From: an uncultured Prevotellaceae bacterium
GTDB taxonomy: Bacteria; Bacteroidota; Bacteroidia; Bacteroidales; Bacteroidaceae
Assembly (NCBI GenBank): GCA_902776195.1
Contig: CACYPF010000009.1
Coordinates: 1-64,000 of the forward strand
Reading direction: 5' to 3'
DNA: 64,000 nt
In this document: positions 1 to 64,000 of the stretch, in pieces
How positions within the stretch are numbered: position 1 is the first letter of the stretch
Layout of the letters: the number at the start of each line of letters is the position of its first letter
Made by a program: the position numbers and the translations under genes
Notes under the pieces: generated by a model
Seen by the model: only the letters and a program-made list of their open reading frames with translations
Database searches by the model: none
What the model was told of the DNA's origin: nothing

Positions 1-41
1 TATTGCACTAACATGGCATTTCATGCAAAATCCGTAAATAT

Positions 42-87
42 GACTCATAATCTGGAGGTCCCAGGTTCAAGCCCTGGCTGGTCCACA
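42..87 (+). repeat. Left attachment repeat: 3' part of tRNA-Met(CAT)
   Basis: The sequence begins in the anticodon stem-loop (GACTCATAATC, anticodon CAT), runs through the variable and T arms (GGTTCAAGCC) and ends with the acceptor strand CTGGTCC plus A/C. It is identical to 32288-32333. Bases 1-41 do not supply a tRNA 5' half (no GGACCAG acceptor strand or D arm), so this is a fragment and not a functional tRNA gene. It is the expected product of site-specific integration into a tRNA 3' end. Confidence 0.88.
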
Positions 88-96
88 TTGAAAATC

Positions 97-128
97 AAGC
101 ACTTACGAATTTCTCGCAAGTGCTTTTT
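97..128 (+). terminator. Terminator-like hairpin after left tRNA fragment
   Basis: AAGCACTT (97-104) pairs with AAGTGCTT (118-125) and is followed by a T-rich tail. It sits 10 bases after the tRNA-derived repeat, where a tRNA terminator is expected. It would also face the 3' end of the leftward biosynthetic operon. Confidence 0.6.
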
Positions 129-136
129 CTTTTCGA

Positions 137-157
137 GTGACCTTCAGGTGACCTTTT
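137..157 (+). repeat. Left arm-type repeat of the element
   Basis: This 21-bp sequence is repeated exactly at 32154-32174. It contains two TGACCTT units spaced 10 bp apart, one helical turn. Similarity continues for about 12 more bases (GCGAAAA versus CCCGAAAA). A copy just inside each end of the element, in direct orientation, fits integrase or excisionase arm-type binding sites. Confidence 0.6.
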
Positions 158-261
158 TGAGCGAAAAGTGACACTACAGCGGATTATGAAATAGTGTGCA
201 ATTCCATGAGCATTCTTGAAATTGTCATATCGGCTGTAGATACTTAGTAAGTAAGCATCCG

Positions 262-1596
262 TTAATTGTTATCAGAATGTTCAGACTTAATATAATATTT
301 TCTATTAATCTTGCCATTAAAGGTACGTTCAATTTTATCAGCCTTACTATACAATAGCGGTATCTTGTAAGATTCCAACCTTGATTTCAAATGTAGAGCT
401 AATGCCTTTCTATTCAATTCACAGCCTTCCTTCATTACTACTAAAAGTTTTAATGCTTTCCCTGTTATTTTATGGTCAACTGGAATACAAACACAATCTT
501 TGACACCGGCAAAAGACAGGGCCGCATCTTCCACTTCTGTCGGAGCCACCTTAAAACCTCCTACATTGATGACATCGTCCTCACGACCCATCAAATGCAA
601 CATACCGTTCTCATCTATCCTACCCACGTCAGACGTAAAAACAGCTCCATCTCTTAGAATAGTGGCCGTCATCTCCGGATCGCCAACATAGCCTGACATG
701 AGTGTCTCGCCATAACAAATAATCAAGCCCTTATCGGATATGGTTATACGAGAGTGCTTCATCGGTTTTCCCAGACACCCGGCGATACATCTTCCATCAT
801 TATAGTTATATGTACAAATAATTCCTGTCTCCGTTGAGGCATAGGTATTATAGAGTCGAGTATGAGGCAGAAGTCGGCATAGTTCCAGCATGTCAGATTG
901 CGATATGGCTGCCGCACCCGTCTCAATAAATTCCATCTTATCTGCCAATGCTTTTAACTTCTCAGAACTGAGCTGTATCAGCATACGGATACTTGCAGGT
1001 ACGAGAAATGTTGCCATTTTGGCAGCAGGATAGTTAAAAGCCTCGAAGAATTTATTAATGTCTTTTAGCCCATCGACGAGTATAACAGTGCCCCCAAGCA
1101 TGATGACTGGATAAATTTTGGAGAGGCTGCCTATATGGTTTAACGGACCATTGACCACAAAAGCCAAGTCGTGAGTGAAACCCTGTCCGTCAATCAAGTT
1201 CTCCGCATCAGCCAAAATGGTACGATGGCTGATCATTACTCCTTTTGACCTCCCTGTAGTTCCTGTAGTATATAGTATATCCGCAGTCCCTTCAGGTACT
1301 TTATACAAGCACAATTTTTCAGATATTGTCTTGTATGCTTCATCAGGCAGTCTCTTCTCCAATGGTACAGCAACACCCCCTACTTGATGTAGTGCAAAAT
1401 AAGAGACAAGGAAATCAATGGAGGTAACAGCTCGAAGACAACATATCTGTCCACGATCAATATGCTTCAATTCCTCCATTCGCTGAGACACTCTGTCCCA
1501 CAATTCAGCATACGAGTATTTTTCTTCTCCGCAGACGATTGCAGTTTTATGGGGGTGTAAACGTGCGTGCTGTTCTATATAGTCCTCTAATATCAT
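262..1596 (-). CDS. AMP-dependent acyl/aryl-CoA (ACP) ligase of the cluster
   Basis: A 444-residue adenylate-forming enzyme expected to activate a carboxylic acid as an acyl-adenylate and load it onto CoA or an ACP. The P-loop-like TTGTTGRSKGV is near residue 110, the YASTETG motif near 250 and the C-terminal GGFKVAPTEVE hinge region near 350. It is shorter than a typical acyl-CoA synthetase (about 500-550), as is common for aryl polyene ligases. It overlaps the upstream ACP gene by 4 bp and is last in the operon. In APE systems such a ligase loads the aromatic starter on an ACP; that role here is inferred from context. Confidence 0.85.
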   Translation of the reverse strand: MILEDYIEQHARLHPHKTAIVCGEEKYSYAELWDRVSQRMEELKHIDRGQICCLRAVTSIDFLVSYFALHQVGGVAVPLEKRLPDEAYKTISEKLCLYKVPEGTADILYTTGTTGRSKGVMISHRTILADAENLIDGQGFTHDLAFVVNGPLNHIGSLSKIYPVIMLGGTVILVDGLKDINKFFEAFNYPAAKMATFLVPASIRMLIQLSSEKLKALADKMEFIETGAAAISQSDMLELCRLLPHTRLYNTYASTETGIICTYNYNDGRCIAGCLGKPMKHSRITISDKGLIICYGETLMSGYVGDPEMTATILRDGAVFTSDVGRIDENGMLHLMGREDDVINVGGFKVAPTEVEDAALSFAGVKDCVCIPVDHKITGKALKLLVVMKEGCELNRKALALHLKSRLESYKIPLLYSKADKIERTFNGKINRKYYIKSEHSDNN

Positions 1597-1829
1597 ATTG
1601 ATTTCTCTTCTATCTTTTTTTCCACCATAGCCACAATACTATCAAGCGTCTTCAGATTCTTTGGCGTGGCATCAGTAGCTTCTAACTTGATGTTGAACTC
1701 GTCTGATAGCATCATCAGTATCGTAGTGACGCCTAAAGAATCTAATTCACTGAATAAAAAATCAGAATCAAAATCAACTAAAGGAAGGGCGTCTTCCAGC
1801 ATTTTCTTAATCTTTTCTTTCATATCCAT
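1593..1829 (-). CDS. Acyl carrier protein (ACP 3 of cluster)
   Basis: A 78-residue acidic helical protein with the phosphopantetheine attachment motif DSL, Ser31. It carries acyl intermediates as thioesters. It overlaps the AMP ligase by 4 bp and the MMPL gene by 1 bp, so the three are probably translationally coupled. The pairing suggests it is the partner of the adjacent ligase (starter loading), an inference from position. Confidence 0.88.
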   Translation of the reverse strand: MDMKEKIKKMLEDALPLVDFDSDFLFSELDSLGVTTILMMLSDEFNIKLEATDATPKNLKTLDSIVAMVEKKIEEKSI

Positions 1830-4800
1830 TACAAATTAATAATATACGGACTTTTTGATTCATCATTCTCTTTAAGTTCTGTCATATAAGTTATGTTATT
1901 GACAACATTCTCTGCTGCAATGCCTGAAACGAGCAACTTTTCTTCGTCTTTCTCTACCGAGATGACGGTTGCATCGGGCTTTGTCAGCGCCAGGAGCAGG
2001 CTCAACTCTCCCCACCCGCTATTCAGGACAATGATGAATGAAGAGTCAATGGAGTTATACTTTTCGGCCTGACGTTTATAGTTTTTCAGATTTCGCTTGA
2101 CACTGCGAAATATCTCTGTTCCCCTATACCTATATCGATCAAGCACAAATGGGACGTAGTATTCTATCGTTTCATACTGCTTTTTCATCAATTGAAATTT
2201 CTTATTATATAAATTCCGCATCAAGCGTGTACACTCTTTATAATCATGCCCATAATAATCTTTGTCACCATATTTTATCCTATCACCTATTTCAAGCGTC
2301 ACTTTCCCTGGATACGTACATAAGGTATTGCGTGGGAAAACATGATTTACGCCATGAAGATATATGGGAACAGTATCTAAATGCAATTTTTCCGCAAGAT
2401 AAAATGCCCCTTTATGGAAACGCAATATGGACGATTTTTCATTCCTTGTTCCCTCAGGGAAAACGACAATACTATAGCCTTCTTTAACTAATTCAGAAAG
2501 ATGAGGAATATCTGCAGATTCTTGATCGGGAATCGTATAAAAATCCATCCACTGAAAGACTTTCTTTGTAACAAAATGGCTACTGGCATGACTGTTTGCG
2601 ACAATGATAATCTTGGAAGAAACAGCCATCAAGAAAGCAGTATCAAGCATAGACTGATGGTTGCATACAATCACAGCAGGTTTTACAAAATCTTCATCCG
2701 AAGAGTTGATGTAATTAAAATGCACGCCCCAGATATGATTCATGTCATACCAGAAGCACATCCTGACATAATCACGGAAAATACGTTTAGAACGACTTTT
2801 TCCTCGGAATATACCAAATAGTATTCCCCCAAGCAAATAAACTGTGGCTAATTGAATGAAAAAGACAACAGCACTAAATCCTGTTACGAACAACCTTCTA
2901 ATGCTAATCGGTCTTACACGATATGTCCCATTCACTGACACTAACCATTTAAAAATCAAAGGTGGGAACAGATAAGCCATCATCACAACTGAAAACATTC
3001 CGATAATAGTTATTTGAGCCAAAGAATGTAATGCAGGATGCTTGGCAAAAATCAGAGCACCTATACCTATAAACATGATAAGAGCCGAAACGATGATACT
3101 GCTTTTGTAAGATGACAACACTTTACGCCTGTAAGCATACTCGTATTGACAGCCCTCTGTCATAAAAATAGTATAATCGTCGCCCTGACCAAAAATAAAA
3201 GTCGCAAGTATGATGTTAACCACATTAAAGTGTATATCCATGACTGACATGATGCCCAATATCCATATCCAGCTTACAGCCATCGGTATAAACGACAGAA
3301 TAGCCAGTTCTATACTCCCAAAGGAAAGCCATAAAAACACAAACACGATAAGCCCGCAAGCCCAACCAATATAATTGAAGTCGTCTGACAGACGTGTGGC
3401 TATAGACGAATTCATCCCTTGAACATCAAAAGCGTACATTTCCGGATGTTCCTTTTCTATTTTTGCAATGACTTCCTCAACGTCCGATTCGTTAGTATAA
3501 ACCATATCAACGACATTTACCTGATGGGCTATACTATCCACAGAAATATTTGAGGCAAAAACAGTCTCGGTGAGTGGAGAGAAATACTCCATCGGTTTAA
3601 GATTATAATCCGCATGAAGAATTTCAAAAAAATCATCGAATGAGGATTCTTGGAAATTCTCGTTTTTAGCAGAAATCCTCACCCGTCTCTCCATATCTTC
3701 TCCATGCTCAGAAACAAACTTTTTCCACCGGCTGATACGTTTCTCCTGTTCTGCTTGAGAGCACAAGAAATGACTACAACTTCTTCTTCCTTTCACTAAC
3801 CCCTCTTTTTCTAATTGAGCAATTGTATAAGACAATGTCTGACTCATTTCCAAAGAAGAGTCAATGTCAGAAGTACTATTGAAAATGTACACAGTCTGCC
3901 CAGTCATGCTTGACGATATCAACTGTTGGAAATAAGACATATCGTCTTTTTGCTCCTTACTCATATAGTTGATATGATTCATATCGGGATCGAAAACTGT
4001 ATCCCCGCTCAAATATCCAAAAACGATGGTCAATATCAACACGCATACAACTAGCCACCGCTTATTGTCTAAAGATAATTCACTAACTTTAGAAAGTACC
4101 TGAATGTCACGCACCCGCTGTTTCATTTTCAAGGTATGCGGCAAAAATATGAGCACAAATATTATAGTACCGATTAACAATAAGGAACTAAAAAGGCCTA
4201 AATCTCTCAATGCAACAGACTTAAGAGGAACCAAAGCCAGGAATGCGCCAACGGTTGTGATATTGCCAATAATGAGAGGCTTGGATATCTCCTTCAGAGT
4301 CGTTTCCATATTTGGTGTATGCTGCAGGTGAGCGATTAAGTGTAATGGATAATTAACCGCTATACCTAATATCACCGAGGATATGCCTATCACTATTACG
4401 GAAACACTATCATGTAATAAAGCCATGCCTCCCATCGCAAAAAGCCATCCCCACCCTATAGATACAACAATCATCAAGATGCTCCACACTCTGCGGAACA
4501 CGTAAATGAGTAATAAAACAATTAAAATGATTGCAATCGTTATCGACAAAAGGCTGTCTTTCTTTATCTGTGTCGCATTGCCTACGGCAATAACCGGACC
4601 GCCTGTAAGGTGAAAACTTACTGAAGGTATGGCAATGTGTACTTGCCGAGCTATACTATCAAATGTTTCTATCAGTGTTCCATTCTTCTCAGTTTCACTG
4701 GCGCCAAACGGGGAATCCATCATCATGATGGCTCTCTGCATGTCAGGAGTAAAAATATACCCGTCATAGTTCTCAAAAGAGATCGCAGGCATATTCGATT

Positions 4801-5368
4801 GTAGACCAGCTACCACAGGAGTAAACAAATTCAGCGGATCTCTTTGAATATTTTCTGACAACAAACTGGAAGCCGGCAGCATTAGTAATTGCTTGTCAGC
4901 TGCTAACTGAGAGGGAATAAAGTCCGGTTTACATAGAAGACTGTCAATCCTTAAATAATCTGCCGGTGTCAGAAAATACGGAATATTCTGATACACGTAG
5001 GATATCATTTCTGCGACTTGGTTCTGATCCATTTGGTAAGTCAAATTCGAGAATTGGCCGCCTTTCTCCGTCTTTTCAAGTTTCTCAACAAACAAATCCA
5101 CTGCACGAGCTATCGTATCAGGAGCGATTTCCGTTGAATCTGCGTTTTGCGCAATGACTATTATCTTATTGGCTCCTACTAAATCCTGATATACTTTCAG
5201 GGCTTTACTATATTTATTGTTTTCTGGCAAAAAATCAGAGATATCCTCTTTATAAGTCAGGCTGGCCAACAATAGAGCAAGACCCAAAGTAAGAATAGAC
5301 AATGAGAGCCAACAAACCATTCGATGCCCCTTCATATATTCATATATCCCTATCATTTCTGCCGTCAT
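1829..5368 (-). CDS. Trifunctional MMPL/RND transporter - PlsC acyltransferase - methyltransferase-like protein
   Basis: A 1179-residue fusion. Residues 1 to about 850 form an MMPL/RND-type exporter: an N-terminal TM segment, a large periplasmic loop, a bundle of TM helices, a second loop and a second bundle. Around 860-1065 is a PlsC-type acyltransferase with NHQSMLD (about 898-904) and FPEGTR (about 971). The C-terminal 110 residues resemble a class I SAM methyltransferase Rossmann core (NSGWGELSLLLAL, then VISVEKDEE), with a degenerate glycine loop. MMPL pumps are a standard part of APE/flexirubin clusters and are thought to move the lipid product to the outer membrane. The fusion suggests that acylation and export of the product are linked. 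Confidence 0.85.
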   Translation of the reverse strand: MTAEMIGIYEYMKGHRMVCWLSLSILTLGLALLLASLTYKEDISDFLPENNKYSKALKVYQDLVGANKIIVIAQNADSTEIAPDTIARAVDLFVEKLEKTEKGGQFSNLTYQMDQNQVAEMISYVYQNIPYFLTPADYLRIDSLLCKPDFIPSQLAADKQLLMLPASSLLSENIQRDPLNLFTPVVAGLQSNMPAISFENYDGYIFTPDMQRAIMMMDSPFGASETEKNGTLIETFDSIARQVHIAIPSVSFHLTGGPVIAVGNATQIKKDSLLSITIAIILIVLLLIYVFRRVWSILMIVVSIGWGWLFAMGGMALLHDSVSVIVIGISSVILGIAVNYPLHLIAHLQHTPNMETTLKEISKPLIIGNITTVGAFLALVPLKSVALRDLGLFSSLLLIGTIIFVLIFLPHTLKMKQRVRDIQVLSKVSELSLDNKRWLVVCVLILTIVFGYLSGDTVFDPDMNHINYMSKEQKDDMSYFQQLISSSMTGQTVYIFNSTSDIDSSLEMSQTLSYTIAQLEKEGLVKGRRSCSHFLCSQAEQEKRISRWKKFVSEHGEDMERRVRISAKNENFQESSFDDFFEILHADYNLKPMEYFSPLTETVFASNISVDSIAHQVNVVDMVYTNESDVEEVIAKIEKEHPEMYAFDVQGMNSSIATRLSDDFNYIGWACGLIVFVFLWLSFGSIELAILSFIPMAVSWIWILGIMSVMDIHFNVVNIILATFIFGQGDDYTIFMTEGCQYEYAYRRKVLSSYKSSIIVSALIMFIGIGALIFAKHPALHSLAQITIIGMFSVVMMAYLFPPLIFKWLVSVNGTYRVRPISIRRLFVTGFSAVVFFIQLATVYLLGGILFGIFRGKSRSKRIFRDYVRMCFWYDMNHIWGVHFNYINSSDEDFVKPAVIVCNHQSMLDTAFLMAVSSKIIIVANSHASSHFVTKKVFQWMDFYTIPDQESADIPHLSELVKEGYSIVVFPEGTRNEKSSILRFHKGAFYLAEKLHLDTVPIYLHGVNHVFPRNTLCTYPGKVTLEIGDRIKYGDKDYYGHDYKECTRLMRNLYNKKFQLMKKQYETIEYYVPFVLDRYRYRGTEIFRSVKRNLKNYKRQAEKYNSIDSSFIIVLNSGWGELSLLLALTKPDATVISVEKDEEKLLVSGIAAENVVNNITYMTELKENDESKSPYIINL

Positions 5369-5372
5369 GTTT

Positions 5373-6503
5373 TTATTTGTTATCGATAGGGTTTGAATAG
5401 ATACGAATGAAGATTTCTTTCAGTCTGTCCATATCACATGTCTCATACCTCTCAAGTACACTCAAATGATGGATGAACGCATCATACTGCTCGTCTGTAT
5501 ACATAGACCGGTATTTCGTATTTCCATACAACAAATCATGAGCTATATAATTATTGGGGTATAACTTATATGCAGCATTTATTTTCCTGTCAATCAACTT
5601 TGCTACACTTTTATGATACTCATTGTTCGTCTGTTCTTCAAAAGTTCTAAGCTCTTCCACTGACAAAGGTTCGCACAACTCGAAATGCACATTCCCTTTC
5701 GGCTGAAGAATGCCTGTCAGAATACTATTGAGGTCCTCGCCTGGCTTCTTGGTATATTTGGTATATTGCGACTCATATAACTCCAATGCTTTCAACACAT
5801 CACACGATTCCCACTCGTACGAAACTGAAACTGGCACAATATTCAAATCAGCTAAAGCTTTTATCTTGTCCTTGGGTTCACTCATGCAAAACATCTTAAT
5901 GATGCCTTGGTCTGTAGCATCATTCCCGTCTTTTGTCCTTCCATTCCGTTGAGCAATCCACACGGATTGCCCTTTCTCTGTTATCACATACCTAATATAT
6001 TCGGATAAGTGCAATGAAGCTTTATAAAACTCCTTGATATCACCACCCGGGCGTTCTACTCGAAACATCTTATTGCTTTTCCCTACATCGATAACAACAG
6101 GATTCATCATCAAGTTCGCTCCAAATGTTATCTCCGTAGTGTCAAAGCCATTGATTACAAGGTAATATTGCAGCAAACAAGCATCCAGCATAATGTCACG
6201 ATGATTTGACACGTACAGATATTTCTTATTCGGATCAAGCCGCTCTATGCCAGTTCCAGTAAACTCAGTGATGCTGCGGGCAATGATCTGCTCATTTACC
6301 CGTCGCATGGTGTCTAACTGAAATTGTTCTACTGTAGTAAATGATGCAATATTCTTTCTGACATCGTCGATGGGTTCATCTGGATAGACATAAGATGCAA
6401 GAAGTGGAAACGCCTCACAATTAGCCAAACGATGCATAGCAGCAGGAATCTCTTCTTTATAATAAGGCCTGATATCATCAAATTTCGGATTCTTCCTCAT
6501 CAT
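5373..6503 (-). CDS. 1-acylglycerol-3-phosphate-type acyltransferase
   Basis: A 376-residue protein with an acyltransferase active-site motif, NHRDIMLD, near residue 95 and a conserved block IAQRNGRTKDG near 190 that corresponds to the FPEG-type substrate motif in distant glycerolipid acyltransferases. It is predicted to transfer an acyl chain from ACP or CoA to a hydroxyl acceptor at the inner membrane. Its start shares one base with the stop of the upstream hydrolase gene, and the MMPL gene begins 4 bp downstream. The acceptor is unknown; it may attach the polyene or a fatty acid to a lipid anchor. Confidence 0.8.
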   Translation of the reverse strand: MMRKNPKFDDIRPYYKEEIPAAMHRLANCEAFPLLASYVYPDEPIDDVRKNIASFTTVEQFQLDTMRRVNEQIIARSITEFTGTGIERLDPNKKYLYVSNHRDIMLDACLLQYYLVINGFDTTEITFGANLMMNPVVIDVGKSNKMFRVERPGGDIKEFYKASLHLSEYIRYVITEKGQSVWIAQRNGRTKDGNDATDQGIIKMFCMSEPKDKIKALADLNIVPVSVSYEWESCDVLKALELYESQYTKYTKKPGEDLNSILTGILQPKGNVHFELCEPLSVEELRTFEEQTNNEYHKSVAKLIDRKINAAYKLYPNNYIAHDLLYGNTKYRSMYTDEQYDAFIHHLSVLERYETCDMDRLKEIFIRIYSNPIDNK

Positions 6504-7345
6504 TATTTCAATAATTTATTTAACCATTCTATAAATTTATTCTTCCATTCTCTGCTCTCTGTAGAACCTTTATGATTAGATACACCAAAACCATGACCAC
6601 CCGTCTTGTATTGTATATATTCATGACTGATGCCTTTTGCAGTAAGGGCAGAATCAAGAAGTACCGAATTACGACAATCAACTATCGGGTCGTCTTTACA
6701 ATTCACTAAAAAGACAGGAGGGCATTCTTGCGGGATATGCTTTTCTAAAGACAACAAATCACGAAGATATTTGTTTCTTGTTCTTGAATCGCCTAACAGT
6801 CCCCTTCTTGAACGTTTATGGACACAGGCTTCTTCCATGGTGACTACAGGATAAACAGGAACTATAAAAACAGGCCAGTCCTCCTTGCTAAACAGTTCTA
6901 CGGAAGACATTACCAAGTGCCCACCAGCAGAGAACCCCATTGCCCCAATCTTATGAGGGTCAACACCATATTCTGTGCTGTGATTTCTTATATAGCGCAA
7001 TGCTTGTAGCAAATCATCCTGAGGGTCTGGGTAACGATTGCCTCGGAACAAAAGTCGATAATGCAACAAAAAGGCAGGAACATAAGCTGTCCGATAGTTC
7101 AAAACGAAAGCAGATATTCCCTTTGACTGAAGCCATCGTCCAACCTCATGCCCCTCGGTATCGCTGTCATGCCAGAAATAGCTACCACCCGGACACACCA
7201 CGACCCCAATATTGTCCACACCTTCTACAATATAAGGAGACAGCAGAACGGTCTTTTTGCATGAAGTACCTTCCCAAATATTGACTTGAGAATGTATGCT
7301 TGCTGAAAGTAGAACAAACAGGATGATATTGACTAACCTTTGCAT
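6503..7345 (-). CDS. Secreted alpha/beta hydrolase (esterase-like)
   Basis: An alpha/beta-hydrolase with oxyanion motif PGGSYFWHD, nucleophile elbow GFSAGG, an Asp in KDDPIVD and a C-terminal His in GGHGFG. The chosen start is the ATG at 7343-7345, which gives a clean signal peptide (MQRLVNIILFVLLSASIHSQ); the longer frame to 7423 would bury it. It then overlaps the upstream oxidoreductase gene by 13 bp. A relative lies at 54512-55336 outside the element. It probably hydrolyses an ester in the periplasm; a link to the polyene product is inferred only from its place in the operon. Confidence 0.82.
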   Translation of the reverse strand: MQRLVNIILFVLLSASIHSQVNIWEGTSCKKTVLLSPYIVEGVDNIGVVVCPGGSYFWHDSDTEGHEVGRWLQSKGISAFVLNYRTAYVPAFLLHYRLLFRGNRYPDPQDDLLQALRYIRNHSTEYGVDPHKIGAMGFSAGGHLVMSSVELFSKEDWPVFIVPVYPVVTMEEACVHKRSRRGLLGDSRTRNKYLRDLLSLEKHIPQECPPVFLVNCKDDPIVDCRNSVLLDSALTAKGISHEYIQYKTGGHGFGVSNHKGSTESREWKNKFIEWLNKLLK

Positions 7346-8844
7346 AAATTTATCTTGTTGATTACATAGTTTGCACCTAATATTGCTTCGCATGTATTTA
7401 TTGCTGTCAGAGGAACTCCGCAAATACCATGAAGATTGTTATTTTGTCCTGTCAAAAACAGATTCTTAATCTTGGTCACGACAGGCACCTGTGATAATGC
7501 AATATTGTTACAGTCTTTACTGAAACCACAAATACTGCCCTGCTTTACCCCATAATAATCTCTTATCGTTAATGGAGAAGATGATTCTATTTTGTCTATA
7601 CATTTTAAGAATCCCGGATGCAGTTCCTCTATTTGTTTTAATAGCTCCTGTGTTCTCTCCTCTTTCCACTTTTCATAATTTTCCCCCCTGCATCCTACTT
7701 TTGTGTTTTCCCACGGGAGCGTTAAGGAATAGGGCATGGGGGCTGTTACAAGAACTTTTCTTGCATACGCATCTTGATCAGATACCGGAGGAGTCATAAA
7801 CAGGAATCCCAATGGCCAAGGTCTATCGTCTCGACTGCAATTCCATATCTCATCATATTGGGTCATATAATATTCAGAATGATTAATGTATGGAAAAGAA
7901 TGATCTTTAACCTTGATATATAGTGAAAATGCTGAATGAGCATTCGGAATTGAGTTGAGTCGATTCACATACGCTTTGGGAAATGCCTTTGTATCCATTA
8001 GCCCAAACATCGTGCAGGGATGGATGGCAGAGATATAATAGTCAGCTTTCAGAACTTTCCCACTCTTGGTCTTAATGCAATGAACAAGCTTGTCTTTTAT
8101 TTCAATTCTTTCAACTCCATCATTTACATATATCTCTCCCCCATTATCAGTTATTACTTTGGCTAACAAGTCGGCAAAATGACTGCTACCATCAACAAAT
8201 CTACTTGCCCCCTTTATATATAGGCTGCTAATTATAGCATGTATGTATGCAGGAGTTTTGTCCTTCACCCCACCATAAAGAGGATTCATATATGCTAATA
8301 CACTCTGTAACCTCTTATTCTTTGTGTATTGCGCAATAAATGCGTTGGCAGGAATAAGAAATTCGTTGGAGCCAGCATAGAGGCTTAACTGTCCTTGAGA
8401 AGGTCGAAGATTAAACAAATCTACCTTGTCCGTTAGATTAAACAAGGCATCAACATATTTATACAGATTATCTTTCTCTTCTGGAAAACTCTTTGAAAGC
8501 GAAGTAACAAATCCTTCGCGCCCTTTACCTATTGTATAAAAAGTCTTATCTTCGGAAAAATACAACTTATCGGTACAATCATCATCAACATCTTTCAACT
8601 TAATCTGATCAAATATCCCTAAGTACCTACAGATGTGTCTGACATTACCACCTTCCTGCATACCTCCCAAGATATGCATTCCCGTATCAAAATCTTCACC
8701 AAAACGCTTAAAAGTCTGAAGACCTCCCCCAATCGTATGGTTTTTCTCAAGAACTTTAACAAAAAGTCCTTCTTTTGCAAGAATTGCTCCTGTGAACAAT
8801 CCCCCTAAACCTGCACCTATTATTACTACAGTCTTTCCCATCAT
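7333..8844 (-). CDS. Phytoene desaturase-like FAD-dependent oxidoreductase 2
   Basis: A 503-residue flavoprotein of the phytoene-dehydrogenase/retinol-saturase type. The dinucleotide-binding motif GAGLGG is at residues 11-16, followed by an acidic residue ending beta2 (LEKN) and GGGLQTF. The C-terminal FAD motif LTGQNNNLHGICGV is near 470. It overlaps the gene above by 4 bp (8841-8844) and is a paralogue of it. Such enzymes desaturate, saturate or isomerise polyenes. A pair inside an APE/flexirubin-type operon suggests tailoring of the chain or ring; the exact reaction cannot be read from sequence. Confidence 0.85.
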   Translation of the reverse strand: MMGKTVVIIGAGLGGLFTGAILAKEGLFVKVLEKNHTIGGGLQTFKRFGEDFDTGMHILGGMQEGGNVRHICRYLGIFDQIKLKDVDDDCTDKLYFSEDKTFYTIGKGREGFVTSLSKSFPEEKDNLYKYVDALFNLTDKVDLFNLRPSQGQLSLYAGSNEFLIPANAFIAQYTKNKRLQSVLAYMNPLYGGVKDKTPAYIHAIISSLYIKGASRFVDGSSHFADLLAKVITDNGGEIYVNDGVERIEIKDKLVHCIKTKSGKVLKADYYISAIHPCTMFGLMDTKAFPKAYVNRLNSIPNAHSAFSLYIKVKDHSFPYINHSEYYMTQYDEIWNCSRDDRPWPLGFLFMTPPVSDQDAYARKVLVTAPMPYSLTLPWENTKVGCRGENYEKWKEERTQELLKQIEELHPGFLKCIDKIESSSPLTIRDYYGVKQGSICGFSKDCNNIALSQVPVVTKIKNLFLTGQNNNLHGICGVPLTAINTCEAILGANYVINKINLCKG

Positions 8845-10334
8845 TTGCAGTCAATAATTTGTTGATAGATTTTCTGTGCTGACAGCAATTCGCTACAAGT
8901 GACGATAGTTCCCACTAACACACCCAACATCCCATGCGAATTAATATTCTGCCCCGTCTGAAATACGTTTGGTATTTTAGTTCTATGAGGTACACGACAT
9001 GCCACCCCTAAATTGATATCCTTTGCTATTCCATACATGGAGCCACCTTCTGAACCTGTATAATCGAAATAGGTAAGCGGCGTTGAACTATAAGTCCTTT
9101 TTACACATCCACTGACCTCTGGAAAATGTTTGTACAGTGATTCCAGAAGTTTTTGTGTCTTATAAGCTTTAAAATTCTCATAATCTACTCCTCTATGCCC
9201 GATTTGACTCCCTTTCCATTTTTCGACCTCCTTCATGCTCATATAAGAAAGTATAACCCCTGTCTTCGCATAAGCAGGAGTCCTTGATTCGCAAAAATGC
9301 ATGTATAGAAATCCTTTGGGCCATGATTCTTCATCATAATTCTCACAACCCCACGGAGAATCAGTGTTATAGCCATAATAGTTATAGTTCATGTATGGCA
9401 CGGTATTCTCCTTAAACTCCAAATAAACCGAAAAGCCGCCAATGGTTTGTGGTATAGAATTGATCCTATTACGGAACGCAGGGCGAATAAGTTTTGAATC
9501 CACGAGTTCCAACGTTCTCATAGGATGCGCATCTGAAATGACATAATCACCTGAATAGAAAACGTCCTTGTCTGTGTTTACACCTATTGCCCGTGCCTCA
9601 TCACATACTATTTGGGTTACTTTGACATTTCTTTTAACCGTCCCTCCATATTTCTCGATGGTAGCAACCATAGATTTGGCTACAGAATCACTACCCCCAA
9701 CAAACCTATAGGCACTTTGATTATAAAAGTCCATAATAAAAGCATGTGTAGAAAATGGAGTTTTGTCCCGTTCTGCAGCATAAAGTGGCAGATTTCCTAC
9801 CAACACTTTTGCCAAGAGAGGATCCGTAATCACTTCCTCAACCACATCGTTTATTGACCTTAACTGATATTCCATATTGACAGCGGCATCAGACTCTGCA
9901 TATTTTAACGAATGTAGCGATGAAGCTCCAGCTACTTTCTCTACAAGATTATAGTATGCAAGAAGATGATCACGCTGTTTGGGAAAGTATTCTGCCATTT
10001 GTTCGATAAACGGTTCACGTCCGTTGGCAAATTTATACTTTTGGCCTAACAAAGAAACTACATCATAGCCAGTTTCGTCCAATTTGCTTAGCTCCACATC
10101 TTTATCTATCTCTAAATAGGTCATCAAACGATCTAATGTCTGCCCTTTAGATGCGCTGCCAACAAAATGCATACCCGTTTCAAACTTTGCACCGTAACGT
10201 GTAAAACATTGCAAACAGCCACCTATCTGTGAGGCTTGTTCAAGAACAGTTACATCGTATCCGTTCTTTGCCAGTATCACTCCGCAGGACAATCCTCCGA
10301 GGCCACTTCCTATGATGATAACTTTTTTAGACAT
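8841..10334 (-). CDS. Phytoene desaturase-like FAD-dependent oxidoreductase 1
   Basis: A 497-residue paralogue of the next gene downstream. It has GSGLGG at residues 8-13, GGCLQCF near 40, GTGMHF-like FETGMHFVG near 53, and the C-terminal FAD-contact motif QTGQNINSHGMLGV near 465. It overlaps the acyltransferase gene upstream by 8 bp. The two copies may act on different substrates or as a heteromer, as in some carotenoid desaturase pairs; this is inference. Confidence 0.85.
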   Translation of the reverse strand: MSKKVIIIGSGLGGLSCGVILAKNGYDVTVLEQASQIGGCLQCFTRYGAKFETGMHFVGSASKGQTLDRLMTYLEIDKDVELSKLDETGYDVVSLLGQKYKFANGREPFIEQMAEYFPKQRDHLLAYYNLVEKVAGASSLHSLKYAESDAAVNMEYQLRSINDVVEEVITDPLLAKVLVGNLPLYAAERDKTPFSTHAFIMDFYNQSAYRFVGGSDSVAKSMVATIEKYGGTVKRNVKVTQIVCDEARAIGVNTDKDVFYSGDYVISDAHPMRTLELVDSKLIRPAFRNRINSIPQTIGGFSVYLEFKENTVPYMNYNYYGYNTDSPWGCENYDEESWPKGFLYMHFCESRTPAYAKTGVILSYMSMKEVEKWKGSQIGHRGVDYENFKAYKTQKLLESLYKHFPEVSGCVKRTYSSTPLTYFDYTGSEGGSMYGIAKDINLGVACRVPHRTKIPNVFQTGQNINSHGMLGVLVGTIVTCSELLSAQKIYQQIIDCK

Positions 10335-11298
10335 CTTTCTCTTTTTGATTGGCTATTGTTTCATACTTAGCAATATATGCCTTTCTCATCGAGGATGCCT
10401 GCGCTTTAACATCACCGACAGCCTCTAACTGTTCACGTTTGATGGGATCTCCTACTTCCAAGTAAATTGGTCCTTTGCGTAAGTGGTAGGTTTTTTTAGG
10501 AAGAATCCTGCCAGGGCCATACAGGTACATCGGGATAATCTCAAGCCCTAATTGCTCTGCCACATAGAAGGCTTGTAATTTAGGCATTAATTCATCGATT
10601 CCTTCTGCTACAGGATAGAATTCTGCATGACGTATCATCAGCCCGTAAAGTGGATTGTTCCAGACCCATTGGTTGGTCAAAAAAACAATATTGGGGGTAA
10701 GACTAAGTTGACATGCCAAATCCAAATGGGACTGGTGATTGCAAATGACTACAGAAGGTTTTGAAAAGTTTACTTTATTGGAGCACTTATAGTTAAAGGT
10801 CGTTCCTGGTATTCCATGATGTAACATCACGAACCTTGAAGCATGATAAATCAATTTATGAAGATTTCTGCGCTTACGTTCCGTCATTCTACCAACCTTG
10901 ACATAAAGCCATACGGAAGGTGTAATCACACAGAAACAGGCCAACAAGACAAACAGCAATGAGTAAACCGTTCTCAAGACGTTAGCTATCCCACGATAAA
11001 CACGTAAAGGTAGCCCATACACAACGGCCAGAAAACATAATACCATATTTAAAACGCTGATTCTGGCGAAGTCTTTTCCTGGGCGGAAATGACTGACACG
11101 CTGTTCCTGAGGCGGATAATAGACTCTTATGTCTATAGGGACTATTTCAACTCCATGCCATGAGGCAAACACTATGAGTTCGAGTTCTGCCTCATAGCGA
11201 GAAGTAAGCAATCTAAGCCCATGAACCTGTTTGTATGTAAAACCAAAAGTTAGAGAACTGATTGGCAAAACTACTGCCTTTCGAACGCTGAACTCCAA
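10327..11298 (-). CDS. Acyltransferase half of a broken GT2-acyltransferase fusion
   Basis: The frame first encodes the C-terminal part of a family 2 glycosyltransferase (GLRLLTSRYEAELEL, then IPIDIRVYYPPQEQRVSHF). A hydrophobic segment and a PlsC/LpxL-like acyltransferase with NHQSHLD near residue 195 follow. APE clusters usually encode GT2 and acyltransferase as one chain. Here the GT2 N-terminus lies in another frame (11213-11632). The start at 11298 lies inside that other frame and is doubtful; meaningful similarity begins at about 11226. The acyltransferase domain is whole and could still be made if translation restarts. Its role would be acylation of a lipid or sugar acceptor at the membrane. 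Confidence 0.6.
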   Translation of the reverse strand: MEFSVRKAVVLPISSLTFGFTYKQVHGLRLLTSRYEAELELIVFASWHGVEIVPIDIRVYYPPQEQRVSHFRPGKDFARISVLNMVLCFLAVVYGLPLRVYRGIANVLRTVYSLLFVLLACFCVITPSVWLYVKVGRMTERKRRNLHKLIYHASRFVMLHHGIPGTTFNYKCSNKVNFSKPSVVICNHQSHLDLACQLSLTPNIVFLTNQWVWNNPLYGLMIRHAEFYPVAEGIDELMPKLQAFYVAEQLGLEIIPMYLYGPGRILPKKTYHLRKGPIYLEVGDPIKREQLEAVGDVKAQASSMRKAYIAKYETIANQKEKDV

Positions 11299-11632
11299 TT
11301 AACTGACGAGAACCTATAATCAGAGCACCTGGATGTTTTTGATTTTCCTTAAGGAAAAGAGCAATGTCACTCGGATAGTGCTGACCGTCTCCATCCAGTG
11401 TGATAGCATAAGAGAACCCCATTTCTAAAGCGCATTCAAAGCCTTTTCTTAATGCATATCCCTTTCCTTGATTTTTAGTATATTCAACAGTCGTTATACC
11501 CTCTATAGAATGAAGTATCTTTGACGTATCGTCAGTGGATCCGTCATTCACTACAATAACATCACTTATCTCTTTGAGCGTTTCACGGACAACCACAGCT
11601 ATAGTACCACCATTATTGTAGGTGGGTATCAC
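11213..11632 (-). pseudogene. Glycosyltransferase family 2 N-terminal fragment (frameshifted)
   Basis: A 139-residue fragment with the GT2 fold: IPTYNNGGTI, VNDGSTDDT, then DGDGQH (the DXD motif) and GSRQ. It ends just after NFWFYIQTG, where family members continue with a DTQSGFR-like segment and GLRLLTSRYEAE. That continuation is found in another frame from about 11226, and roughly 15-18 residues are missing between the two. A deletion with frameshift is therefore likely. The start read here is GTG (11632), overlapping the dehydratase gene by 20 bp; the three in-frame codons before it (ICV) belong to the conserved strand, so the native start may also have been lost. Catalysis is doubtful. 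Confidence 0.7.
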
Positions 11633-11972
11633 GACACAAATGCCTCTGTCGTATAAATGATAATTTTCCCATTAAGGTTTCTCCTGAAAGAAACTGAACC
11701 TGTGCTTTACAGGTTTGAGCCATTTGGTCTGAGCTTATTTTTGTATATTTACAAACGATGCTAGGTGTATCTATAGGTGATATAACATTTAAGAATTTCA
11801 CATTTAGAACTTTTTGTATTCTAAATTGCTGTTGGTAGTGTTCCTCCATCAATTCTTTAGCTATTTGGATAATACACACGCCTGGAGTAATGGGGTTCCC
11901 TGGAAAGTGAGCTTGATATATAAAATGAGTGGCATCCAAATGAATGTCATAACTGAAGGATAATTCTGACAT
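11613..11972 (-). CDS. Hot-dog 3-hydroxyacyl-ACP dehydratase (FabZ-like)
   Basis: A 119-residue single hot-dog domain. AHFPGNPITPGV at residues 21-32 is the FabZ signature with the catalytic His22. It is expected to dehydrate 3-hydroxyacyl-ACP to the trans-2-enoyl form during polyene extension. The start is preceded by GGAAGG at a good ribosome-binding distance, unusually clear for this phylum. The 5' end overlaps the upstream exported protein by 112 bp in another frame, which is abnormal for this tightly packed operon and suggests a shift at the end of the upstream gene. The last residues (RHLCRDTHLQ) overlap the GT2 fragment. Confidence 0.82.
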   Translation of the reverse strand: MSELSFSYDIHLDATHFIYQAHFPGNPITPGVCIIQIAKELMEEHYQQQFRIQKVLNVKFLNVISPIDTPSIVCKYTKISSDQMAQTCKAQVQFLSGETLMGKLSFIRQRHLCRDTHLQ

Positions 11973-12397
11973 GTCCTTCCAACAATTTCATAAGGTATAG
12001 GAATAAATTGATAGGTTATTTTTCGGCGCTCATTAAAATATTCTGACTCTCCTTTTTGCAGTGAGGACATCAACAGAACTAAGTCTTTACGGAGTACACG
12101 TTTGATATACCACTTATCCATCATCTTAATGACATGATGCAGTTTCACTTTCTGTTCGTCTGGACTGAAAGAGAAATCAAGCATAGTAATACCAAATTCA
12201 TTGAACATGCATCCCTTAATCACACCACAGTCGTTGAGAAGAACACAAACGCCACTGATATAGGCATTAGGCATCTGTATCATGGCATTATACTTCACCT
12301 TTTCCCCATCGGAAATAGGGAAAGTGTGCTGCGCACGAAGTGTGGTGGCACGAAACACGCTAATGAAAATCAAAAATGTTGTTAGCAATCGTCTCAT
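11861..12397 (-). CDS. Exported protein of unknown function (place of the DUF3261 protein in APE clusters)
   Basis: The chosen start at 12397 gives a signal peptide (MRRLLTTFLIFISVFRATTLRAQ). About 120 residues follow, with GVCVLLND, GCMFNEFG and LDFSFSPDE, suggesting a beta-rich periplasmic or outer-membrane protein. APE clusters commonly place a DUF3261 protein next to LolA and the GT2-acyltransferase, and this gene has that position; homology was not established. Its last 37 codons lie over the start of the dehydratase gene and read like out-of-frame sequence, so the natural end is probably near residue 140. It overlaps the LolA-like gene by 38 bp. Confidence 0.6.
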   Translation of the reverse strand: MRRLLTTFLIFISVFRATTLRAQHTFPISDGEKVKYNAMIQMPNAYISGVCVLLNDCGVIKGCMFNEFGITMLDFSFSPDEQKVKLHHVIKMMDKWYIKRVLRKDLVLLMSSLQKGESEYFNERRKITYQFIPIPYEIVGRTCQNYPSVMTFIWMPLILYIKLTFQGTPLLQACVLSK

Positions 12398-12980
12398 TCT
12401 TCTTGATATTCTTGAGTTCGATAATTGTTCGATCACCATTCTTCTCCACCATTTCCACAGAGGTCACAACACCCTGTTTTTTATTAAAATGCAGAAAGAT
12501 TGTTTGGAAAAGTTGCTTCATCTCTTTGCGCAAAGGCACTAAAGTGGCTATCCATTCTCCACCTCTATCAGATATGCTGTTTTTGAAACTTTTGGAGTCG
12601 TTCAGGCAATCGCCTACTACGCTGTTCATCATCATACGTGCTATCTCGCGGAAAACCTTATTCTGTCTTACATCTATGACGTCACTACGCTTTTTATTCT
12701 TCAGCAACACCTTATCATTGTTTAAAATAAAGGTGTAAGTATAGGGGGTAACATATTCCCATCGCAAGCGATTACTTTGACTGTAATACATCTTCCCTCG
12801 TGACACCATTTTATCGTTTAACATCTTAAGATGTTTAGTCTGTACAAAATCACATTGCAACGTCTTCATTGAAGCGGCAAGCTGACCAATTTCTTTTTTT
12901 ATTTGCTGCTCACTCTGCTGAGCCGACAAAGTCAGCGTAGCCGTAATCAGCAAGCACCACATAACGACATATTTCTTCAT
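12360..12980 (-). CDS. LolA-like outer-membrane lipoprotein carrier
   Basis: A 206-residue protein with a signal peptide (MKKYVVMWCLLITATLTLSA) and the LolA pattern: helix, then LQCDFVQTKHLKML near residue 42, GKMYYSQSNRLRWEY near 63 and YTFILNNDKVL near 83. LolA proteins shuttle lipid-anchored molecules across the periplasm. A dedicated paralogue beside an MMPL pump is a hallmark of APE/flexirubin clusters and is thought to carry the lipidated pigment to the outer membrane. Confidence 0.88.
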   Translation of the reverse strand: MKKYVVMWCLLITATLTLSAQQSEQQIKKEIGQLAASMKTLQCDFVQTKHLKMLNDKMVSRGKMYYSQSNRLRWEYVTPYTYTFILNNDKVLLKNKKRSDVIDVRQNKVFREIARMMMNSVVGDCLNDSKSFKNSISDRGGEWIATLVPLRKEMKQLFQTIFLHFNKKQGVVTSVEMVEKNGDRTIIELKNIKKNETIANNIFDFH

Positions 12981-12982
12981 AC

Positions 12983-13336
12983 CTATTTAGCGATTAACAT
13001 ACAACCTAACACTATAAAACACACTCCAAACCATTTCACCACTGAAACCTCTTCATGAAAAATAAGAATGGCCGCTAACATACCCAAAACATAGCTCAAA
13101 CTAATCATCGGATATGCACTGCTGAAAGGGAACACTTTCACAATATACATCCACAGCAGTGATGCCAATGCAAATAGCAATCCACTGGCAGCAAATTGCC
13201 AATTGGTCATCAGGCTCCACCAGAAAGCTCTGGTCCACGAAAATGAAGGCATCCTCATCAATGCCAGTTTCAGAAACACCTGCCCTGCTGTGAGCAGTAT
13301 ACTCTGAACAATTGCGTATGGTATTATTTTCCACAT
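12983..13336 (-). CDS. Small EamA/SMR-type membrane transporter
   Basis: A 117-residue, four-helix membrane protein (TM about 5-22, 44-66, 72-92, 98-116) with the EamA/SMR look: IVQSILLTAGQVFLKLA at the start and PMISLSYVLGMLAAILIFHEEVSVVKWFGV near the end. It resembles ArnE/ArnF-type half-flippases, which act as dimers. It may flip a lipid-linked precursor across the inner membrane; the substrate is unknown. It overlaps the ketosynthase gene upstream by 13 bp. Confidence 0.8.
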   Translation of the reverse strand: MWKIIPYAIVQSILLTAGQVFLKLALMRMPSFSWTRAFWWSLMTNWQFAASGLLFALASLLWMYIVKVFPFSSAYPMISLSYVLGMLAAILIFHEEVSVVKWFGVCFIVLGCMLIAK

Positions 13337-15105
13337 GTCAAAACGAAAGCTATAGAATGAAACGCAGGGTGCACCTTGACACCAAGCCTCTCCTGCATTC
13401 TCTGATATGTTGGGGTAGCCTCATCGTGACAACCCACCAACACAGATTTACAACGCCCACTTTTCAACAACTGTCTGGCATCACGCAATGCCCAGGACAA
13501 AGAATCTTCGTCTTGTGTATAAGTCGTGTTATAACCATGACAACCAAGATGGATGGCAATATTGCTACTAATTGTATTGTGGGTGCTTTGCATAAAGAGT
13601 GTAGGACTCATGGAAACTTCGCCCTCTTCTATCATCTTAACCAGAAGTTGTTCAGAGTTTGCCAAACATCCCATAGCCGTCCCAGTAACGATTGCTTCTG
13701 GAGTTTCAATTCCTGCTTCTTCCAAGGCTTTTAAAGAGGCTAAAAGAGAACTCCTCATCAGTTTACTCATGCGACGAGCCTCTATAGGCTTTACGTAACG
13801 TGAGAGTTCTTTCAAGTCGTCATCAGATGTCATTTCCACCTTTGACAATATCTTAACATCATTTTCGCATGATGAGTCTGAATTCAACGATGTTGTTGGC
13901 TTAAGTGAGAACACAAGAGACGTATCGTTACCTCCAAAACCAAACGAATTGCAAACGACATGCTGAAGTGGATAGTGATCTTCGCCCTGTGTTGGAATAA
14001 TTCCATCGTCCATAGCCTGACTCCAACCGAGATTAGCAGGTATGAATTGATGTTCCAATGCCAAAAGACATATCACAGACTCTATACCGCCTGAAGCACT
14101 AGTTGTATGACCTGTAAACGACTTAGTGGAACTGACGAAAGGCAACTGTTGTCCAAAAACGCGCTTGAGGGCTACGCTCTCCGAGAAATCGTTATTAGGG
14201 GTTCCTGTACCATGAGCATTTACATACTGAATGTCGCAAGGAGCGAGTTGAGCCATTCGCAGGGCTTCTGTCATGGAAAGATAGGCTCCCTCGCCATCGT
14301 CAGATGAGGCCGTCTGATGGAACGCATCGCAGGCATTTCCATATCCGCTCAAATAGGCATACGATTTCACCCCACGACGCAGAGCCAAGTCAGCTGTTTC
14401 CATAACTACATATGCAGCGCCTTCGCCCAAATTGAGACCTGCTCTGGTGGCATCGAAAGGACGACATGGCTCATGGTCAAGAATCATCAGCGAATTAAAA
14501 CCGTTAAGATGAAAAACCGACAGAGCTTCAGATCCCCCAGCCACAACTATATCGGCCGTTCCTTCTTGAAGCATACGAGCCCCAACCAACAGCGCATTGG
14601 CAGCTGAAGAACATGCTGTGGAAAGGGTAGTGTACTCCGAAAATATGCCGAAATAATCAGCCATTTTTCGTGTACAGCTACCTGCACTATGATAATTTAA
14701 GCACCGCAGAGCTTCATCAGATTGTTCGAGTTGCGAGAACAACTGTTCGGTCACATCCATACCAGCTACTGTGGTTCCGGAAATGAGCACTAATCGTAAA
14801 GATTGTTGCTGCACACTTTCTCTGCTGATGTTGGCATCGTCCAAAGCCTGGCGAACTGCCAGCATCCCCATAAGAGTAGTTCGATTAAGTAAAGACTCGT
14901 CTTGCAGGCCTAATTGTTGACGCATATCGTCGTTTGACAAGGGAACTTCCCCAACGGGGATTTCACGATGAATAGAATGCAGGTATTTCATGGTGCCAAT
15001 TCCCGAACGTCTTTTTCTCAAAGAATCGAGAACTTCAGCAGTATTGCATCCTATAGCTGAAATGATGCCTTCTCCTGTTATGACGATAGGTTGTTTCATC
15101 TTCAC
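13324..15105 (-). CDS. Beta-ketoacyl-ACP synthase with C-terminal chain-length-factor-like domain
   Basis: A 593-residue protein. Residues 1 to about 400 are a complete ketosynthase: Cys166 in STACSSAAN, His in NAHGTGTPNND near 300, KSFTGHTTSASGG near 335 and NSFGFGGND near 390. Residues about 415-593 resemble the PF13723-type partner domain (SPTLFMQSTHNTISSNIAIHLG), which in APE systems pairs with the ketosynthase to set chain length. It elongates ACP-bound chains by decarboxylative condensation with malonyl-ACP. It lies 3 bp after an ACP gene. Confidence 0.9.
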   Translation of the reverse strand: MKMKQPIVITGEGIISAIGCNTAEVLDSLRKRRSGIGTMKYLHSIHREIPVGEVPLSNDDMRQQLGLQDESLLNRTTLMGMLAVRQALDDANISRESVQQQSLRLVLISGTTVAGMDVTEQLFSQLEQSDEALRCLNYHSAGSCTRKMADYFGIFSEYTTLSTACSSAANALLVGARMLQEGTADIVVAGGSEALSVFHLNGFNSLMILDHEPCRPFDATRAGLNLGEGAAYVVMETADLALRRGVKSYAYLSGYGNACDAFHQTASSDDGEGAYLSMTEALRMAQLAPCDIQYVNAHGTGTPNNDFSESVALKRVFGQQLPFVSSTKSFTGHTTSASGGIESVICLLALEHQFIPANLGWSQAMDDGIIPTQGEDHYPLQHVVCNSFGFGGNDTSLVFSLKPTTSLNSDSSCENDVKILSKVEMTSDDDLKELSRYVKPIEARRMSKLMRSSLLASLKALEEAGIETPEAIVTGTAMGCLANSEQLLVKMIEEGEVSMSPTLFMQSTHNTISSNIAIHLGCHGYNTTYTQDEDSLSWALRDARQLLKSGRCKSVLVGCHDEATPTYQRMQERLGVKVHPAFHSIAFVLTCGK

Positions 15106-15108
15106 GTT

Positions 15109-15372
15109 TTACTTGGTTCGATGTTCCTTTACATATTCAGCAATTGTACGAATATTCTTGAAGATAGCTTTTCCTTCTGAAGGATTGGCCAATTTGATGC
15201 CATAGCTTTTCTCCAATAACACAATAAGTTCAAGTGCATCAATAGAGTCTAAACCGAGACCAGCTCCAAACAGGGGACTGTCGGTGTCAATGTCTTCAGG
15301 TGTCATCTCTTCCAGGTTTAACACCTCTATAATTTTTGTTTTCAGTTCTAAAATTAATTTTTCCATTATCAA
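15109..15372 (-). CDS. Acyl carrier protein (ACP 2 of cluster)
   Basis: An 87-residue ACP with phosphopantetheine site LDSIDALEL, Ser43, followed by the usual acidic helix. It overlaps the upstream ketosynthase by 4 bp and precedes the other ketosynthase by 3 bp, so it is sandwiched between two condensing enzymes and is a good candidate for the elongation ACP. Confidence 0.9.
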   Translation of the reverse strand: MIMEKLILELKTKIIEVLNLEEMTPEDIDTDSPLFGAGLGLDSIDALELIVLLEKSYGIKLANPSEGKAIFKNIRTIAEYVKEHRTK

Positions 15373-17048
15373 ATTCTGCTTAATAGTTTAAAATCTGCTT
15401 CAAATGTTTGTTCGTCTTGATAGTCAATCCATCCTGCAATGATACTATGTATAGTATGGTCTAAGAAAGTGGATTGGAGTATATCGTCCATCATAGCCTC
15501 ATTTTTACTGTCCATCATGTAAAAAGAGGTCTCTGCATGATAACCATGGCGAAGAGCCACCTCACCACACACGATATTGGGCAGTGTATAAACAAACAGC
15601 GATGGACTGGGGAAATAAGAATCACGATGACGGATGGTTTGGGAGTATTCTTTATCGACCCACCCAGAGGATGTATGATTGAAGAGTACAATAGCTCGGT
15701 CGTCACATGCTCTTTTTCTTGGTTGTTCTAAATTCAGCAACAATTCGCTAGTCACAAATCCCAACTGACTCAATCGATCCATCTTGTAAAATTTTGGATA
15801 TGAGCCAATATACCGCTTATAGATGTCTGAAATCGGAGGGGTGATGTTTGATATAGAGCCATCGATACGGACTTCTTGCGGCGTCACCTGAACACGATGC
15901 AGCACCTCATAGTTTACAAGTTCAATTTGGCGAGCCACAGGATTACCATACTTGCAGTAAATAGCTGCATTATTTCCCCCGAAACCAGATATTATCTTGA
16001 CGAATGAGTGTCCACTGACAGGAACGGACTGTGAGGAAATGCTAACTCGCCCAGAAACACCGATATCATTAAAACCTTTGGTGGCGAGTAATTCTCCATG
16101 CTCAATGGATTGCATCGTAATGATGGTTTCAAGTATTCCCGATGCACCCAACGTGTGACCTAAATAGCCCTTTAGCGTATTGATGGGTATATGAGACAGC
16201 CCTGCTGACTCTATGGCCTTTGATTCCATCTGGTCGTTATACATGGTTGCTGTACCATGAACATTGACTGTTGCAATTGACTCCACCTCTATATCCTTTA
16301 TAACCTCTTGTATAGCACTACAGCACCCCTCACCCTTGGGCGATGGACTGCTGATGTGGTAGGCATCATTGCGTAGAGCACCGTTAACAATTTGCCATTG
16401 TATGCCCTGCGTATCTTTATTGCTTAATATCATAGTTGCAGCAGCTTCACCCAAATTGAGTCCGATACGCTCAATATCGAAAGGACGACAGGGTTCCGGC
16501 GAAAGAGCTTTTAGAGACTGGAAACCTGACACCACAAAATGGCTGATAATATCGCATCCTGTGACAATAGCCACATCACAACATTGTAAATCCAATAGCC
16601 GTTGAGCTGTTATAATTGCTGCCACACCAGAGATACAGGCATCGCTAACCACTAAAGGTTGCATGGTGACACCAATGAGCCTGGCAATTCTAAGAGCAGA
16701 CTCAGCAGGCAACAAATTCTCATAGTTTGACGATGCCAGATGGTCTATATTGCCCTTTGTCGTACTCAAAATTAGCTGGGTACGATCAGTTATCACACCA
16801 CTTGGGCATTCAGAAAGCGCTTGCTTAATACTTTGATAGACAAGAGACTCGAACCATGTCAGCCCTGATACCATGAGTTGTTTACGCTGCTCGTCGCTGA
16901 ATCTTGATGCCACAAAGTTATCCTCTTCCCTACCAGAGAAACTGACATAATGCTTTAGCGAAGAACGACCATCCTTTATGGCTTGGTAGTTCTCTGCCGT
17001 AGTTGCACCAAGTGGCGACAATACATTATCAGCTATTTTATATACCAT
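15369..17048 (-). CDS. Second ketosynthase with chain-length-factor-like C-terminus
   Basis: A 559-residue protein. The N-terminal ketosynthase has Cys138 in SDACISGVAA, His in NVHGTATMYND near 270, KGYLGHTLGASG near 300 and SGFGGNNAA near 350, so the catalytic triad is present. The final 180 residues carry PSPSLFVYTLPNIVCGEVALRHG, the PF13723-type motif of the partner domain. The N-terminus (MVYKIADNVLSPLG) is compact. It probably forms a heterodimer or acts at a different elongation or starter step from the 13324-15105 enzyme. Confidence 0.87.
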   Translation of the reverse strand: MVYKIADNVLSPLGATTAENYQAIKDGRSSLKHYVSFSGREEDNFVASRFSDEQRKQLMVSGLTWFESLVYQSIKQALSECPSGVITDRTQLILSTTKGNIDHLASSNYENLLPAESALRIARLIGVTMQPLVVSDACISGVAAIITAQRLLDLQCCDVAIVTGCDIISHFVVSGFQSLKALSPEPCRPFDIERIGLNLGEAAATMILSNKDTQGIQWQIVNGALRNDAYHISSPSPKGEGCCSAIQEVIKDIEVESIATVNVHGTATMYNDQMESKAIESAGLSHIPINTLKGYLGHTLGASGILETIITMQSIEHGELLATKGFNDIGVSGRVSISSQSVPVSGHSFVKIISGFGGNNAAIYCKYGNPVARQIELVNYEVLHRVQVTPQEVRIDGSISNITPPISDIYKRYIGSYPKFYKMDRLSQLGFVTSELLLNLEQPRKRACDDRAIVLFNHTSSGWVDKEYSQTIRHRDSYFPSPSLFVYTLPNIVCGEVALRHGYHAETSFYMMDSKNEAMMDDILQSTFLDHTIHSIIAGWIDYQDEQTFEADFKLLSRI

Positions 17049-17060
17049 ATTTCTTTCGTC

Positions 17061-17480
17061 TTACAAAACTCCCCAACGCTTTCGCCATTCGTCATAAAAG
17101 GTAGGGCTATACAAAACCAATTGGTAGTTAGTATCCATAAAAACCTGAACACTGTGACCTGTTGCTATGAGAGAGTCGTCTTCTGGATCATATATTCTGT
17201 AGTCAAAAATAATCTTAGCTGCCTCAGTGGGCCGATATGTGATTTCAATGCAAGGATGAGTGCCGTAACGAATTGGCTTCTTGTACTGGAAACTAAGTTC
17301 CACTAGCGGGGCAAAATATCCATGATCAAAGAAGCCCATGTAAGTAAGGTCATATTTCTCGCCAAACAGCTCGCGGGCATCTTCAAAATAAAGCGGATAT
17401 GAGCCATGCCATACCACGTTCATGGAGTCAACCTCACTAAATCTGATGTCTAATATCTTTGATGCCTTTAATTCCATCAT
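17061..17480 (-). CDS. Acyl-CoA/ACP thioesterase (4HBT hot-dog, YbgC-like)
   Basis: A 139-residue hot-dog thioesterase. The active-site region RFSEVDSMNVVWHGSYPLYFEDARE (split by helix alpha1) matches the YbgC/4-hydroxybenzoyl-CoA thioesterase pattern with Asp and Tyr/His. APE clusters contain such a thioesterase, which may release stalled chains or the finished polyene acid. Its start codon lies 3 bp from the stop of the dehydratase gene. Confidence 0.85.
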   Translation of the reverse strand: MMELKASKILDIRFSEVDSMNVVWHGSYPLYFEDARELFGEKYDLTYMGFFDHGYFAPLVELSFQYKKPIRYGTHPCIEITYRPTEAAKIIFDYRIYDPEDDSLIATGHSVQVFMDTNYQLVLYSPTFYDEWRKRWGVL

Positions 17481-17483
17481 CTT

Positions 17484-17942
17484 TTATTCACCTTTGATAG
17501 CTATTTTTATTTCTGTTTCAGCAAGTATTTGTGTACCCCGTTTCACCTGGGCTGAGGCCAATGTCATGCCGAAAACCTCTTCTTTGACATTAACTATGGT
17601 GGTAATAGTTTGTCCCACCTTTGGTAGGTCAAAAACTTCAAAATTGCGGATTGCGCCAATGAATCCTATTTGTACGTCCTTCTTTAGAACATATTTATTG
17701 ATAAAGCCAATGCGGGCAGCACATGTCTGCGCAATATTTTCTATCATGCCAGAAGCTGAAAAACATCCATCTTCAACAAAAATGTTGTCAACGCAGATAA
17801 CAGTCTCTGTGATGGTCTGCACTTCGTCCAACTGCACCAAGCGTCCTATCATTACGAAAGGTTCTTGTTGAGGCAGCACTTCATGGATATCAATACTGCG
17901 AAGAAACTCTTCAACTGGCCATTTAAATGATAGTGTGTCCAT
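17484..17942 (-). CDS. Hot-dog dehydratase (ApeP-like)
   Basis: The protein starts with MDTLSFKWPVEEF and contains LPQQEPFVMIGRL near residue 26 and SGMIENIAQTCAARIGF near 65, the form seen in FabA/FabZ-related dehydratases of aryl polyene clusters (LPH-x-P-F in most; here LPQQEPF, with Gln where His is common). The start at 17942 overlaps the upstream stop as TGATG; an in-frame ATG at 17957 is a weaker alternative. It probably provides polyene double bonds together with the 11613-11972 enzyme. Confidence 0.8.
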   Translation of the reverse strand: MDTLSFKWPVEEFLRSIDIHEVLPQQEPFVMIGRLVQLDEVQTITETVICVDNIFVEDGCFSASGMIENIAQTCAARIGFINKYVLKKDVQIGFIGAIRNFEVFDLPKVGQTITTIVNVKEEVFGMTLASAQVKRGTQILAETEIKIAIKGE

Positions 17943-18823
17943 CAGGATAATCTCCAAAAGTCAAAATAGTTGTACCATTGTGTAGGATACATCTTCAAGA
18001 TGCGTTCCAACTCATCCGCATAAGCCCGTGACAATTGTGCAATCTGCTCTCTCCGAGATGCTGTCTTGTTATAGTGGAGTGGAGTGACATATATTTGGTA
18101 AGTTAATGCCGATTTCTTCATGACATTGACAGCCAACACATCCAGACTCCGCATCGTAGGAACACTAAATGGTCCCAGGGGCAACTGGACTTCAGATCTC
18201 AGCAATTTCACCTTGACAATCTTTTGAGAACCTATAATCCTGTCAGCTGGCATACTCATGATTTCTCCATTTTCAAGAGCTTGGTCTATCAGAAAAAGAT
18301 GGCTCATATCCCCTTTAATGGGTATCATACGAATGTTCGTGTCAGAAAACATAATCCTGCGATTATTCATCACAGTTTGTTTCTCGCCCAAAAACACCAA
18401 TGCATTGAGGCGTTTCTTATCCGATACAAGGGTATATCCTGCCAGTTCGTAATTGCCGACATGAGCACTGAGTTGTACGAAAGCCTCTGGACGCGCAGCC
18501 AACTCCTGGAAATATTCCATCCCTTCTATATCCACATGAAAATGTCGTCCTGCATACATGGCAAAACGGTCAATGACCACTTGGGCAAACATACAATGGT
18601 TTTGATATGTCTTCAGAAAGGCTTTAACCGGGTTACAACCCCATTGCTTACGAAAATAGCGGTAAATGTGCTTAAAACCAGGACGGAACAAACAGGGAGG
18701 AATGACAAAGATGTATGTAAAGATATAGATAATCCGTATATCTATTCTTCTCAATATAGCAATCAGCCATCTATGCATCAAGCTATTGCCATACGTCGTA
18801 CCATCCCACTCCTGCTTTCCCAT
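17942..18823 (-). CDS. LpxL/HtrB-family acyltransferase
   Basis: A 293-residue protein with an N-terminal hydrophobic segment and the lipid A acyltransferase motif HVGNYE (His-x4-Glu) near residue 140, then a conserved PADR-type block (MSMPADRIIGSQ) near 200. It transfers acyl chains from ACP to a lipid-bound hydroxyl at the inner membrane. In APE-type clusters such enzymes are thought to attach the polyene to its lipid anchor. It precedes the dehydratase with a one-base overlap and follows ACP 1 by 7 bp. Confidence 0.85.
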   Translation of the reverse strand: MGKQEWDGTTYGNSLMHRWLIAILRRIDIRIIYIFTYIFVIPPCLFRPGFKHIYRYFRKQWGCNPVKAFLKTYQNHCMFAQVVIDRFAMYAGRHFHVDIEGMEYFQELAARPEAFVQLSAHVGNYELAGYTLVSDKKRLNALVFLGEKQTVMNNRRIMFSDTNIRMIPIKGDMSHLFLIDQALENGEIMSMPADRIIGSQKIVKVKLLRSEVQLPLGPFSVPTMRSLDVLAVNVMKKSALTYQIYVTPLHYNKTASRREQIAQLSRAYADELERILKMYPTQWYNYFDFWRLS

Positions 18824-18830
18824 TGTCAGC

Positions 18831-19073
18831 CTAACTCACCTTGCTTTCAATATAATCATTAAACTCTTTCAGAGTAGTTACACCCGTCATCTCTTCAGGC
18901 TTAATCTTAAAGCCAAAATTCTTTTCCACGATAACTACGATATCTACGAAGTCAAGGCTGTCAATGCCCATATCGTCCTTCAATTTAGCATCGTCACTGA
19001 TTTTCTCCTCATCTATTTCGAGGTCTTCAATCAGGAAGTTTCTTACTTTCTCTTCAATTTCTGTTCTTGTCAT
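18831..19073 (-). CDS. Acyl carrier protein (ACP 1 of cluster)
   Basis: An 80-residue ACP with attachment site GIDSLDFVDIV, Ser39, and a strongly acidic N-terminal half. It is encoded between the O-methyltransferase and the LpxL-like acyltransferase. Three ACPs in one operon indicate dedicated starter, extender and hand-over carriers. Confidence 0.9.
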   Translation of the reverse strand: MTRTEIEEKVRNFLIEDLEIDEEKISDDAKLKDDMGIDSLDFVDIVVIVEKNFGFKIKPEEMTGVTTLKEFNDYIESKVS

Positions 19074-19097
19074 TTTTCTGGTTATTTATCATTAAAA

Positions 19098-20138
19098 CTA
19101 TAATTTACATACCAATATAGAGTGCCCTTGCCCCAGATGGTCGTGTATCTGCTCTATTTCAAGACCAGCGTTATTGATGCACTGTTCCATATCCTCTGTA
19201 TTATACATCTTAGAATTGCCATTTGCAATAGCCGTAAAATACAGACTGGTCATTGTCAGACAAAATGCTGCTGGTTCGAATCGCTGTCTGTCCCAAAGCG
19301 TCTCCATAATATATATACGGGTTTGCGCTGTCATTACTTGTTTGGCACGCCTCAAAATACTTGTAATTTGTTCCATGCTAAAACAGTCTAAGAACTGGCT
19401 CATCCATATTGCGTCCAAACCACCTTCACGATGCGGAAAGGCAACCCTTTCATCCAACAAGTTGATACCGTAACCACTAATGCGGTCAGCACCATCCTTT
19501 CCTTGAATGTTGTCTTGCATCATAGCAATTTGTTGAGGCAAATCCAAAATCGTCACTTCTGCATCCTTTTGGTAATTGACACACTGCAAAGCCCATTTCC
19601 CTGTATTACCACCGACATCATATAGCGACTTAACATGATGCTCATCGAAAATAATCTTAAGAGCCTCTGGAAAGGAGCTGTCACTATAAAAATGATCAAA
19701 TCCAAACCAGCTCTTTTGTACTTGTGGCGGTAAGCTTGACAGCCCTTCATACACCGTAGGCCAATCTCCGAAGTGTTTTAAACCTTCTGGCTTTCCATTA
19801 AGCAGCGATTCTTCCAGATGAAACCATCCTTCATAGTTCACATCGTGATTGAAGTCTTTATCATTGGCAACATCTACTAATACAAGTCCAATGCTCAGCG
19901 AGGCTTCCAAAAGGCATTTCACGGCATAATCCGACAGGCCAGTCTGCGAGACTATCTCTTCTCTGGTAAGCCCATCTTTCGAATCGCGAATCAGGTCGAG
20001 TATACCAAATTTAAGCATCAAACGGGAGGCTTGGAAAACGACAGGTCCCCACGCAATAAACTCTGCTAACCGCTGTGCCTCACGAGCCGAAAGTGTTTCT
20101 GAAGAGTATTTCTTTGAAAGTTCTGGAAAAAGATGCAT
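19098..20138 (-). CDS. O-methyltransferase (PF00891-type, SAM-dependent)
   Basis: A 346-residue protein with an N-terminal winged-helix dimerisation domain (GILDLIRDS, LTREEIVSQTGLSDYAVKCLLEASLSIGL) and a C-terminal SAM-binding domain with DVGGNTGKWA near 175, a strand ending in TILDLPQQ and a post-motif WMSQFLDCF. These are features of caffeate/acetylserotonin O-methyltransferase relatives. It probably methylates a phenolic hydroxyl on the aromatic head group; methoxylated rings are known from aryl polyenes. The coding sequence ends 24 bp before ACP 1. Confidence 0.85.
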   Translation of the reverse strand: MHLFPELSKKYSSETLSAREAQRLAEFIAWGPVVFQASRLMLKFGILDLIRDSKDGLTREEIVSQTGLSDYAVKCLLEASLSIGLVLVDVANDKDFNHDVNYEGWFHLEESLLNGKPEGLKHFGDWPTVYEGLSSLPPQVQKSWFGFDHFYSDSSFPEALKIIFDEHHVKSLYDVGGNTGKWALQCVNYQKDAEVTILDLPQQIAMMQDNIQGKDGADRISGYGINLLDERVAFPHREGGLDAIWMSQFLDCFSMEQITSILRRAKQVMTAQTRIYIMETLWDRQRFEPAAFCLTMTSLYFTAIANGNSKMYNTEDMEQCINNAGLEIEQIHDHLGQGHSILVCKL

Positions 20139-20660
20139 TTATTTCAGTTTAAATAATTGTTTGGCTAGGCCCTTGTAACATTTACCCAAGCCATCTGCGT
20201 AGTCGTAATCCTTTCCTGAACCAAATCCATCTACATCGATTTCGCATACAATTTGGTTGGAAGCAATTTCTAAGACTTTGATATATGCAGTTGTACTAAA
20301 CTTACCTTGTCCCCATGTTCCCGTAAATGCTTGATGTCTCTCCAAATCCTTGGCTTCAATGATAATTTTATATTTAGCGCCATCTGAAGATTCTGGTATT
20401 TTCAAGCCTTTGGAATTTTCATTAAACGAAACAACAAACGACTGCTGCATAGCAGTAATACGCTTTTCATACTGATCTCCACACCATGCTTTAAAATCTT
20501 CATCTTCTTCCCATGTAGTTTTTGTGAAATCAAACTCCACAATGGCACTTACATTCTCTTTGAGAAACGAAGCATTCCCCATTTTCACTTTGACTCCACC
20601 AGCCATACAATACATACTAGTGAGTACAGTAACCAATGTTATTAAAAATAATCTTCTCAT
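20139..20660 (-). CDS. Exported protein of unknown function
   Basis: A 173-residue protein with a signal peptide ending near residue 20 (MRRLFLITLVTVLTSMYCMAGG). The mature part is beta-rich with SAIVEFDFTKTTWEEDEDFKAWCGDQYEKRI and a C-terminal GSGKDYDYADGLGKCYKGLAKQLFKLK. I do not recognise a family. The pattern (a small residue change on an exported carrier-like protein, C-terminal QLFKL) recalls DUF4410-like envelope proteins, but this is weak. It directly abuts the methyltransferase gene with no gap. Confidence 0.7.
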   Translation of the reverse strand: MRRLFLITLVTVLTSMYCMAGGVKVKMGNASFLKENVSAIVEFDFTKTTWEEDEDFKAWCGDQYEKRITAMQQSFVVSFNENSKGLKIPESSDGAKYKIIIEAKDLERHQAFTGTWGQGKFSTTAYIKVLEIASNQIVCEIDVDGFGSGKDYDYADGLGKCYKGLAKQLFKLK

Positions 20661-20695
20661 AATTGTATTATTTGGTTAGACGATATCATTCATAC

Positions 20696-21859
20696 CTATT
20701 TCATTTTTTTTATTACCAAAGCGCTATTGGTTCCTCCAAATCCAAAGGAATTACTCAGCACCGTATTCACTTCCATATCTACAGTTTTTGCCGTTAGATT
20801 AATCTTTTCTGAATACTCATCAGGATTTTCAAAATTAATATTGGGAGCCACAAAATTATTTTTCATCATAATAATACTGTACAGAGCACGCTGCCCATGA
20901 AAAAGTCGGTCAAGAGCAATCGCCTCATACATATCACCCTGGTGTGTAGATGTGGCATGTGCGTTGATGTAATCAATATCATCCAGCCCGACTCCTGCAT
21001 CCTTCATAGCCCGTGACATAGCAGTGACGCTACCAACATCACTCGGTTCTGAAATACCTCCGCCATTACTTGAGAAACCATAACCAATTACTTCTGCTAA
21101 AATAGTAGCACCACGCCTTACGGCATGGTCATAATCTTCCAACACCAAGGCAGCCGCTCCACCACTTGGAACTAAACCGTCTCTATCCCTATCAAAGGGG
21201 CGACTGGCTTTTGTTGGCTCATCCATTTTTACGGAGAATGCGCCAAGAGCATCAAATGAGGCCATAGAATAATAGTTGGTTTCTTGAGCGCCACCACAAA
21301 GAACCATTTCTTGGAGCCCCTGCTTTATAAGCATATAACCCAATCCTATAGAGTGGCTTCCACTAGCGCAGGCCGCACTGATGGTGAAGTTAACGCCACG
21401 CAAATGGAAAATGGTACTGAGATTCATATTCACCGTTGAATTCATCGATTGGAATATGAGACCATAACCTAACATTGCGGAGTCATGTTTTTCGTCCATT
21501 ATCTTTGAAGATTCTATCACAGGTTTGGCTGATGAATCATTACCAAAGATGCAACCAACTTCATTATCAAGTAGATATTGATTGTCAATTCCTGCCTGTT
21601 CAAATGCCTGGCGACTTGCCATATAAGCATATTGCGCTTCTTCTGACATGCCAGCACGAGTGTGTCTGTCAAGCATTTGCTTTGTAATAACGGGGGACTC
21701 GACTATACCAGTCAATCCTGAACGATATCCATATTCAAGCCTTTCTTGTTGAATACCAATACCAGATTTGCCATAATACAAAGATTCTTTTACTGTTTCA
21801 ATATCTGTTCCAAGGCATGACCAAATTCCCATGCCTGTGATTACAACTCTTCTTGCCAT
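20696..21859 (-). CDS. FabB/FabF-like ketosynthase lacking the Lys-His active-site loop
   Basis: A 387-residue protein that follows FabB closely: GMGIWSCLG at the start, Cys164 in SAACASGSHS, His301 in NAHATST and the final NSFGFGGTNSALVIKK. Between Gln323 and Arg324 (junction at 20890/20891) about 20 residues are absent, exactly the stretch with the TKxMTGH motif that supplies the conserved Lys and second His (Lys328 and His333 in E. coli FabB). The reading frame is kept. The length deficit relative to FabB (406) agrees. The enzyme is probably inactive for condensation unless the deletion is a sequence error. It is second or third in the operon. Confidence 0.82.
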   Translation of the reverse strand: MARRVVITGMGIWSCLGTDIETVKESLYYGKSGIGIQQERLEYGYRSGLTGIVESPVITKQMLDRHTRAGMSEEAQYAYMASRQAFEQAGIDNQYLLDNEVGCIFGNDSSAKPVIESSKIMDEKHDSAMLGYGLIFQSMNSTVNMNLSTIFHLRGVNFTISAACASGSHSIGLGYMLIKQGLQEMVLCGGAQETNYYSMASFDALGAFSVKMDEPTKASRPFDRDRDGLVPSGGAAALVLEDYDHAVRRGATILAEVIGYGFSSNGGGISEPSDVGSVTAMSRAMKDAGVGLDDIDYINAHATSTHQGDMYEAIALDRLFHGQRALYSIIMMKNNFVAPNINFENPDEYSEKINLTAKTVDMEVNTVLSNSFGFGGTNSALVIKKMK

Positions 21860-21906
21860 TTATCTAAAGTAAACTTATTTTACATCATCCGCACTAATTG
21901 CAATTC

Positions 21907-22035
21907 TCACATATGCAGTTTCTGGGTGTTACCAATAACGATAGGCCCATTTTTCAGAGTGACTTTCAGATTACTTGTTTGCGCAGATGAAAAGGCGCAA
22001 ACCAAACAAAACACGATTAACAAATATTTTTTCAT
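21907..22035 (-). pseudogene. Remnant of a small exported protein (frameshifted)
   Basis: An ATG at 22035 opens a 42-codon frame: signal peptide (MKKYLLIVFCLVCAFSSAQ), then SNLKVTLKNGPIVIGN and an early TGA at 21907. In the +1 frame the DNA then reads TAYVRIAISADDVK followed by a stop (to about 21870), which looks like the real C-terminus. The gene seems to have lost internal sequence and frame. It lies between fabG and the damaged ketosynthase, within the operon. Confidence 0.55.
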
Positions 22036-22050
22036 TCTAAAATCAGTTGA

Positions 22051-22782
22051 TTAAGTATACAATCCACCATTAACATTGATAGTTTCTCCTGTAATATAAG
22101 AAGCGTCATCTGACACGAGAAAAGCAACTAAAGCCGCGACTTCATCTGGTTTGCCAAATCTTCCAACGGGGATTAGTTTTTTTAATTCTTCTTCTGGCAG
22201 TTCCTTGGTCATATCAGTCTCTATAAACCCAGGGGCAATTGCGTTAACTGTAATATTTCGAGACGCAACTTCTTGGGCCAGAGCCTTTGTTGCCCCAATA
22301 AGAGCTGCCTTAGCGGCACTGTAATTCACCTGACCAGGAAGTCCTTTAACACCAGAAAGTGATGCTACATTAATTATTCTTCCGCCACGCTTACGTGGCA
22401 TCATATGCTTTAACAACCGCCTTGTAATATAAAAGAATCCATCAAGAGTTGTATCAATGACTTGGTGCCAGTCTTCGTCCGACATCATAAACATCAGTCC
22501 ATCGCGTCTAATTCCAGCATTGTTTACTAAAATCGAAATATAATCATCTGGATGATTCCGCTCCCAAGAATCAATTGCTTCATCTACTCTATTCTTGTCT
22601 GAAACATCGAAAGGCATCAACTCAGCAATTGCTCCTTCTCGTTCCACTAAAGCTTTTGTTTCTTGGGCCGCTTCAATATTCGAATTGAAGTTAATGAGTA
22701 TAGGCATGCCCATTTTGGCCAATCTAATACATATAGATCGTCCGATTCCTCTTGACCCGCCAGTGACTAGAATAAATTTCAT
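22051..22782 (-). CDS. fabG: 3-oxoacyl-ACP reductase (SDR family)
   Basis: A 243-residue short-chain dehydrogenase with the NADPH motif TGGSRGIG (residues 7-14), NNAG near 88, catalytic Ser in ASLSG near 138 and YSAAK near 151-155, and a typical C-terminal ITGETINVNGG. It reduces the 3-oxoacyl-ACP made by the ketosynthases. It is the first gene of the 22.5-kb operon; the 490-bp spacer upstream holds the likely promoter. Confidence 0.92.
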   Translation of the reverse strand: MKFILVTGGSRGIGRSICIRLAKMGMPILINFNSNIEAAQETKALVEREGAIAELMPFDVSDKNRVDEAIDSWERNHPDDYISILVNNAGIRRDGLMFMMSDEDWHQVIDTTLDGFFYITRRLLKHMMPRKRGGRIINVASLSGVKGLPGQVNYSAAKAALIGATKALAQEVASRNITVNAIAPGFIETDMTKELPEEELKKLIPVGRFGKPDEVAALVAFLVSDDASYITGETINVNGGLYT

Positions 22783-23170
22783 TAGCCAGCAGTTAAATAA
22801 TAACCGTCGGCTACCTTAACGGTTGGTTATACCTTAAATATTAATTTAAATAGAAAGCGTGGAGCCAGTCTGTCGCTCGCTTCACGTTCTAAAGGCTCTC
22901 GCATTGCCCGACTAATCGAAACGAGCAACTTGAAGAGCCCCACACCGAATGATATATATACCTCTTTACGATTACAAATCGTTTAGAGGGTGATATAATC
23001 ATCCCAGGGACGTCACAGTTGCTTTGTTTTTGACTAGTCGTTCGAACTTGCGAGATTCTTAGAACGTCAAAGCCAAAGCGTACATTAACGCCTTTCTTTT
23101 TATATGCCCCACCCATTCGAATCGTCTTTAAGGATTCTACTTCGGTGTGGAACTGTCAGCAAAGATAGGC
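22783..23170 (-). promoter_or_regulatory. Structured leader/spacer upstream of the biosynthetic operon
   Basis: No convincing gene is present. On the minus strand a TATCTTTG -7 box lies at 23160-23167, with TTGC 19 bases upstream as a poor -33 element. The predicted transcript has several stems: GGCTCT/AGAGCC (22905-22951 region) enclosing GTTGCTCG/CGGGCAAT, a hairpin at 22969-22997 (CCTCT..ACGATT/AATCGT..AGAGG), and last an AAGCG..CGCTT stem near 22855-22885 followed by a U/A-rich run. The last stem looks like an intrinsic terminator ahead of fabG. The arrangement could be an attenuator, a separate small RNA or the 3' end of the mobilization module. A 75-codon frame inside it does not look protein-like. 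Confidence 0.45.
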
Positions 23171-23273
23171 AATTTATTCTAAAATCTGCAACAAATAAAA
23201 AAAACTTTTATTTAGAATGTAAAAAATAGTAAAATAGTGTTTTTTAGATAAAATGGGCTTTCTCAATTTCGGG

Positions 23274-25490
23274 TCATAAATGAAGCCCCCGTTTATGACT
23301 GCCTTGAATCATTGTCTTTGCCGTCTGATGGCAGCGGCGGGCAAAGGCTAAGTCGTCTTCTTTATTTTTCCGACGAGGAAGTTCATTATTGCATCCTCCG
23401 CCACCGCAAGATTGGGAGATAGTGGTTGCAGCATCAACATAGCCAAAGAACAGGCTGGCAGTGGTGGCGGCAACCTCTGCCGCATTCTCTGCTATCCCTT
23501 CTGCCAGATTCAAGCCTGTATCCACAAGAAAACGTACAGCAGACTCGGCTCCTATCTGATAGACCTCAGATTTCGTTCCAACAGCAATGTCGCGTATCGC
23601 ATCAACAGCTTTCAACATCCATCCTGCATTGGTCAGTCGCTCCTTGGGCTTGTCGCCGAGTGCCTTCCTCACTATTTCTTTCTCCCTATCATTCATGACG
23701 TATTTGTCGAGTCGGGGATTGATGATGACCTGAACGGCATTCCAAAGACCAGGCCAGACGGACTCCAAGACGCTGGACATGTTATCGTAGTTATCGGCTT
23801 TCGCCTTTGCTCTCTCGTAGGAATCAATAGTGATGCCTCGTTTTGTCATCTCGTCGTATTGGTGAATCTTCCTGATGGCTATGGCATTCTGACGCAACTC
23901 CTGTTTGACAATGGCACGACTTCTGCGAGTCAACTCGTCTTTGTGAACGGAGGCGAAACTGCGAAGTATGGTCTGCATGTCGGTCATCACAGACTTGATG
24001 TCTGCATCACGCTTCTTCCTGACTACTTTAGGGTCATCGAAGAATCCAATCTTTCGAGCCTTGATTTTGTCAATCTCTTCAAAAGTGGCGGTGAGGACAT
24101 CCATGATGGTGACATGCAACTTGCCATTTGTCTTCAGATTATCGATAATGACACAATTTGCCTCAGGGTTATAAGCGAACACCATCTTGTCGAAACTCAC
24201 CATATTGGCCACCTCCTTGGGGTCGCCAACGGCATTGACCAGTTCTTCAACTCTTTCTTCCAGCGCAGTTTTCTCCTTTTGGACTTTGTCCTTCTCCTGT
24301 TTGGCATCATTCAGATCTTTACGGGCTGTTTCCACCTGTGTCGCCATCTTAGCCACTTGTTCACGCCCTTCCCGAATATCATTTTCTACCAGAGATTGTG
24401 TCCGTCCTGCCTGCTGAAGTTTTTCCTGGATTACAGCATACTTCTCATTTGCTGTTTCTGCTTTCAGATCTGCCTCCTCAGCCTTTTTCAGAGCCTCCAA
24501 CCTCTCTCGTTCCAGTTTCCGCTTACTCTTCTTGCGATGCTCTTGGCGCTCCTCAGGTGTCATCAGCGATGTATCTTCGCCTCTTGCCAATCCCCATTTG
24601 CAGTTGACTTCCTCATAGAGCATGGTGTGCCATTGCTTGTACGACCTCTTTGCCTGATACTTGGTTTCTCCGAAATAATAGGAATAACTGACCGTTGGAA
24701 CCTTTTTCTTCACGGCGGGCTTATAAAAACGCTGCTCGTCTTCACTCAACCGTTGAAATTGTCGGGTGTTGATATGCTTTGGACGTTGTTTGCCGTCAGA
24801 CTTCACACCTGAGGCAAGCTCATAGCCACCCGTCCTGCCCTTAGGCATCCGCTCCGCAACTGGAACCACTAATGCGTGGAAGTGCGGGGTGGTTTCGTCC
24901 AAATGACATTCAAGTCCGAGAACGTTCTCCTCACCGAACTTCCTGCAAAGGAAGTCATAATAATCCAATGCCAAGGTCTCAATTTGTTTGCGACCCGGAT
25001 GATCTGGGTCATCAGCCAGAGTGACAGAACTATTGTCCTCGCGCCAATCGAAATCCATTGGTTTGCCAAAGGCTATCTCTGTCATGCGGTCATGATCACC
25101 ATTGAGCACGAAGTCGATATAGGTGTTTGGCTGATTAGGAGCATCAGGTGACCAAGGCTTGAATTTCAGTTCTTTCAGTCGTTCGTCGTATCTTTCCTTC
25201 AATGACTTTTCCTGCGTACCAAGAGGGATGATGGTAGGTCGGGCAAAGACAGTTTCCCCATTTATCTTGCCAATCTTCCTACCTCTCTTAATCTCAAAGT
25301 TGAGATGCCTCCTCGACCAGTCGTAACGGTTTCCTGGCTCTTTATTCTTGGCATCGTAAGTTTCCTCAGTCCATCCACGTCGCTCATTTTCCCTGCCTTG
25401 TGCTGAAACAAAGGATGGGGAAGCGGAGATATTGAGCGACTGGTATTGTTTCTCACATATTTGCATAGCCATATACTTTTCGTTGATCAT
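23274..25490 (-). CDS. MobV-type relaxase (Mob/Pre family)
   Basis: A mobilization protein that nicks oriT and stays covalently bound to the transferred strand. The metal-binding motif HLDETTPHFHALVVP lies near residues 195-210 and is diagnostic of MobV/Pre relaxases. A long coiled coil (about 320-430) and a C-terminal tail with NRDREKEIVRKALGDK follow. The frame stays open up to 25673, but that extension runs through GC-rich hairpin DNA that is probably oriT, so the ATG at 25490 (MINEKYMAMQICEKQ) is preferred; ATG 25466 is also possible. The mature enzyme has about 739 residues. Confidence 0.85.
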   Translation of the reverse strand: MINEKYMAMQICEKQYQSLNISASPSFVSAQGRENERRGWTEETYDAKNKEPGNRYDWSRRHLNFEIKRGRKIGKINGETVFARPTIIPLGTQEKSLKERYDERLKELKFKPWSPDAPNQPNTYIDFVLNGDHDRMTEIAFGKPMDFDWREDNSSVTLADDPDHPGRKQIETLALDYYDFLCRKFGEENVLGLECHLDETTPHFHALVVPVAERMPKGRTGGYELASGVKSDGKQRPKHINTRQFQRLSEDEQRFYKPAVKKKVPTVSYSYYFGETKYQAKRSYKQWHTMLYEEVNCKWGLARGEDTSLMTPEERQEHRKKSKRKLERERLEALKKAEEADLKAETANEKYAVIQEKLQQAGRTQSLVENDIREGREQVAKMATQVETARKDLNDAKQEKDKVQKEKTALEERVEELVNAVGDPKEVANMVSFDKMVFAYNPEANCVIIDNLKTNGKLHVTIMDVLTATFEEIDKIKARKIGFFDDPKVVRKKRDADIKSVMTDMQTILRSFASVHKDELTRRSRAIVKQELRQNAIAIRKIHQYDEMTKRGITIDSYERAKAKADNYDNMSSVLESVWPGLWNAVQVIINPRLDKYVMNDREKEIVRKALGDKPKERLTNAGWMLKAVDAIRDIAVGTKSEVYQIGAESAVRFLVDTGLNLAEGIAENAAEVAATTASLFFGYVDAATTISQSCGGGGCNNELPRRKNKEDDLAFARRCHQTAKTMIQGSHKRGLHL

Positions 25491-25630
25491 GTGGGGGGTC
25501 TTGGGGGCGGCAGTCCCTGAGCGGAGGTCCAGGAGAGGGTCACTCCTGGTCGGGTTCCAAGGGCAGACAGCCTTTGGCATATTGGGGTAAAATGGCAGAA
25601 TTGACATTATTACCCCTAATATGTTGTGGA
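25491..25630 (-). other. Candidate origin of transfer (oriT)
   Basis: A GC-rich stretch directly upstream of the relaxase start. It holds a perfect inverted repeat CCAGGAG (25529-25535) / CTCCTGG (25543-25549) with a 7-base loop, and runs of C on the relaxase coding strand (GACCCCCCAC). MobV relaxases act at short hairpins close to their own gene. The nick site was not identified. Confidence 0.45.
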
Positions 25631-26221
25631 CTATTGTTGTAGTCCACCCTGCGGCACGCCCGTCTTGTTCCATTCCTTGTCGCGCAGATAGACGAACAGG
25701 TAAGAGCGAGATGCGAGGTCACCTTGCAGTCGCTGTACATTAGCGAACGCTGTTGTTCGTTCATCTGCCGTCAAAAGCTTCCAAGTATCGAATGCTTGCG
25801 ACTCGTTATTTCCAGTCTTGCCGTAGATTTGTTTTATTCGCTCAAAAGACGAGGTGGGGTCATTAGCATTGAAATCGGTTTCACTCTTCTCCTCACTATC
25901 GTTCGCTGTAGAAGCAGGAGGATTGTCGATAGCTCTCTTCGATACATTAGCAGGTCTGGCAGTGGTTTTAGCAGTTCTGCACTTTGCACTCTCACTGCAT
26001 TTACGGCTCTTTTCCTCAGCTGCCGTTCGTAGGGAATCAAGATCCTGGGCAATCAGGTCGAAGTAGGTTTCCAAGCGAAGGTCATCCATTGCAGGGCGTG
26101 TCCCATCGGTAGCATACGCTACGACAGCCTTCACCAGTTTACCTACTTCACTGTTGTTCATTCGTGTACATGCCACGATGAGCACGTTCGATAAAAACGG
26201 AATACGATCAATTGTCTTCAT
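25631..26221 (-). CDS. DUF6291-like accessory protein of the mobilization region
   Basis: A 196-residue protein. Residues 1-60 (NNSEVGKLVKAVVAYATDGTRPAMDD) resemble the DUF6291-type domain found in plasmid and phage replication-associated proteins. The central 75 residues are polar and of low complexity. The C-terminal 60 (SSFERIKQIYGKTGNNESQAFDTWKLLTADERTTAFANVQRL) form predicted helices. It sits immediately upstream of the relaxase, where MobV elements often encode a helper protein. The function is unknown. Confidence 0.65.
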   Translation of the reverse strand: MKTIDRIPFLSNVLIVACTRMNNSEVGKLVKAVVAYATDGTRPAMDDLRLETYFDLIAQDLDSLRTAAEEKSRKCSESAKCRTAKTTARPANVSKRAIDNPPASTANDSEEKSETDFNANDPTSSFERIKQIYGKTGNNESQAFDTWKLLTADERTTAFANVQRLQGDLASRSYLFVYLRDKEWNKTGVPQGGLQQ

Positions 26222-26285
26222 AACAAAACAAATTAAGGGTTATACATTTATTTACCATTACATATTTCAACTATTACTCTCACCA

Positions 26286-27014
26286 TCAGAACACACCTAA
26301 GGCAATTTCCCTTTCCGCCTCAGTTATCATCTCGTCTGTGATGGTGTGGAAAGCCTTGTAAAGGAGATGCTGCCGAGGATCTTCACCTTGCTCTATCCAT
26401 TCACGTACATGGAGTTTAAGAGCAGCAAGACCGCATGGTTGCTTGTCATCAGTCTGAGTCTTCTCTGTGGTGTAGCCATACTTAGCCACCTGACTGCCCC
26501 ACCAATCCTTGAACTTCTTGTTATACTGGATAATGATGTCTTCAGGGTCGAACTCTCGGAAGGTGTCCTTGAATTCAGGATAGTTAGCGAAGTAACAGAG
26601 CAGTTTGACTGGTGTACACTCAGCACCGTTGCGACCGAGGAATATTGCAGCTACATTTGTGCAGACATCCTTGCCAAGTTCTTTACCACTCCTTTCAACC
26701 ATCAGGTAGTACCCCAAGAAATGCTTTACAAAGAGTGCCACATCTGCATCCTTGGTATTGTAGATCAGATTGAGTCGGTTTAATGAAGGAACAACGGTAT
26801 TCACCGCCTTATCAACATGCTCCAGTGCATATCTCCAAGAATCTGGGCCAAAGGCTTTATAGAACTTGTCCAAGGTTGGGTATCTCTGCAAGAATACCAT
26901 TTCACTCTCCGTTAGCTGTTCTAATGGTACGCTGTTCGAGCTCTTCGACAAAATTTCTTGCCTCAGACCTGTTATCATTGCGTCCACATTCTTTGTTACA
27001 TCTATCTGTTCCAT
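26286..27014 (-). CDS. Hypothetical protein of the mobilization/replication module
   Basis: A 242-residue, probably soluble helical protein. I do not recognise the family. Notable parts are LTESEMVFLQRYPTLDKFYKAFGPDSW near residue 35, a region around VKHFLGYYLMVERSGKELG, and FKDWWGSQVAKYGY near 175. With the start at 27014 it overlaps the upstream HTH gene by 113 bp in another frame. An alternative ATG at 26900 lies one base after that gene's stop (TGAAATG) and removes the overlap, at the cost of 38 residues. Confidence 0.6.
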   Translation of the reverse strand: MEQIDVTKNVDAMITGLRQEILSKSSNSVPLEQLTESEMVFLQRYPTLDKFYKAFGPDSWRYALEHVDKAVNTVVPSLNRLNLIYNTKDADVALFVKHFLGYYLMVERSGKELGKDVCTNVAAIFLGRNGAECTPVKLLCYFANYPEFKDTFREFDPEDIIIQYNKKFKDWWGSQVAKYGYTTEKTQTDDKQPCGLAALKLHVREWIEQGEDPRQHLLYKAFHTITDEMITEAEREIALGVF

Positions 27015-27585
27015 TGCTCTTCTTTATGAGGTTCTGTGTATCCTTTGTCCATTTACGGGCTGTAGCCTTCCAGTCAACCATAGGGCTATTGCCCACCATC
27101 CAGTCCTTTGATTCGTAGTAATCATGGAAACGCTGAGGAAGTCCTGCCTTCATCACGTATCCAGCGGGTATCACACATGTTGCCATATAAGACTCGACAT
27201 CAGCAACCGTCGGGATGACCTTCTCTCTTTGGGTCTGTCTGCTGTCTATATCTTTAGTATTATAATGCGTCAAGTCTTCCGTCCGCTTAACCGTCAACTT
27301 ATCCGACCACTCCAATAGGGTGTATTTGGGCGGTACACGGCGTCCACGGCCATTGGTGAACTTGATGAGTCCGGCATCAGCCAACTTTTTCCTGGCTGTA
27401 GTCAATGCCGTTTTGCATACATGCAGGTTGTCGCAGATTACAACCGTAGAACAAGTGAACGGCATCTTCCAACTCCGCCTGTTGCATTCTTTGAGCAAGT
27501 AAGCATAGAGTGCTATTGCTGTTGCAGGAAGCATGTATTCCTCTTGAGCTTTCCAAAACTGATTAAGATAATCTATGTATGTCAT
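26902..27585 (-). CDS. Helix-turn-helix replication-initiation-like protein
   Basis: A 227-residue protein. The first 90 residues (FWKAQEEYMLPATAIALYAYLLKECNRRSW, then a CDNLHVCKTALTTARKKLADAGLIKF helix-turn-helix) match the winged-helix N-terminal domain of plasmid and prophage replication proteins of the DnaD/RepA type. The C-terminal half is polar with WKATARKWTKDTQ. It overlaps the excisionase-like gene by 4 bp. It may recognise an origin during autonomous replication of the excised element; this is inference. Confidence 0.7.
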   Translation of the reverse strand: MTYIDYLNQFWKAQEEYMLPATAIALYAYLLKECNRRSWKMPFTCSTVVICDNLHVCKTALTTARKKLADAGLIKFTNGRGRRVPPKYTLLEWSDKLTVKRTEDLTHYNTKDIDSRQTQREKVIPTVADVESYMATCVIPAGYVMKAGLPQRFHDYYESKDWMVGNSPMVDWKATARKWTKDTQNLIKKSNGTDRCNKECGRNDNRSEARNFVEELEQRTIRTANGE

Positions 27586-27884
27586 TTCTTGATTGGTTTA
27601 TATTCAGACAGCTTACCAGACTTAATCAGGTCATTGACCTCTTGCTTAGAATAGAGATTCTTACGTCCCACCTTCTGACTGCGTAGAAGACCAGACTTCT
27701 CAATACGCCAAAGAGTGGGATAAGAAATGTGTAACTCACCGCAGACTTCGCTGCGATCATAGTAGCCCTCCTCAACAGGGCTATCCATAAGGTTGCCGAT
27801 GTTCTTCTCTGCGAGGCACCGGCTGACAGTCCGATAGATGATGTCTTCGAACTGCTGTTCGTTTAGTACGACAATGTTGTCCAT
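27582..27884 (-). CDS. Excisionase-like HTH DNA-binding protein
   Basis: A 100-residue protein with an N-terminal segment and a MerR/HTH_17-type winged helix (YYDRSEVCGELHISYPTLWRIEKSGLLRSQKVGRKNLYSKQEVNDLI). Such proteins act as recombination directionality factors or as repressors in Bacteroidales integrative elements. It is upstream of, and overlaps, the replication-like gene. Confidence 0.8.
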   Translation of the reverse strand: MDNIVVLNEQQFEDIIYRTVSRCLAEKNIGNLMDSPVEEGYYDRSEVCGELHISYPTLWRIEKSGLLRSQKVGRKNLYSKQEVNDLIKSGKLSEYKPIKK

Positions 27885-28063
27885 GTTTCAATCATTAATT
27901 ATTATTTCGTGAAATTTTTTGCAAATTTCGGTGTTTTTCCTGATATTGAAACGATGGAGAATGTGGATTTGGAAATTAGAACAAACCAGTTGAATATCAG
28001 CGTAATACGGAAAATCCACACCCTTTTGAGGTGTGGAAAAAGTGTGGTGCGGAGTGTGGATTT

Positions 28064-28951
28064 CTACTTTTTGAAGGTCAGGGATGGAAATTCGTTTATG
28101 AAATCTTTAGACGGTTGCCGTTTAGTAATGCGTTTAGGATCGATGTTTAAGTTATCACATACAGCAGTTAACCAGTCTTTTGTATAAAAGGTTTTCAATC
28201 TCCTAATGACATAAAGGATATTAAGTCTACTTCCTTCGAGATATAATGGAGAGAAAAAAGCATGGGTGACATATTTTTTAAATAGATCTTCATCGGCATT
28301 GGTAACGACCTTTCTTCCACGGAGGAAACTATATAATCGCTGTAAATCTGGGCCATCATCCTTTATTGATTCATAACTGGACATTGTTGAGAAATCAACG
28401 GTTGGTGCTGGGTTTGGATCTGCTTTTTCTTCTGGAATGTTGTTCTCTACGTCTATTGGAGCCTTAGCCTTTTCTTTCGGGCTATCACTTGTAGAATGTG
28501 AAGTCTCTCTTTCTGCGATATAGAACAGAATGCCCTCGTGACGACCGAGGTTTATGGTGTATTGGCGGAACTTGTCCTTGTCCCAGGCACCACTATTCAA
28601 ATCCTCTACTGACTTAAACTTGCTTGCCAAGGTCATGTAATCCTGATGTTCAAGAGGATGTTTCAAGTCATTTCTTCGACAGCCATTGTAAGTATTAGTA
28701 AATCCGTTCACGTACCAACGGCTTATTTGAGACTTGAACAAATCGGGCTCTACTCCTGATAGTTCTCTGTATTTGCATTCTATGTTTTGCAGTAGTTCCA
28801 GAATATCTGCCCTGACCATCGCTTGTACATGCGGTTTCTTATACTCAGAGACAAAGAGAGAATAACCCTCGACTTTCTTTGAGCTGAAGTCCTGATAGTC
28901 GCCCTTGATGATAGGTTTCACCCACTCATGGAGAAAATCATATGCTTCCAT
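28064..28951 (-). CDS. Hypothetical protein of the element
   Basis: A 295-residue protein I do not recognise. It has an N-terminal helical domain of about 145 residues, a charged linker (about 150-200, SPKEKAKAPIDVENNIPEEKADPNP) and a C-terminal domain with YSFLRGRKVVTNADEDLFKKYVTHAFFSPLYLEGSRLNILYVIRRLK, a pattern seen in small accessory proteins of Bacteroides integrative elements. It lies 19 bp downstream of the AlbA/Schlafen ATP-binding gene, so the two may be cotranscribed. A 179-bp gap without a visible gene separates it from the excisionase-like gene. Confidence 0.6.
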   Translation of the reverse strand: MEAYDFLHEWVKPIIKGDYQDFSSKKVEGYSLFVSEYKKPHVQAMVRADILELLQNIECKYRELSGVEPDLFKSQISRWYVNGFTNTYNGCRRNDLKHPLEHQDYMTLASKFKSVEDLNSGAWDKDKFRQYTINLGRHEGILFYIAERETSHSTSDSPKEKAKAPIDVENNIPEEKADPNPAPTVDFSTMSSYESIKDDGPDLQRLYSFLRGRKVVTNADEDLFKKYVTHAFFSPLYLEGSRLNILYVIRRLKTFYTKDWLTAVCDNLNIDPKRITKRQPSKDFINEFPSLTFKK

Positions 28952-28970
28952 ATCGCTTGCTCCTTTTCTA

Positions 28971-30491
28971 TTATATAGCTACATACTTCTGAGTAGGGCT
29001 TTTCGGCGATTCCGGCTCTGTCATTCGAAGAGACTTGTTTAGAAGTGGATCAATATACCTTTTCTTGACTTTATATCTATCGGTCATACCAAGGTGCTCG
29101 CAAATTTCAGATAAAGTCTTTGGCTCTTTGCAGAAAGCAAGGAGCTTTTGCTCATTCTTCTCTTTCTTACTTACTGCCTTTTCGTCATTACTTACTGCCT
29201 TTTTGTCGCTACTTACTGCCTTTTCATCATTACTTACTGCCTTTTTGCCGCTACTTACTGCTTTTTCATCATTACTTACTGCCTTTTTATCGTTAATCCC
29301 TGCCTTTTCTGTGCTACTCCCTGCCTCTAAGGCAGCAAGTGGACGGTTCACACGAACAGTAAACTGGTTCCCCTCCTTGCTGTCAATAAACTCTACATGG
29401 CTGTCTTCGGCCAATACGCGAGGGATGCCTGAGCCTAAACCACGATAAGGCATCGTCTTGGCGCAGAAGTTGGCCATCAAAGGGTTGCGGGCATACGAAT
29501 TGCCCAGTTTCACCTCGTCTATCGTATGGCCACCCATCACGCAGCCTGGATTCACTATTTCCACTCTGTCATCGAAGACCATCAGCCGGATAGCGGCCGT
29601 TTTCAGCAGGTCGATATGTACAAGAGCATTCTGGAGCAGTTCTTCCAGTACGGTCTCAGGAATCTCCAACTGTCCGATAGAGTTAAACGACTGTCCGTTC
29701 TGTGTTCGGCGAAGGCACGATTTCAGCCACATCATAGCTTGTTCGAACATTTCAGGAATAGTACCTTCTATGTCACGGCTGTCACGGTATTCAGTTCCTG
29801 CGATGCTGTTGCCAAAAAACCAAACGGCCTTGATAACAAACATAGGCTTGAACTGTTGCGGGCGTTGACCAAAGAACAACAATCCTGCTGTGGTAAGCCT
29901 TCCTTCCGAATCCGTAATATGAAGATTGTGCAACAACTGATCTTGTGGCACATCAAATTCTGTCATGGGTTTGCCATAGACATTCTGAAAGAAGCGGTCA
30001 AGGGCCAACGTGTCTATGTCTCTTACTGACGTATCTTTCACACTGGCTTCATCAGCATGATATTCACCTGAGTCTTGAAAGAGGCTTAATAGTTCGCTGT
30101 TCTCAGTCACCCGGCGTTTGTCGGCACCTTGCTTCACCCAGATATGACCAGCCAGGTCTTTGTAGGGTTTGTTATGTCCTCTTTGCACGGTTGCCACCAG
30201 AATCATTTTTCCATCTACGTCCACAACGTCTGTCTGGATGTAGATGGTTGGGCGTACCTGTTCATTGGCAGTATTGCCCAGCTCACGGCTTGTCTGTTGG
30301 ATGGCATCGTAGTCGAGGCCAAGGATCTCGCCAGTCTTGTCTTTTACTCCAAACAGCAGGTCTCCACCTTCACAGTTGGCAAAGGCCACCATTTCTGCCG
30401 CTATCTCCTTCTGTGTAGTGAACTGTTGCTTAAACTGCACTCGGCTCGTCTCGCCTCGGCGTATCTTATTCCTTAGCTCTTTTTCTGTCAT
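28971..30491 (-). CDS. AlbA_2/Schlafen-type ATP-binding protein with heptapeptide repeat
   Basis: A 506-residue protein. The N-terminal AlbA_2 domain (RRGETSRVQFKQQF, MVAFANCEGGDLLFGVKD) spans about 1-140. A HATPase_c_4-like domain (LEELLQNALVHIDL, VEIVNPG, GLGSGIPRVL) spans about 260-400. A linker at about 400-455 has seven-residue units (KAVSNDE, KAVSSGK, KAVSSDK), then a winged-helix-like C-terminus with LSEICEHLGMTDR. Such proteins are usual in mobile elements as regulators or RNA/DNA-binding ATPases; a defence role has been proposed for some relatives. The biological role here is unknown. A -7 box (TAATTTTG) lies at 30532-30539. Confidence 0.75.
   Translation of the reverse strand: MTEKELRNKIRRGETSRVQFKQQFTTQKEIAAEMVAFANCEGGDLLFGVKDKTGEILGLDYDAIQQTSRELGNTANEQVRPTIYIQTDVVDVDGKMILVATVQRGHNKPYKDLAGHIWVKQGADKRRVTENSELLSLFQDSGEYHADEASVKDTSVRDIDTLALDRFFQNVYGKPMTEFDVPQDQLLHNLHITDSEGRLTTAGLLFFGQRPQQFKPMFVIKAVWFFGNSIAGTEYRDSRDIEGTIPEMFEQAMMWLKSCLRRTQNGQSFNSIGQLEIPETVLEELLQNALVHIDLLKTAAIRLMVFDDRVEIVNPGCVMGGHTIDEVKLGNSYARNPLMANFCAKTMPYRGLGSGIPRVLAEDSHVEFIDSKEGNQFTVRVNRPLAALEAGSSTEKAGINDKKAVSNDEKAVSSGKKAVSNDEKAVSSDKKAVSNDEKAVSKKEKNEQKLLAFCKEPKTLSEICEHLGMTDRYKVKKRYIDPLLNKSLRMTEPESPKSPTQKYVAI
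29169..29336 (-). repeat. 21-bp coding tandem repeat (eight units)
   Basis: Units starting with ACTTACTGCC (plus strand) begin at 29169, 29190, 29211, 29232, 29253, 29274, 29295 and 29316, always 21 bp apart. Variation sits mainly in two codons and the last two units are more diverged. The repeat keeps the frame and encodes the heptad KAVS-x-x-x in the linker of the AlbA/Schlafen-type protein. Confidence 0.9.
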
Positions 30492-30594
30492 ACCTTAATT
30501 ATATTATAGGCACCATACGGCCTTGTGATTGCAAAATTACACATTTATTGTCATATTATAATCGCTATACTCAAAAAATAGCCGAAATTAACAC

Positions 30595-32088
30595 TTATTT
30601 CTCCACTTCTTTCATCAGTGCCTTACGTTCCTTCGCACTCATGCTCCGCAGTAATTCAAGGAGTTCGGCTTTATTGTCAGCAGGTTTGCTTTCCTTCAGC
30701 AGGTAAGCATTGTATTCCAGCATCTTCTCCAGCGGATAGGTTCCAATATAGTTTGATGTGATGTCACCACTGCTGCTGTGACCCATACTGTCACTGATAT
30801 ATTTATAAGGTACGCGACCCGAATTGTTCAGGTTCGTGGCAAAGCTATGACGTGCCCAGGTAGGTGTGGGCAACTGTTCCAATCCAAGCAGTTTGGCAAC
30901 AATCTCCATATGCTTGCGAATGTATTTGTTGTACCGCTGAATGACCCATATTTCCTTATCGGGTGTGATGCCTTGGCTCATAATGGGGAATACTCGTTGT
31001 CCCTGTTTGGGTTCGTTGGCATACTTGTCAAGTATCTTCTTGATTTCAGGTGTAACGGGGAAGATAACCTCGCTGGCATCCTCATTGCGCTCCCTCGTCT
31101 TATGACGGAGGAATCGCAACTGCTTCCCATGAGTGGCAAAGTACCATCCGTCATATTCCAGACGCAAAGTATCAGCCAGGTTCTGACCGTCGCCGAGATA
31201 CATAAAGAGGAACAAACCAAGATCACGAAAAAGAGCATGCTTCGCCTTTGGAGGATATAGTTCTTTGCCGTTCTCATCCTTTGCCTCGTTTTTCTCCCAG
31301 AAGTCATAGAGTTGACTCATCGTAGTCACATCGAGGAATTCATGCTTGCGACTCGTTTTCTTGTTATACCCAGAGTCCTTGAACATATCCTTGGTGCTGC
31401 CATTGATCAGATTCCTGCTGATGGCAATGTTGACGATGGTGCGGAACGTGCGCAGCACGATACCAATATAGGTCACGCTCAGTTCGTCTTTCTTCATCGT
31501 TTCTGTCCACTTCTGTATGAACGAACTGTCTATGTCGCTAAATTCAACGTGCTCACCATTGTCTTTGATGAACCTGTTTCTCACGTCTTTACCTACTCTT
31601 GCGGTACCGGCCTTGCCACTATCCACTTTCTCCTGAAGGTATTCCTCCCAGATTTGGTAAATACTCGTCGTGTCATCCTTCTTCCCTTGATAGCGGTCTT
31701 GAAGTCTCTTGATAGAGAAATTACCTTCGCTGATAAGCTGGTTGGTCAAGTCTTTTATTTTCTCCATCAACGCTTTCAGTTCATTCCGTTCTGCCAGTTG
31801 GATTCTCCGCCCCGTCTTCTCATATTCGCAGAGTTGAATCCACTCTTCCATCGAGTATTTCTCGCCAAGTCTGAGAAAAGTCTTCTTACCCTCATAGGCA
31901 ATCCTGACAGCAACAGGCAGCGGCTGACTATAATCGCCAGCCTTGCGTATATCAAGGATCAATGAACCAAAAACACTTCCATTCGAGGATGTGAATTTCG
32001 CCAAACATTTCTCGCCTCGGCTACCCTTAGATGGGCTGTTTGAAGCTGAAATTTGGCTTTTAATTGCCTTATTTTTCTCTGATTCCAT
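30595..32088 (-). CDS. Tyrosine recombinase (integrase) of the element
   Basis: A 497-residue integrase, longer than the usual 400. An extra N-terminal arm-binding portion is followed by a SAM-like core-binding domain (about 140-240) and a catalytic domain. Visible catalytic residues are Arg413 and His414 (WARHSFAT), His437 (MGHSSS) and the nucleophile Tyr447 (TSNYIG). The usual first Arg is not evident: the expected place reads MYLGDGQNLADTL, which recalls CTnDOT-type integrases that lack Arg I. The gene begins 200 bp inside the right tRNA repeat. The C-terminal 30 residues form a charged helix. Confidence 0.9.
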   Translation of the reverse strand: MESEKNKAIKSQISASNSPSKGSRGEKCLAKFTSSNGSVFGSLILDIRKAGDYSQPLPVAVRIAYEGKKTFLRLGEKYSMEEWIQLCEYEKTGRRIQLAERNELKALMEKIKDLTNQLISEGNFSIKRLQDRYQGKKDDTTSIYQIWEEYLQEKVDSGKAGTARVGKDVRNRFIKDNGEHVEFSDIDSSFIQKWTETMKKDELSVTYIGIVLRTFRTIVNIAISRNLINGSTKDMFKDSGYNKKTSRKHEFLDVTTMSQLYDFWEKNEAKDENGKELYPPKAKHALFRDLGLFLFMYLGDGQNLADTLRLEYDGWYFATHGKQLRFLRHKTRERNEDASEVIFPVTPEIKKILDKYANEPKQGQRVFPIMSQGITPDKEIWVIQRYNKYIRKHMEIVAKLLGLEQLPTPTWARHSFATNLNNSGRVPYKYISDSMGHSSSGDITSNYIGTYPLEKMLEYNAYLLKESKPADNKAELLELLRSMSAKERKALMKEVEK

Positions 32089-32153
32089 ACCATTACACTT
32101 TAAAAATCCCTTATTTTATCGGTCTTGCAGACTATAGTCGGTTGTCAATTCGG

Positions 32154-32174
32154 GTGACCTTCAGGTGACCTTTT
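32154..32174 (+). repeat. Right arm-type repeat of the element
   Basis: Exact copy of the 21-bp sequence at 137-157, same orientation, 113 bp inside the right attachment repeat and 65 bp upstream of the integrase start. It holds two TGACCTT units one helical turn apart. The location fits both integrase arm binding and autoregulation. Confidence 0.6.
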
Positions 32175-32190
32175 CGCCCGAAAACTGCTG

Positions 32191-32198
32191 CAAATTTA
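32191..32198 (-). promoter_or_regulatory. Possible -7 element for the integrase gene
   Basis: TAAATTTG on the minus strand matches TAnnTTTG and lies about 100 bp upstream of the integrase start. No good TTTG -33 box was seen at the expected distance, so the call is weak. Confidence 0.35.
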
Positions 32199-32287
32199 CG
32201 AAATTCTTGGAAACAGACAGATAGGCTAACGCATTTATTTTCAGTGCTTTAACATTATTTGTAATTTCATGAAATAGGTCAAGAACA

Positions 32288-32333
32288 GACTCATAATCTG
32301 GAGGTCCCAGGTTCAAGCCCTGGCTGGTCCACA
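32288..32333 (+). repeat. Right attachment repeat: 3' part of tRNA-Met(CAT)
   Basis: Identical to 42-87: anticodon loop CTCATAA, T arm and acceptor strand CTGGTCC. The preceding bases do not form a tRNA 5' half. Upstream of both copies an ATTTCATG and a TAACAT are found at similar distances, suggesting that the DNA left of copy one is the right end of a related element. Confidence 0.88.
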
Positions 32334-32337
32334 AGTA

Positions 32338-32366
32338 AAAGCAGTTGCGGAAATCGTAACTGCTTT
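32338..32366 (+). terminator. Terminator-like hairpin after right tRNA fragment
   Basis: AAAGCAGTT (32338-32346) pairs with AACTGCTTT (32358-32366), followed by a pyrimidine-rich run. It is probably the original chromosomal terminator of the tRNA-Met transcript. Confidence 0.6.
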
Positions 32367-32409
32367 CTTCGTTATAAATGTTAAAAGTTTTAAGTTTGTC
32401 GATAAAAGT

Positions 32410-32441
32410 TTTGCGGTTATCAATTATTATTCCTATCTTTG
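32410..32441 (+). promoter_or_regulatory. Bacteroidetes-type promoter for the 32536 lipoprotein gene
   Basis: TTTG at 32410-32413, a 20-base spacer, then TATCTTTG at 32434-32441. It matches the Bacteroidetes consensus fully. It predicts an 85-90-base 5' leader before the ATG at 32536. Confidence 0.8.
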
Positions 32442-32535
32442 CAACATCTATTGACTTATATATAAGATGTTTGCGGACACGCAATAAGCTGATAAAGAAG
32501 GAAATAAACATGTTTAATATTAAATAACTACGCAA

Positions 32536-34842
32536 ATGATGAACAAAAAGTATTTGATGAATGGCTTTGCCGCATTGGCTCTCATCGCTTCCGTTAGCAG
32601 TTGTACTAAGGATGTGACGACGATGAGTCAGAGCGAGATTGATTCCAAAGCAAAGGAGAATGCTGAGCTTCAACTTGGTTTCACCATTCCTGACGGACAG
32701 AGTTGGGTGATGGCATCACAGGTGACAGCAGACATTTCGGTAAACTTGGGTCTTGACCAAGAATATACTGTTGGTATTTACGACAAGAATCCCCTGTATG
32801 ACAGCAGTGCAAAATTCTTTGTTATGGAAACTGTTAAAGAGGGTGAGGCACTTTCTACTTCTTTCTCGCTTCCAACCTCTTTAGATCAGGTTTATGTGGC
32901 CACGTACGATAGTAAGAACCGTAGTGTTGTCAACACCGTTGATGTTGAGAATGGACAGATTGTTGCTAATATCGGTGGTTCAATGATGCGAAGCGGTCGT
33001 CGTGCAGTAGAGGATGCTAGCGTATATCCTGACTATGTAAAGACATTGAATAATTATCTTAATCCAGCAGCACCTAACAATTATACTACAGTAAAGAATA
33101 TTTCAGTGAGCGATATGCAGGCTTATACTGCTATAACTGAAGCAGATATAGCTCAAACAGGTACAACTCTAACAAATCGTTATTACTATAATCTTTATGA
33201 TGAAAATGGTAACTATATTAAGAACACAAGCAGTTTCCCTGGTGATAGCGATGGTAAGCATTATAGAATTGCTTCTGATACTGAAATTACAAGCAAAATT
33301 GAAGTTAACGGAACAGAAAATGTTATCAATGATGTTGTAATTTATGTAGAAGGTAAATTGCATCTGAATGGTAACACTTTGAATGGTCCAACGATTGTAG
33401 TTGCACCTGATGGCGAATTAGTTATTGACGGTACTACTAATATGAGTAAAGCAGGTCGTATTATAGTTATGGCTGGTGGTAAGATATCTGGTGCTGAAGG
33501 AGTGGCCTATAATGTTAACAATGGCGGACAATGCTATAATGCAGGAACTATTGAGTTTGATGGTGAACTAAATGTGAATGGCTCTGATTTTTATAATAAC
33601 GGAACTATCATAGTTGACGTTCTTCGTAACACTTCTGGTGGTAAGTTTACTAATTTTGGTAAGATTACTGCCCGTACAAATACAGGTGCTGGTGATTCTT
33701 ATAATTCTACTATCATCAATGGTTGCTATATGCACTTCACAGAAAATGCGGGTATTGGAACCCTGACATTGCTTGATAACAGTCGTTTGGATGTTGATGG
33801 ACGTGCTGAGTTCAATCAAGCAACTCAGACCTTATACAATCAAAGCGAGATTAATGTTGGAGAATTGTATGTAACCAGCACTACGTTCTCAGGGCCTACA
33901 GCTCAGGGTTCGTATGCTATCGTTAAAACAGGGAAAATCTTTATCGGAAGGTCTGGCGATGTGACTACTCAGAATAATGTATATTTTGATTGGGATACAA
34001 ATGAAGCATATCATAAGAGCAATGGTAAATATACTGATGGACAGACAAATGTGTATAGTGAGGCATATTGGTTAATACATAACCAAATAACTAAATATAC
34101 ATCCGAAAATTCTTCTACTCTGATTATCCCAAAGGGTGACTGCACGGGTATGGGTTACAATCCTGGCGGTGGCGGCGGTAAGATCAATGGTGATCCCGCA
34201 GTTTATACCTACGCTTTCGAGGACCAGACAGTAAATACCGACTATGATATGAACGATGTGGTGCTGAAAGTGAACTATCATGTTACTGAGCAAGGTACTG
34301 GTGCCAATGCCGGTAAGGTGATTTACGACAAGACAAAACTTGACGTGAAGTTGGTTGCTGCTGGTGCTACCTTTAATATTAAGGTGAAGATAGGTGACAC
34401 TTATCTCTTCGGTGGTAAGGAGATTCACGACGCTTTGAATGTTGACCCAGGTGTGATGGTGAACACAGGCGGTCCTCAGACAGCTAATCCAGCAGTGGAG
34501 AAGAATGGCATCAGCATTCCCGCAGGATGGAACGGTGACTTCACTAAGTTGCCAGTATCTATCGAGGTGCTGAGCACCAGCACTACATACGTGTTCCCGA
34601 ATACAGACCTCTATCCACATGCTGTCATGGTTCCTACCGACTGGGCATGGCCTCAGGAGCGTGTCAATGTACAGGTAGCATATCCTGGCACTTCTTCCGC
34701 ATCGAAGGTTACTATTAATAATGTGGAAGTTCCAAACAACTCATTTAGAGCATGGGGAGGTACTCCTGCTGCAAGCCGTACCTCTGCGATGAACGGTTGG
34801 TATAACAACCCGGCATCTGGTAAGGTGGTGAGCAACAATTAA
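32536..34842 (+). CDS. LruC-domain surface lipoprotein with beta-solenoid-like middle
   Basis: A 768-residue lipoprotein: signal peptide with lipobox ending SVSSC (Cys23), an N-terminal beta domain of about 140 residues, then about 250-530 rich in short Gly/Asn strands (VVAPDGELVIDGTTNMSKAGRIIVMAGGKISG) that suggest a right-handed beta-helix. From about 555 there is an LruC-type domain with AFEDQTVNTDYDMNDVVLKV, a Ca-binding-like Asp/Asn motif. LruC proteins are secreted or surface-exposed in Bacteroidetes; the function is not firmly known. It is the first gene right of the element. ATG 32536 and the next ATG codon are both possible starts. Confidence 0.8.
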   Translation: MMNKKYLMNGFAALALIASVSSCTKDVTTMSQSEIDSKAKENAELQLGFTIPDGQSWVMASQVTADISVNLGLDQEYTVGIYDKNPLYDSSAKFFVMETVKEGEALSTSFSLPTSLDQVYVATYDSKNRSVVNTVDVENGQIVANIGGSMMRSGRRAVEDASVYPDYVKTLNNYLNPAAPNNYTTVKNISVSDMQAYTAITEADIAQTGTTLTNRYYYNLYDENGNYIKNTSSFPGDSDGKHYRIASDTEITSKIEVNGTENVINDVVIYVEGKLHLNGNTLNGPTIVVAPDGELVIDGTTNMSKAGRIIVMAGGKISGAEGVAYNVNNGGQCYNAGTIEFDGELNVNGSDFYNNGTIIVDVLRNTSGGKFTNFGKITARTNTGAGDSYNSTIINGCYMHFTENAGIGTLTLLDNSRLDVDGRAEFNQATQTLYNQSEINVGELYVTSTTFSGPTAQGSYAIVKTGKIFIGRSGDVTTQNNVYFDWDTNEAYHKSNGKYTDGQTNVYSEAYWLIHNQITKYTSENSSTLIIPKGDCTGMGYNPGGGGGKINGDPAVYTYAFEDQTVNTDYDMNDVVLKVNYHVTEQGTGANAGKVIYDKTKLDVKLVAAGATFNIKVKIGDTYLFGGKEIHDALNVDPGVMVNTGGPQTANPAVEKNGISIPAGWNGDFTKLPVSIEVLSTSTTYVFPNTDLYPHAVMVPTDWAWPQERVNVQVAYPGTSSASKVTINNVEVPNNSFRAWGGTPAASRTSAMNGWYNNPASGKVVSNN

Positions 34843-34882
34843 TCAATGGCATCAAATACTTAACATTTATATATCGTAAGAG

Positions 34883-34916
34883 CGGGGCATCTATGTGAAT
34901 AGGTGCCCCGATTTTT
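34883..34916 (+). terminator. Intrinsic terminator of the 32536 gene
   Basis: CGGGGCA (34883-34889) pairs with TGCCCCG (34904-34910), the stem continues with CTAT/ATAG around a GTGA loop, and a T run follows. Confidence 0.9.
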
Positions 34917-34951
34917 GTCTGTTGGTTATACTGATTCATGGTGAACCCTAT

Positions 34952-35057
34952 GAGAACCCGGCGGGTTCCATATCGGAAACCGACGGATTCCTTGGCGGAA
35001 ACCAGTGGTTTCCTTGGGAGAAACCAATGGTTTCCTACGATGGAACCGGTGTTTTCT
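34952..35057. repeat. Array of five ~22-bp imperfect palindromes
   Basis: Units of the form GGAAACC-nnn-GGTTTCC begin near 34952, 34975, 34997, 35018 and 35042, with bases between varying. Each is a small hairpin with a three-base loop. Adjacent DNA up to about 35130 has a second short repeat (TTCAGCCATATCCAA, about 21-bp period). No gene is seen in 34843-35314 apart from this, the terminator and the inverted repeat. The genes on both sides converge here. Confidence 0.8.
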
Positions 35058-35160
35058 GCCATCCGGACAATCATTCAGCTATATCCAAGGATTCCTTCAG
35101 CCATATCCAAAGATCCCTTCAGCCATAATCTATGGAAGTATGAAGTCAAAATATTACCAC

Positions 35161-35250
35161 AAAAAGTGTCAATCTATCAGCCTATCTGTCAAGTTGCAAC
35201 CGACTAATATACAGCCGGTTACAACGATTTCTGATAGATTGACACTTTTT
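35161..35250. repeat. 20-bp perfect inverted repeat with nested stem
   Basis: AAAAAGTGTCAATCTATCAG (35161-35180) is the exact reverse complement of 35231-35250. Inside is a second stem, GTTGCAACCG (35193-35202) with CGGTTACAAC (35215-35224), one mismatch. The T-rich right end makes it a plausible terminator for the convergent genes, but the length and nesting are unusual; a miniature insertion element end pair is an alternative. Confidence 0.8.
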
Positions 35251-35314
35251 TCCCGAATTTTAAAACTTTATGTAATAAATCAACGTGAGTTCGAAGAAAA
35301 GCTACAGAAGAAAG

Positions 35315-36583
35315 TTAATACACAGCCCCCTCGGCAGGATACTCATACCAGTCTTGTGCGTCGGCATGGTCGAGTGTCCATTCACCAAAGCTGTGTCCGC
35401 TCTCCTGGTAGGCACCAGATACGATGCTGTTCTTACGCATGCCGATAGGTTCTCCCTCCAAAGGCCAGCGGAAATCAGCGTAAGGTATGGCAATGGCCCA
35501 TGAGAAGCCGTTGTTATAACTGGCGGCAGCCCCCTCGTAATAGTTGAAGAGCATCTCCGTGAGCTTATAGGGGTAGGTGTGTATCTCCCAGAAATGGTCT
35601 CCCGTCTGACCGTATTGTACCACGATGAAGGGGTCTATCTGTCCGAGGTTGAAGTTGCGTGCCTCATACTCGTTGGCAAACTCGATGTAGTAGGTGACGG
35701 TCACTGGCGATTGTGTGGCAGCACTGGTGCTGCTGCCATTCTCCATCGTGTTGAAGTATCGGCGGTAGACGGAGCCGTCGGCAGAGAGGTGGAACATGGC
35801 GAGGTGTGCATCGTCGAAGAGGTTGATGACGGCATCGCCGTTCAGAGCCTTCAGTTTCAGGTCCTTCTGCTTGATGAGTGTCCGCTTGAGGTCAGGTGCT
35901 GTGACGAAAGTCGTCTTCTCGTCCTGTGTGATCTCCACATCATCATACGGATAACCCACCAGTCGTAGTGCCGCAGCGATTTGTGTGAGATAGCCTACGG
36001 CATTGAGTGTCACATTCAGTGCCACCACATTCTCGTCGTCGGTCAGTTCCTTGGTGACGGAGAACACGATGTCGTTATAGTCCCAGTCGCCCGGGTTGGG
36101 GTAGTCGGCTTCGTAGCAATAGAAAAATCTCTGAGGTGATATGGTGTAGGGAGTCCCTGTAGGTTCTCCCGTTCCGAAACTGATATTACTGCTGTTAGTC
36201 GGGGCGGAAGTGATGCGCAGGATATTGTCGTCAGCATCACGTACCACGGCGTAGACGGTACGTAGTATGGAGGGTACTATGTACGTCATCTGCTTACTGA
36301 TGGCAGATGTCGTATATGCTTCGGCAAGCACCTCGACACCCGTATCCTCGTAGGGGTTTCCAGACAGGATCTGCACTTTGGCGGCATCCGGCACGTTACC
36401 GCTGAGGAAACTCTGGCAAGCGTTCGTGAGTGTCCATGTATGTCCCTTCTCGATGGAGTCAACGGGGAAGTATCCCTCTAATTGGTCCTCGTAGCCATAG
36501 TATTGAAACTTGTCACGTATACATCCGCAGAAGACTGTGGCTGTTGCTATAATAAATAAGGTATAGAAAACGTTTCTTTTCAT
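35315..36583 (-). CDS. LruC-domain lipoprotein
   Basis: A 422-residue protein with a signal peptide and lipobox (VFCGC, Cys21). After an N-terminal beta-sandwich-like part, an LruC-type domain runs from about residue 155 (FYCYEADYPNPGDWDYNDIVFSV) to the end, with the acidic D-W-D-Y-N-D core. Expected at the cell surface. It converges on the 32536 gene, and the next plus-strand gene encodes another member, so three such genes are clustered. Confidence 0.8.
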   Translation of the reverse strand: MKRNVFYTLFIIATATVFCGCIRDKFQYYGYEDQLEGYFPVDSIEKGHTWTLTNACQSFLSGNVPDAAKVQILSGNPYEDTGVEVLAEAYTTSAISKQMTYIVPSILRTVYAVVRDADDNILRITSAPTNSSNISFGTGEPTGTPYTISPQRFFYCYEADYPNPGDWDYNDIVFSVTKELTDDENVVALNVTLNAVGYLTQIAAALRLVGYPYDDVEITQDEKTTFVTAPDLKRTLIKQKDLKLKALNGDAVINLFDDAHLAMFHLSADGSVYRRYFNTMENGSSTSAATQSPVTVTYYIEFANEYEARNFNLGQIDPFIVVQYGQTGDHFWEIHTYPYKLTEMLFNYYEGAAASYNNGFSWAIAIPYADFRWPLEGEPIGMRKNSIVSGAYQESGHSFGEWTLDHADAQDWYEYPAEGAVY

Positions 36584-36728
36584 GTCATGATTGCTTTTGG
36601 GGTGTAAAATTACAAAAAAGGATGGAACTTTGAACTATTTTACAGATAAAAGATTGATTTGTGCAAACGTTTCCGTTTATTTTAGCATTATTTAACTCTG
36701 CATAGCTGAATATTCTAAATAAATAATG

Positions 36729-36736
36729 TATTTTTG
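36729..36736 (+). promoter_or_regulatory. -7 promoter element for the 36795 lipoprotein gene
   Basis: TATTTTTG matches TAnnTTTG, about 58 bases before the ATG. A clear TTTG -33 box is not present at the usual spacing (CTCTG/GCTG only). The rest of 36584-36794 is AT-rich with no gene seen. Confidence 0.55.
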
Positions 36737-36794
36737 CAGCGTAGAAAAATCTGAACGAAAAATATTTAGTATAATCAATTTAAATTACTGTAAG

Positions 36795-38105
36795 ATGAAA
36801 AAGTTATTTTTGATGGGTTTTGTAGCCCTCGGACTCGCTAGCTGTGTTAGCGACAAGGAAGTTGCCCCACAGACTCAGGATCAGAAGTACCAGGCTGCTT
36901 TTGAGAACCTGGTTGGCGGTAAGATCAATGCCAATGTAAACTGGGGATTTGATAATCAGCAGGTGGCTACCTTTGATGCAGATGGCAAATTTACAGGTAT
37001 GCGTGCTGCTAATGTAAATGGTAACCAATGGGCTGATTTCATTGAGGTTCCTACTGCTTTGACACCTGATCAGAAGGCTGTTGTACGTGATTGGTTCCAG
37101 ACTCATCCTAACTACGAGGGAACTACTTCCGTAAACTGGAGCGAGTTCTTTGTTGAGCAAGTTTATAAAGGAGGTTCAAATCCTACAGAAGCTTGCCCAG
37201 AGGCATACACTGCTGCTAATGGTTCTGAAGGAATTGTTGGATCTGACCACATGGATAAGTTGACGGTAGGTTTTGCAGATGAGCACATTAACAACTTCAA
37301 CAATGGTAATAACAAGGACTGGAATGGCTTTACCTTGATGCAGAACAGCACTACTAACGAGTGCTTTGGCTACATCACGAGTGAGAGTTCTGAGCAGAAA
37401 GATAACAAGTTCATCCTTGTTCCTGGTGATATTATTGACAAGAGTGTAGCAGGTATGTTCTTTGTGGGATTTGACTTTGAGTCAACAGGCGAAGAGACTA
37501 ACCAGCAGATTGCTGCTGACGGTTACTACAGCGACTGGATTGTAAGAATCGTTCCAGGTTCCTATAAAGGTGCTCGTCGTGTAATGGCTGAGGACTTGAT
37601 TGCTAATGATCTCTCTCAGATTGATAAGAGTGACTGGGACTTCAATGATGCCGTATTCGATGTTGCATTTATTAATGCTTACGAAAATGAACAGAATGTT
37701 AAATATGCTATTATTACCTTGTGGGCAGCTGGTGGTACCAAGTCTCTGACTGTTGCTGGTAAGGAAGTACATGAGTTGTTTGGTCAGCCTACTACTACAA
37801 TGATTAACACCAATGCTAATGGTGGTGTTGATGGTTTAGCTCCTGTTATCTTCCGTGTTTATCTTGGTGCAACAGACTGGAATAAGGATTATAATGCAGA
37901 CCTTATTCCTGTTAAGGTTGGTAGCGAAGTTCTGGATGCTCCAGAGGGTAAGGCGCCTCAGAAGGTTGAGGTTTCTACCTCTACCCGTTGGATGAAGGAG
38001 CGTCAGATTATTACTTCTGGTTATGCTGATTTCGCTACCTATGCAACAACAGCATCTCCTGATAACTGGTATGAGAATGCTTCAAATACAGGAAACCTGT
38101 ATTAA
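36795..38105 (+). CDS. LruC-like surface lipoprotein
   Basis: A 436-residue lipoprotein from ATG 36795 (MKKLFLMGFVALGLASC, Cys17). The frame extends upstream to 36726 but that covers the -7 box. The core has DKSDWDFNDAVFDVAF near residue 280, the same acidic signature as the LruC proteins on either side, and a C-terminal region with VEVSTSTRWMKERQII. Its role is unknown. It ends 40 bp before a strong terminator. Confidence 0.75.
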   Translation: MKKLFLMGFVALGLASCVSDKEVAPQTQDQKYQAAFENLVGGKINANVNWGFDNQQVATFDADGKFTGMRAANVNGNQWADFIEVPTALTPDQKAVVRDWFQTHPNYEGTTSVNWSEFFVEQVYKGGSNPTEACPEAYTAANGSEGIVGSDHMDKLTVGFADEHINNFNNGNNKDWNGFTLMQNSTTNECFGYITSESSEQKDNKFILVPGDIIDKSVAGMFFVGFDFESTGEETNQQIAADGYYSDWIVRIVPGSYKGARRVMAEDLIANDLSQIDKSDWDFNDAVFDVAFINAYENEQNVKYAIITLWAAGGTKSLTVAGKEVHELFGQPTTTMINTNANGGVDGLAPVIFRVYLGATDWNKDYNADLIPVKVGSEVLDAPEGKAPQKVEVSTSTRWMKERQIITSGYADFATYATTASPDNWYENASNTGNLY

Positions 38106-38144
38106 TATGACCCATCAAATACGATCATAAACAATGTTTTTAAG

Positions 38145-38175
38145 GAGTGTCTGCGAGATGCAGGCACTCTTTTTT
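38145..38175 (+). terminator. Intrinsic terminator after the 36795 lipoprotein gene
   Basis: GAGTGTCTGC (38145-38154) pairs with GCAGGCACTC (38160-38169) with one mismatch and is followed by six T bases. Confidence 0.88.
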
Positions 38176-38201
38176 ATCGCAAAAAAATTAAATAAATTTA
38201 T

Positions 38202-38232
38202 TTTGTTCTTTACTCACTTATTCGTACCTTTG
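38202..38232 (+). promoter_or_regulatory. Promoter that nearly touches the start codon of the 38237 gene
   Basis: TTTG (38202-38205), a 19-base spacer and TACCTTTG (38225-38232) form a full consensus promoter. The ATG at 38237 begins four bases after the -7 box, so the transcript would have almost no leader. Confidence 0.7.
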
Positions 38233-38236
38233 CAGA

Positions 38237-39469
38237 ATGGTATTGAATTATATTTGGGTCGCTTTTTTCCTGCTTGCCTTTGTGATAGCATTGGTGAAGC
38301 TGATATTCTTCGGGGACTTGGAAGTGTTCCCCGCCATGATGGACTCTACATTCTCGTCGTCAAAGACCGCATTTGAGATCTCATTAGGTCTTACCGGAGT
38401 GCTGGCACTGTGGCTGGGTGTGATGAAAGTGGGAGAGAAAGGAGGAGTGGTTAATTTCCTTGCCCGTCTGCTGTCCCCCGTGTTCACCAAACTGTTTCCC
38501 GAGATTCCCAAAGGGCATCCCGTCACGGGTTCTATCTTTATGAATATCGCTGCCAACATGCTGGGACTCGATAATGCTGCCACTCCCCTCGGACTGAAGG
38601 CGATGGAGCAGATGCAGGAACTGAATCCCAAGAAGGACACGGCATGGAATCCGATGATCATGTTCCTCGTGCTGAACACCAGTGGACTGACTCTCATCCC
38701 CGTCTCTATCATGGTATACCGTGTGCAGATGGGGGCAGCACAGCCTACCGATATCTTCATTCCCATTCTCCTTGCCACCTTCTTCTCGACACTGGCAGGT
38801 ATCATCGTCACCTCCCTCTTCCAGCATATCAACCTGCTGAACCGCACCCTGCTGCTTACCTTAGGAGGAGCCTGTGTTGTGGTGGCAGGTATCATCTGGG
38901 GTTTCTCCCAGTTGGACAGTGACTCCATGAACAAGGTGAGCACCACCGTCGCCAATATCCTGCTGATGACCATCATTGTCGCTTTCATCGCCGCAGGAGT
39001 GCGGAAGAAAGTGAATGTCTATGATGCCTTCATCGAAGGAGCGAAAGATGGTTTCCAGACAGCAGTCCGCATCATCCCTTACCTCGTCGCAATCCTTGTG
39101 GGTATCGGTGTGTTCCGTGCCTCCGGTGCGATGGATATGCTGATAGGTGGTATGCGGTGGTGTGTCGAGCTGACAGGTGCCAACGCACAATGGGTAGATG
39201 CCATGCCTACGGCACTGATGAAGCCCCTGTCGGGCAGTGGTGCGAGAGGTATGATGGTCGATGCCATGACGACCTACGGAGCTGACAGTTTCGTAGGCAG
39301 ATTGTCGTGCGTCTTCCAAGGCTCTACCGATACCACGTTCTATATCCTCGCCGTCTATTTCGGCTCAGTGGGTATTGCCAAGACCCGCCATGCCGTTGCC
39401 TGTGGCCTGATAGCCGACCTGGCGGGTATCATTGCGGCGATTGCGATTTGTTATTTGTTCTTTGGATAG
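38237..39469 (+). CDS. Nucleoside recognition (Gate) domain membrane protein, SpmA-SpmB-like fusion
   Basis: A 410-residue integral membrane protein. The first half (NMLGLDNAATPLGLKAMEQMQELNP) matches SpmA and the second half (GSGARGMMVDAMTTYGADSFVGRLSCVFQGSTDTTFYILAVYFGSVGI) matches SpmB, the two spore-maturation/nucleoside-recognition proteins that are separate in Firmicutes. About ten TM segments are apparent. In non-sporulating Bacteroidetes its function is unknown; transport is presumed. No alternative start that leaves a leader was found near the N-terminus. Confidence 0.88.
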   Translation: MVLNYIWVAFFLLAFVIALVKLIFFGDLEVFPAMMDSTFSSSKTAFEISLGLTGVLALWLGVMKVGEKGGVVNFLARLLSPVFTKLFPEIPKGHPVTGSIFMNIAANMLGLDNAATPLGLKAMEQMQELNPKKDTAWNPMIMFLVLNTSGLTLIPVSIMVYRVQMGAAQPTDIFIPILLATFFSTLAGIIVTSLFQHINLLNRTLLLTLGGACVVVAGIIWGFSQLDSDSMNKVSTTVANILLMTIIVAFIAAGVRKKVNVYDAFIEGAKDGFQTAVRIIPYLVAILVGIGVFRASGAMDMLIGGMRWCVELTGANAQWVDAMPTALMKPLSGSGARGMMVDAMTTYGADSFVGRLSCVFQGSTDTTFYILAVYFGSVGIAKTRHAVACGLIADLAGIIAAIAICYLFFG

Positions 39470-39471
39470 GG

Positions 39472-39507
39472 ACTATAGGAACTATAGGAACTATAGTAAC
39501 TATAATA
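39472..39507 (+). repeat. 9-bp tandem repeat (four units)
   Basis: ACTATAGGA, ACTATAGGA, ACTATAGTA and ACTATAATA follow one another directly between the 38237 gene and the flippase gene. The repeat ends 12 bp before the flippase start and could affect its translation or represent a replication-slippage site. Confidence 0.9.
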
Positions 39508-39519
39508 AATAAAAAAAAT

Positions 39520-40974
39520 ATGGGAAAACTCACAACGATTTTTAAAGACACAGCCATTTACGGGCTCTCCAGCATCATAGGACGCTTCCTGAACTACCTG
39601 CTGGTGCCCCTCTATACCGCTAAGCTGTCAGTGGCAAGTGGTGGGTATGGCATCATTACCAATATCTATGCCTATGTGGCACTGGTCCTCGTACTGCTGA
39701 CCTTCGGTATGGAGACCACCTATTTCCGTTTCACCAATAAGACACATACTGACTCTGAGACGGTCTATGGCACCACCTTGATCAGTGTGGGCAGCATCTC
39801 CCTGTTGTTTGCCATACTGGTATTGCTGTTCCTCTCACCCATCAGTCAGGTGATGGGCTATGGCGACCATCCTGATTATGTCGGTGTGATGGCAGTCACC
39901 GTTGCCATCGATGCTTTCCTGTGTATCCCCTTTGCCCATCTCCGCCAACAGAAGAAAGCGGTGAAGTTTGCGGCACTGAAACTGTTGAACATCGTGATCA
40001 GTATTGTGCTGAACCTCATCTATTTCTATTTTATGGACGGCAAGGACGTAGGCTATGTGTTCTATATCAACCTGATCTGCACCGCCATGCTCGCCGTCTG
40101 TCTGATCACGGAGTATACCGGTTTCCGATGGAAGCTCGACAAACAGTTGCTGCGCACCATGCTCAGTTACTCATGGCCCATCCTCGTGCTGGGTATTGCA
40201 GGTATCCTCAACCAGACCGCCGACAAGATGCTGTTCCCCTATATATATAAAGGTGAGGACATGCAGGCACAACTGGGTATCTATGGAGCCTGTTCGAAGA
40301 TTGCCATGATCATGGCGATGATCACCCAAGCGTTCCGTTTTGCCTACGAGCCTATCGTCTTTGCGGGAGTGAAGGACAAGGACTCCCATGAGATGTATGC
40401 CAAGGCAATGAAATACTTCATCATCTTCACCCTCCTTGCCTTCCTTATCGTGGTGGGGTATATGGATATCCTGAAAAGAATCGTCGTACCCAACGAAGAC
40501 TACTGGGTGGGTCTGAAGGTTGTGCCTATCGTCATGGCGGCAGAGATCATGATGGGTATCTATTTCAACCTGTCGTTCTGGTACAAGCTCATCGACAAGA
40601 CCATCTGGGGAGCCATCTTCTCCGGTATCGGCTGTGCGGTACTGCTGATAGTCAATGTCCTTTTCGTACCCCAATACGGATTCATGGCATGTGCATGGGG
40701 AGGTTTTGCCGGTTATGGTGTCGCCATGGTCATCTCGTATGTCGTAGGACAGAAATACTATCCCATCGACTATCCGTTGAAGGACATTCTCAACTATGTT
40801 TTCCTTGCTGCTCTCATTACAGCCATGATGTTTTTCGGAAAAAGTCATAATGACTCCACATGGGTGAATGTCCTTATCAATACAGGTTGGATCATCAGCT
40901 TTGTCGCTTTTATCATCAAGCAAGACCTGCCGTTGAGCAGTCTTCCTGTTATCGGAAAATATTTTAAGAAATAA
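39520..40974 (+). CDS. Polysaccharide/oligosaccharide flippase (Wzx/MVF-type)
   Basis: A 484-residue membrane protein from ATG 39520 with about 12-14 TM helices and the N-terminal pattern FKDTAIYGLSSIIGRFLNYLLVPLYTAKL typical of polysaccharide biosynthesis flippases. It is expected to move lipid-linked sugar units across the inner membrane. The frame is open upstream to 39307, but that part lies inside the 38237 gene and over the 9-bp repeat. No glycosyltransferase locus adjoins it; such lone flippases next to an S46 peptidase occur in the phylum. Confidence 0.85.
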   Translation: MGKLTTIFKDTAIYGLSSIIGRFLNYLLVPLYTAKLSVASGGYGIITNIYAYVALVLVLLTFGMETTYFRFTNKTHTDSETVYGTTLISVGSISLLFAILVLLFLSPISQVMGYGDHPDYVGVMAVTVAIDAFLCIPFAHLRQQKKAVKFAALKLLNIVISIVLNLIYFYFMDGKDVGYVFYINLICTAMLAVCLITEYTGFRWKLDKQLLRTMLSYSWPILVLGIAGILNQTADKMLFPYIYKGEDMQAQLGIYGACSKIAMIMAMITQAFRFAYEPIVFAGVKDKDSHEMYAKAMKYFIIFTLLAFLIVVGYMDILKRIVVPNEDYWVGLKVVPIVMAAEIMMGIYFNLSFWYKLIDKTIWGAIFSGIGCAVLLIVNVLFVPQYGFMACAWGGFAGYGVAMVISYVVGQKYYPIDYPLKDILNYVFLAALITAMMFFGKSHNDSTWVNVLINTGWIISFVAFIIKQDLPLSSLPVIGKYFKK

Positions 40975-40977
40975 GAT

Positions 40978-43092
40978 ATGAAGAAGTTTTTATTTAGTCT
41001 GATGTGTCTTTGCTCCTTAGGAGCCCATGCCGACGAAGGTATGTGGACACTTTACAACCTTCCTGCTGCCGTCTATGACCAGATGAAGCAGTATGGATTC
41101 CAGCTGCCACAGGATCAGCTCTACCAGAGTGACAATGCGGTGAAGAACGCCGTCATCAACTTCGGAGGCTACTGCTCAGGAGTAGTAGTATCACCTGACG
41201 GACTGGTATTCACGAACCACCATTGCGGTTTTGAGTGCATCCGCAGACACTCTACTGTCGAGCACGACTATATGCTGAATGGTTTTGTTGCCAAAAGCTA
41301 TAGCGAGGAACTGCCCAACGAGGACTTGTTCGTGAGTTTCATGGTCGAGCAGAAAGATGTGACGGACAGTCTGAAAGCCCTGGGTATCGATACCCTCTCG
41401 TTAGAGAAGACGGAGGCTTTTGTAGACTCTATCCAGAACGCATGGAGCAAGGAGATCCGCCAGCAGGACTCTACCCTGCGTGTGGAGGTGCTGCCTTTCT
41501 ATGAGGGCAACAAGTACTACCTCACCACCTATCGTGACTTCGAGGATGTACGTCTGGTATTCGCCGTTCCCAAGTCGATGGGTAAGTTCGGCGGTGAGAC
41601 CGATAACTGGATGTGGCCTCGCCAGACCTGCGACTACAGTGTGTTCCGCATCTATGCCGACCCCAAGACAAACGGTCCTGCCAAGTATTCGAAAGACAAT
41701 GTGCCCTACCACCCGAAGTCATGGGCTAAGGTGTCGATGGACGGTTATAAGCCTGGTGACTTCGCTATGATCATGGGTTACCCCGGTTCCACCAGCCGTT
41801 ACCTCAGCAGCTATGGTATCAAGGAGCGCCGTGACGCGATGAATGCCCCTCGTGTTCAGGTTCGTGGTGTCAAGCAGGAGATTATGCTGCGTCATATGCG
41901 TGCTGATGAGGCTGTCCGCATCAAATACGACTCTAAATATGCTAACAGCTCTAACTACTGGAAGAACTCGATGGGTATGAACAAATGTATCGATAGCATC
42001 GGACTCATCCAGCAGAAACAGGATTTTGAGATGAAGCTGAGACAGTGGCAGAACGAGACGGGCTATCTGAAAGGACAGCTTGACTTCGACAAGATGGCAG
42101 AGCTCTACCAGAAACGACTCGCACTGACCCGCATCCGCACCTTATTCATAGAGACATTCTTCCTGCAAGACCAGCTGACTACCCGTGCTTGGAAGAGCAA
42201 CTGGGGCATGGAGGTGAAGGGACCCAAGGACAAGCCAAAGAAGCAATATTACGAGTTTGAGGATAATAGTGAGGAATGGGATGAGGCGACAGACAAGGAG
42301 ATACTTGCCGCACTGATGAGGAACTACCGTGCACAGATCACCAATACCAACTACCTGCCTGCCTTCTATAAGACCGTTGATGAGAAGTTCCATGGAGACT
42401 ATACCGCCTATGTTAATGCGTTGTATAAAAAGTCTGTATTGATGAAGAATGGAAAACCACTCTACTTCAATAAGAAGAGCTATAACAAAGACCTGGGCGT
42501 ACAGTATGGTCTCGACCTGACGGAACTGCTTGGTAAGATAGGGGCAGACCGTAAGCAACTGACAAACGACATCGCTGAGCAGGAGAAGTATCTCTGTGCC
42601 GCCAAGTTACGGATGGAGCAGGACCTGCCTAACTACTCGGATGCCAACTTCACCATGCGTATGACCTACGGACAGATAGGGGAATATACCCTTGGCGGTC
42701 GTCCCTCTGGTTATTATACCACGGCGCGCAGTCTGTGGGAGAAGATGCAGAAGGCTGATGAGAACTTTGAGTATTTCGCAGAACCGGTGATGCACGAGTT
42801 GCTGTCCAGCAAGGACTATGGCAAATATGCTGATAAACTGACAGGGACGCTGCAGCTCTGTTTCCTCTCCAACAATGATATCACAGGTGGTAACTCCGGC
42901 TCACCTATCTTTAATAATAAGGGAGAACTGCTCGGTCTTGCCTTTGACGGCAACTGGGACAGTCTGTCGAGTGATATCTTCTTCGACCGCCAGTTGGCAC
43001 GTACTATCAATGTTGACGTGCGCTTCATGCTCTATATGATGGACAAATGGGGACATGCCGACAGGTTGTTGCAAGAAATGGGTATACAATAA
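40978..43092 (+). CDS. S46-family dipeptidyl peptidase (DPP7/DPP11 type)
   Basis: A 704-residue periplasmic serine peptidase that removes N-terminal dipeptides. Signal peptide MKKFLFSLMCLCSLGAHA; catalytic His in TNHHCGFE near residue 82, Asp in GGETDNWMWPRQTCDYSVFRIY near 210-227 and Ser in TGGNSGSPIFN near 640. The length matches the family (700-720). DPP7 versus DPP11 specificity depends on a Gly/Arg position near the C-terminus that I could not place with certainty. It begins 3 bp after the flippase stop and is probably cotranscribed with it. Confidence 0.9.
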   Translation: MKKFLFSLMCLCSLGAHADEGMWTLYNLPAAVYDQMKQYGFQLPQDQLYQSDNAVKNAVINFGGYCSGVVVSPDGLVFTNHHCGFECIRRHSTVEHDYMLNGFVAKSYSEELPNEDLFVSFMVEQKDVTDSLKALGIDTLSLEKTEAFVDSIQNAWSKEIRQQDSTLRVEVLPFYEGNKYYLTTYRDFEDVRLVFAVPKSMGKFGGETDNWMWPRQTCDYSVFRIYADPKTNGPAKYSKDNVPYHPKSWAKVSMDGYKPGDFAMIMGYPGSTSRYLSSYGIKERRDAMNAPRVQVRGVKQEIMLRHMRADEAVRIKYDSKYANSSNYWKNSMGMNKCIDSIGLIQQKQDFEMKLRQWQNETGYLKGQLDFDKMAELYQKRLALTRIRTLFIETFFLQDQLTTRAWKSNWGMEVKGPKDKPKKQYYEFEDNSEEWDEATDKEILAALMRNYRAQITNTNYLPAFYKTVDEKFHGDYTAYVNALYKKSVLMKNGKPLYFNKKSYNKDLGVQYGLDLTELLGKIGADRKQLTNDIAEQEKYLCAAKLRMEQDLPNYSDANFTMRMTYGQIGEYTLGGRPSGYYTTARSLWEKMQKADENFEYFAEPVMHELLSSKDYGKYADKLTGTLQLCFLSNNDITGGNSGSPIFNNKGELLGLAFDGNWDSLSSDIFFDRQLARTINVDVRFMLYMMDKWGHADRLLQEMGIQ

Positions 43093-43096
43093 TAAA

Positions 43097-43130
43097 AAAC
43101 CAGATACCTGATTCAGGTATCTGGTTTTTT
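43097..43130. terminator. Bidirectional terminator between convergent genes
   Basis: CCAGATACCTGA pairs with TCAGGTATCTGG across 43100-43124, with six A before and six T after, so it can stop transcription from both sides. Confidence 0.93.
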
Positions 43131-43133
43131 CGT

Positions 43134-45032
43134 TTATTTCTTTTTCCTTGGTTTGCGGATAGCCCATCCCTCCTCGCTGAAGTCGGGGACCTCCCCTTTT
43201 AGTTTCATTGACTTGGGATTGAGGAACTGCATCCATTCGTCCTTGGAGTAGTGCTTCTTGGTTTCTCTAGTATCCCTAGTATCTCTAGTGTTCCTAGTTT
43301 CCCTAGTATTCCTAGTTCCCCTAGTCCCCCTAGTTTCCCTAGCCCCCTTAGCTCCGCCCTCTTCAGCATCATTGCAGCGAACGTCGCGCCCTTTGTATTT
43401 CTGACCATTTACATACTTCATCACACGAGGGGCATCCTCCTCAGGAACCTCGAAATAGGACATCATGGTCAACAGGTCGATATGTCCGACCTCAACATGC
43501 CCTTTCACGTTCTTATTCAGGAACTGCATCAACTCACCAGGGTAGAAGCCGTCTTTCTTGCCTAAGTTGATGAACAATCGGCGATAGCCAGCTTCAGCCT
43601 TGCGGGGACTGTTGCCACGCTCCCGCTTCTCGCCCCGCTTGCCACGCTCCCGCTTCTCACCCCGTTCCCGTTTGTTGCCGACAGGTTCTATCTCCGGGGC
43701 ATCAGCGTAGTAGGCAAGGAACCGACCGAACTCCATGGAAACGATCTTCTTGATAAGGTCCTCCTTGTCGATATACTCAAAGTAACGGTCGATGTCCTGC
43801 ATGAAGGGCGCAATCTGCTCCTCGTCGACATCCGCCTTGACAATCTGGTCCATCACCTTATAGAGCTGTTTCTTGCAAATCTCCTCGGCAGAGGGGATCT
43901 TTCCCTCCTCGAAAGCCTTGCCAATCTCTTTCTCGATATTGCGGATCTTATGCTTCTCACGGGAGTGGACGATGCTGAGAGATGTTCCTTTCTTACCGGC
44001 ACGACCGGTACGGCCAGAGCGGTGGGTGTAGTTCTCGATGTCATCAGGGAGTCCGTAGTTGATTACATGAGTCAGGTCATCAACGTCCAAGCCGCGTGCT
44101 GCCACATCAGTAGCAACCAGCAACTGAACGGTATGCTGGCGGAATTTCTGCATCGTCAGGTCACGTTGCTGCTGTGACAGGTCACCATGCAGTGCCTCGG
44201 CATTATAGCCGTCGCGAATCAGTTTGTCGGCAACCTCCTGTGTCTCCAGCTTCGTACGGCAGAAAATGATGGCGAAGATGCGGGGGTAGAAGTCTACCAG
44301 CCTTTTTAAAGCTAAATACTTGTCTTTCGCATTCACCATATAATAGATATGGTTCACATGTTCGGCACCCTCGTTGCGGCTTCCCACCACGATCTCCTTA
44401 TAGTCATGCAGATACCCTTTGGCGATACGCTCTATCTCCTTACTCATCGTAGCGGAGAAGAGCAGTGTGTTACGCTCTGTGGGCACTCCTTCTAAAATAG
44501 CGTCGATACTCTCGGAGAAACCCATGTTCAACATCTCATCGGCTTCATCAAGTACCACGTTATTCACATCATCTAACTTGGCGACCCCACGGTTCATCAA
44601 GTCAATCAGTCTGCCCGGTGTTGCCACTATTACCTGTACACCTTTCCGCAATGCACGGATCTGCTGCTCAATGGACGCGCCACCATACACAGCCTCGATA
44701 TGCACTCCTTCAAGATACTTGGAGAAGTCGCGCAGGTCGTCAGCAATCTGCAGACACAGCTCACGGGTTGGTGCAAGAATGAGAGCGTGGGGCAGTCCTC
44801 TTCCTATCTCTCCCATCTGTGGACGGGGCATGGAGGCTATCTTCTGCAAGACAGGAATACCAAATGCAGCCGTCTTACCCGTTCCTGTCTGGGCAAGGGC
44901 GATAACATCATTCTGATTACCAAGTAAATAAGGGATAACTTCCTCCTGAACGGGCATAGGCTGTACAAAACCCAATTCCTCAATAGCGCGTCGAATCTCT
45001 TCGCAAACGCCTAACTCTTCAAATGTCTTCAA
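43134..45032 (-). CDS. deaD: DEAD-box RNA helicase with DbpA-type RNA-binding domain
   Basis: A 632-residue helicase: Q motif (GFVQPMPVQEEVIP), AQTGTGKT, PTRELCLQ, VLDEADEML, SATMS, and HRSGRTGRAG in the second RecA domain. A basic linker (KRERGEKRERG type) leads to a DbpA/CsdA-like domain at about 495-570 (RRLFINLGKKDGFYPGELMQFLN). A repetitive tail of RxT triplets (RETRGTRNTRET) encoded by a 9-bp repeat follows, then a basic end. It unwinds RNA, probably in ribosome assembly or cold adaptation. The -7 box TACCTTTG is at 45058-45065. Confidence 0.9.
   Translation of the reverse strand: MKTFEELGVCEEIRRAIEELGFVQPMPVQEEVIPYLLGNQNDVIALAQTGTGKTAAFGIPVLQKIASMPRPQMGEIGRGLPHALILAPTRELCLQIADDLRDFSKYLEGVHIEAVYGGASIEQQIRALRKGVQVIVATPGRLIDLMNRGVAKLDDVNNVVLDEADEMLNMGFSESIDAILEGVPTERNTLLFSATMSKEIERIAKGYLHDYKEIVVGSRNEGAEHVNHIYYMVNAKDKYLALKRLVDFYPRIFAIIFCRTKLETQEVADKLIRDGYNAEALHGDLSQQQRDLTMQKFRQHTVQLLVATDVAARGLDVDDLTHVINYGLPDDIENYTHRSGRTGRAGKKGTSLSIVHSREKHKIRNIEKEIGKAFEEGKIPSAEEICKKQLYKVMDQIVKADVDEEQIAPFMQDIDRYFEYIDKEDLIKKIVSMEFGRFLAYYADAPEIEPVGNKRERGEKRERGKRGEKRERGNSPRKAEAGYRRLFINLGKKDGFYPGELMQFLNKNVKGHVEVGHIDLLTMMSYFEVPEEDAPRVMKYVNGQKYKGRDVRCNDAEEGGAKGARETRGTRGTRNTRETRNTRDTRDTRETKKHYSKDEWMQFLNPKSMKLKGEVPDFSEEGWAIRKPRKKK
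43259..43348 (-). repeat. 9-bp coding tandem repeat in the helicase tail
   Basis: On the plus strand the units read CTAGTTTCC, CTAGTATCC, CTAGTGTTC, CTAGTCCCC and similar, about ten in a row. They encode R-x-T triplets. The minus-strand form (ACTAGGGAA, ACTAGGAAT) resembles the intergenic ACTATAGGA repeat at 39472-39507. Confidence 0.85.
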
Positions 45033-45057
45033 ATCTAATACCTTTATTATTTGTTGG

Positions 45058-45065
45058 CAAAGGTA
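45058..45065 (-). promoter_or_regulatory. -7 element of the helicase gene
   Basis: Minus-strand TACCTTTG, 26 bases before the start codon. No clear -33 box was seen. Confidence 0.5.
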
Positions 45066-45126
45066 CGAATAAAAAGTGGAATAATATAAAAATGATAGAT
45101 ATTTATATTTTTTTAGAGATTATCTA

Positions 45127-45157
45127 TTGACAGTATTCAGGAAATTTATTATCTTTG
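45127..45157 (+). promoter_or_regulatory. Promoter of nrdD-nrdG
   Basis: TTGA (45127-45130), 19-base spacer, TATCTTTG (45150-45157). It gives a leader of about 110 bases before the nrdD ATG, containing the two palindromes described separately. Confidence 0.7.
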
Positions 45158-45168
45158 CAACCGAATTC

Positions 45169-45232
45169 AGTTTTCCAAAATGGGAAACTTTTTGAATTCA
45201 AAAAATAAAAAAGTTATCCAAAACGGAAAACT
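45169..45232 (+). promoter_or_regulatory. Two 21-bp palindromes in the nrdD leader (candidate operator)
   Basis: AGTTTTCC-AAAAT-GGGAAACT (45169-45189) and AGTTATCC-AAAAC-GGAAAACT (45212-45232) are near-identical imperfect palindromes with centres 43 bp apart, about four helical turns. They lie just after the -7 box. They do not match the proteobacterial NrdR box as I know it. They suggest a repressor site or paired RNA hairpins controlling anaerobic ribonucleotide reductase. Confidence 0.6.
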
Positions 45233-45276
45233 TTTCCGTCAACTGAGACATTAAAAACTTGATAAAAAATATAACA

Positions 45277-47376
45277 ATGGAGATTAAGAACTTTACCATC
45301 ACAAAACGAGACGGATCGAAAGACCAGTTCTCATTAGACAAGATTATGAATGCCATATTAAAGGCATTTGACAGTGTGGAACAACCTACAGATCTTGGTG
45401 CTATCTCTAAGATTCTCAGTCGTTTGGATATTCATAACGACATTACGGTGGAGGACATCCAGAACCAAGTGGAGGAAGCCTTGATGCGTGAGGGCTACTA
45501 CAAGGTTGCCAAGTCGTTCATGCTGTACCGTCAGGCTCATTCCGAGGACCGTGAGACACTTGCCAAGTTACAGTTCTTGTCAGAATATTGCGACTCAGTG
45601 AATGCTGCAACGGGTTCAAAGTATGATGCGAATGCAAACGTGGAGCACAAAAACATTGCGACTTTGATTGGTGAGTTGCCTAAGTCCAACTTCATCCGTC
45701 TGAACCGTCGTCTGCTGACTGACCGTATCAAGAAGATGTATGGTAAAGAACTCGCTGACGAGTATATCGACAAGCTGACACACCATTTTATATATAAGAA
45801 CGACGAGACGAGTCTTGCCAACTACTGTGCCTCTATCACGATGTATCCCTGGCTGATTGGCGGTACCATTTCCATTGGTGGTAACTCCACGGCTCCTACC
45901 AACCTCAAGAGCTTCTGTGGTGGGTTCGTGAATATGGTGTTCATGGTTTCCAGTATGTTGAGTGGCGCTTGTGCTACCCCAGAGTTCTTAATGTATATGA
46001 ACTACTTCCTGGGTAAGGAATACGGACAGGATTATTATAAGCATGCAGGTGAGCAAGCTGACCTCAGTCTGAAGAAGCGTACGCTCGACAAGGTGATTAC
46101 TGACTATTTTGAGCAGATAGTATATACGCTGAACCAGCCCACTGGTGCCCGCAACTATCAGGCAGTGTTCTGGAACGTTGCTTACTATGACAAATACTAT
46201 TTCGAGAGTATCTTCGGTGAGTTCTATTTCCCCGACGGTTCTAAGCCAGACTGGGAGGGTCTGTCATGGTTGCAGAAGCGCTTCATGAAATGGTTCAATC
46301 AGGAGCGTACCAAGACCCTGTTGACCTTCCCCGTAGAGACCATGGCACTGCTCGTTGACGAGAATGGTGAGTGCAAGGATAAGGAATGGGGCGATTTCAC
46401 TGCAGAGATGTATGCGGAAGGACATTCGTTCTTCACTTATATGAGTGACAATGCCGACTCCCTGAGTTCTTGCTGCCGTCTGCGCAATGAGATTACCGAC
46501 AATGGTTTCAGTTACACATTGGGTGCCGGTGGCGTGTCTACAGGCTCTAAGAGTGTGCTGACCATCAACCTCAACCGTTGCATCCAGTATGCTGTTAACC
46601 ACAAGATGGACTATCTGGAGTATCTGGGTAGTGTCATAGACTTGTGCCATAAGGTGCAGATGGCTTACAACGAGAACCTGAAGGAGTTGCAGGAGCATGG
46701 CATGCTGCCACTCTTCGACGCTGGTTATATCAATATCAGCCGACAGTACCTCACCATCGGTATCAATGGTCTGGTAGAGGCTGCTGAGTTCATGGGACTG
46801 AAGATCACGCCAAATGATGACTATCTGCATTTCGTACAGGGTATCCTTGGACTTATCGAGAAGTATAACAAGCAGTACCGCACGAAGGATGTGATGTTCA
46901 ACTGCGAGATGATCCCTGCGGAGAACGTGGGTGTCAAGCATGCCAAGTGGGACCGTGAGGATGGCTATTTCGTTCCTCGTGACTGCTATAACAGTTATTT
47001 CTATGTGGTAGAGGATGACTCTCTGACGATTATCGATAAGTTTAAGTTGCATGGCGCTCCCTATATCGAGCACCTCACTGGTGGTTCCGCATTGCATATG
47101 AACTTGGAGGAGCACCTCAGCAAGCAGCAGTATGCCCACCTGCTGAAGGTCGCTGCCCAGGAGGGATGTAACTACTTCACGTTCAATATCCCCAATACCG
47201 TATGCAACGACTGCGGACATATCGACAAGCGTTACTTGAAGGAATGTCCTCACTGCCATTCCAAGAATGTGGACTATATGACACGTATCATCGGATACCT
47301 GAAGCGTGTCAGCAACTTCTCCCAGCCACGTCAGGAAGAGGCTGCACGTCGCTTCTATGCACATGCTAATAATTAA
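45277..47376 (+). CDS. nrdD: Anaerobic ribonucleoside-triphosphate reductase
   Basis: A 699-residue class III reductase that makes dNTPs without oxygen. An N-terminal ATP-cone (about 1-95: KRDGSKDQFSLDKI) is followed by the barrel with SSCCRLRNE and LGAGGVSTGSKSV. A C-terminal zinc site has CNDCGH and CPHCHS, and the glycyl radical loop is RIIGYLKRVSNF near residue 675. The start is ATG 45277; the in-frame TTG at 45259 is less likely. nrdG follows after 2 bp. Confidence 0.95.
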   Translation: MEIKNFTITKRDGSKDQFSLDKIMNAILKAFDSVEQPTDLGAISKILSRLDIHNDITVEDIQNQVEEALMREGYYKVAKSFMLYRQAHSEDRETLAKLQFLSEYCDSVNAATGSKYDANANVEHKNIATLIGELPKSNFIRLNRRLLTDRIKKMYGKELADEYIDKLTHHFIYKNDETSLANYCASITMYPWLIGGTISIGGNSTAPTNLKSFCGGFVNMVFMVSSMLSGACATPEFLMYMNYFLGKEYGQDYYKHAGEQADLSLKKRTLDKVITDYFEQIVYTLNQPTGARNYQAVFWNVAYYDKYYFESIFGEFYFPDGSKPDWEGLSWLQKRFMKWFNQERTKTLLTFPVETMALLVDENGECKDKEWGDFTAEMYAEGHSFFTYMSDNADSLSSCCRLRNEITDNGFSYTLGAGGVSTGSKSVLTINLNRCIQYAVNHKMDYLEYLGSVIDLCHKVQMAYNENLKELQEHGMLPLFDAGYINISRQYLTIGINGLVEAAEFMGLKITPNDDYLHFVQGILGLIEKYNKQYRTKDVMFNCEMIPAENVGVKHAKWDREDGYFVPRDCYNSYFYVVEDDSLTIIDKFKLHGAPYIEHLTGGSALHMNLEEHLSKQQYAHLLKVAAQEGCNYFTFNIPNTVCNDCGHIDKRYLKECPHCHSKNVDYMTRIIGYLKRVSNFSQPRQEEAARRFYAHANN

Positions 47377-47378
47377 TT

Positions 47379-47846
47379 ATGCTTAAATACGTCAATACAG
47401 GCATTGTATTTCAGGAGATACCCGACGAGACGACACTGGCGATTAATATCTCTAATTGTCCTTGTGCTTGTCCTGGCTGTCATAGCCATTACCTTTGGGA
47501 AGATGTCGGGCTTCCCCTGGATACAGATGCCATTGACGATTTCGTGAGAAAATACGGTAGCGATATTACCTGTATCGCTTTCATGGGGGGAGATGCCGAA
47601 CCCCAAGGGGTCAATCAATTAGCCATTTATATCCACGAGACATATCCGGAATTCAAGGTGGCATGGTACAGCGGACGTATCCGTATCTCCTCTGCTATCT
47701 GTAAGACCGACTTTGATTATATCAAGATCGGTCCTTTTATCAAGCATTTGGGACCTCTGAAGTCACCCACCACTAACCAGCGTCTCTATCGTCAGGGAGA
47801 GAATGGTGAATTTGAGGATATCACGAGTCGTTTCTGGAAAAAATAA
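47379..47846 (+). CDS. nrdG: Anaerobic ribonucleotide reductase activating protein
   Basis: A 155-residue radical-SAM activase that installs the glycyl radical on NrdD. The Cys-x3-Cys-x2-Cys cluster motif is within NCPCACPGCHS near residue 28, preceded by a short N-terminal strand as in all NrdG. GGDAEPQ near 70 is the SAM-binding region. It starts 2 bp after nrdD. Confidence 0.95.
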   Translation: MLKYVNTGIVFQEIPDETTLAINISNCPCACPGCHSHYLWEDVGLPLDTDAIDDFVRKYGSDITCIAFMGGDAEPQGVNQLAIYIHETYPEFKVAWYSGRIRISSAICKTDFDYIKIGPFIKHLGPLKSPTTNQRLYRQGENGEFEDITSRFWKK

Positions 47847-47852
47847 ACCATC

Positions 47853-48392
47853 ATGAAAATATGTATCTACTGTTCTGCCAATGCAGATATAGACCCTGAT
47901 TTCTTCCGTATGACAGAAGCGTTGGGACGATGGGCTGCGGAAAATGCCCATTCCATCGTGTATGGGGGAGTCAACCAAGGGTTGATGGAATGTGTGGCAA
48001 AAGCTGCCCATGAGGGTGGCGCACAGGTAGTCGGTGTTATTCCTACTCTTGTGGAGAAGTCGGGTCGAATCAGTCAGCAGGTGGACGTGGAGATGCTTTG
48101 TGACAACCTGAGTGACCGTAAGCAAATGATGCAGGATTATGCCGATGTGTTTATTGCCTTACCGGGCGGTATCGGAACACTTGATGAGATATTCAGTACT
48201 GTGGCATCGGCTACCATCGGCTATCACAGCAAGAAAGTCATCCTTTATAACATGAAGGGCTTCTGGAATACACTCGTCAGTTTACTGGATGATTTGCAAG
48301 GAAAGGGATTCATGAGAAAGGAATGGCGAGCCCAGATAATGGTTGCCAATTCCTTAGAGGAAATAGCCGCCATATTAAATGATTTGACATGA
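47853..48392 (+). CDS. LOG-family protein (TIGR00730, nucleotide 5'-monophosphate phosphoribohydrolase)
   Basis: A 179-residue Rossmann-like protein with CIYCSANADID at the N-terminus, YGGVNQGLMECVAKAA near 40 and the family signature PGGIGTLDEIF near 105. Relatives hydrolyse AMP or cytokinin nucleotides to base plus ribose 5-phosphate. It follows nrdG by 6 bp and overlaps the FNT gene by 4 bp, so it is likely in the nrd operon. Confidence 0.88.
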   Translation: MKICIYCSANADIDPDFFRMTEALGRWAAENAHSIVYGGVNQGLMECVAKAAHEGGAQVVGVIPTLVEKSGRISQQVDVEMLCDNLSDRKQMMQDYADVFIALPGGIGTLDEIFSTVASATIGYHSKKVILYNMKGFWNTLVSLLDDLQGKGFMRKEWRAQIMVANSLEEIAAILNDLT

Positions 48393-49003
48393 AGAAAATA
48401 GAATTGTTCAGAGACATCCTGCCCCTTGCCATCTTAGCAGGAATTTGTATCTCCATCGGTTGTGTCGTCAACCTCAGGGTAGGTGGCGTGGCAGGTGCCG
48501 TATTGTTTGCTTTCGGACTGACGACCGTCGTTTACTATGGTCTGAAGCTCTACACAGGGACTGCAGGGTTTATCCGCCGGCAGGGTGACTGGTCCATGCT
48601 GGTGATGGTATTAATAGGCAATATCATTGGTTGCCTGCTTACCGCATGGCTCATCGGCTATGCCCAACCTGATTGTATCGAACCCGCAGCAAAGATTCTT
48701 GCCGGAAGATTGGCGAAAGGACCATTTGCCTGTTTCCTGTTGGCGATAGGATGCGGATTCATCATGACGACGGCAGTGGAGTTTGCCCGTAAGGGAAAGA
48801 TGCTGCCTTTGATATTCGGAGTACCAGTATTCATCCTCTGTGGTTTTGCCCATAGTATTGCTGATGCTTTCTATTTCCTCGTGTCCCCCTTCACACAGCT
48901 ATGGCAGACAGAGGTGCTTATCGTCTATGTAGCAGAGGTCTTGGGTAATTTCGTCGGTTGTAACCTTTACCGCTGGACACTCTTCTTCTCACATACCTCT
49001 TAA
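48389..49003 (+). CDS. Formate/nitrite transporter (FNT) family channel
   Basis: A 204-residue protein with six TM segments and the FNT motif GVPVFILCGFAHSIADAFYF near residue 155. It is somewhat shorter than typical FocA (about 280). Being in the nrdDG operon suggests transport of formate, the reductant of many class III reductases, but the substrate is inferred. Its end overlaps the convergent wbqC-like gene by 4 bp. Confidence 0.82.
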   Translation: MKKIELFRDILPLAILAGICISIGCVVNLRVGGVAGAVLFAFGLTTVVYYGLKLYTGTAGFIRRQGDWSMLVMVLIGNIIGCLLTAWLIGYAQPDCIEPAAKILAGRLAKGPFACFLLAIGCGFIMTTAVEFARKGKMLPLIFGVPVFILCGFAHSIADAFYFLVSPFTQLWQTEVLIVYVAEVLGNFVGCNLYRWTLFFSHTS

Positions 49004-49653
49004 AGATAGAAAACCGCCTCAGGACCCATACAGGACAAAAGGTCAAGGATGGATAGATTTGGCAGGAATCCATGTCGTTGCTGGAAGACCTGCCAATATT
49101 CTTTTGGTTCGAATTCCGCATCGGGTAGTGGATGCTTGGCACAAATGATATCCCGGAAATCACTGAGAGTTGAAAGGCTACGGGTAGGCGAGCAGAGCTC
49201 GGGAATGAGGTCCGTAGTGAGTGGTGGCAGATATGCTGAGGTGTAGTCTACCTTAGGCTGGATATCCATCAACTCACATATCTTCTGCCGGATGGCTTCG
49301 TTAAAGTCAATGAGGAAGTCATACTTCTTCTCAAAGAAAGGACGGAGATCATCTGCATAATACTCAAAGAAAGGACTTTCGTTATACGCACTTTGTAATG
49401 CGTTCCAATGAATACGCCGCCACTGGTTATGATCACTGATACGCAGATCCTTCACGGTCATCTTGTCAGATAAGTGTTCCACAGGGACAGTCAATGCCTG
49501 TATTCCGTTAGCCGTAGCAATCACGCAACGGTTCCGGTAGGTCTGTTTCTGATAAGTGTCGTATTGCTCGATGATGGAAAGGTCATAACGGGCAAGTTTC
49601 TGATACCATTGGACAGGTCCGAAATAAGTTGTCTGCAGTAGTGCTGTCATCAT
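49000..49653 (-). CDS. WbqC-family protein
   Basis: A 217-residue protein with the WbqC pattern: LLQTTYFGPVQWYQKL at the N-terminus, TYRNRCVIATANGIQALTVPVEH near 37-60, and HWNALQSAYNESPFFEYYADDL near 82. WbqC proteins are found in O-antigen and other envelope loci; activity is not established. It overlaps the degenerate signal peptidase gene by 4 bp. Confidence 0.88.
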   Translation of the reverse strand: MMTALLQTTYFGPVQWYQKLARYDLSIIEQYDTYQKQTYRNRCVIATANGIQALTVPVEHLSDKMTVKDLRISDHNQWRRIHWNALQSAYNESPFFEYYADDLRPFFEKKYDFLIDFNEAIRQKICELMDIQPKVDYTSAYLPPLTTDLIPELCSPTRSLSTLSDFRDIICAKHPLPDAEFEPKEYWQVFQQRHGFLPNLSILDLLSCMGPEAVFYL

Positions 49654-50183
49654 TGCAGTGTCCTTTCCTTTCGATAGCCTTCCAACATGTTCTTTTGGTC
49701 GTCGTGACTATAGAGGATACAAACTACCCTTCCGATGATGTTCCGCTCAGAGATAAAGCCAAGGTTACGTGAGTCCACCGGATTCTTTGGGTGAATGGAC
49801 TCCAGCCAGTAATAGTCAGCATCAGCACAATCCTTTAGCCCCGGTACCATCATGGTTCCTTTCTTCGTATGGACAGTATCACCAGGAACAGCCTTGCAAC
49901 GTGCGATGAACTCCCCGTTGATGGAGTCATTAGGTATGTCGAATACGACAATATCCCCCTTGCTGACTGGTTTACGGAGCATGCGGCTGTAGGGCAACAT
50001 CCCTTTACCGTCCACCCGTAAGCCATAACTCCACCGGTTCACCAACAACCTGTCACCATCGATATACAGCGGTTGTAATCCCTTCCCATCAACAGTATAG
50101 ACGGTAAATGCCAAAGCACGGAAGGCAAGCACCAGCACGAGGGCTGATGCAAGGGCTATCACGAACTTCAGCCAGTCTGACAT
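49650..50183 (-). CDS. Signal peptidase I-like protein lacking Ser-Lys dyad
   Basis: A 177-residue S26-type protein with one N-terminal TM helix. Alignment by eye with LepB places Gly35 (DGKGLQPLYIDGD) at the nucleophile Ser and Ala94 (EFIARCKAVPGD) at the general-base Lys. The fold motifs remain (GDIVVFDIP, VPGDTV, DSRNLGFISERNIIGR). It is probably catalytically inactive and may act as a LepB partner. It lies 8 bp after lepB in the same operon. Confidence 0.82.
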   Translation of the reverse strand: MSDWLKFVIALASALVLVLAFRALAFTVYTVDGKGLQPLYIDGDRLLVNRWSYGLRVDGKGMLPYSRMLRKPVSKGDIVVFDIPNDSINGEFIARCKAVPGDTVHTKKGTMMVPGLKDCADADYYWLESIHPKNPVDSRNLGFISERNIIGRVVCILYSHDDQKNMLEGYRKERTLQ

Positions 50184-50191
50184 CTCTGCTG

Positions 50192-51625
50192 CTACTTGAT
50201 ATTGTCGACGAAGCGGAACAGACGGTTCCAGCGTATACCAGAGAAGCCGCCACGGTCAGGATCACTGCTCCACCAGATGAAGATGGGCTTACCCACGATA
50301 TGGTCTTCTGGCACAAAGCCCCAGTAACGGGAGTCGAGAGAGTTGTGACGGTTGTCACCCATCATCCAATAGTAATCCAGCTTGAAGGTGTATTTAGTAG
50401 CAACCTGGTCGTTGATATATATCTTTCCGTCCTTCACCTCCAGCTTATTATCCTCATAGGTGCGGATACAACGCTCGTAGACAGGAAGGTTCTCCAACGT
50501 AAGGTCAATGCTCTTTCCCTTGGCGGGAATCCAGATAGGACCATAGTTGTCCCTTGTCCAGTGCATGTTACCATTCAAGGGGTAAATGTCAAGGTCGCTG
50601 GCATCGGTATTAAGCACCACACTCTCTGCCACCCCACGCTTCTTCAGCTGCTCTGCGGCATAACGGGTCAGCGGCATATAACCGGCGGTATTCAGTGAGG
50701 TGAGGTCTTCCATGGTGATACCCAGCTCTTTCATCGTGTCATCATCAAGGCGTTGACTGAGTTTCACCTTATAGGTGTACTGCACATTGTCCGGCTCTTT
50801 GTTCTGCTTGCCATCGATGTAGATGATGCGGTCCTTGATCTGCAAGGTCTGCCCGGGGAGTCCTACACAGCGCTTCACGTAGTTCTCCCTGCGGTCGGTA
50901 GGACGTGTGTCTATCAGTCCGTATTCAGCCTGGTTGCGCACAATCTCACTGCGTCCCGCCTGATAAATAAAATCAAAATACTGACGACGCTGCTCAACAG
51001 TCAGCGAGTCTGGATCCGGACGTTGGGGATACATCTGATAGCCCATGGAGTAACACATCTGATAGAAGTCGTAGGGCTGATATTGCGGAGCACTGCAGAT
51101 GGTGTCACCAGCAGGATAGTTGAACACGACGATGTCGTTCAGTTGTACTTTTCCAAGTCCTTTCACACGGCGATAGTCCCAATGCGGCCATTCGATGTAG
51201 CTCTTACATTGGAAGAGTGGCAGCGTGTGCTGTGTCAGTGGCATCGTCAGTGGTGTCTCTGGGATACGGGGACCATAGGATACTTTAGACACAAAGAGAT
51301 AGTCGCCAGTCAACAGTGATTTCTCCAGTGATGAGGAGGGTATCACATAGTTCTGAAAGAAAAACAGGTTGATGAAGTAGACAGCGACAAGGGCGAATAC
51401 CAGGGCATCGACCCATGACATCACAAATTTAACGGGACCCTCCGCATCTTTCCACCACTGCCAGCGAATCTTCTTGGTGATATATACGTCATAGATAAAG
51501 GGTATGACGAGCAGTCCCCACCAGGACTTCACCCAATAGAGGAACAACAGGTACAGCACCAGCACGACAATGAATTTCGTCCACTGTACCTTCATATTCA
51601 ACTTCTTCTTTTCTCTATCTTCCAT
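50192..51625 (-). CDS. lepB: Signal peptidase I
   Basis: A 477-residue LepB, longer than the proteobacterial enzyme as is usual in Bacteroidales because of an insertion between the box B and box C regions. The nucleophile Ser99 is in IPSSSLEKSLLTGD, the Lys in NYVKRCVGLPGQ near 252, and DSRYWGFVPEDHIVGKP at the C-terminus. Several N-terminal TM segments are present. It cleaves signal peptides of exported proteins. Confidence 0.93.
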   Translation of the reverse strand: MEDREKKKLNMKVQWTKFIVVLVLYLLFLYWVKSWWGLLVIPFIYDVYITKKIRWQWWKDAEGPVKFVMSWVDALVFALVAVYFINLFFFQNYVIPSSSLEKSLLTGDYLFVSKVSYGPRIPETPLTMPLTQHTLPLFQCKSYIEWPHWDYRRVKGLGKVQLNDIVVFNYPAGDTICSAPQYQPYDFYQMCYSMGYQMYPQRPDPDSLTVEQRRQYFDFIYQAGRSEIVRNQAEYGLIDTRPTDRRENYVKRCVGLPGQTLQIKDRIIYIDGKQNKEPDNVQYTYKVKLSQRLDDDTMKELGITMEDLTSLNTAGYMPLTRYAAEQLKKRGVAESVVLNTDASDLDIYPLNGNMHWTRDNYGPIWIPAKGKSIDLTLENLPVYERCIRTYEDNKLEVKDGKIYINDQVATKYTFKLDYYWMMGDNRHNSLDSRYWGFVPEDHIVGKPIFIWWSSDPDRGGFSGIRWNRLFRFVDNIK

Positions 51626-51628
51626 AGT

Positions 51629-52345
51629 TTAGAATTTAAACATATCGCTAATGGTCAGCAAACCCTCATGCTCTTTGGTGTACTCCGCTGCTAACACGGC
51701 ACCAAGGGCAAATCCTTTACGGCTATGGGCATCGTGGGATATGGTAATCAAATCAGCTTCTGAATCGTAACGGATAGTATGGATTCCTGGTACCTCACCG
51801 CGACGGATGTCATCTACACGCAACAGCTTCGGGTCAGTGGTCTCCTCTGCCCATCCTTCTTTGCGGTCAAGATTGGCAACAATTTCCTCAGCCAGAGTGA
51901 TGGCTGTACCTGAGGGGTGATCCAGTTTATGTACATGGTGTGTCTCCTCCAACTCCACATCATATTGCGGGAACTGATTCATGATCTTTGCCAGATAGCG
52001 GTTGACAGCAGAGAAAATAGCGACACCAATGCTGAAGTTGGAAGCCCAGAAAAGGGTCTTACCACCTTCCGCACATGCCTTGCGCACCTCATCACCATGC
52101 TCTTTCATCCACCCGGTAGAACCTGAAACAACTTTCACGCCAGCCTTCCATGCTTTCAGATAGTTGCCATAGGCAGCCTGTGGTGCCGTAAACTCGATAG
52201 CAACATCTGCCGAGGCAAAGGCTTCGGACTCGAAATCACCTTGATTGTCAATATCAATAATACTTACAATTTCATGACCACGGTCAAGGGCAATCTGCTC
52301 AATCATCTTACCCATCTTTCCATAGCCGATTAATGCTATTTTCAT
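51629..52345 (-). CDS. dapB: 4-hydroxy-tetrahydrodipicolinate reductase
   Basis: A 238-residue reductase of the lysine/diaminopimelate pathway. The NAD(P)H motif GYGKMGKM is at residues 7-14, the catalytic ELEETHHVHKLDHPSGTA near 125-142 and a C-terminal FALGAVLAAEY. It starts the dapB-lepB operon (3-bp gap). Two minus-strand TATCTTTG boxes (52369-52376 and 52385-52392) precede it. Confidence 0.95.
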   Translation of the reverse strand: MKIALIGYGKMGKMIEQIALDRGHEIVSIIDIDNQGDFESEAFASADVAIEFTAPQAAYGNYLKAWKAGVKVVSGSTGWMKEHGDEVRKACAEGGKTLFWASNFSIGVAIFSAVNRYLAKIMNQFPQYDVELEETHHVHKLDHPSGTAITLAEEIVANLDRKEGWAEETTDPKLLRVDDIRRGEVPGIHTIRYDSEADLITISHDAHSRKGFALGAVLAAEYTKEHEGLLTISDMFKF

Positions 52346-52368
52346 AATGCTTCTGTATTAATACGGTG

Positions 52369-52392
52369 CAAAGATACTCATTTTCAAAGATA
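52369..52392 (-). promoter_or_regulatory. Tandem -7 elements upstream of dapB
   Basis: Two minus-strand TATCTTTG boxes 16 bp apart, 24 and 40 bases from the dapB start. No matching -33 TTTG was found at 19-21 bases for either, so which one works is open. Confidence 0.5.
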
Positions 52393-52445
52393 TATCATTG
52401 GTTTGCAACAGAAAATAACAGAAATTGATGAACTTTGTCGTGAAA

Positions 52446-52973
52446 CTATGAGTGCTGTTGAGCTATAAATCTCTCGACAGCGTGTCGAATGCTGAGTAGT
52501 CCGAACTCCTCTGGATGGATATTTTTAATGGGAATCCACATACATTCCGCAGCATCATCGTCAGCCTTTACTTCACAACCGTCAGGGACATGCACCAGAT
52601 AATCCATATCAATGGTGTGAATCCCTATGCCACTGTACATATAGACATTAGGACTGGAGAAGAGATACTCTACGTCATCGACCTCAAGTCCTGTCTCTTC
52701 CTTAATCTCTCGACGCATACCCTCCTCAGCCGTCTCATACATATCCACGAAACCACCTGGCAGGTCAAGTGTTCCTTTGGCAGGCTCTTTGGCACGGCGT
52801 ACCACCAGCATCTCTTGTCTGTCATTGACGATAAAGGCAGCAGTAGCGGCACAGGGATTGGCATAATAGACAAAGCCACAGTCCTCACACTGTTTGCTTT
52901 TGAAGTTATGAATAACAAAATGCTTACTGCCGCAAATCGGGCAGTAAGCAAATTTCTCCAAGGGATGTTCCAT
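52446..52973 (-). CDS. Nudix hydrolase with N-terminal zinc ribbon
   Basis: A 175-residue protein. A zinc ribbon (CPICGS ... CEDCGF) occupies residues 11-35. The Nudix box GGFVDMYETAEEGMRREI-KEETGL near 75 fits GX5EX7REUXEEXGU. It resembles NudC/ADP-ribose-type pyrophosphatases of Bacteroidetes; the substrate is not predictable. Its start shares one base with the stop of the acetylesterase gene. Confidence 0.9.
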   Translation of the reverse strand: MEHPLEKFAYCPICGSKHFVIHNFKSKQCEDCGFVYYANPCAATAAFIVNDRQEMLVVRRAKEPAKGTLDLPGGFVDMYETAEEGMRREIKEETGLEVDDVEYLFSSPNVYMYSGIGIHTIDMDYLVHVPDGCEVKADDDAAECMWIPIKNIHPEEFGLLSIRHAVERFIAQQHS

Positions 52974-54433
52974 TACCAGTTATCTGTTCTGAAGGGGAAC
53001 AATGGCAGGTTACCGCCATTCTTCACATTACCAAGTTGGAAGTTCTTAAAGCAGTAGCGCACGGCAACAGGCTTCTTGACCTTAGGTGAGGTGATGATGA
53101 TAGCCTCATCCCAATAGCCTCCACCTGGCTGCCAGAAATGTTTGGCAGTGGCAGGATAGAAGACCTTGTCCTCGCCGGCAATCTCAAAACCCTCCATCTT
53201 CTCGAAGGGTGCGTCACACCAGTAGTTGTCCTGCAAATGGATAAAGACAGTGTCGTTCTTGATATTCATATCTTTATAGGAGGAACTCTTATACTGGATG
53301 GTCTCATAGCCATAGTCACGGTTAAGTGCCGTGAAGGCAAGACGCTCACCCACCGGTTGTTTCTGGGCAGGATGAATCTGGGTCGTCTCATAAGGATAAG
53401 CGAGGTCATTGGTACAAACCAGGGAACTGTTGGGGATGATCTGGCTTGCCTTGTACTGTTGCTCACGCAGTTTGGCACCACTGATGCCGTTGACGTTGTC
53501 ATCGTCATAGGCGTAAGGTGCTATCTGTACGAAATAGAAAGGTATCTCACCCAGTCCGAACTGCTTGCGCCACTGCTCTACCAGCAGTTTCATGCGTTGA
53601 GAGTACTGGTCACCAGGGTCACCGACGTTAGAGCATCCTTGATAATAGAGGATACCTTTCACGGTGGCTTTCAGGATAGGATTAAAGGTACCGTTACCCC
53701 AGAGCAGAGAGCGATGGTAGTCCCATTGTGACCATTTCTTGCAAATCTCCACAGAGTCGGTAGGGTCATTGGTATATTTCTCTAAGTTCTCCTTTGTCAA
53801 CCAGCTCTCCACACGGGTACCGCCTTTATTCGCCTCAATGATACCTACGGGCATGTCGAGTGTACGACTGAGCAGACGGGCAAAGAAATAACCCGTAGCA
53901 GAGAACTCACTGACAGTCTTTGGACTGCACACACGCCATGCTGCCTGTGCGTCATTCAACGGTTTGGACGACATCACACTGGGAATCTTGATACTACGCA
54001 CACCCTTGGAGTTAACAGCATCCAAGACGTGATGGTTATAATCCTTGACCGGACACATGCCAAAACCTTTGACAGGCATCTCCATGTTCGACTGTCCGGC
54101 ACAGACCCATACCTCGCCTGCGAGTACATTATTAATAGTGACTGAACCATCCCCATCATTGAAGGTGATACTCAGAGGAGTGTAGGATGCTTTGGGCGAC
54201 TTGACGGTCAACAGGAACTGACCGTCCTTACCCGCTTTCACGGTCGACTTCTCCTGACTCCACGAAACGGTAGCTGTTACCGTGCTGTTAGGTTTTGCCC
54301 ATCCCCAGAGGCGGACATCAGTTTGCTGTTGAATCACCATGTTGTCGCCTACCAAATGCGACAACTTTACTTTTGCCTGCATACTCATGGTAAGGGTAGC
54401 AAGAACCGCTAATGACAGAATTCGTTTATACAT
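52973..54433 (-). CDS. Sialate O-acetylesterase (SASA family)
   Basis: A 486-residue secreted esterase: signal peptide (MYKRILSLAVLATLTMSMQA), block I WVCAGQSNMEMPV near residue 112 with the nucleophile Ser, and IHPAQKQPVGERLA near 375 with the Asp/His pair region. It removes O-acetyl groups from sialic acids or other glycans, consistent with a host-glycan forager. Confidence 0.9.
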   Translation of the reverse strand: MYKRILSLAVLATLTMSMQAKVKLSHLVGDNMVIQQQTDVRLWGWAKPNSTVTATVSWSQEKSTVKAGKDGQFLLTVKSPKASYTPLSITFNDGDGSVTINNVLAGEVWVCAGQSNMEMPVKGFGMCPVKDYNHHVLDAVNSKGVRSIKIPSVMSSKPLNDAQAAWRVCSPKTVSEFSATGYFFARLLSRTLDMPVGIIEANKGGTRVESWLTKENLEKYTNDPTDSVEICKKWSQWDYHRSLLWGNGTFNPILKATVKGILYYQGCSNVGDPGDQYSQRMKLLVEQWRKQFGLGEIPFYFVQIAPYAYDDDNVNGISGAKLREQQYKASQIIPNSSLVCTNDLAYPYETTQIHPAQKQPVGERLAFTALNRDYGYETIQYKSSSYKDMNIKNDTVFIHLQDNYWCDAPFEKMEGFEIAGEDKVFYPATAKHFWQPGGGYWDEAIIITSPKVKKPVAVRYCFKNFQLGNVKNGGNLPLFPFRTDNW

Positions 54434-54456
54434 CGTTAAAAGTTTTTAGTCTAAAA

Positions 54457-54492
54457 TTGCTGCAAAGATAATGAATTTTTGTATCTTTGCAA
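54457..54492. promoter_or_regulatory. Overlapping divergent promoters
   Basis: Plus strand: TTGC (54457-54460), 21 bases, TATCTTTG (54482-54489) for the hydrolase. Minus strand: TATCTTTG at 54463-54470 with TTGC at 54489-54492 for the acetylesterase. The two promoters occupy the same 36 bp. Confidence 0.65.
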
Positions 54493-54511
54493 GCAACAAA
54501 GGTAAGAAAAT

Positions 54512-55336
54512 ATGAAAATGAAGAAATCTTTATTGATTTGGACAATGCTGCTTGTTGCCGTATCGTCATCTGCACAGCAGGGGTTGGAAATGGATTTATG
54601 GCCTTCTGGTCCTAAGACTTCCAATGGAGACCCGAACGATTTGGCAAAGGTCACCGTTTTCCTGCCATCGAAGAGCGTGGCAACAGGTCGTGCTGTCGTT
54701 ATCTGCCCGGGAGGAGGCTATCAGCATCTTTCTTTCGAGAAGGAGGGTACGTCGTGGGCACCTTTCTTCAACGCCCAGGGTGTTGCCGTCATCGTACTGA
54801 AATACCGCATGCCTCATGGGGTATGGCAGGTTCCTCTGGAGGATGCGGAGGAGGCGATGCGACTGGTACGCCGTATGTCTGCCACCTGGGACATCAATCC
54901 CCGGCAGGTCGGTATCATGGGATTCTCGGCAGGTGGGCATCTTGCCTCTACTGTTGCCACTCATTCCAAAGGCGATGCGGCTGCTGACTTCCAGATATTG
55001 TTCTATCCTGTGATAACGATGGAGCAGGGGACCACCCATAAGGGCTCCCGTGAGAATCTGCTGGGCAAGAAACCCAAGCGTAAGCTGCTGAACCAGTTCT
55101 GTAACGAGCAGCATGTCACTGCCTCTACACCCCGTGCCTTTATCGTCCTTGCCAATGACGACAAGGCGGTGCCACCCCTCAACAGCGTCCTTTATTACGA
55201 GGAACTATGCCAGAGCAAGGTGCCTGCCACCATGCACATCTATCCCACAGGCGGTCATGGTTTCGGCAGTCTGCAGTCGTTCACCTACCATTATGAGATG
55301 ATGCTGGAGCTGAAGGCTTGGCTGAATAGTTTCTAA
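54512..55336 (+). CDS. Secreted alpha/beta hydrolase (esterase)
   Basis: A 274-residue hydrolase: signal peptide ending VSSSAQ, oxyanion motif PGGGYQHLS near 70, nucleophile elbow GFSAGGHLAS near 135, Asp in NDDKAVP near 215 and His in GGHGFGS near 250. Relatives are xylan or sugar acetylesterase-like. It is related to the in-element hydrolase at 6503-7345. Its stop codon overlaps the stop of the convergent CapA-like gene, so no terminator separates them. Confidence 0.87.
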   Translation: MKMKKSLLIWTMLLVAVSSSAQQGLEMDLWPSGPKTSNGDPNDLAKVTVFLPSKSVATGRAVVICPGGGYQHLSFEKEGTSWAPFFNAQGVAVIVLKYRMPHGVWQVPLEDAEEAMRLVRRMSATWDINPRQVGIMGFSAGGHLASTVATHSKGDAAADFQILFYPVITMEQGTTHKGSRENLLGKKPKRKLLNQFCNEQHVTASTPRAFIVLANDDKAVPPLNSVLYYEELCQSKVPATMHIYPTGGHGFGSLQSFTYHYEMMLELKAWLNSF

Positions 55337-56220
55337 CGTCCCCGGCAGGGCACACATTTGATAATCTCTACAGGAATCGTCTCCACGTGGGACGATTCTT
55401 TCGTAATAGTCAGTTTCACCATACATGCCTTGCTGTTGACAGGCTTCCGCTGGTCGAAGATGAAATTGCCGATACTATAATAGATGGGCTTCCCTTTATA
55501 TTCCTCTATCGTCTGGAGGGTATGGGTATGATGACCTATGAGGGCATCGGCACCAGCGTCTATCAACTGATGAGCCCTTACCCGCTGGATAGTGACGGGT
55601 TGTAGCGTATGCTCACCTCCCCAGTGCAAGGTGACGATGATATAGCTGTCGGGTTCAGACGACCGAAGGTGTCTGACACGCTCCACCAACGTGTCAAAAT
55701 CCTCTTGACTGACAGAGGGCTTTTCGGACAGATAGGCAAAATTCTCCAATGCCAGTTGCAGAGAAGCCAATACGTAAACCTTCCGGGGGGAGGAGGTCAG
55801 GAGTACCGGTCTGGCTGCTTCCTCCATGGTATGTCCTGCCCCAATGGGAATCATACCTGCTGAGACGACATTCTCCCTGGTGTCCACCAGTCCTGCCCTC
55901 CCCTGGTCAACGCTATGGTTATTGGCAAGGTTCAGATGGGTAATCCCATGCCGTTTCAAGGTAAAGAGCCATTCCGGTTCGGCACGGAAGATAAACTGCT
56001 TGAACGAGGGCTCCTTGATCTTTGTGGCAGGACACTCCAGGTTGCCGATGACGATATCGCTGCTTTGAAACACCGAATCGACAAAGGGAGAGAACACCGC
56101 ATCCGTCCCCTTCTGTTCTATCACCTTACGGACACCACGGTCCAGCAGGATATCACCAGTGATGGTCACAGACACGGAGTCTGTGACCATCAACATAGCG
56201 AATAACATCGTCTTCAGCAT
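55333..56220 (-). CDS. CapA-family (PGA_cap) metallophosphatase-like protein
   Basis: A 295-residue protein with TGDILLDRGV near residue 20, GNLECPAT near 60, LANNHSVDQG near 95 and GHHTHTLQ near 235, the metal-binding pattern of the PGA_cap/CapA family. Members take part in poly-gamma-glutamate or peptide capsule processing, but in Bacteroidetes the role is usually unassigned. A short hydrophobic N-terminus suggests export. The start overlaps the DUF3160 gene by 7 bp. Confidence 0.87.
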   Translation of the reverse strand: MLKTMLFAMLMVTDSVSVTITGDILLDRGVRKVIEQKGTDAVFSPFVDSVFQSSDIVIGNLECPATKIKEPSFKQFIFRAEPEWLFTLKRHGITHLNLANNHSVDQGRAGLVDTRENVVSAGMIPIGAGHTMEEAARPVLLTSSPRKVYVLASLQLALENFAYLSEKPSVSQEDFDTLVERVRHLRSSEPDSYIIVTLHWGGEHTLQPVTIQRVRAHQLIDAGADALIGHHTHTLQTIEEYKGKPIYYSIGNFIFDQRKPVNSKACMVKLTITKESSHVETIPVEIIKCVPCRGR

Positions 56221-58610
56221 CCCGAACTATAGAAGATATACTCGTTGTCGAGTTTCTTACCGCCGAGAGGTACGATAATCTCCTCCATCCAACTGGGGAT
56301 GCCCTTGTTGGGCTGGCTTTCCAACTCCTGCTGCCACTCCTCGTCGGTATGGCGTGGCGCCTGTAAGTCGTCCTCGAACTCACGATAGCTGAACACGGCA
56401 CCACGGGTGAGGTAGAGATACCCCTCAATCTCAACGACTACATAAATCTGGTGGGCAGGACCAACTGCCTCATACAGTACCGACTTATTGGGGTTGTTGA
56501 AAGAATTAGCGGTATATACATCGGCAACGACAGCCACCGACTTGTCGGCACCTTGTACGTTATACCAGCCGTAGAGTTCCTGGTCTGGTTCACGGACGAG
56601 GTCAAGGGTGATATTCTCAAAGACAGAGCCGATAGCCTCTATCTGCCGGTATTCCTGTTCTGAGAGTTTCTTACCTGCCAGCTCCTTCTCACTGCAGCTC
56701 AGTAAGAACTCTGCTTGTTCACGCAGGTCACGGGAAGTCGTGGTGGCTTTTTCCGTCACGAGGTCAAACTTCTTCAGCACGTCCATTGTGGCATCGATGA
56801 GGTGAATCGCCTTTGTCCAGTAAGCGACATTGGGTTCTACATAGCCACGGGTGTAAGGTTCCGGCAAACCGCCGCCACCACACTCAGCACCGAATGGCTG
56901 CTTGGCATAGAGGATGGCGTCATGCTTCAGCTCCGCCCATGAGGCAAGTGCCGCATTCAGGTTCTTCTTGTCCCATTGGGGTGTCTGCATGAATCTCGGG
57001 TAGTTGGCATTCTTGCTATTCACATCCTTCAAAGAGGCAATCCATTTATTGGCAACCGTCTGGTCCCAGTCGATGGTACCCATCCGTTGTTTCATGCGAA
57101 GGAGATTGGGTGTGAACTGGTTCCAGTTCTCCTGTTCCTTCAGCTCCTGTATGAGTATGCGCTCGGCAGCAGGAATACCTATAGCAGCCATCACGTCAAG
57201 TCCGGTAGGTACCGCACGCAAGGTGGGATTGCTTTCGTAATCCACCATTTCCTGCAACACCTCCGCATCGGGCATATAGCGTTGGGGCATCAGGCGTACC
57301 TTATAGGGACTGGTCACCGCAAACTTCGGTTTGATGCGTGTCTGCTGGTCCGTGATCTTCATCAGAGCCTTGCACACCTGTTCCATGTTCTTTTTGGAGT
57401 TGAAGATCTGCTGGACAGTGCCGAATGTCTTCTGTTCCTTATAGACCTGTGTGATGCTGACATCGTCGGGCAGTCCCATCAGATAGGTGATAGGTTCTGT
57501 CAGGTTCTGGTACATCTTCGAGAGAGAAGCGTCCTGGCAGATCGTCTCTGCCATCATCAGCGCATAACGCAGCTCCTCGTCATTCTCCATCTCAAAGGGT
57601 ACGTTCTGCAACCACATCATCGTGCGGAAATAGCGTTGCAGCGTCTCTGATCGAGTATAATGTCCACGAGGACGGTAGAGCGCATAGGGGAAGGCTGGGC
57701 GCTGGTAGGCGACGGTATATCTCAGGAATTCCGAGGGGCAGCTTTCCGCATTGTTCACATGTTTGATCTCCTCCTTCACCAACGCTGTGTATTTGGCAGC
57801 CACGGGCAGTGGTTTCCCCTCGTTCAGCTCATAGGCGATGGCATAGTATGCCGCACAGTATTCTGCAGCTTCCTTCACCTTCTTGTCGGTTGTGTTGGCA
57901 GCCATTTTCGTAAGCAGCTCATAGTTGCGTTTCACGAAATCCGTCACCATGGGTGACAGTTTCTGTTGCTCCGTCTCTTTCAGCAGGCAGTCGAAGAACA
58001 TGTGGAATGCCTGCAGGTAGAGGTCTGTCGTCACAAAACTGGGGAACTCCCGGTAGTCATTGTTCTCATAAATCTGGAAGAGCTGGTTCTCGTTAGCAGG
58101 TACGATGGCGAACCCGTTCTTGGCTATCGCTTTGTAGAGTTGCGGGTCAAACTCAGAGAGACTGAAGGGGTTGACGATATTGTCCATATTGGTCATCATT
58201 CCCGCAGGCACCACGTTGTTCTGTGCCTTCAGCTCATTCTCACGGGCTTGCAGTCTCTTGACGAAAGCCTGCTCAGCAGGGGTGTACTTGATAGGGGTAG
58301 CCTTCCCGTTTTGCTCTTTGTCCAACCTGTCTTCGGCGATACTCTCATACCATGTGGTGGAGGCAAACACACCACGCAGGTCACTGCTCATGAAGAGATA
58401 CCCCTGACGGGCTGCTATGGCATTGCGCAGGATGCGCACCTCGGAGAGTGACAGACTGTTAACATCAATATTGAGGGGCAGCTTGGTTTTCAGCGACTCC
58501 ACATTGATCTTCGCCTTACCGGGAAGAATGAACGGTTTCCGCTTCTCCTCTTGGGCACTTACGCTGATGGTCAGACACAGTGTCACCATCATCAACAACA
58601 ACTTTTTCAT
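56214..58610 (-). CDS. YARHG-DUF3160 exported protein
   Basis: A 798-residue secreted protein. Signal peptide MKKLLLMMVTLCLTISVSA, a YARHG domain at about 55-95 (LRNAIAARQGYLFMSSDLRGVFASTTWYE), then a DUF3160 domain (about 150-780) with FVTTDLYLQAFHMFFDCLL near 195 and FGAECGGGGLPEPYTRGYVEPN near 575. The function is unknown; it is common in Bacteroidetes. Confidence 0.87.
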   Translation of the reverse strand: MKKLLLMMVTLCLTISVSAQEEKRKPFILPGKAKINVESLKTKLPLNIDVNSLSLSEVRILRNAIAARQGYLFMSSDLRGVFASTTWYESIAEDRLDKEQNGKATPIKYTPAEQAFVKRLQARENELKAQNNVVPAGMMTNMDNIVNPFSLSEFDPQLYKAIAKNGFAIVPANENQLFQIYENNDYREFPSFVTTDLYLQAFHMFFDCLLKETEQQKLSPMVTDFVKRNYELLTKMAANTTDKKVKEAAEYCAAYYAIAYELNEGKPLPVAAKYTALVKEEIKHVNNAESCPSEFLRYTVAYQRPAFPYALYRPRGHYTRSETLQRYFRTMMWLQNVPFEMENDEELRYALMMAETICQDASLSKMYQNLTEPITYLMGLPDDVSITQVYKEQKTFGTVQQIFNSKKNMEQVCKALMKITDQQTRIKPKFAVTSPYKVRLMPQRYMPDAEVLQEMVDYESNPTLRAVPTGLDVMAAIGIPAAERILIQELKEQENWNQFTPNLLRMKQRMGTIDWDQTVANKWIASLKDVNSKNANYPRFMQTPQWDKKNLNAALASWAELKHDAILYAKQPFGAECGGGGLPEPYTRGYVEPNVAYWTKAIHLIDATMDVLKKFDLVTEKATTTSRDLREQAEFLLSCSEKELAGKKLSEQEYRQIEAIGSVFENITLDLVREPDQELYGWYNVQGADKSVAVVADVYTANSFNNPNKSVLYEAVGPAHQIYVVVEIEGYLYLTRGAVFSYREFEDDLQAPRHTDEEWQQELESQPNKGIPSWMEEIIVPLGGKKLDNEYIFYSSGC

Positions 58611-58625
58611 AGGTAAAATGGTTTA

Positions 58626-59123
58626 TTAGTCATGATTAAATATTTCCAATGCAGCCGATCTGGTGACATTCTTGGCGAGAAACCGCTCAAAAGCCATACC
58701 GAAATGGTCCCAGCGGTACTCCGCCACCACATATTTCCCGTCTGTCGTGCGTTCGAGGCTCCTGATAAGTCCGTCCTTGAAACGGAAGTCCTCTAAGATG
58801 CCTCCTAACTTGGAACCGAGCCAGAGGGGACGCACCAGTCCGTGGTAGTTCTTGAAGATAAAGAGTCTGTGCCCTTTCTCCTGATAGTAACGGGTGCTCT
58901 TGATGACACCCACCATCGCATCGATACTGCCGTCACCATCCACATCCCCTGTGCAGAACCGGTAAACGGGGTATGGCAGTCTCCATTTATCATAGGTCGA
59001 GTCGGTCTTCAGCGACAGAAACGACAGTGTGTCATTCTTCTGCTCCAGGGAGAACCTCTGCCCCAAAGCATAGGTGGCAACCAGCCAGCACCCTATTGTC
59101 AATAACCACTTCTCACCTCTCAC
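58626..59123 (-). CDS. Secreted FG-GAP/EF-hand-like small protein
   Basis: A 165-residue exported protein. After a short signal segment (WLLTIGCWLVATYALG), CTGDVDGDGSIDAMVGV near 58-73 resembles a calcium-binding FG-GAP/EF-hand loop. The start read here is GTG 59123 inside a purine-rich repeat (AGAGGTGAG-type, 59110-59140) that also resembles several ribosome-binding sites. The family is not recognised with confidence. It begins 17 bp after the stop of the thioredoxin-like gene. Confidence 0.68.
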   Translation of the reverse strand: MRGEKWLLTIGCWLVATYALGQRFSLEQKNDTLSFLSLKTDSTYDKWRLPYPVYRFCTGDVDGDGSIDAMVGVIKSTRYYQEKGHRLFIFKNYHGLVRPLWLGSKLGGILEDFRFKDGLIRSLERTTDGKYVVAEYRWDHFGMAFERFLAKNVTRSAALEIFNHD

Positions 59124-59140
59124 CTCTTACCTCTCACCTC

Positions 59141-60283
59141 TCAAAGCAGACTTCTGATCTCTGCCTCCAGGTCCTTCACCTGAGCGGCTCTCTTATAGAG
59201 GGCGTTGTCTCTGCTGATGAGGAAATAGTCTGGCAGTCCTTGTATGTTATAGGTAATGAGTGTCTGAGAGTCCAGTCCCTGCGGGTCACGTACACAGACC
59301 CATGGCAGTGCGGCGGTCTGTTGTTTCCAGAAGTGCTCGTCAGGATCCAGTGATACCTGATAGATCTCCAGTCCCTGTGCCTGATACTTATTATATAGTT
59401 CACGCAACAGGAGAATACGCTCTGGTGATTTCTCTATACCGAACAGATGGAAATCGAGGATAACCACTTTTCCCTTCAGGTCACTTAACTTACGCATCTG
59501 TCCCTTGTTGTCAGGCAGAACAATGTCTATCAGTCCGGTGGCGGAAATCTGGTTCACGTCAATGGTGCGTGCCTCGTTCTGTGCTGCGATACGTACATTC
59601 TTCATCCCCTCGATGGCGATGTTATGTAGGTTGGCACCACGCTCAGAACCAGGATAGTAGGTGTCCCAGCTGGTGGCGACAGCAGCGAAGAGCTTGATGT
59701 CGTCCTTGTCAGAGCGGGGATTGAAGATCAGTGTGTTCCCTAATGCCTGGAACAGGGCGAAATAGGCATACGAGCGGTTGGGCTCCTTGAGGATATAGTT
59801 GGTCTTCACGTCCTGTTTGTATGCCTTGATCATGTTCAGGATGCTGTCATTCGACTCGTCGACGCTGAGGGCGTCATTCTGTGAAATGGCGATGGCACGC
59901 TGTGTCAGGTTGATCTGTTTCAGGGTCAGCTCCTTGATCTTCGAGCAGTTGTCGGAACCACTGATCTCATACTGGGTAGCCATCTGCGGATATTGTGCCT
60001 TGACGGTAACGGTCTCGGTAGAGTCGATGCTCACATTGATGATCTGGTCGGCAATACGCAGGCGGTAGAACTCCGGGGCTGGTGTCTGCTCCTTAGAAAA
60101 AGAGAACGCACCATCCTCGTCCAGTTTCACGGAGTCGACGACAGCAATGTCCTCCAGTCCCACATTCTCGAAATAGAGTACGGAGTCCTTGGCATTGGTG
60201 ATATTTCCCTCTACATGGAATTTTTTCTCACTACATGATGCCATAGCTAATGTGGCGATGGCAGCTATCAGATACTTTCTCAT
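59141..60283 (-). CDS. DUF4369/thioredoxin-like lipoprotein without CXXC
   Basis: A 380-residue lipoprotein (LAMASC, Cys17). An N-terminal DUF4369-like beta domain (about 20-120: FHVEGNITNAKDSVLYFENVG) is followed by a helical linker and a C-terminal TlpA/AhpC-type fold (about 250-380: VLPDNKGQMRKLSDLKGKVVILDF). At the place of the redox CXXC the sequence reads HLFGIEKSP, so no disulfide chemistry is expected. The -7 box TACCTTTG is at 60314-60321. Confidence 0.82.
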   Translation of the reverse strand: MRKYLIAAIATLAMASCSEKKFHVEGNITNAKDSVLYFENVGLEDIAVVDSVKLDEDGAFSFSKEQTPAPEFYRLRIADQIINVSIDSTETVTVKAQYPQMATQYEISGSDNCSKIKELTLKQINLTQRAIAISQNDALSVDESNDSILNMIKAYKQDVKTNYILKEPNRSYAYFALFQALGNTLIFNPRSDKDDIKLFAAVATSWDTYYPGSERGANLHNIAIEGMKNVRIAAQNEARTIDVNQISATGLIDIVLPDNKGQMRKLSDLKGKVVILDFHLFGIEKSPERILLLRELYNKYQAQGLEIYQVSLDPDEHFWKQQTAALPWVCVRDPQGLDSQTLITYNIQGLPDYFLISRDNALYKRAAQVKDLEAEIRSLL

Positions 60284-60313
60284 CTTTTATTTGTCTGTTT
60301 ATGAATTTCTTTG

Positions 60314-60321
60314 CAAAGGTA
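60314..60321 (-). promoter_or_regulatory. -7 element of the DUF4369 lipoprotein gene
   Basis: Minus-strand TACCTTTG, 31 bases upstream of the start. No clear -33 box. Confidence 0.5.
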
Positions 60322-60412
60322 GTAAAAAATCAGTGAAGTAATGAAGAAACAGCATTTATTTTTTTGAATGATGGATTAAACGTTTCGTCACGACCTTCGT
60401 CTAAAGGTAGTT

Positions 60413-62911
60413 ATGTATAGATTAGTGATTTCCGCAGTTGTGGTTTTTGTAAGCACAATAGCAGCCTTTGCACAAGGTTCGGTAAAAGGTAAAGTTTTGG
60501 ATAAGCAGACCGATGAGGTCATGGAGTTCGTGAATGTCGTTGTAGAGACACCAGCAGGTAAGTTAGTCAAAGGAGCTATTACGGATGTCAGCGGTCAGTT
60601 CTATATTAAGGGATTGAAAGACGGCAACTACCAGTTGCAGGTCTCTTTCGTGGGTTATAAGACACTGACACGACAGTTCACCATCTCTGCCAGTGACCGC
60701 AACAAACACTATAATGCGCTGTATCTCTCGGAGGATGCCAAGGTACTGGGTGAGGTACAGGTTACCGGACAGCGCTCACAGATGAAACTGGAGGTCGACC
60801 GTAAGGTGTTCTCTGTCGACCAGATACTGGCTGCCGCAGGTGGCTCGGCAAGTGACTTGCTGGAGAATATCCCCAGTGTCGAGGTGACAACGGACGGTGA
60901 GATATCCCTTCGTGGTAATTCCAGCGTGGAGGTATGGATCAATGGTAAGGCGAGTGGTCTCACCACTGACAACCGTGCGGAGATCCTGCAGCAGATTCCT
61001 GCGGAGAGCATCGAGCGTATTGAGGTCATTGACAACCCATCCGCGAAATACTCCCCCGAGGGTTCGGCAGGTATTATTAATATTGTGTTGAAACGTGACC
61101 GCAAGGGTGGCTATTATGGCTCTTTGCGTGCCGGTGCCAATATCCGTGGCGGATGGAACACCAGTGGCAATATTAATTACTCCAGCGGTGTGCTTGATGC
61201 CTATGCCAATGTGGGCTTCCGTAATCGCAGGAACAGCGGGGGCAGTGAGAGTGAACAGCACTACAAGCAGACCAACCAGTATCAGAACTACGATAGTGAG
61301 AGCAAGAACAGGGGACATAACCTCTTCACCCGTCTGGGACTCACCTGGCATTTCACCAAGAACGACGACCTTTCCATCGGAGGTATGATGATGCATGGCA
61401 AGTTCCACAACCGTAACTATACCCCCTACCATTATGGTACCATCGGCGCCACAGAGGACACTTACCGTATGTTCCGTCTGAACAGAGGTGATGGCGATAT
61501 GCATTTCTACCATGCCGACATGGGATATGAGCACCGCTGGACAGACACCCATAAGTTGACTGCTAACGTGGAGTATAACCGCTGGATGAGCGATAACGAT
61601 AATATTTACCAAGACTCGACATCTTTCGACTCTCAACCAACAATTTTCAATTATCAATACCGTCCCATGCATGTCCGCAACCGCTCATGGGAGGTTAAAC
61701 TAGACTACGAGAATCAGATTTCAGAGAACTTCAAATTGGAGGCGGGCTATAACGGACGCTTCTCTCATGAGAACACACCACAGGAGTCTTGGATGGCTGA
61801 CAACTGGGAGGGTACCGACCTGTTGGAGGATGAACTCTATTACAACCGCTTCATCTATTCCATGGACACCCATGCCCTCTATGCCACCGTCAATACCAAA
61901 TTAGGAAAACTGGGTGTTATGGCAGGACTGCGTGGTGAGTACTGGAAGGTGAACACCGAGAGTTATGACTATGCACAGGAGCATGGTACTGCGGCGAAGG
62001 ACGAGCCTTACAAGAAAGACTTCTTCAAACTCTTCCCCTCGCTGTTCCTGAACTATGAGTTGACGGAGTCGGCACAGCTGCAGTTGAACTACACCTATCG
62101 TCTCCGCCGTCCTTGGGGTGGACAGCTGAACTCGTTCCGCAATACCAGTGATGCATCGATGGTGTCGTTCGGTAACCCGGAGCTGACACCGGAATATACC
62201 CACTCCATCTCCCTCAACTTCCTGAAGACATGGGAGCAGCATACGCTCAGTATCTCTACTTACTACCGTCCCACAACGGATGTCATGCAGCGTATCCGCT
62301 ATCAGAATGCTGCCGACGGGATGATGTACATGACCCAGATGAACCTCACCAAGCGGCAGAGTCTGGGTGTCGAGATCATCGGTAAGAACAAGCTCTTCCG
62401 TATCCTCGACCTCACCACGACGGTGAATGGATATTACAACAAGCTTGACGGTTTCTCGTATGTTATCGACGGACAGACGGTCACTGGCGAGAGCGACAAG
62501 AGCTTCTCATGGGATGCCCGCTTACTTGCATCCCTCATCCTGCCTTATGATATCTCCTTGCAGTTGACGGGTAACTACCGCTCCCGTGGTGTCATCACCC
62601 AGGGCTATCGTAAGCCGAACGCTTCTCTTGACCTTGGTTTCCGCAAGAATTTCTTCAATAAGACGATCGCTGTCGCTATCAACTGGCGTGATGTCTTCAA
62701 CACCCGTAAGTGGGAGAACTATACCGAGAGCGACACTTTCTGGCGCCACCAGAAGAACTGGCGTGACCCGAATGTCAATTTCCAGATCACGTGGAACTTC
62801 GGTAACATGAACAACCAGCGCAAGCATGGTGAGCGGGAGGAACTGCAGCAACCTGTTAACGAGCAGCCACAGCAGAACCAAGGTTACCAGCAGAGTGGAG
62901 GAGAGGACTAA
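60413..62911 (+). CDS. TonB-dependent receptor-type outer-membrane protein (OMP_b-brl_3)
   Basis: An 832-residue outer-membrane protein: signal peptide (MYRLVISAVVVFVSTIAAFA), a carboxypeptidase-regulatory-like domain at about 22-110 (GSVKGKVLDKQTDEVMEFVNV), a plug with LLENIPSVEVTTDGEISLRGNSSVEVWINGK near 150-180 and IERIEVIDNPSAKYSPEGSAGIINIVLK near 200-228, then a large beta-barrel. The glutamine- and glutamate-rich end (about 800-832) is atypical of a barrel end. The substrate is unknown; this subgroup often lacks SusD partners. Confidence 0.9.
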   Translation: MYRLVISAVVVFVSTIAAFAQGSVKGKVLDKQTDEVMEFVNVVVETPAGKLVKGAITDVSGQFYIKGLKDGNYQLQVSFVGYKTLTRQFTISASDRNKHYNALYLSEDAKVLGEVQVTGQRSQMKLEVDRKVFSVDQILAAAGGSASDLLENIPSVEVTTDGEISLRGNSSVEVWINGKASGLTTDNRAEILQQIPAESIERIEVIDNPSAKYSPEGSAGIINIVLKRDRKGGYYGSLRAGANIRGGWNTSGNINYSSGVLDAYANVGFRNRRNSGGSESEQHYKQTNQYQNYDSESKNRGHNLFTRLGLTWHFTKNDDLSIGGMMMHGKFHNRNYTPYHYGTIGATEDTYRMFRLNRGDGDMHFYHADMGYEHRWTDTHKLTANVEYNRWMSDNDNIYQDSTSFDSQPTIFNYQYRPMHVRNRSWEVKLDYENQISENFKLEAGYNGRFSHENTPQESWMADNWEGTDLLEDELYYNRFIYSMDTHALYATVNTKLGKLGVMAGLRGEYWKVNTESYDYAQEHGTAAKDEPYKKDFFKLFPSLFLNYELTESAQLQLNYTYRLRRPWGGQLNSFRNTSDASMVSFGNPELTPEYTHSISLNFLKTWEQHTLSISTYYRPTTDVMQRIRYQNAADGMMYMTQMNLTKRQSLGVEIIGKNKLFRILDLTTTVNGYYNKLDGFSYVIDGQTVTGESDKSFSWDARLLASLILPYDISLQLTGNYRSRGVITQGYRKPNASLDLGFRKNFFNKTIAVAINWRDVFNTRKWENYTESDTFWRHQKNWRDPNVNFQITWNFGNMNNQRKHGEREELQQPVNEQPQQNQGYQQSGGED

Positions 62912-62932
62912 ATATTTATTGTTGTAATATTC

Positions 62933-62971
62933 CAATTATACAAATTTGCGTTACGCATTTTTGTATAATTG
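62933..62971. terminator. Long hairpin between convergent genes
   Basis: CAATTATACAAA (62933-62944) is the exact complement of 62960-62971; a TGCG/CGCA stem with a TTA loop sits inside. It lies between the barrel gene and the GNAT gene, so a bidirectional terminator is likely, although U runs are poor. Confidence 0.6.
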
Positions 62972-63098
62972 ACAAAGCCGCGTCTGTCTCTCACCTTTTA
63001 CCTATATATGATTAAGGTGGGATAAACCTTTTGCTGACATGTAAATAATTCGCTTTTTGCCGTAAAAAAGCATATAATCCTCTTTAATTCCTTTCTCC

Positions 63099-63749
63099 CT
63101 AACTCCTTAACTTCAAGACCTTTTTCACTCCCTTCCCCAGGCCATTCAGTTCCCCATTGCGCTTCTTGCATAACCGGGTAGCGAGGAAGGTGAAGGCATA
63201 GGTAAGACGTGCGGTGACAGGGGCGACATAGGGAAGCCAGACGAAATCGGAAGGATGATGGCGGAGGTCGTAGGCGAACTGCTTACGGAACTTATAGGAG
63301 GGGTAGTTCTCCTTTGGTGCACGACCGTACCCCATGATGCGATAGCCGTTCTTCAGGTGCCAGCGCACCGACCAGGTGGCAGGGAATCCCGTACGCTCAC
63401 TGATATACCTGTATCCCCGTTGCCGCAACTGCACAATCTCCTCCTGCAGCAACCGTGTACCGATACCCTCGTTCTTCGCTGTCGGAGACACCGCCAGGTT
63501 GGCACCCCACACACTGCCCTTCCGCTTATTCAGCTTCAGCGTATGCACCGCCAGCAGCTCCCCCGTTGCGGCATCCTCCGCGATGAACACCACCCTGCTC
63601 TTGATATAGTTGGCAAAGTGTGCGTCGTCAGAAAGGGGAACATACAGACCTATCGATGTCCACTGCTCAAAGGATGTCCATATCAGCCTGTTAAGTTCCT
63701 CAACAGGTACAGCCTTCTCTCTAAGTGTATGTACGACTATCTCTCTCAT
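63099..63749 (-). CDS. GNAT-family N-acetyltransferase
   Basis: A 216-residue acetyltransferase with FIAEDAATGELLAVHTLKL (strands 2-4), the acetyl-CoA loop VSPTAKNEGIGTRLLQEE near residue 95 and GFPATWSVRWHLKNGYRIMGYGR near 125. The acceptor is unknown. A minus-strand TACTTTTG -7 box lies at 63761-63768. Confidence 0.87.
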   Translation of the reverse strand: MREIVVHTLREKAVPVEELNRLIWTSFEQWTSIGLYVPLSDDAHFANYIKSRVVFIAEDAATGELLAVHTLKLNKRKGSVWGANLAVSPTAKNEGIGTRLLQEEIVQLRQRGYRYISERTGFPATWSVRWHLKNGYRIMGYGRAPKENYPSYKFRKQFAYDLRHHPSDFVWLPYVAPVTARLTYAFTFLATRLCKKRNGELNGLGKGVKKVLKLRS

Positions 63750-63807
63750 ATTGTCAAGTGCAAAAGTACGAACATTTCATGAGACTACCATGAAAAGTCG
63801 AATAAAA

Positions 63808-63839
63808 TTTGGTGTTCTTCTTACTTAGTTGTATCTTTG
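63808..63839 (+). promoter_or_regulatory. Promoter of the galactokinase-like gene
   Basis: TTTG (63808-63811), 20 bases, TATCTTTG (63832-63839): a full Bacteroidetes consensus, 28 bases before the ATG. Confidence 0.75.
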
Positions 63840-63867
63840 TAGGCAAATAGCAAATAACTAAAAACAG

Positions 63868-64000
63868 ATGGAACAGCAATATCAGTATCATATTTTCTCA
63901 CCCTACCGGGTTTGTCCCTTGGGTGCCCATGTGGACCACCAGCATGGACTGGTGACGGGGTTTGCGATTGACAAAGGTGTGGACCTGTGGTTTAATGTTT
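63868..64000 (+). CDS. Galactokinase-like GHMP kinase (partial, runs off window)
   Basis: The first 44 codons are visible: SPYRVCPLGAHVDHQHGLVTGFAIDKGVDLWF. The R-V-x-P-L-G-A-H-V-D-H-Q-H-G block matches the galactokinase/GHMP sugar-binding signature (RVNLIGEHTDYNGG in classical GalK), in the diverged form found in a second GHMP subgroup. It starts at ATG 63868 and is cut by the window end. Confidence 0.75.
   Translation, partial: MEQQYQYHIFSPYRVCPLGAHVDHQHGLVTGFAIDKGVDLWFNV

Follow-up and report, generated by a model that had tools for sequence, protein, structure and literature searches.

A putative integrated mobile element carrying a whole pigment pathway in a Prevotella-group chromosome

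Borders and mobilization backbone

The window analysed here is a stretch of 64,000 nucleotides starting at base 1 of contig C9 of its source genome (G000). Positions 42-32333 look like an integrated mobile element of about 32 kb that carries a whole pigment pathway in a Prevotella-group chromosome. The interval is bounded by two 46-bp direct repeats on the forward strand, at 42-87 and 32288-32333, with no mismatch between the copies, each comprising the 3′ 45 nt of tRNA-Met(CAT) and one further base. Within the 64 kb, all 23 same-strand 24-mers that recur at a spacing above 1 kb derive from this core, so the repeat is not due to chance. Inside the cores, the arm-type motif GTGACCTTCAGGTGACC occurs at 137-153 and, as an exact copy, at 32154-32170, embedded at both ends in 46-nt copies that are 83% alike, and a tyrosine integrase gene (30595-32088, minus strand; PF13102 above cut-off, PF00589 just below, phrog_1) begins 199 bases in from the right repeat. 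These observations bear out the first-pass annotation, which had described perfect tRNA-Met repeats and matching arm-like repeats at both ends, with an integrase some 200 bp inside one of them.

The contig end is 42 bp away from the left border. ARAGORN detected no tRNA over the window and neither core copy adjoins a tRNA 5′ half; the whole tRNA-Met gene is located on another contig of the source genome (C15:102-176). Since neither core adjoins a whole tRNA gene, a second element (B) probably abuts on the left, and positions 1-41, where the contig begins, would be its right end. Matches to element right ends are consistent with this reading: bases 18-87 show an 88% match to 32264-32333, the right end of the element itself, and bases 3-133 match G037:C49 86-219 at 89%. 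The tRNA-Met gene on C15 is itself adjoined by an element left end, 81% alike and with different arm sequences. A search for element B at six other integrase loci of the same genome gave no match spanning the element ends in the stretches fetched, which are parts of contigs. Tandem integration at one site is described for Bacteroidetes integrative mobilizable elements (IMEs) in the available part of PMC5704250.

Inward from the integrase, profile searches place on the minus strand a 295-aa protein and a SLFN/AlbA_2 protein (28064-30491), followed by an excisionase-like HTH protein (27582-27884; TIGR01764 below cut-off, phrog_7735/66) and, again by profile search, a DUF6291 protein, a 242-aa protein and a 227-aa protein with weak likeness to DnaD/replication initiators (25631-27585). 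Beyond them lies what is probably a MobV-type relaxase (23274-25466, minus strand), its start assigned from conservation among members, the listed ORF extending to 25673. The long ORF scores 28.8 bits against Pfam Mob_Pre (cut-off 25.5); against the NCBIfam MobV model NF041497 the relaxase reaches 99.0 bits, and all four members scored fall 1-4 bits under the cut-off of 100, at 95.9-99.0. A PDB search with the relaxase returned no match. Upstream of the gene, a candidate oriT (25605-25647, minus strand) consists of a hairpin with an 8-bp stem (z −3.4) and, after it, a 21-nt conserved block, and runs into the end of the DUF6291 gene. The stem keeps eight of eight pairs in seven of nine members and seven of eight in G189 and G007; in G007, two pairs are changed on both sides. 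The earlier proposal of a MobV relaxase accompanied by an oriT candidate agrees with this, Mob_Pre being above cut-off and an oriT-like hairpin lying upstream. Viral contigs were also considered as carriers of the relaxase, and none was confirmed.

Conjugation-pore and phage structural families were absent from the interval proteins scanned (30 ORFs with Pfam, 20 with NCBIfam and 8 backbone proteins with PHROGs), and the scanned proteins of 42-32333 include no type IV secretion genes, which an integrative and conjugative element (ICE) would carry. ICEs, phage satellites and IMEs all share the use of a tyrosine integrase at a tRNA gene, but the absence of those families from the scanned proteins, together with the presence of a relaxase, makes the probability of a self-transmissible element or phage satellite close to negligible. 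An IME is recognised by a recombinase with att repeats delimiting a unit, a relaxase and/or oriT of its own, and no mating pore of its own; here we find the cores and integrase around a unit that is occupied in one relative (G035) and missing from another (G365), a Mob_Pre relaxase with a putative oriT, and no pore among the scanned proteins.

The biosynthetic operon

A minus-strand operon of 22.5 kb (262-22782; 22 genes as counted in G035), resembling aryl polyene (APE) and flexirubin clusters, occupies the interval between relaxase and left end, in agreement with the polyketide/fatty-acid-type operon of the first-pass annotation. Its first gene encodes a FlxB ketoreductase (22051-22782; NF053542, 400 bits, cut-off 340). 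There follow a ketosynthase (20696-21859) in which a gap removes the region of the GH motif, which we take to be a conserved ketosynthase motif; a variable 173-aa protein with no family match (20139-20660), 81% identical to the G007 copy and 24% to its G035 counterpart; and a FlxJ-family methyltransferase (19098-20138; NF053543) with a short gap, its window copy scoring 549 bits against a cut-off of 560 and the intact G035 copy 612. Profile searches then identify a 4HBT thioesterase, a weakly matching FabZ-like dehydratase, an LpxL-type acyltransferase and a second acyl carrier protein (17061-19073), and ketosynthases with an acyl carrier protein (13324-17048). In PDB searches, the dehydratase at 17484-17957 found no match, and the G035 copy of 15369-17048 matched 6qsp_A best. 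The remainder comprises a FabA/Z-like dehydratase and a LolB-like protein, both below curated cut-offs, with LolA and an EamA-like membrane protein (11613-13336); a glycosyltransferase-acyltransferase split by gaps (10327-11632), which forms one 500-aa frame in G035; two CrtI/CrtD-like FAD oxidoreductases below NCBIfam cut-offs (7333-10334); an acyltransferase and an alpha/beta hydrolase (5373-7423; PF01553, PF20434); an MMPL exporter fused to an acyltransferase (1829-5368; PF03176, PF01553); and an AMP-binding acyl-CoA/ACP ligase (262-1596; PF00501).

An APE gene set consists of ketosynthase/chain length factor, acyl carrier proteins, ketoreductase, dehydratase, ligase, methyltransferase, acyl- and glycosyltransferases, LolA and MMPL export. 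Such a set is found here in one operon, with weak dehydratase matches, and its expected product, as predicted from gene content, would be an aryl polyene for the outer membrane, that is, a yellow, carotenoid-like pigment. The aromatic ammonia-lyase family PF00221 was found in neither G000 nor G035, whose assemblies are about 94% complete; five of 14 control genomes were positive. The earlier label "APE/flexirubin-type" is accordingly narrowed to APE-like; the flexirubin cluster has the tyrosine ammonia-lyase FlxA in the accessible portion of PMC3992019. A test for the dialkylresorcinol genes darA/darB, confined to the element, gave a sub-cut-off match to ACP_syn_III (20.3 bits against 24). Low G+C was rejected as a sign of foreign origin, being intrinsic to the operon: operon G+C lies below that of the fetched surroundings in G007, G122, G044 and G040 (four of four).

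Relative to G035, the cargo genes of the window copy show six short gaps, four of them at positions also covered in other homologs. Through them the glycosyltransferase-acyltransferase is split, and one ketosynthase and the methyltransferase lose conserved stretches; the gaps may reflect either an assembly fault or decay. That the window copy is a decaying, immobile island would account for split and shortened genes, but the integrase, excisionase-like and relaxase genes are all open, the cores and 17-nt arm motif are perfect, the gap junctions show no microhomology to the eye, and assembly from mixed strains could fail at such sites; we consider decay rather unlikely. Assembly error is a general risk here, since 12 of the 13 named relatives are labelled MAG or uncultured, the exception being MA2016.

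Relatives and exchange between species

In G035 (MAG RUG037) the element lies between the same repeats, with an intact tRNA-Met at its left end; the interval thus behaves as a unit in another genome, as the first-pass reading demanded. Seventeen one-kb bins (2,001-19,000) are 97.9-100% identical to G035 (median 99.4), whereas the chromosomes of G000 and G035 share 88.25% over about 99 kb sampled (best stretch 95.7%), a sample in which one 2.5-kb region is counted twice (L016 overlaps the window) and the C15 row, which starts at base 22, takes in about 80 bp of element end. A smaller sample (five stretches, 10.8 kb; 89.9%) had been judged too small and was enlarged. Three bins reaching into the right flank drop to 69-84%. 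That a second species has, at this same tRNA gene, a copy nearly identical over most of the pathway suggests that the pathway was shared recently between species, not inherited. Identity is uneven: the first two kb are at 97.4 and 95.5%, the two kb of 19-21 kb at 96.7 and 69.5%, several backbone stretches at 84-96%, the part near the integrase at 88-89% and 27.8-30.3 kb at 99.2-100%. Given this spread, the shared unit was not moved once and then left untouched.

Two checks proposed at first pass gave positive answers: the tRNA-Met site is empty in G365, where left flank, tRNA-Met and right flank are contiguous, and the operon occurs with other flanks in other genomes. Among G001-G047, 16 genomes are FlxJ-positive, 13 of them with a match to the tRNA-Met core. 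The two lie less than 40 kb apart only in G035; in G016 and G024 they are about 0.8 Mb apart on one contig, and in the other ten on separate contigs. The operon at the same chromosomal place with integrase and relaxase lacking, the case named earlier as refuting, was not seen among these genomes. FlxJ is present in 66 of 200 genus genomes, and in only three of the 66 does a match to this relaxase (E ≤ 1e-30) lie on the FlxJ contig at a distance of no more than about 6 kb, a distribution that would suit an ordinary chromosomal APE locus with incidental tRNA-Met repeats. We regard that explanation as very improbable: it is contradicted by the same unit with both borders in G035, by the empty site of G365, and by the same borders enclosing other cargo in G032, MA2016 and G189.

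The backbone itself recurs in six genomes beyond G035, including the isolate MA2016. Four other elements have both ends, all four with an arm match at the left end and three (those just named) with different cargo. Along the window, the backbone forms a mosaic across species, with G035-, G431- and MA2016-like pieces: in four 500-bp steps over 26.3-28.3 kb, G431 is 98.0-100% identical and G035 84.4 and 88.0% in two of the steps and 99.2 and 99.8% in the other two, and over 31.3-32.3 kb MA2016 reaches 95.8-98.0% versus 88.0-88.8% for G035. This mosaic, the excess of cargo over backbone identity and the 173-aa cargo protein, whose divergence from G035 indicates that recombination reshuffles these loci, would also fit a history in which both lineages already had related IMEs and exchanged the operon by homologous recombination (via transformation, transduction or another vector), with the IME as holder and not vehicle. 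We judge this unlikely: recombination between elements also requires that an element, or DNA from one, comes in, for which an IME is a ready route, the very high identity extends into the backbone at 27.8-30.3 kb, and backbone pieces are common to other Prevotella too.

Taking borders, gene content, backbone conservation, the empty site and a cargo far more alike than the chromosomes, all read from sequence, we hold it highly probable that this is an IME with an exchangeable cargo slot between relaxase and left end, filled here by an APE/flexirubin-like operon and presumably moved by helper-dependent mobilization. The integrase and excisionase-like protein would recombine the two 46-bp cores, with the arm sites of the two ends involved, yielding a circle; the MobV-type relaxase would nick the oriT that the hairpin marks, upstream of its own gene; and a conjugation system supplied by a helper in the same cell would move the strand into a recipient, where the element would enter tRNA-Met and restore the 3′ end of the gene. 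The one helper marker searched, TIGR03783 (Bac_Flav_CT_G), presumably TraG of Bacteroidetes conjugative elements, is absent from G000 and G035 and present in one of six genomes searched (G189); none of 14 named controls reached its cut-off. Of the earlier statement that the pathway travels by mobilization, the element and its sharing with G035 hold, and mobilization, with that marker absent from G000, is a predicted step.

The relaxase-to-left-end slot holds an aryl-polyene pathway, a CHAT/caspase-like/AbiH/Pif1 set or a permease/ArsR set in different members. In a second carrier, G007, the operon adjoins a related relaxase (about 60%) and a different integrase. No integrase was found in the fetched stretches near seven further flx loci (G197, G122, G212, G032:C60, G044, G040 and G431:C73), a weak negative, given that the search used two home-made profiles of which the first missed the G007 integrase. 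A ruminant organ is named for three of the 13 named relatives, and RUG-named ones are presumably rumen genomes, so that the setting points to ruminants and not to the human gut or mouth, the first pass having named gut or oral Bacteroidales. A broader proposal, which we see as evenly balanced, is that a recombining tRNA-Met IME family in ruminant-associated Prevotella serves as a cassette carrier with interchangeable modules, that APE operons are linked to its relaxase lineage by at least two integrase types, and that the pigment is a transferable envelope trait of a rumen Prevotella guild. A single IME backbone is found with defence-like, permease and biosynthetic cargo; APE mobilization could explain the patchy spread of FlxJ in the genus; and given a defined vehicle, its borders, its empty site and a cultured host for the same backbone, mobilization of large envelope pathways between commensals becomes testable.

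Comparison with known systems

Among the matches listed, titles and abstract openings describe no Bacteroidales IME with an APE or flexirubin cluster, which falls short of proving absence. As far as the available parts of the sources go, of 81 human gut clusters put forward as transferred, three are of arylpolyene type (PMC12806405), Vibrio plasmids carry genes of an arylpolyene-NRPS hybrid (PMC12824646), APE is among the most frequent biosynthetic clusters of the rumen (2,800 of 14,814 clusters, 8,160 genomes; PMC8241843), and in E. coli APE is linked to oxidative-stress protection and biofilm (PMC8253772).

The earlier remark that APE clusters are mostly chromosomal needs qualification, islands and plasmids being already known in Proteobacteria (PMC8253772, in the portion available). 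In Enterobacterales, islands are suggested (E. coli CFT073; same portion) and a copy lies on Enterobacter plasmid p1MP4m4; here the vehicle would be an integrated IME. Nine of the 12 p1MP4m4 CDS compared have a blastp match (E ≤ 1e-3) in the operon, namely a methyltransferase (46%), two acyl carrier proteins, thioesterase, glycosyltransferase, acyltransferase, dehydratase, LolA and, weakly, ligase; the chain length factor and two hypothetical proteins have none, and the operon has CrtI-like oxidoreductases and an esterase for which the plasmid stretch shown has no annotation. The flexirubin cluster of Chitinophaga pinensis and Flavobacterium johnsoniae, as covered in the excerpt of PMC3992019, shares ketosynthases, reductases, dehydratases, thioesterases, LolA, glycosyltransferase and exporter, a likeness reinforced by the FlxB- and FlxJ-family NCBIfam matches; it differs in that G000 and G035 have no aromatic ammonia-lyase and no KAS III-type DarB was recognised in the element.

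The canonical Bacteroidetes IMEs NBU1, NBU2, Tn4555, Tn4399 and cLV25, as presented in the same part of PMC5704250, resemble the element in having a tyrosine integrase, a relaxase, no transfer pore and an expected helper dependence, but their relaxases are MobP, whereas that of the element is MobV-type. The MobV example in that source, Tn5520, inserts in AT-rich regions, whereas the element lies at tRNA-Met with a 22.5-kb biosynthetic cargo. Bacteroidales T6SS loci, in the available part of PMC8102008, are likewise a case of an integrated element with a large adaptive operon as its cargo, there a secretion system on a self-transmissible ICE and here, as we read it, a pigment pathway on an IME.

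Borders and occupancy of the tRNA-Met site

The putative integrative mobilizable element (IME; 42-32333) is bounded by identical 46-bp copies (42-87 and 32288-32333), the sole long-range same-strand repeat of at least 24 nt within the window, and this core corresponds to the final 45 nt of tRNA-Met(CAT) with one additional base. No whole tRNA-Met gene occurs in the window, whose first base is base 1 of its contig (C9); the complete gene of this genome (G000) is located on a separate contig (C15:102-176). A 17-nt arm motif, GTGACCTTCAGGTGACC, occurs inside both ends (137-153 and 32154-32170), and the integrase gene starts 199 bases inward of the right repeat. The first-pass annotation had reported perfect 46-bp tRNA-Met repeats at both ends, an integrase about 200 bp inside one of them and arm-like repeats inside both, all of which are borne out.

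The empty site that it proposed seeking in relatives was also found. A search with a right-flank protein matched 22 of 399 genus genomes, G000 included, and two of the 26 loci scanned from these 22 carry a complete tRNA-Met beside the gene. Genome G365 has left flank (73-79% identity to C15), tRNA-Met (205144-205218) and right flank contiguous, constituting an unoccupied site. The T arm of this empty-site tRNA (positions 15144-15218 of locus L213, from C20) differs from that of carriers with pairing kept, suggesting that the tRNA-Met 3′ half is supplied by the element. In genome G334, two complete tRNA-Met copies flank a different, ~10.8-kb element that has an integrase of its own (positions 8338-19197 of locus L211, from C16).

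Bases 18-87 are 88% alike to the element's own right end, which marks bases 1-41 as the probable right end of a further element. On C15, the complete tRNA is immediately followed by a left end 81% alike over 42-167 with different arm sequences, and genome G189 has another integrase ~0.4 kb beyond the left core, openly stacked. Together, these observations make it likely that the order is tRNA-Met, element B (a presumed second element, unassembled), core, window element, core, chromosome. In the isolate Prevotella sp. MA2016 (L229), another integrase (5104-6384) just outside the right core suggests stacked elements too. Separately, window 52474-60341 is 95.7% identical to DNA on the opposite side of tRNA-Met in MAG RUG037 (G035:C26 8757-888), and its homologs in G037:C56 and G365 are placed as in G035; this displacement is best read as a rearrangement in G000, possibly by inversion of the DNA surrounding the element array. 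A further ~11.9 kb of C15 (L013, 2000-13929) are missing at that place in G035, G037, G334 and G365.

The cargo operon and its copy in RUG037

All named operon and mobility genes lie on the minus strand. The aryl polyene (APE)/flexirubin-like (flx) operon (262-22782; 22 genes by count in G035) encodes a ligase, an MMPL exporter-acyltransferase, acyltransferases, an alpha/beta hydrolase, two CrtI-like oxidoreductases, a glycosyltransferase, weakly matching dehydratases, LolA, a LolB-like protein, ketosynthases, two carrier proteins, a thioesterase, an FlxJ-type methyltransferase and an FlxB-type ketoreductase. FlxB of the window scores above its NCBIfam cut-off, FlxJ does so in G035, where it is intact, but is 11 bits short in the window, and LolB2_flexi matches under cut-off in both. 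The top PDB match for one ketosynthase (G035 copy) is 6qsp_A, which we take to be an APE ketosynthase. The proposed aryl polyene/flexirubin-type assignment stands in part: matches in the operon (E <= 1e-3) exist for nine of the 12 CDS in an APE cluster carried on an Enterobacter plasmid, and a full flexirubin is unsupported. Neither G000 nor G035 yielded an aromatic ammonia-lyase; an aryl polyene, if that is what is made, would therefore have to obtain its starter by another route.

The G035 copy (OMWH01000016.1) shows the interval behaving as a unit in a second species: next to a complete tRNA-Met (C26:17536-17610), cores at 17566 and 50150 enclose the operon and backbone genes in window order, with a variable 173-aa gene the sole element gene lacking a match. 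The two cargo copies share 97.9-100% identity (median 99.4) over 17 one-kb bins (2,001-19,000), 97.4 and 95.5% in the two preceding bins, then 96.7% (19-20 kb) and 69.5% (20-21 kb); the backbone ranges from 84 to 100% (500-bp steps). Chromosomal identity, sampled over 26 stretches, each 800 bp or longer (~99 kb in all), is 88.25% (range 71-96%), and the flanks, where aligned, show 86% (left) and 69-75% (right). Since the cargo is far more alike than sampled chromosome and flanks, these alignments place the common ancestor of the cargo copies much more recently than that of the chromosomes. The 173-aa protein (20139-20660) has only 24% identity to the G035 version but 81% to the version in genome G007, and its flanking genes are 97-99% identical to G035, a pattern that identifies it as an allele replaced by recombination.

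Six stretches of 23-87 bp in G035 are missing from the window cargo (at 10572, 11224, 11651, 11979, 19856 and 20881), affecting the glycosyltransferase-acyltransferase, dehydratase, methyltransferase and one ketosynthase gene. The four above 50 bp are also present in other relatives, the 48- and 23-bp stretches have no further match beyond G035, and no microhomology was seen by eye at these sites. Assembly gaps and decay are both compatible with this pattern, and we lean towards assembly.

Mobility genes and element family

The element encodes a relaxase, an excisionase-like protein, a weakly matching replication-initiator-like protein and an integrase. In relatives the longer frame is interrupted, and the relaxase therefore probably begins at 25466. 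The claimed oriT candidate upstream of it holds up across nine aligned members, all of which have a hairpin directly followed by the block AACATATTAGGGGT(A/C)ATAATG. The stem keeps 8/8 pairs in seven members and 7/8 in G189 and G007, which lack the same pair, and two pairs in G007 are altered on both sides; the single-strand fold (z -3.4) is equalled by one of 200 shuffles. It is a putative oriT, a candidate by position and form. Within the SLFN/AlbA_2 gene, an array of 21-bp repeats (29147-29347) is likely a coding repeat of variable length.

An integrase search (E <= 1e-60) matched 18 of 200 genus genomes. The string integrase, 295-aa, excisionase-like, 227-aa, 242-aa, DUF6291 and relaxase recurs in seven of 13 loci on named contigs (L191, L193-L196, L198, L199), MA2016 among them, with FlxB beside the relaxase only in L193 (G035). 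Complete members span 32.2 kb (window), 32.6 (G035), 22.9 (G032), 22.9 (MA2016) and 16.6 (G189), the last four also matching the arm motif at their left end. MA2016 carries Pif1-like helicase, caspase-domain, CHAT and AbiH proteins, and the G032 cargo ORFs have equal starts and nearly all equal lengths; G431, for which no left end was found, carries an ArsP permease, an ArsR-type regulator and a radical SAM protein.

The G007 locus (positions 1470-10175 of L141, from C42; truncated on the left where the contig begins) is a second type of flx carrier, in which the operon is followed by an SLFN-like gene, a MobV relaxase (~60% identity), DUF6291 and a different type of integrase. Among 16 contigs compared, ~340 bp upstream of flxB are common to the window, G035 and G007 only. 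FlxJ occurs in 66 of 200 genus genomes, and in the same three a relaxase match (E <= 1e-30) lies within ~6 kb on the same contig, a lower bound given how short the contigs are.

Comparison with known mobile elements and APE clusters

By gene content and analogy with known IMEs (PMC5704250), the element would excise from tRNA-Met, be mobilized by a helper and re-enter tRNA-Met. The conjugation-helper marker TIGR03783 (Bac_Flav_CT_G) was detected in one of six genomes searched (G189). Among literature titles and abstract openings we found no combination of an APE cluster with a MobV-type IME, borders, an empty site and a recently shared second-species copy. MobV relaxases on IMEs are already known (PMC5704250), and the description of APE clusters as mostly chromosomal needs qualifying: they are on record on pathogenicity islands in Enterobacteriaceae (PMC8253772), on a genomic island in Frischella (PMC10104596), on plasmids (PMC12824646) and among putatively transferred clusters of the human gut (PMC12806405).
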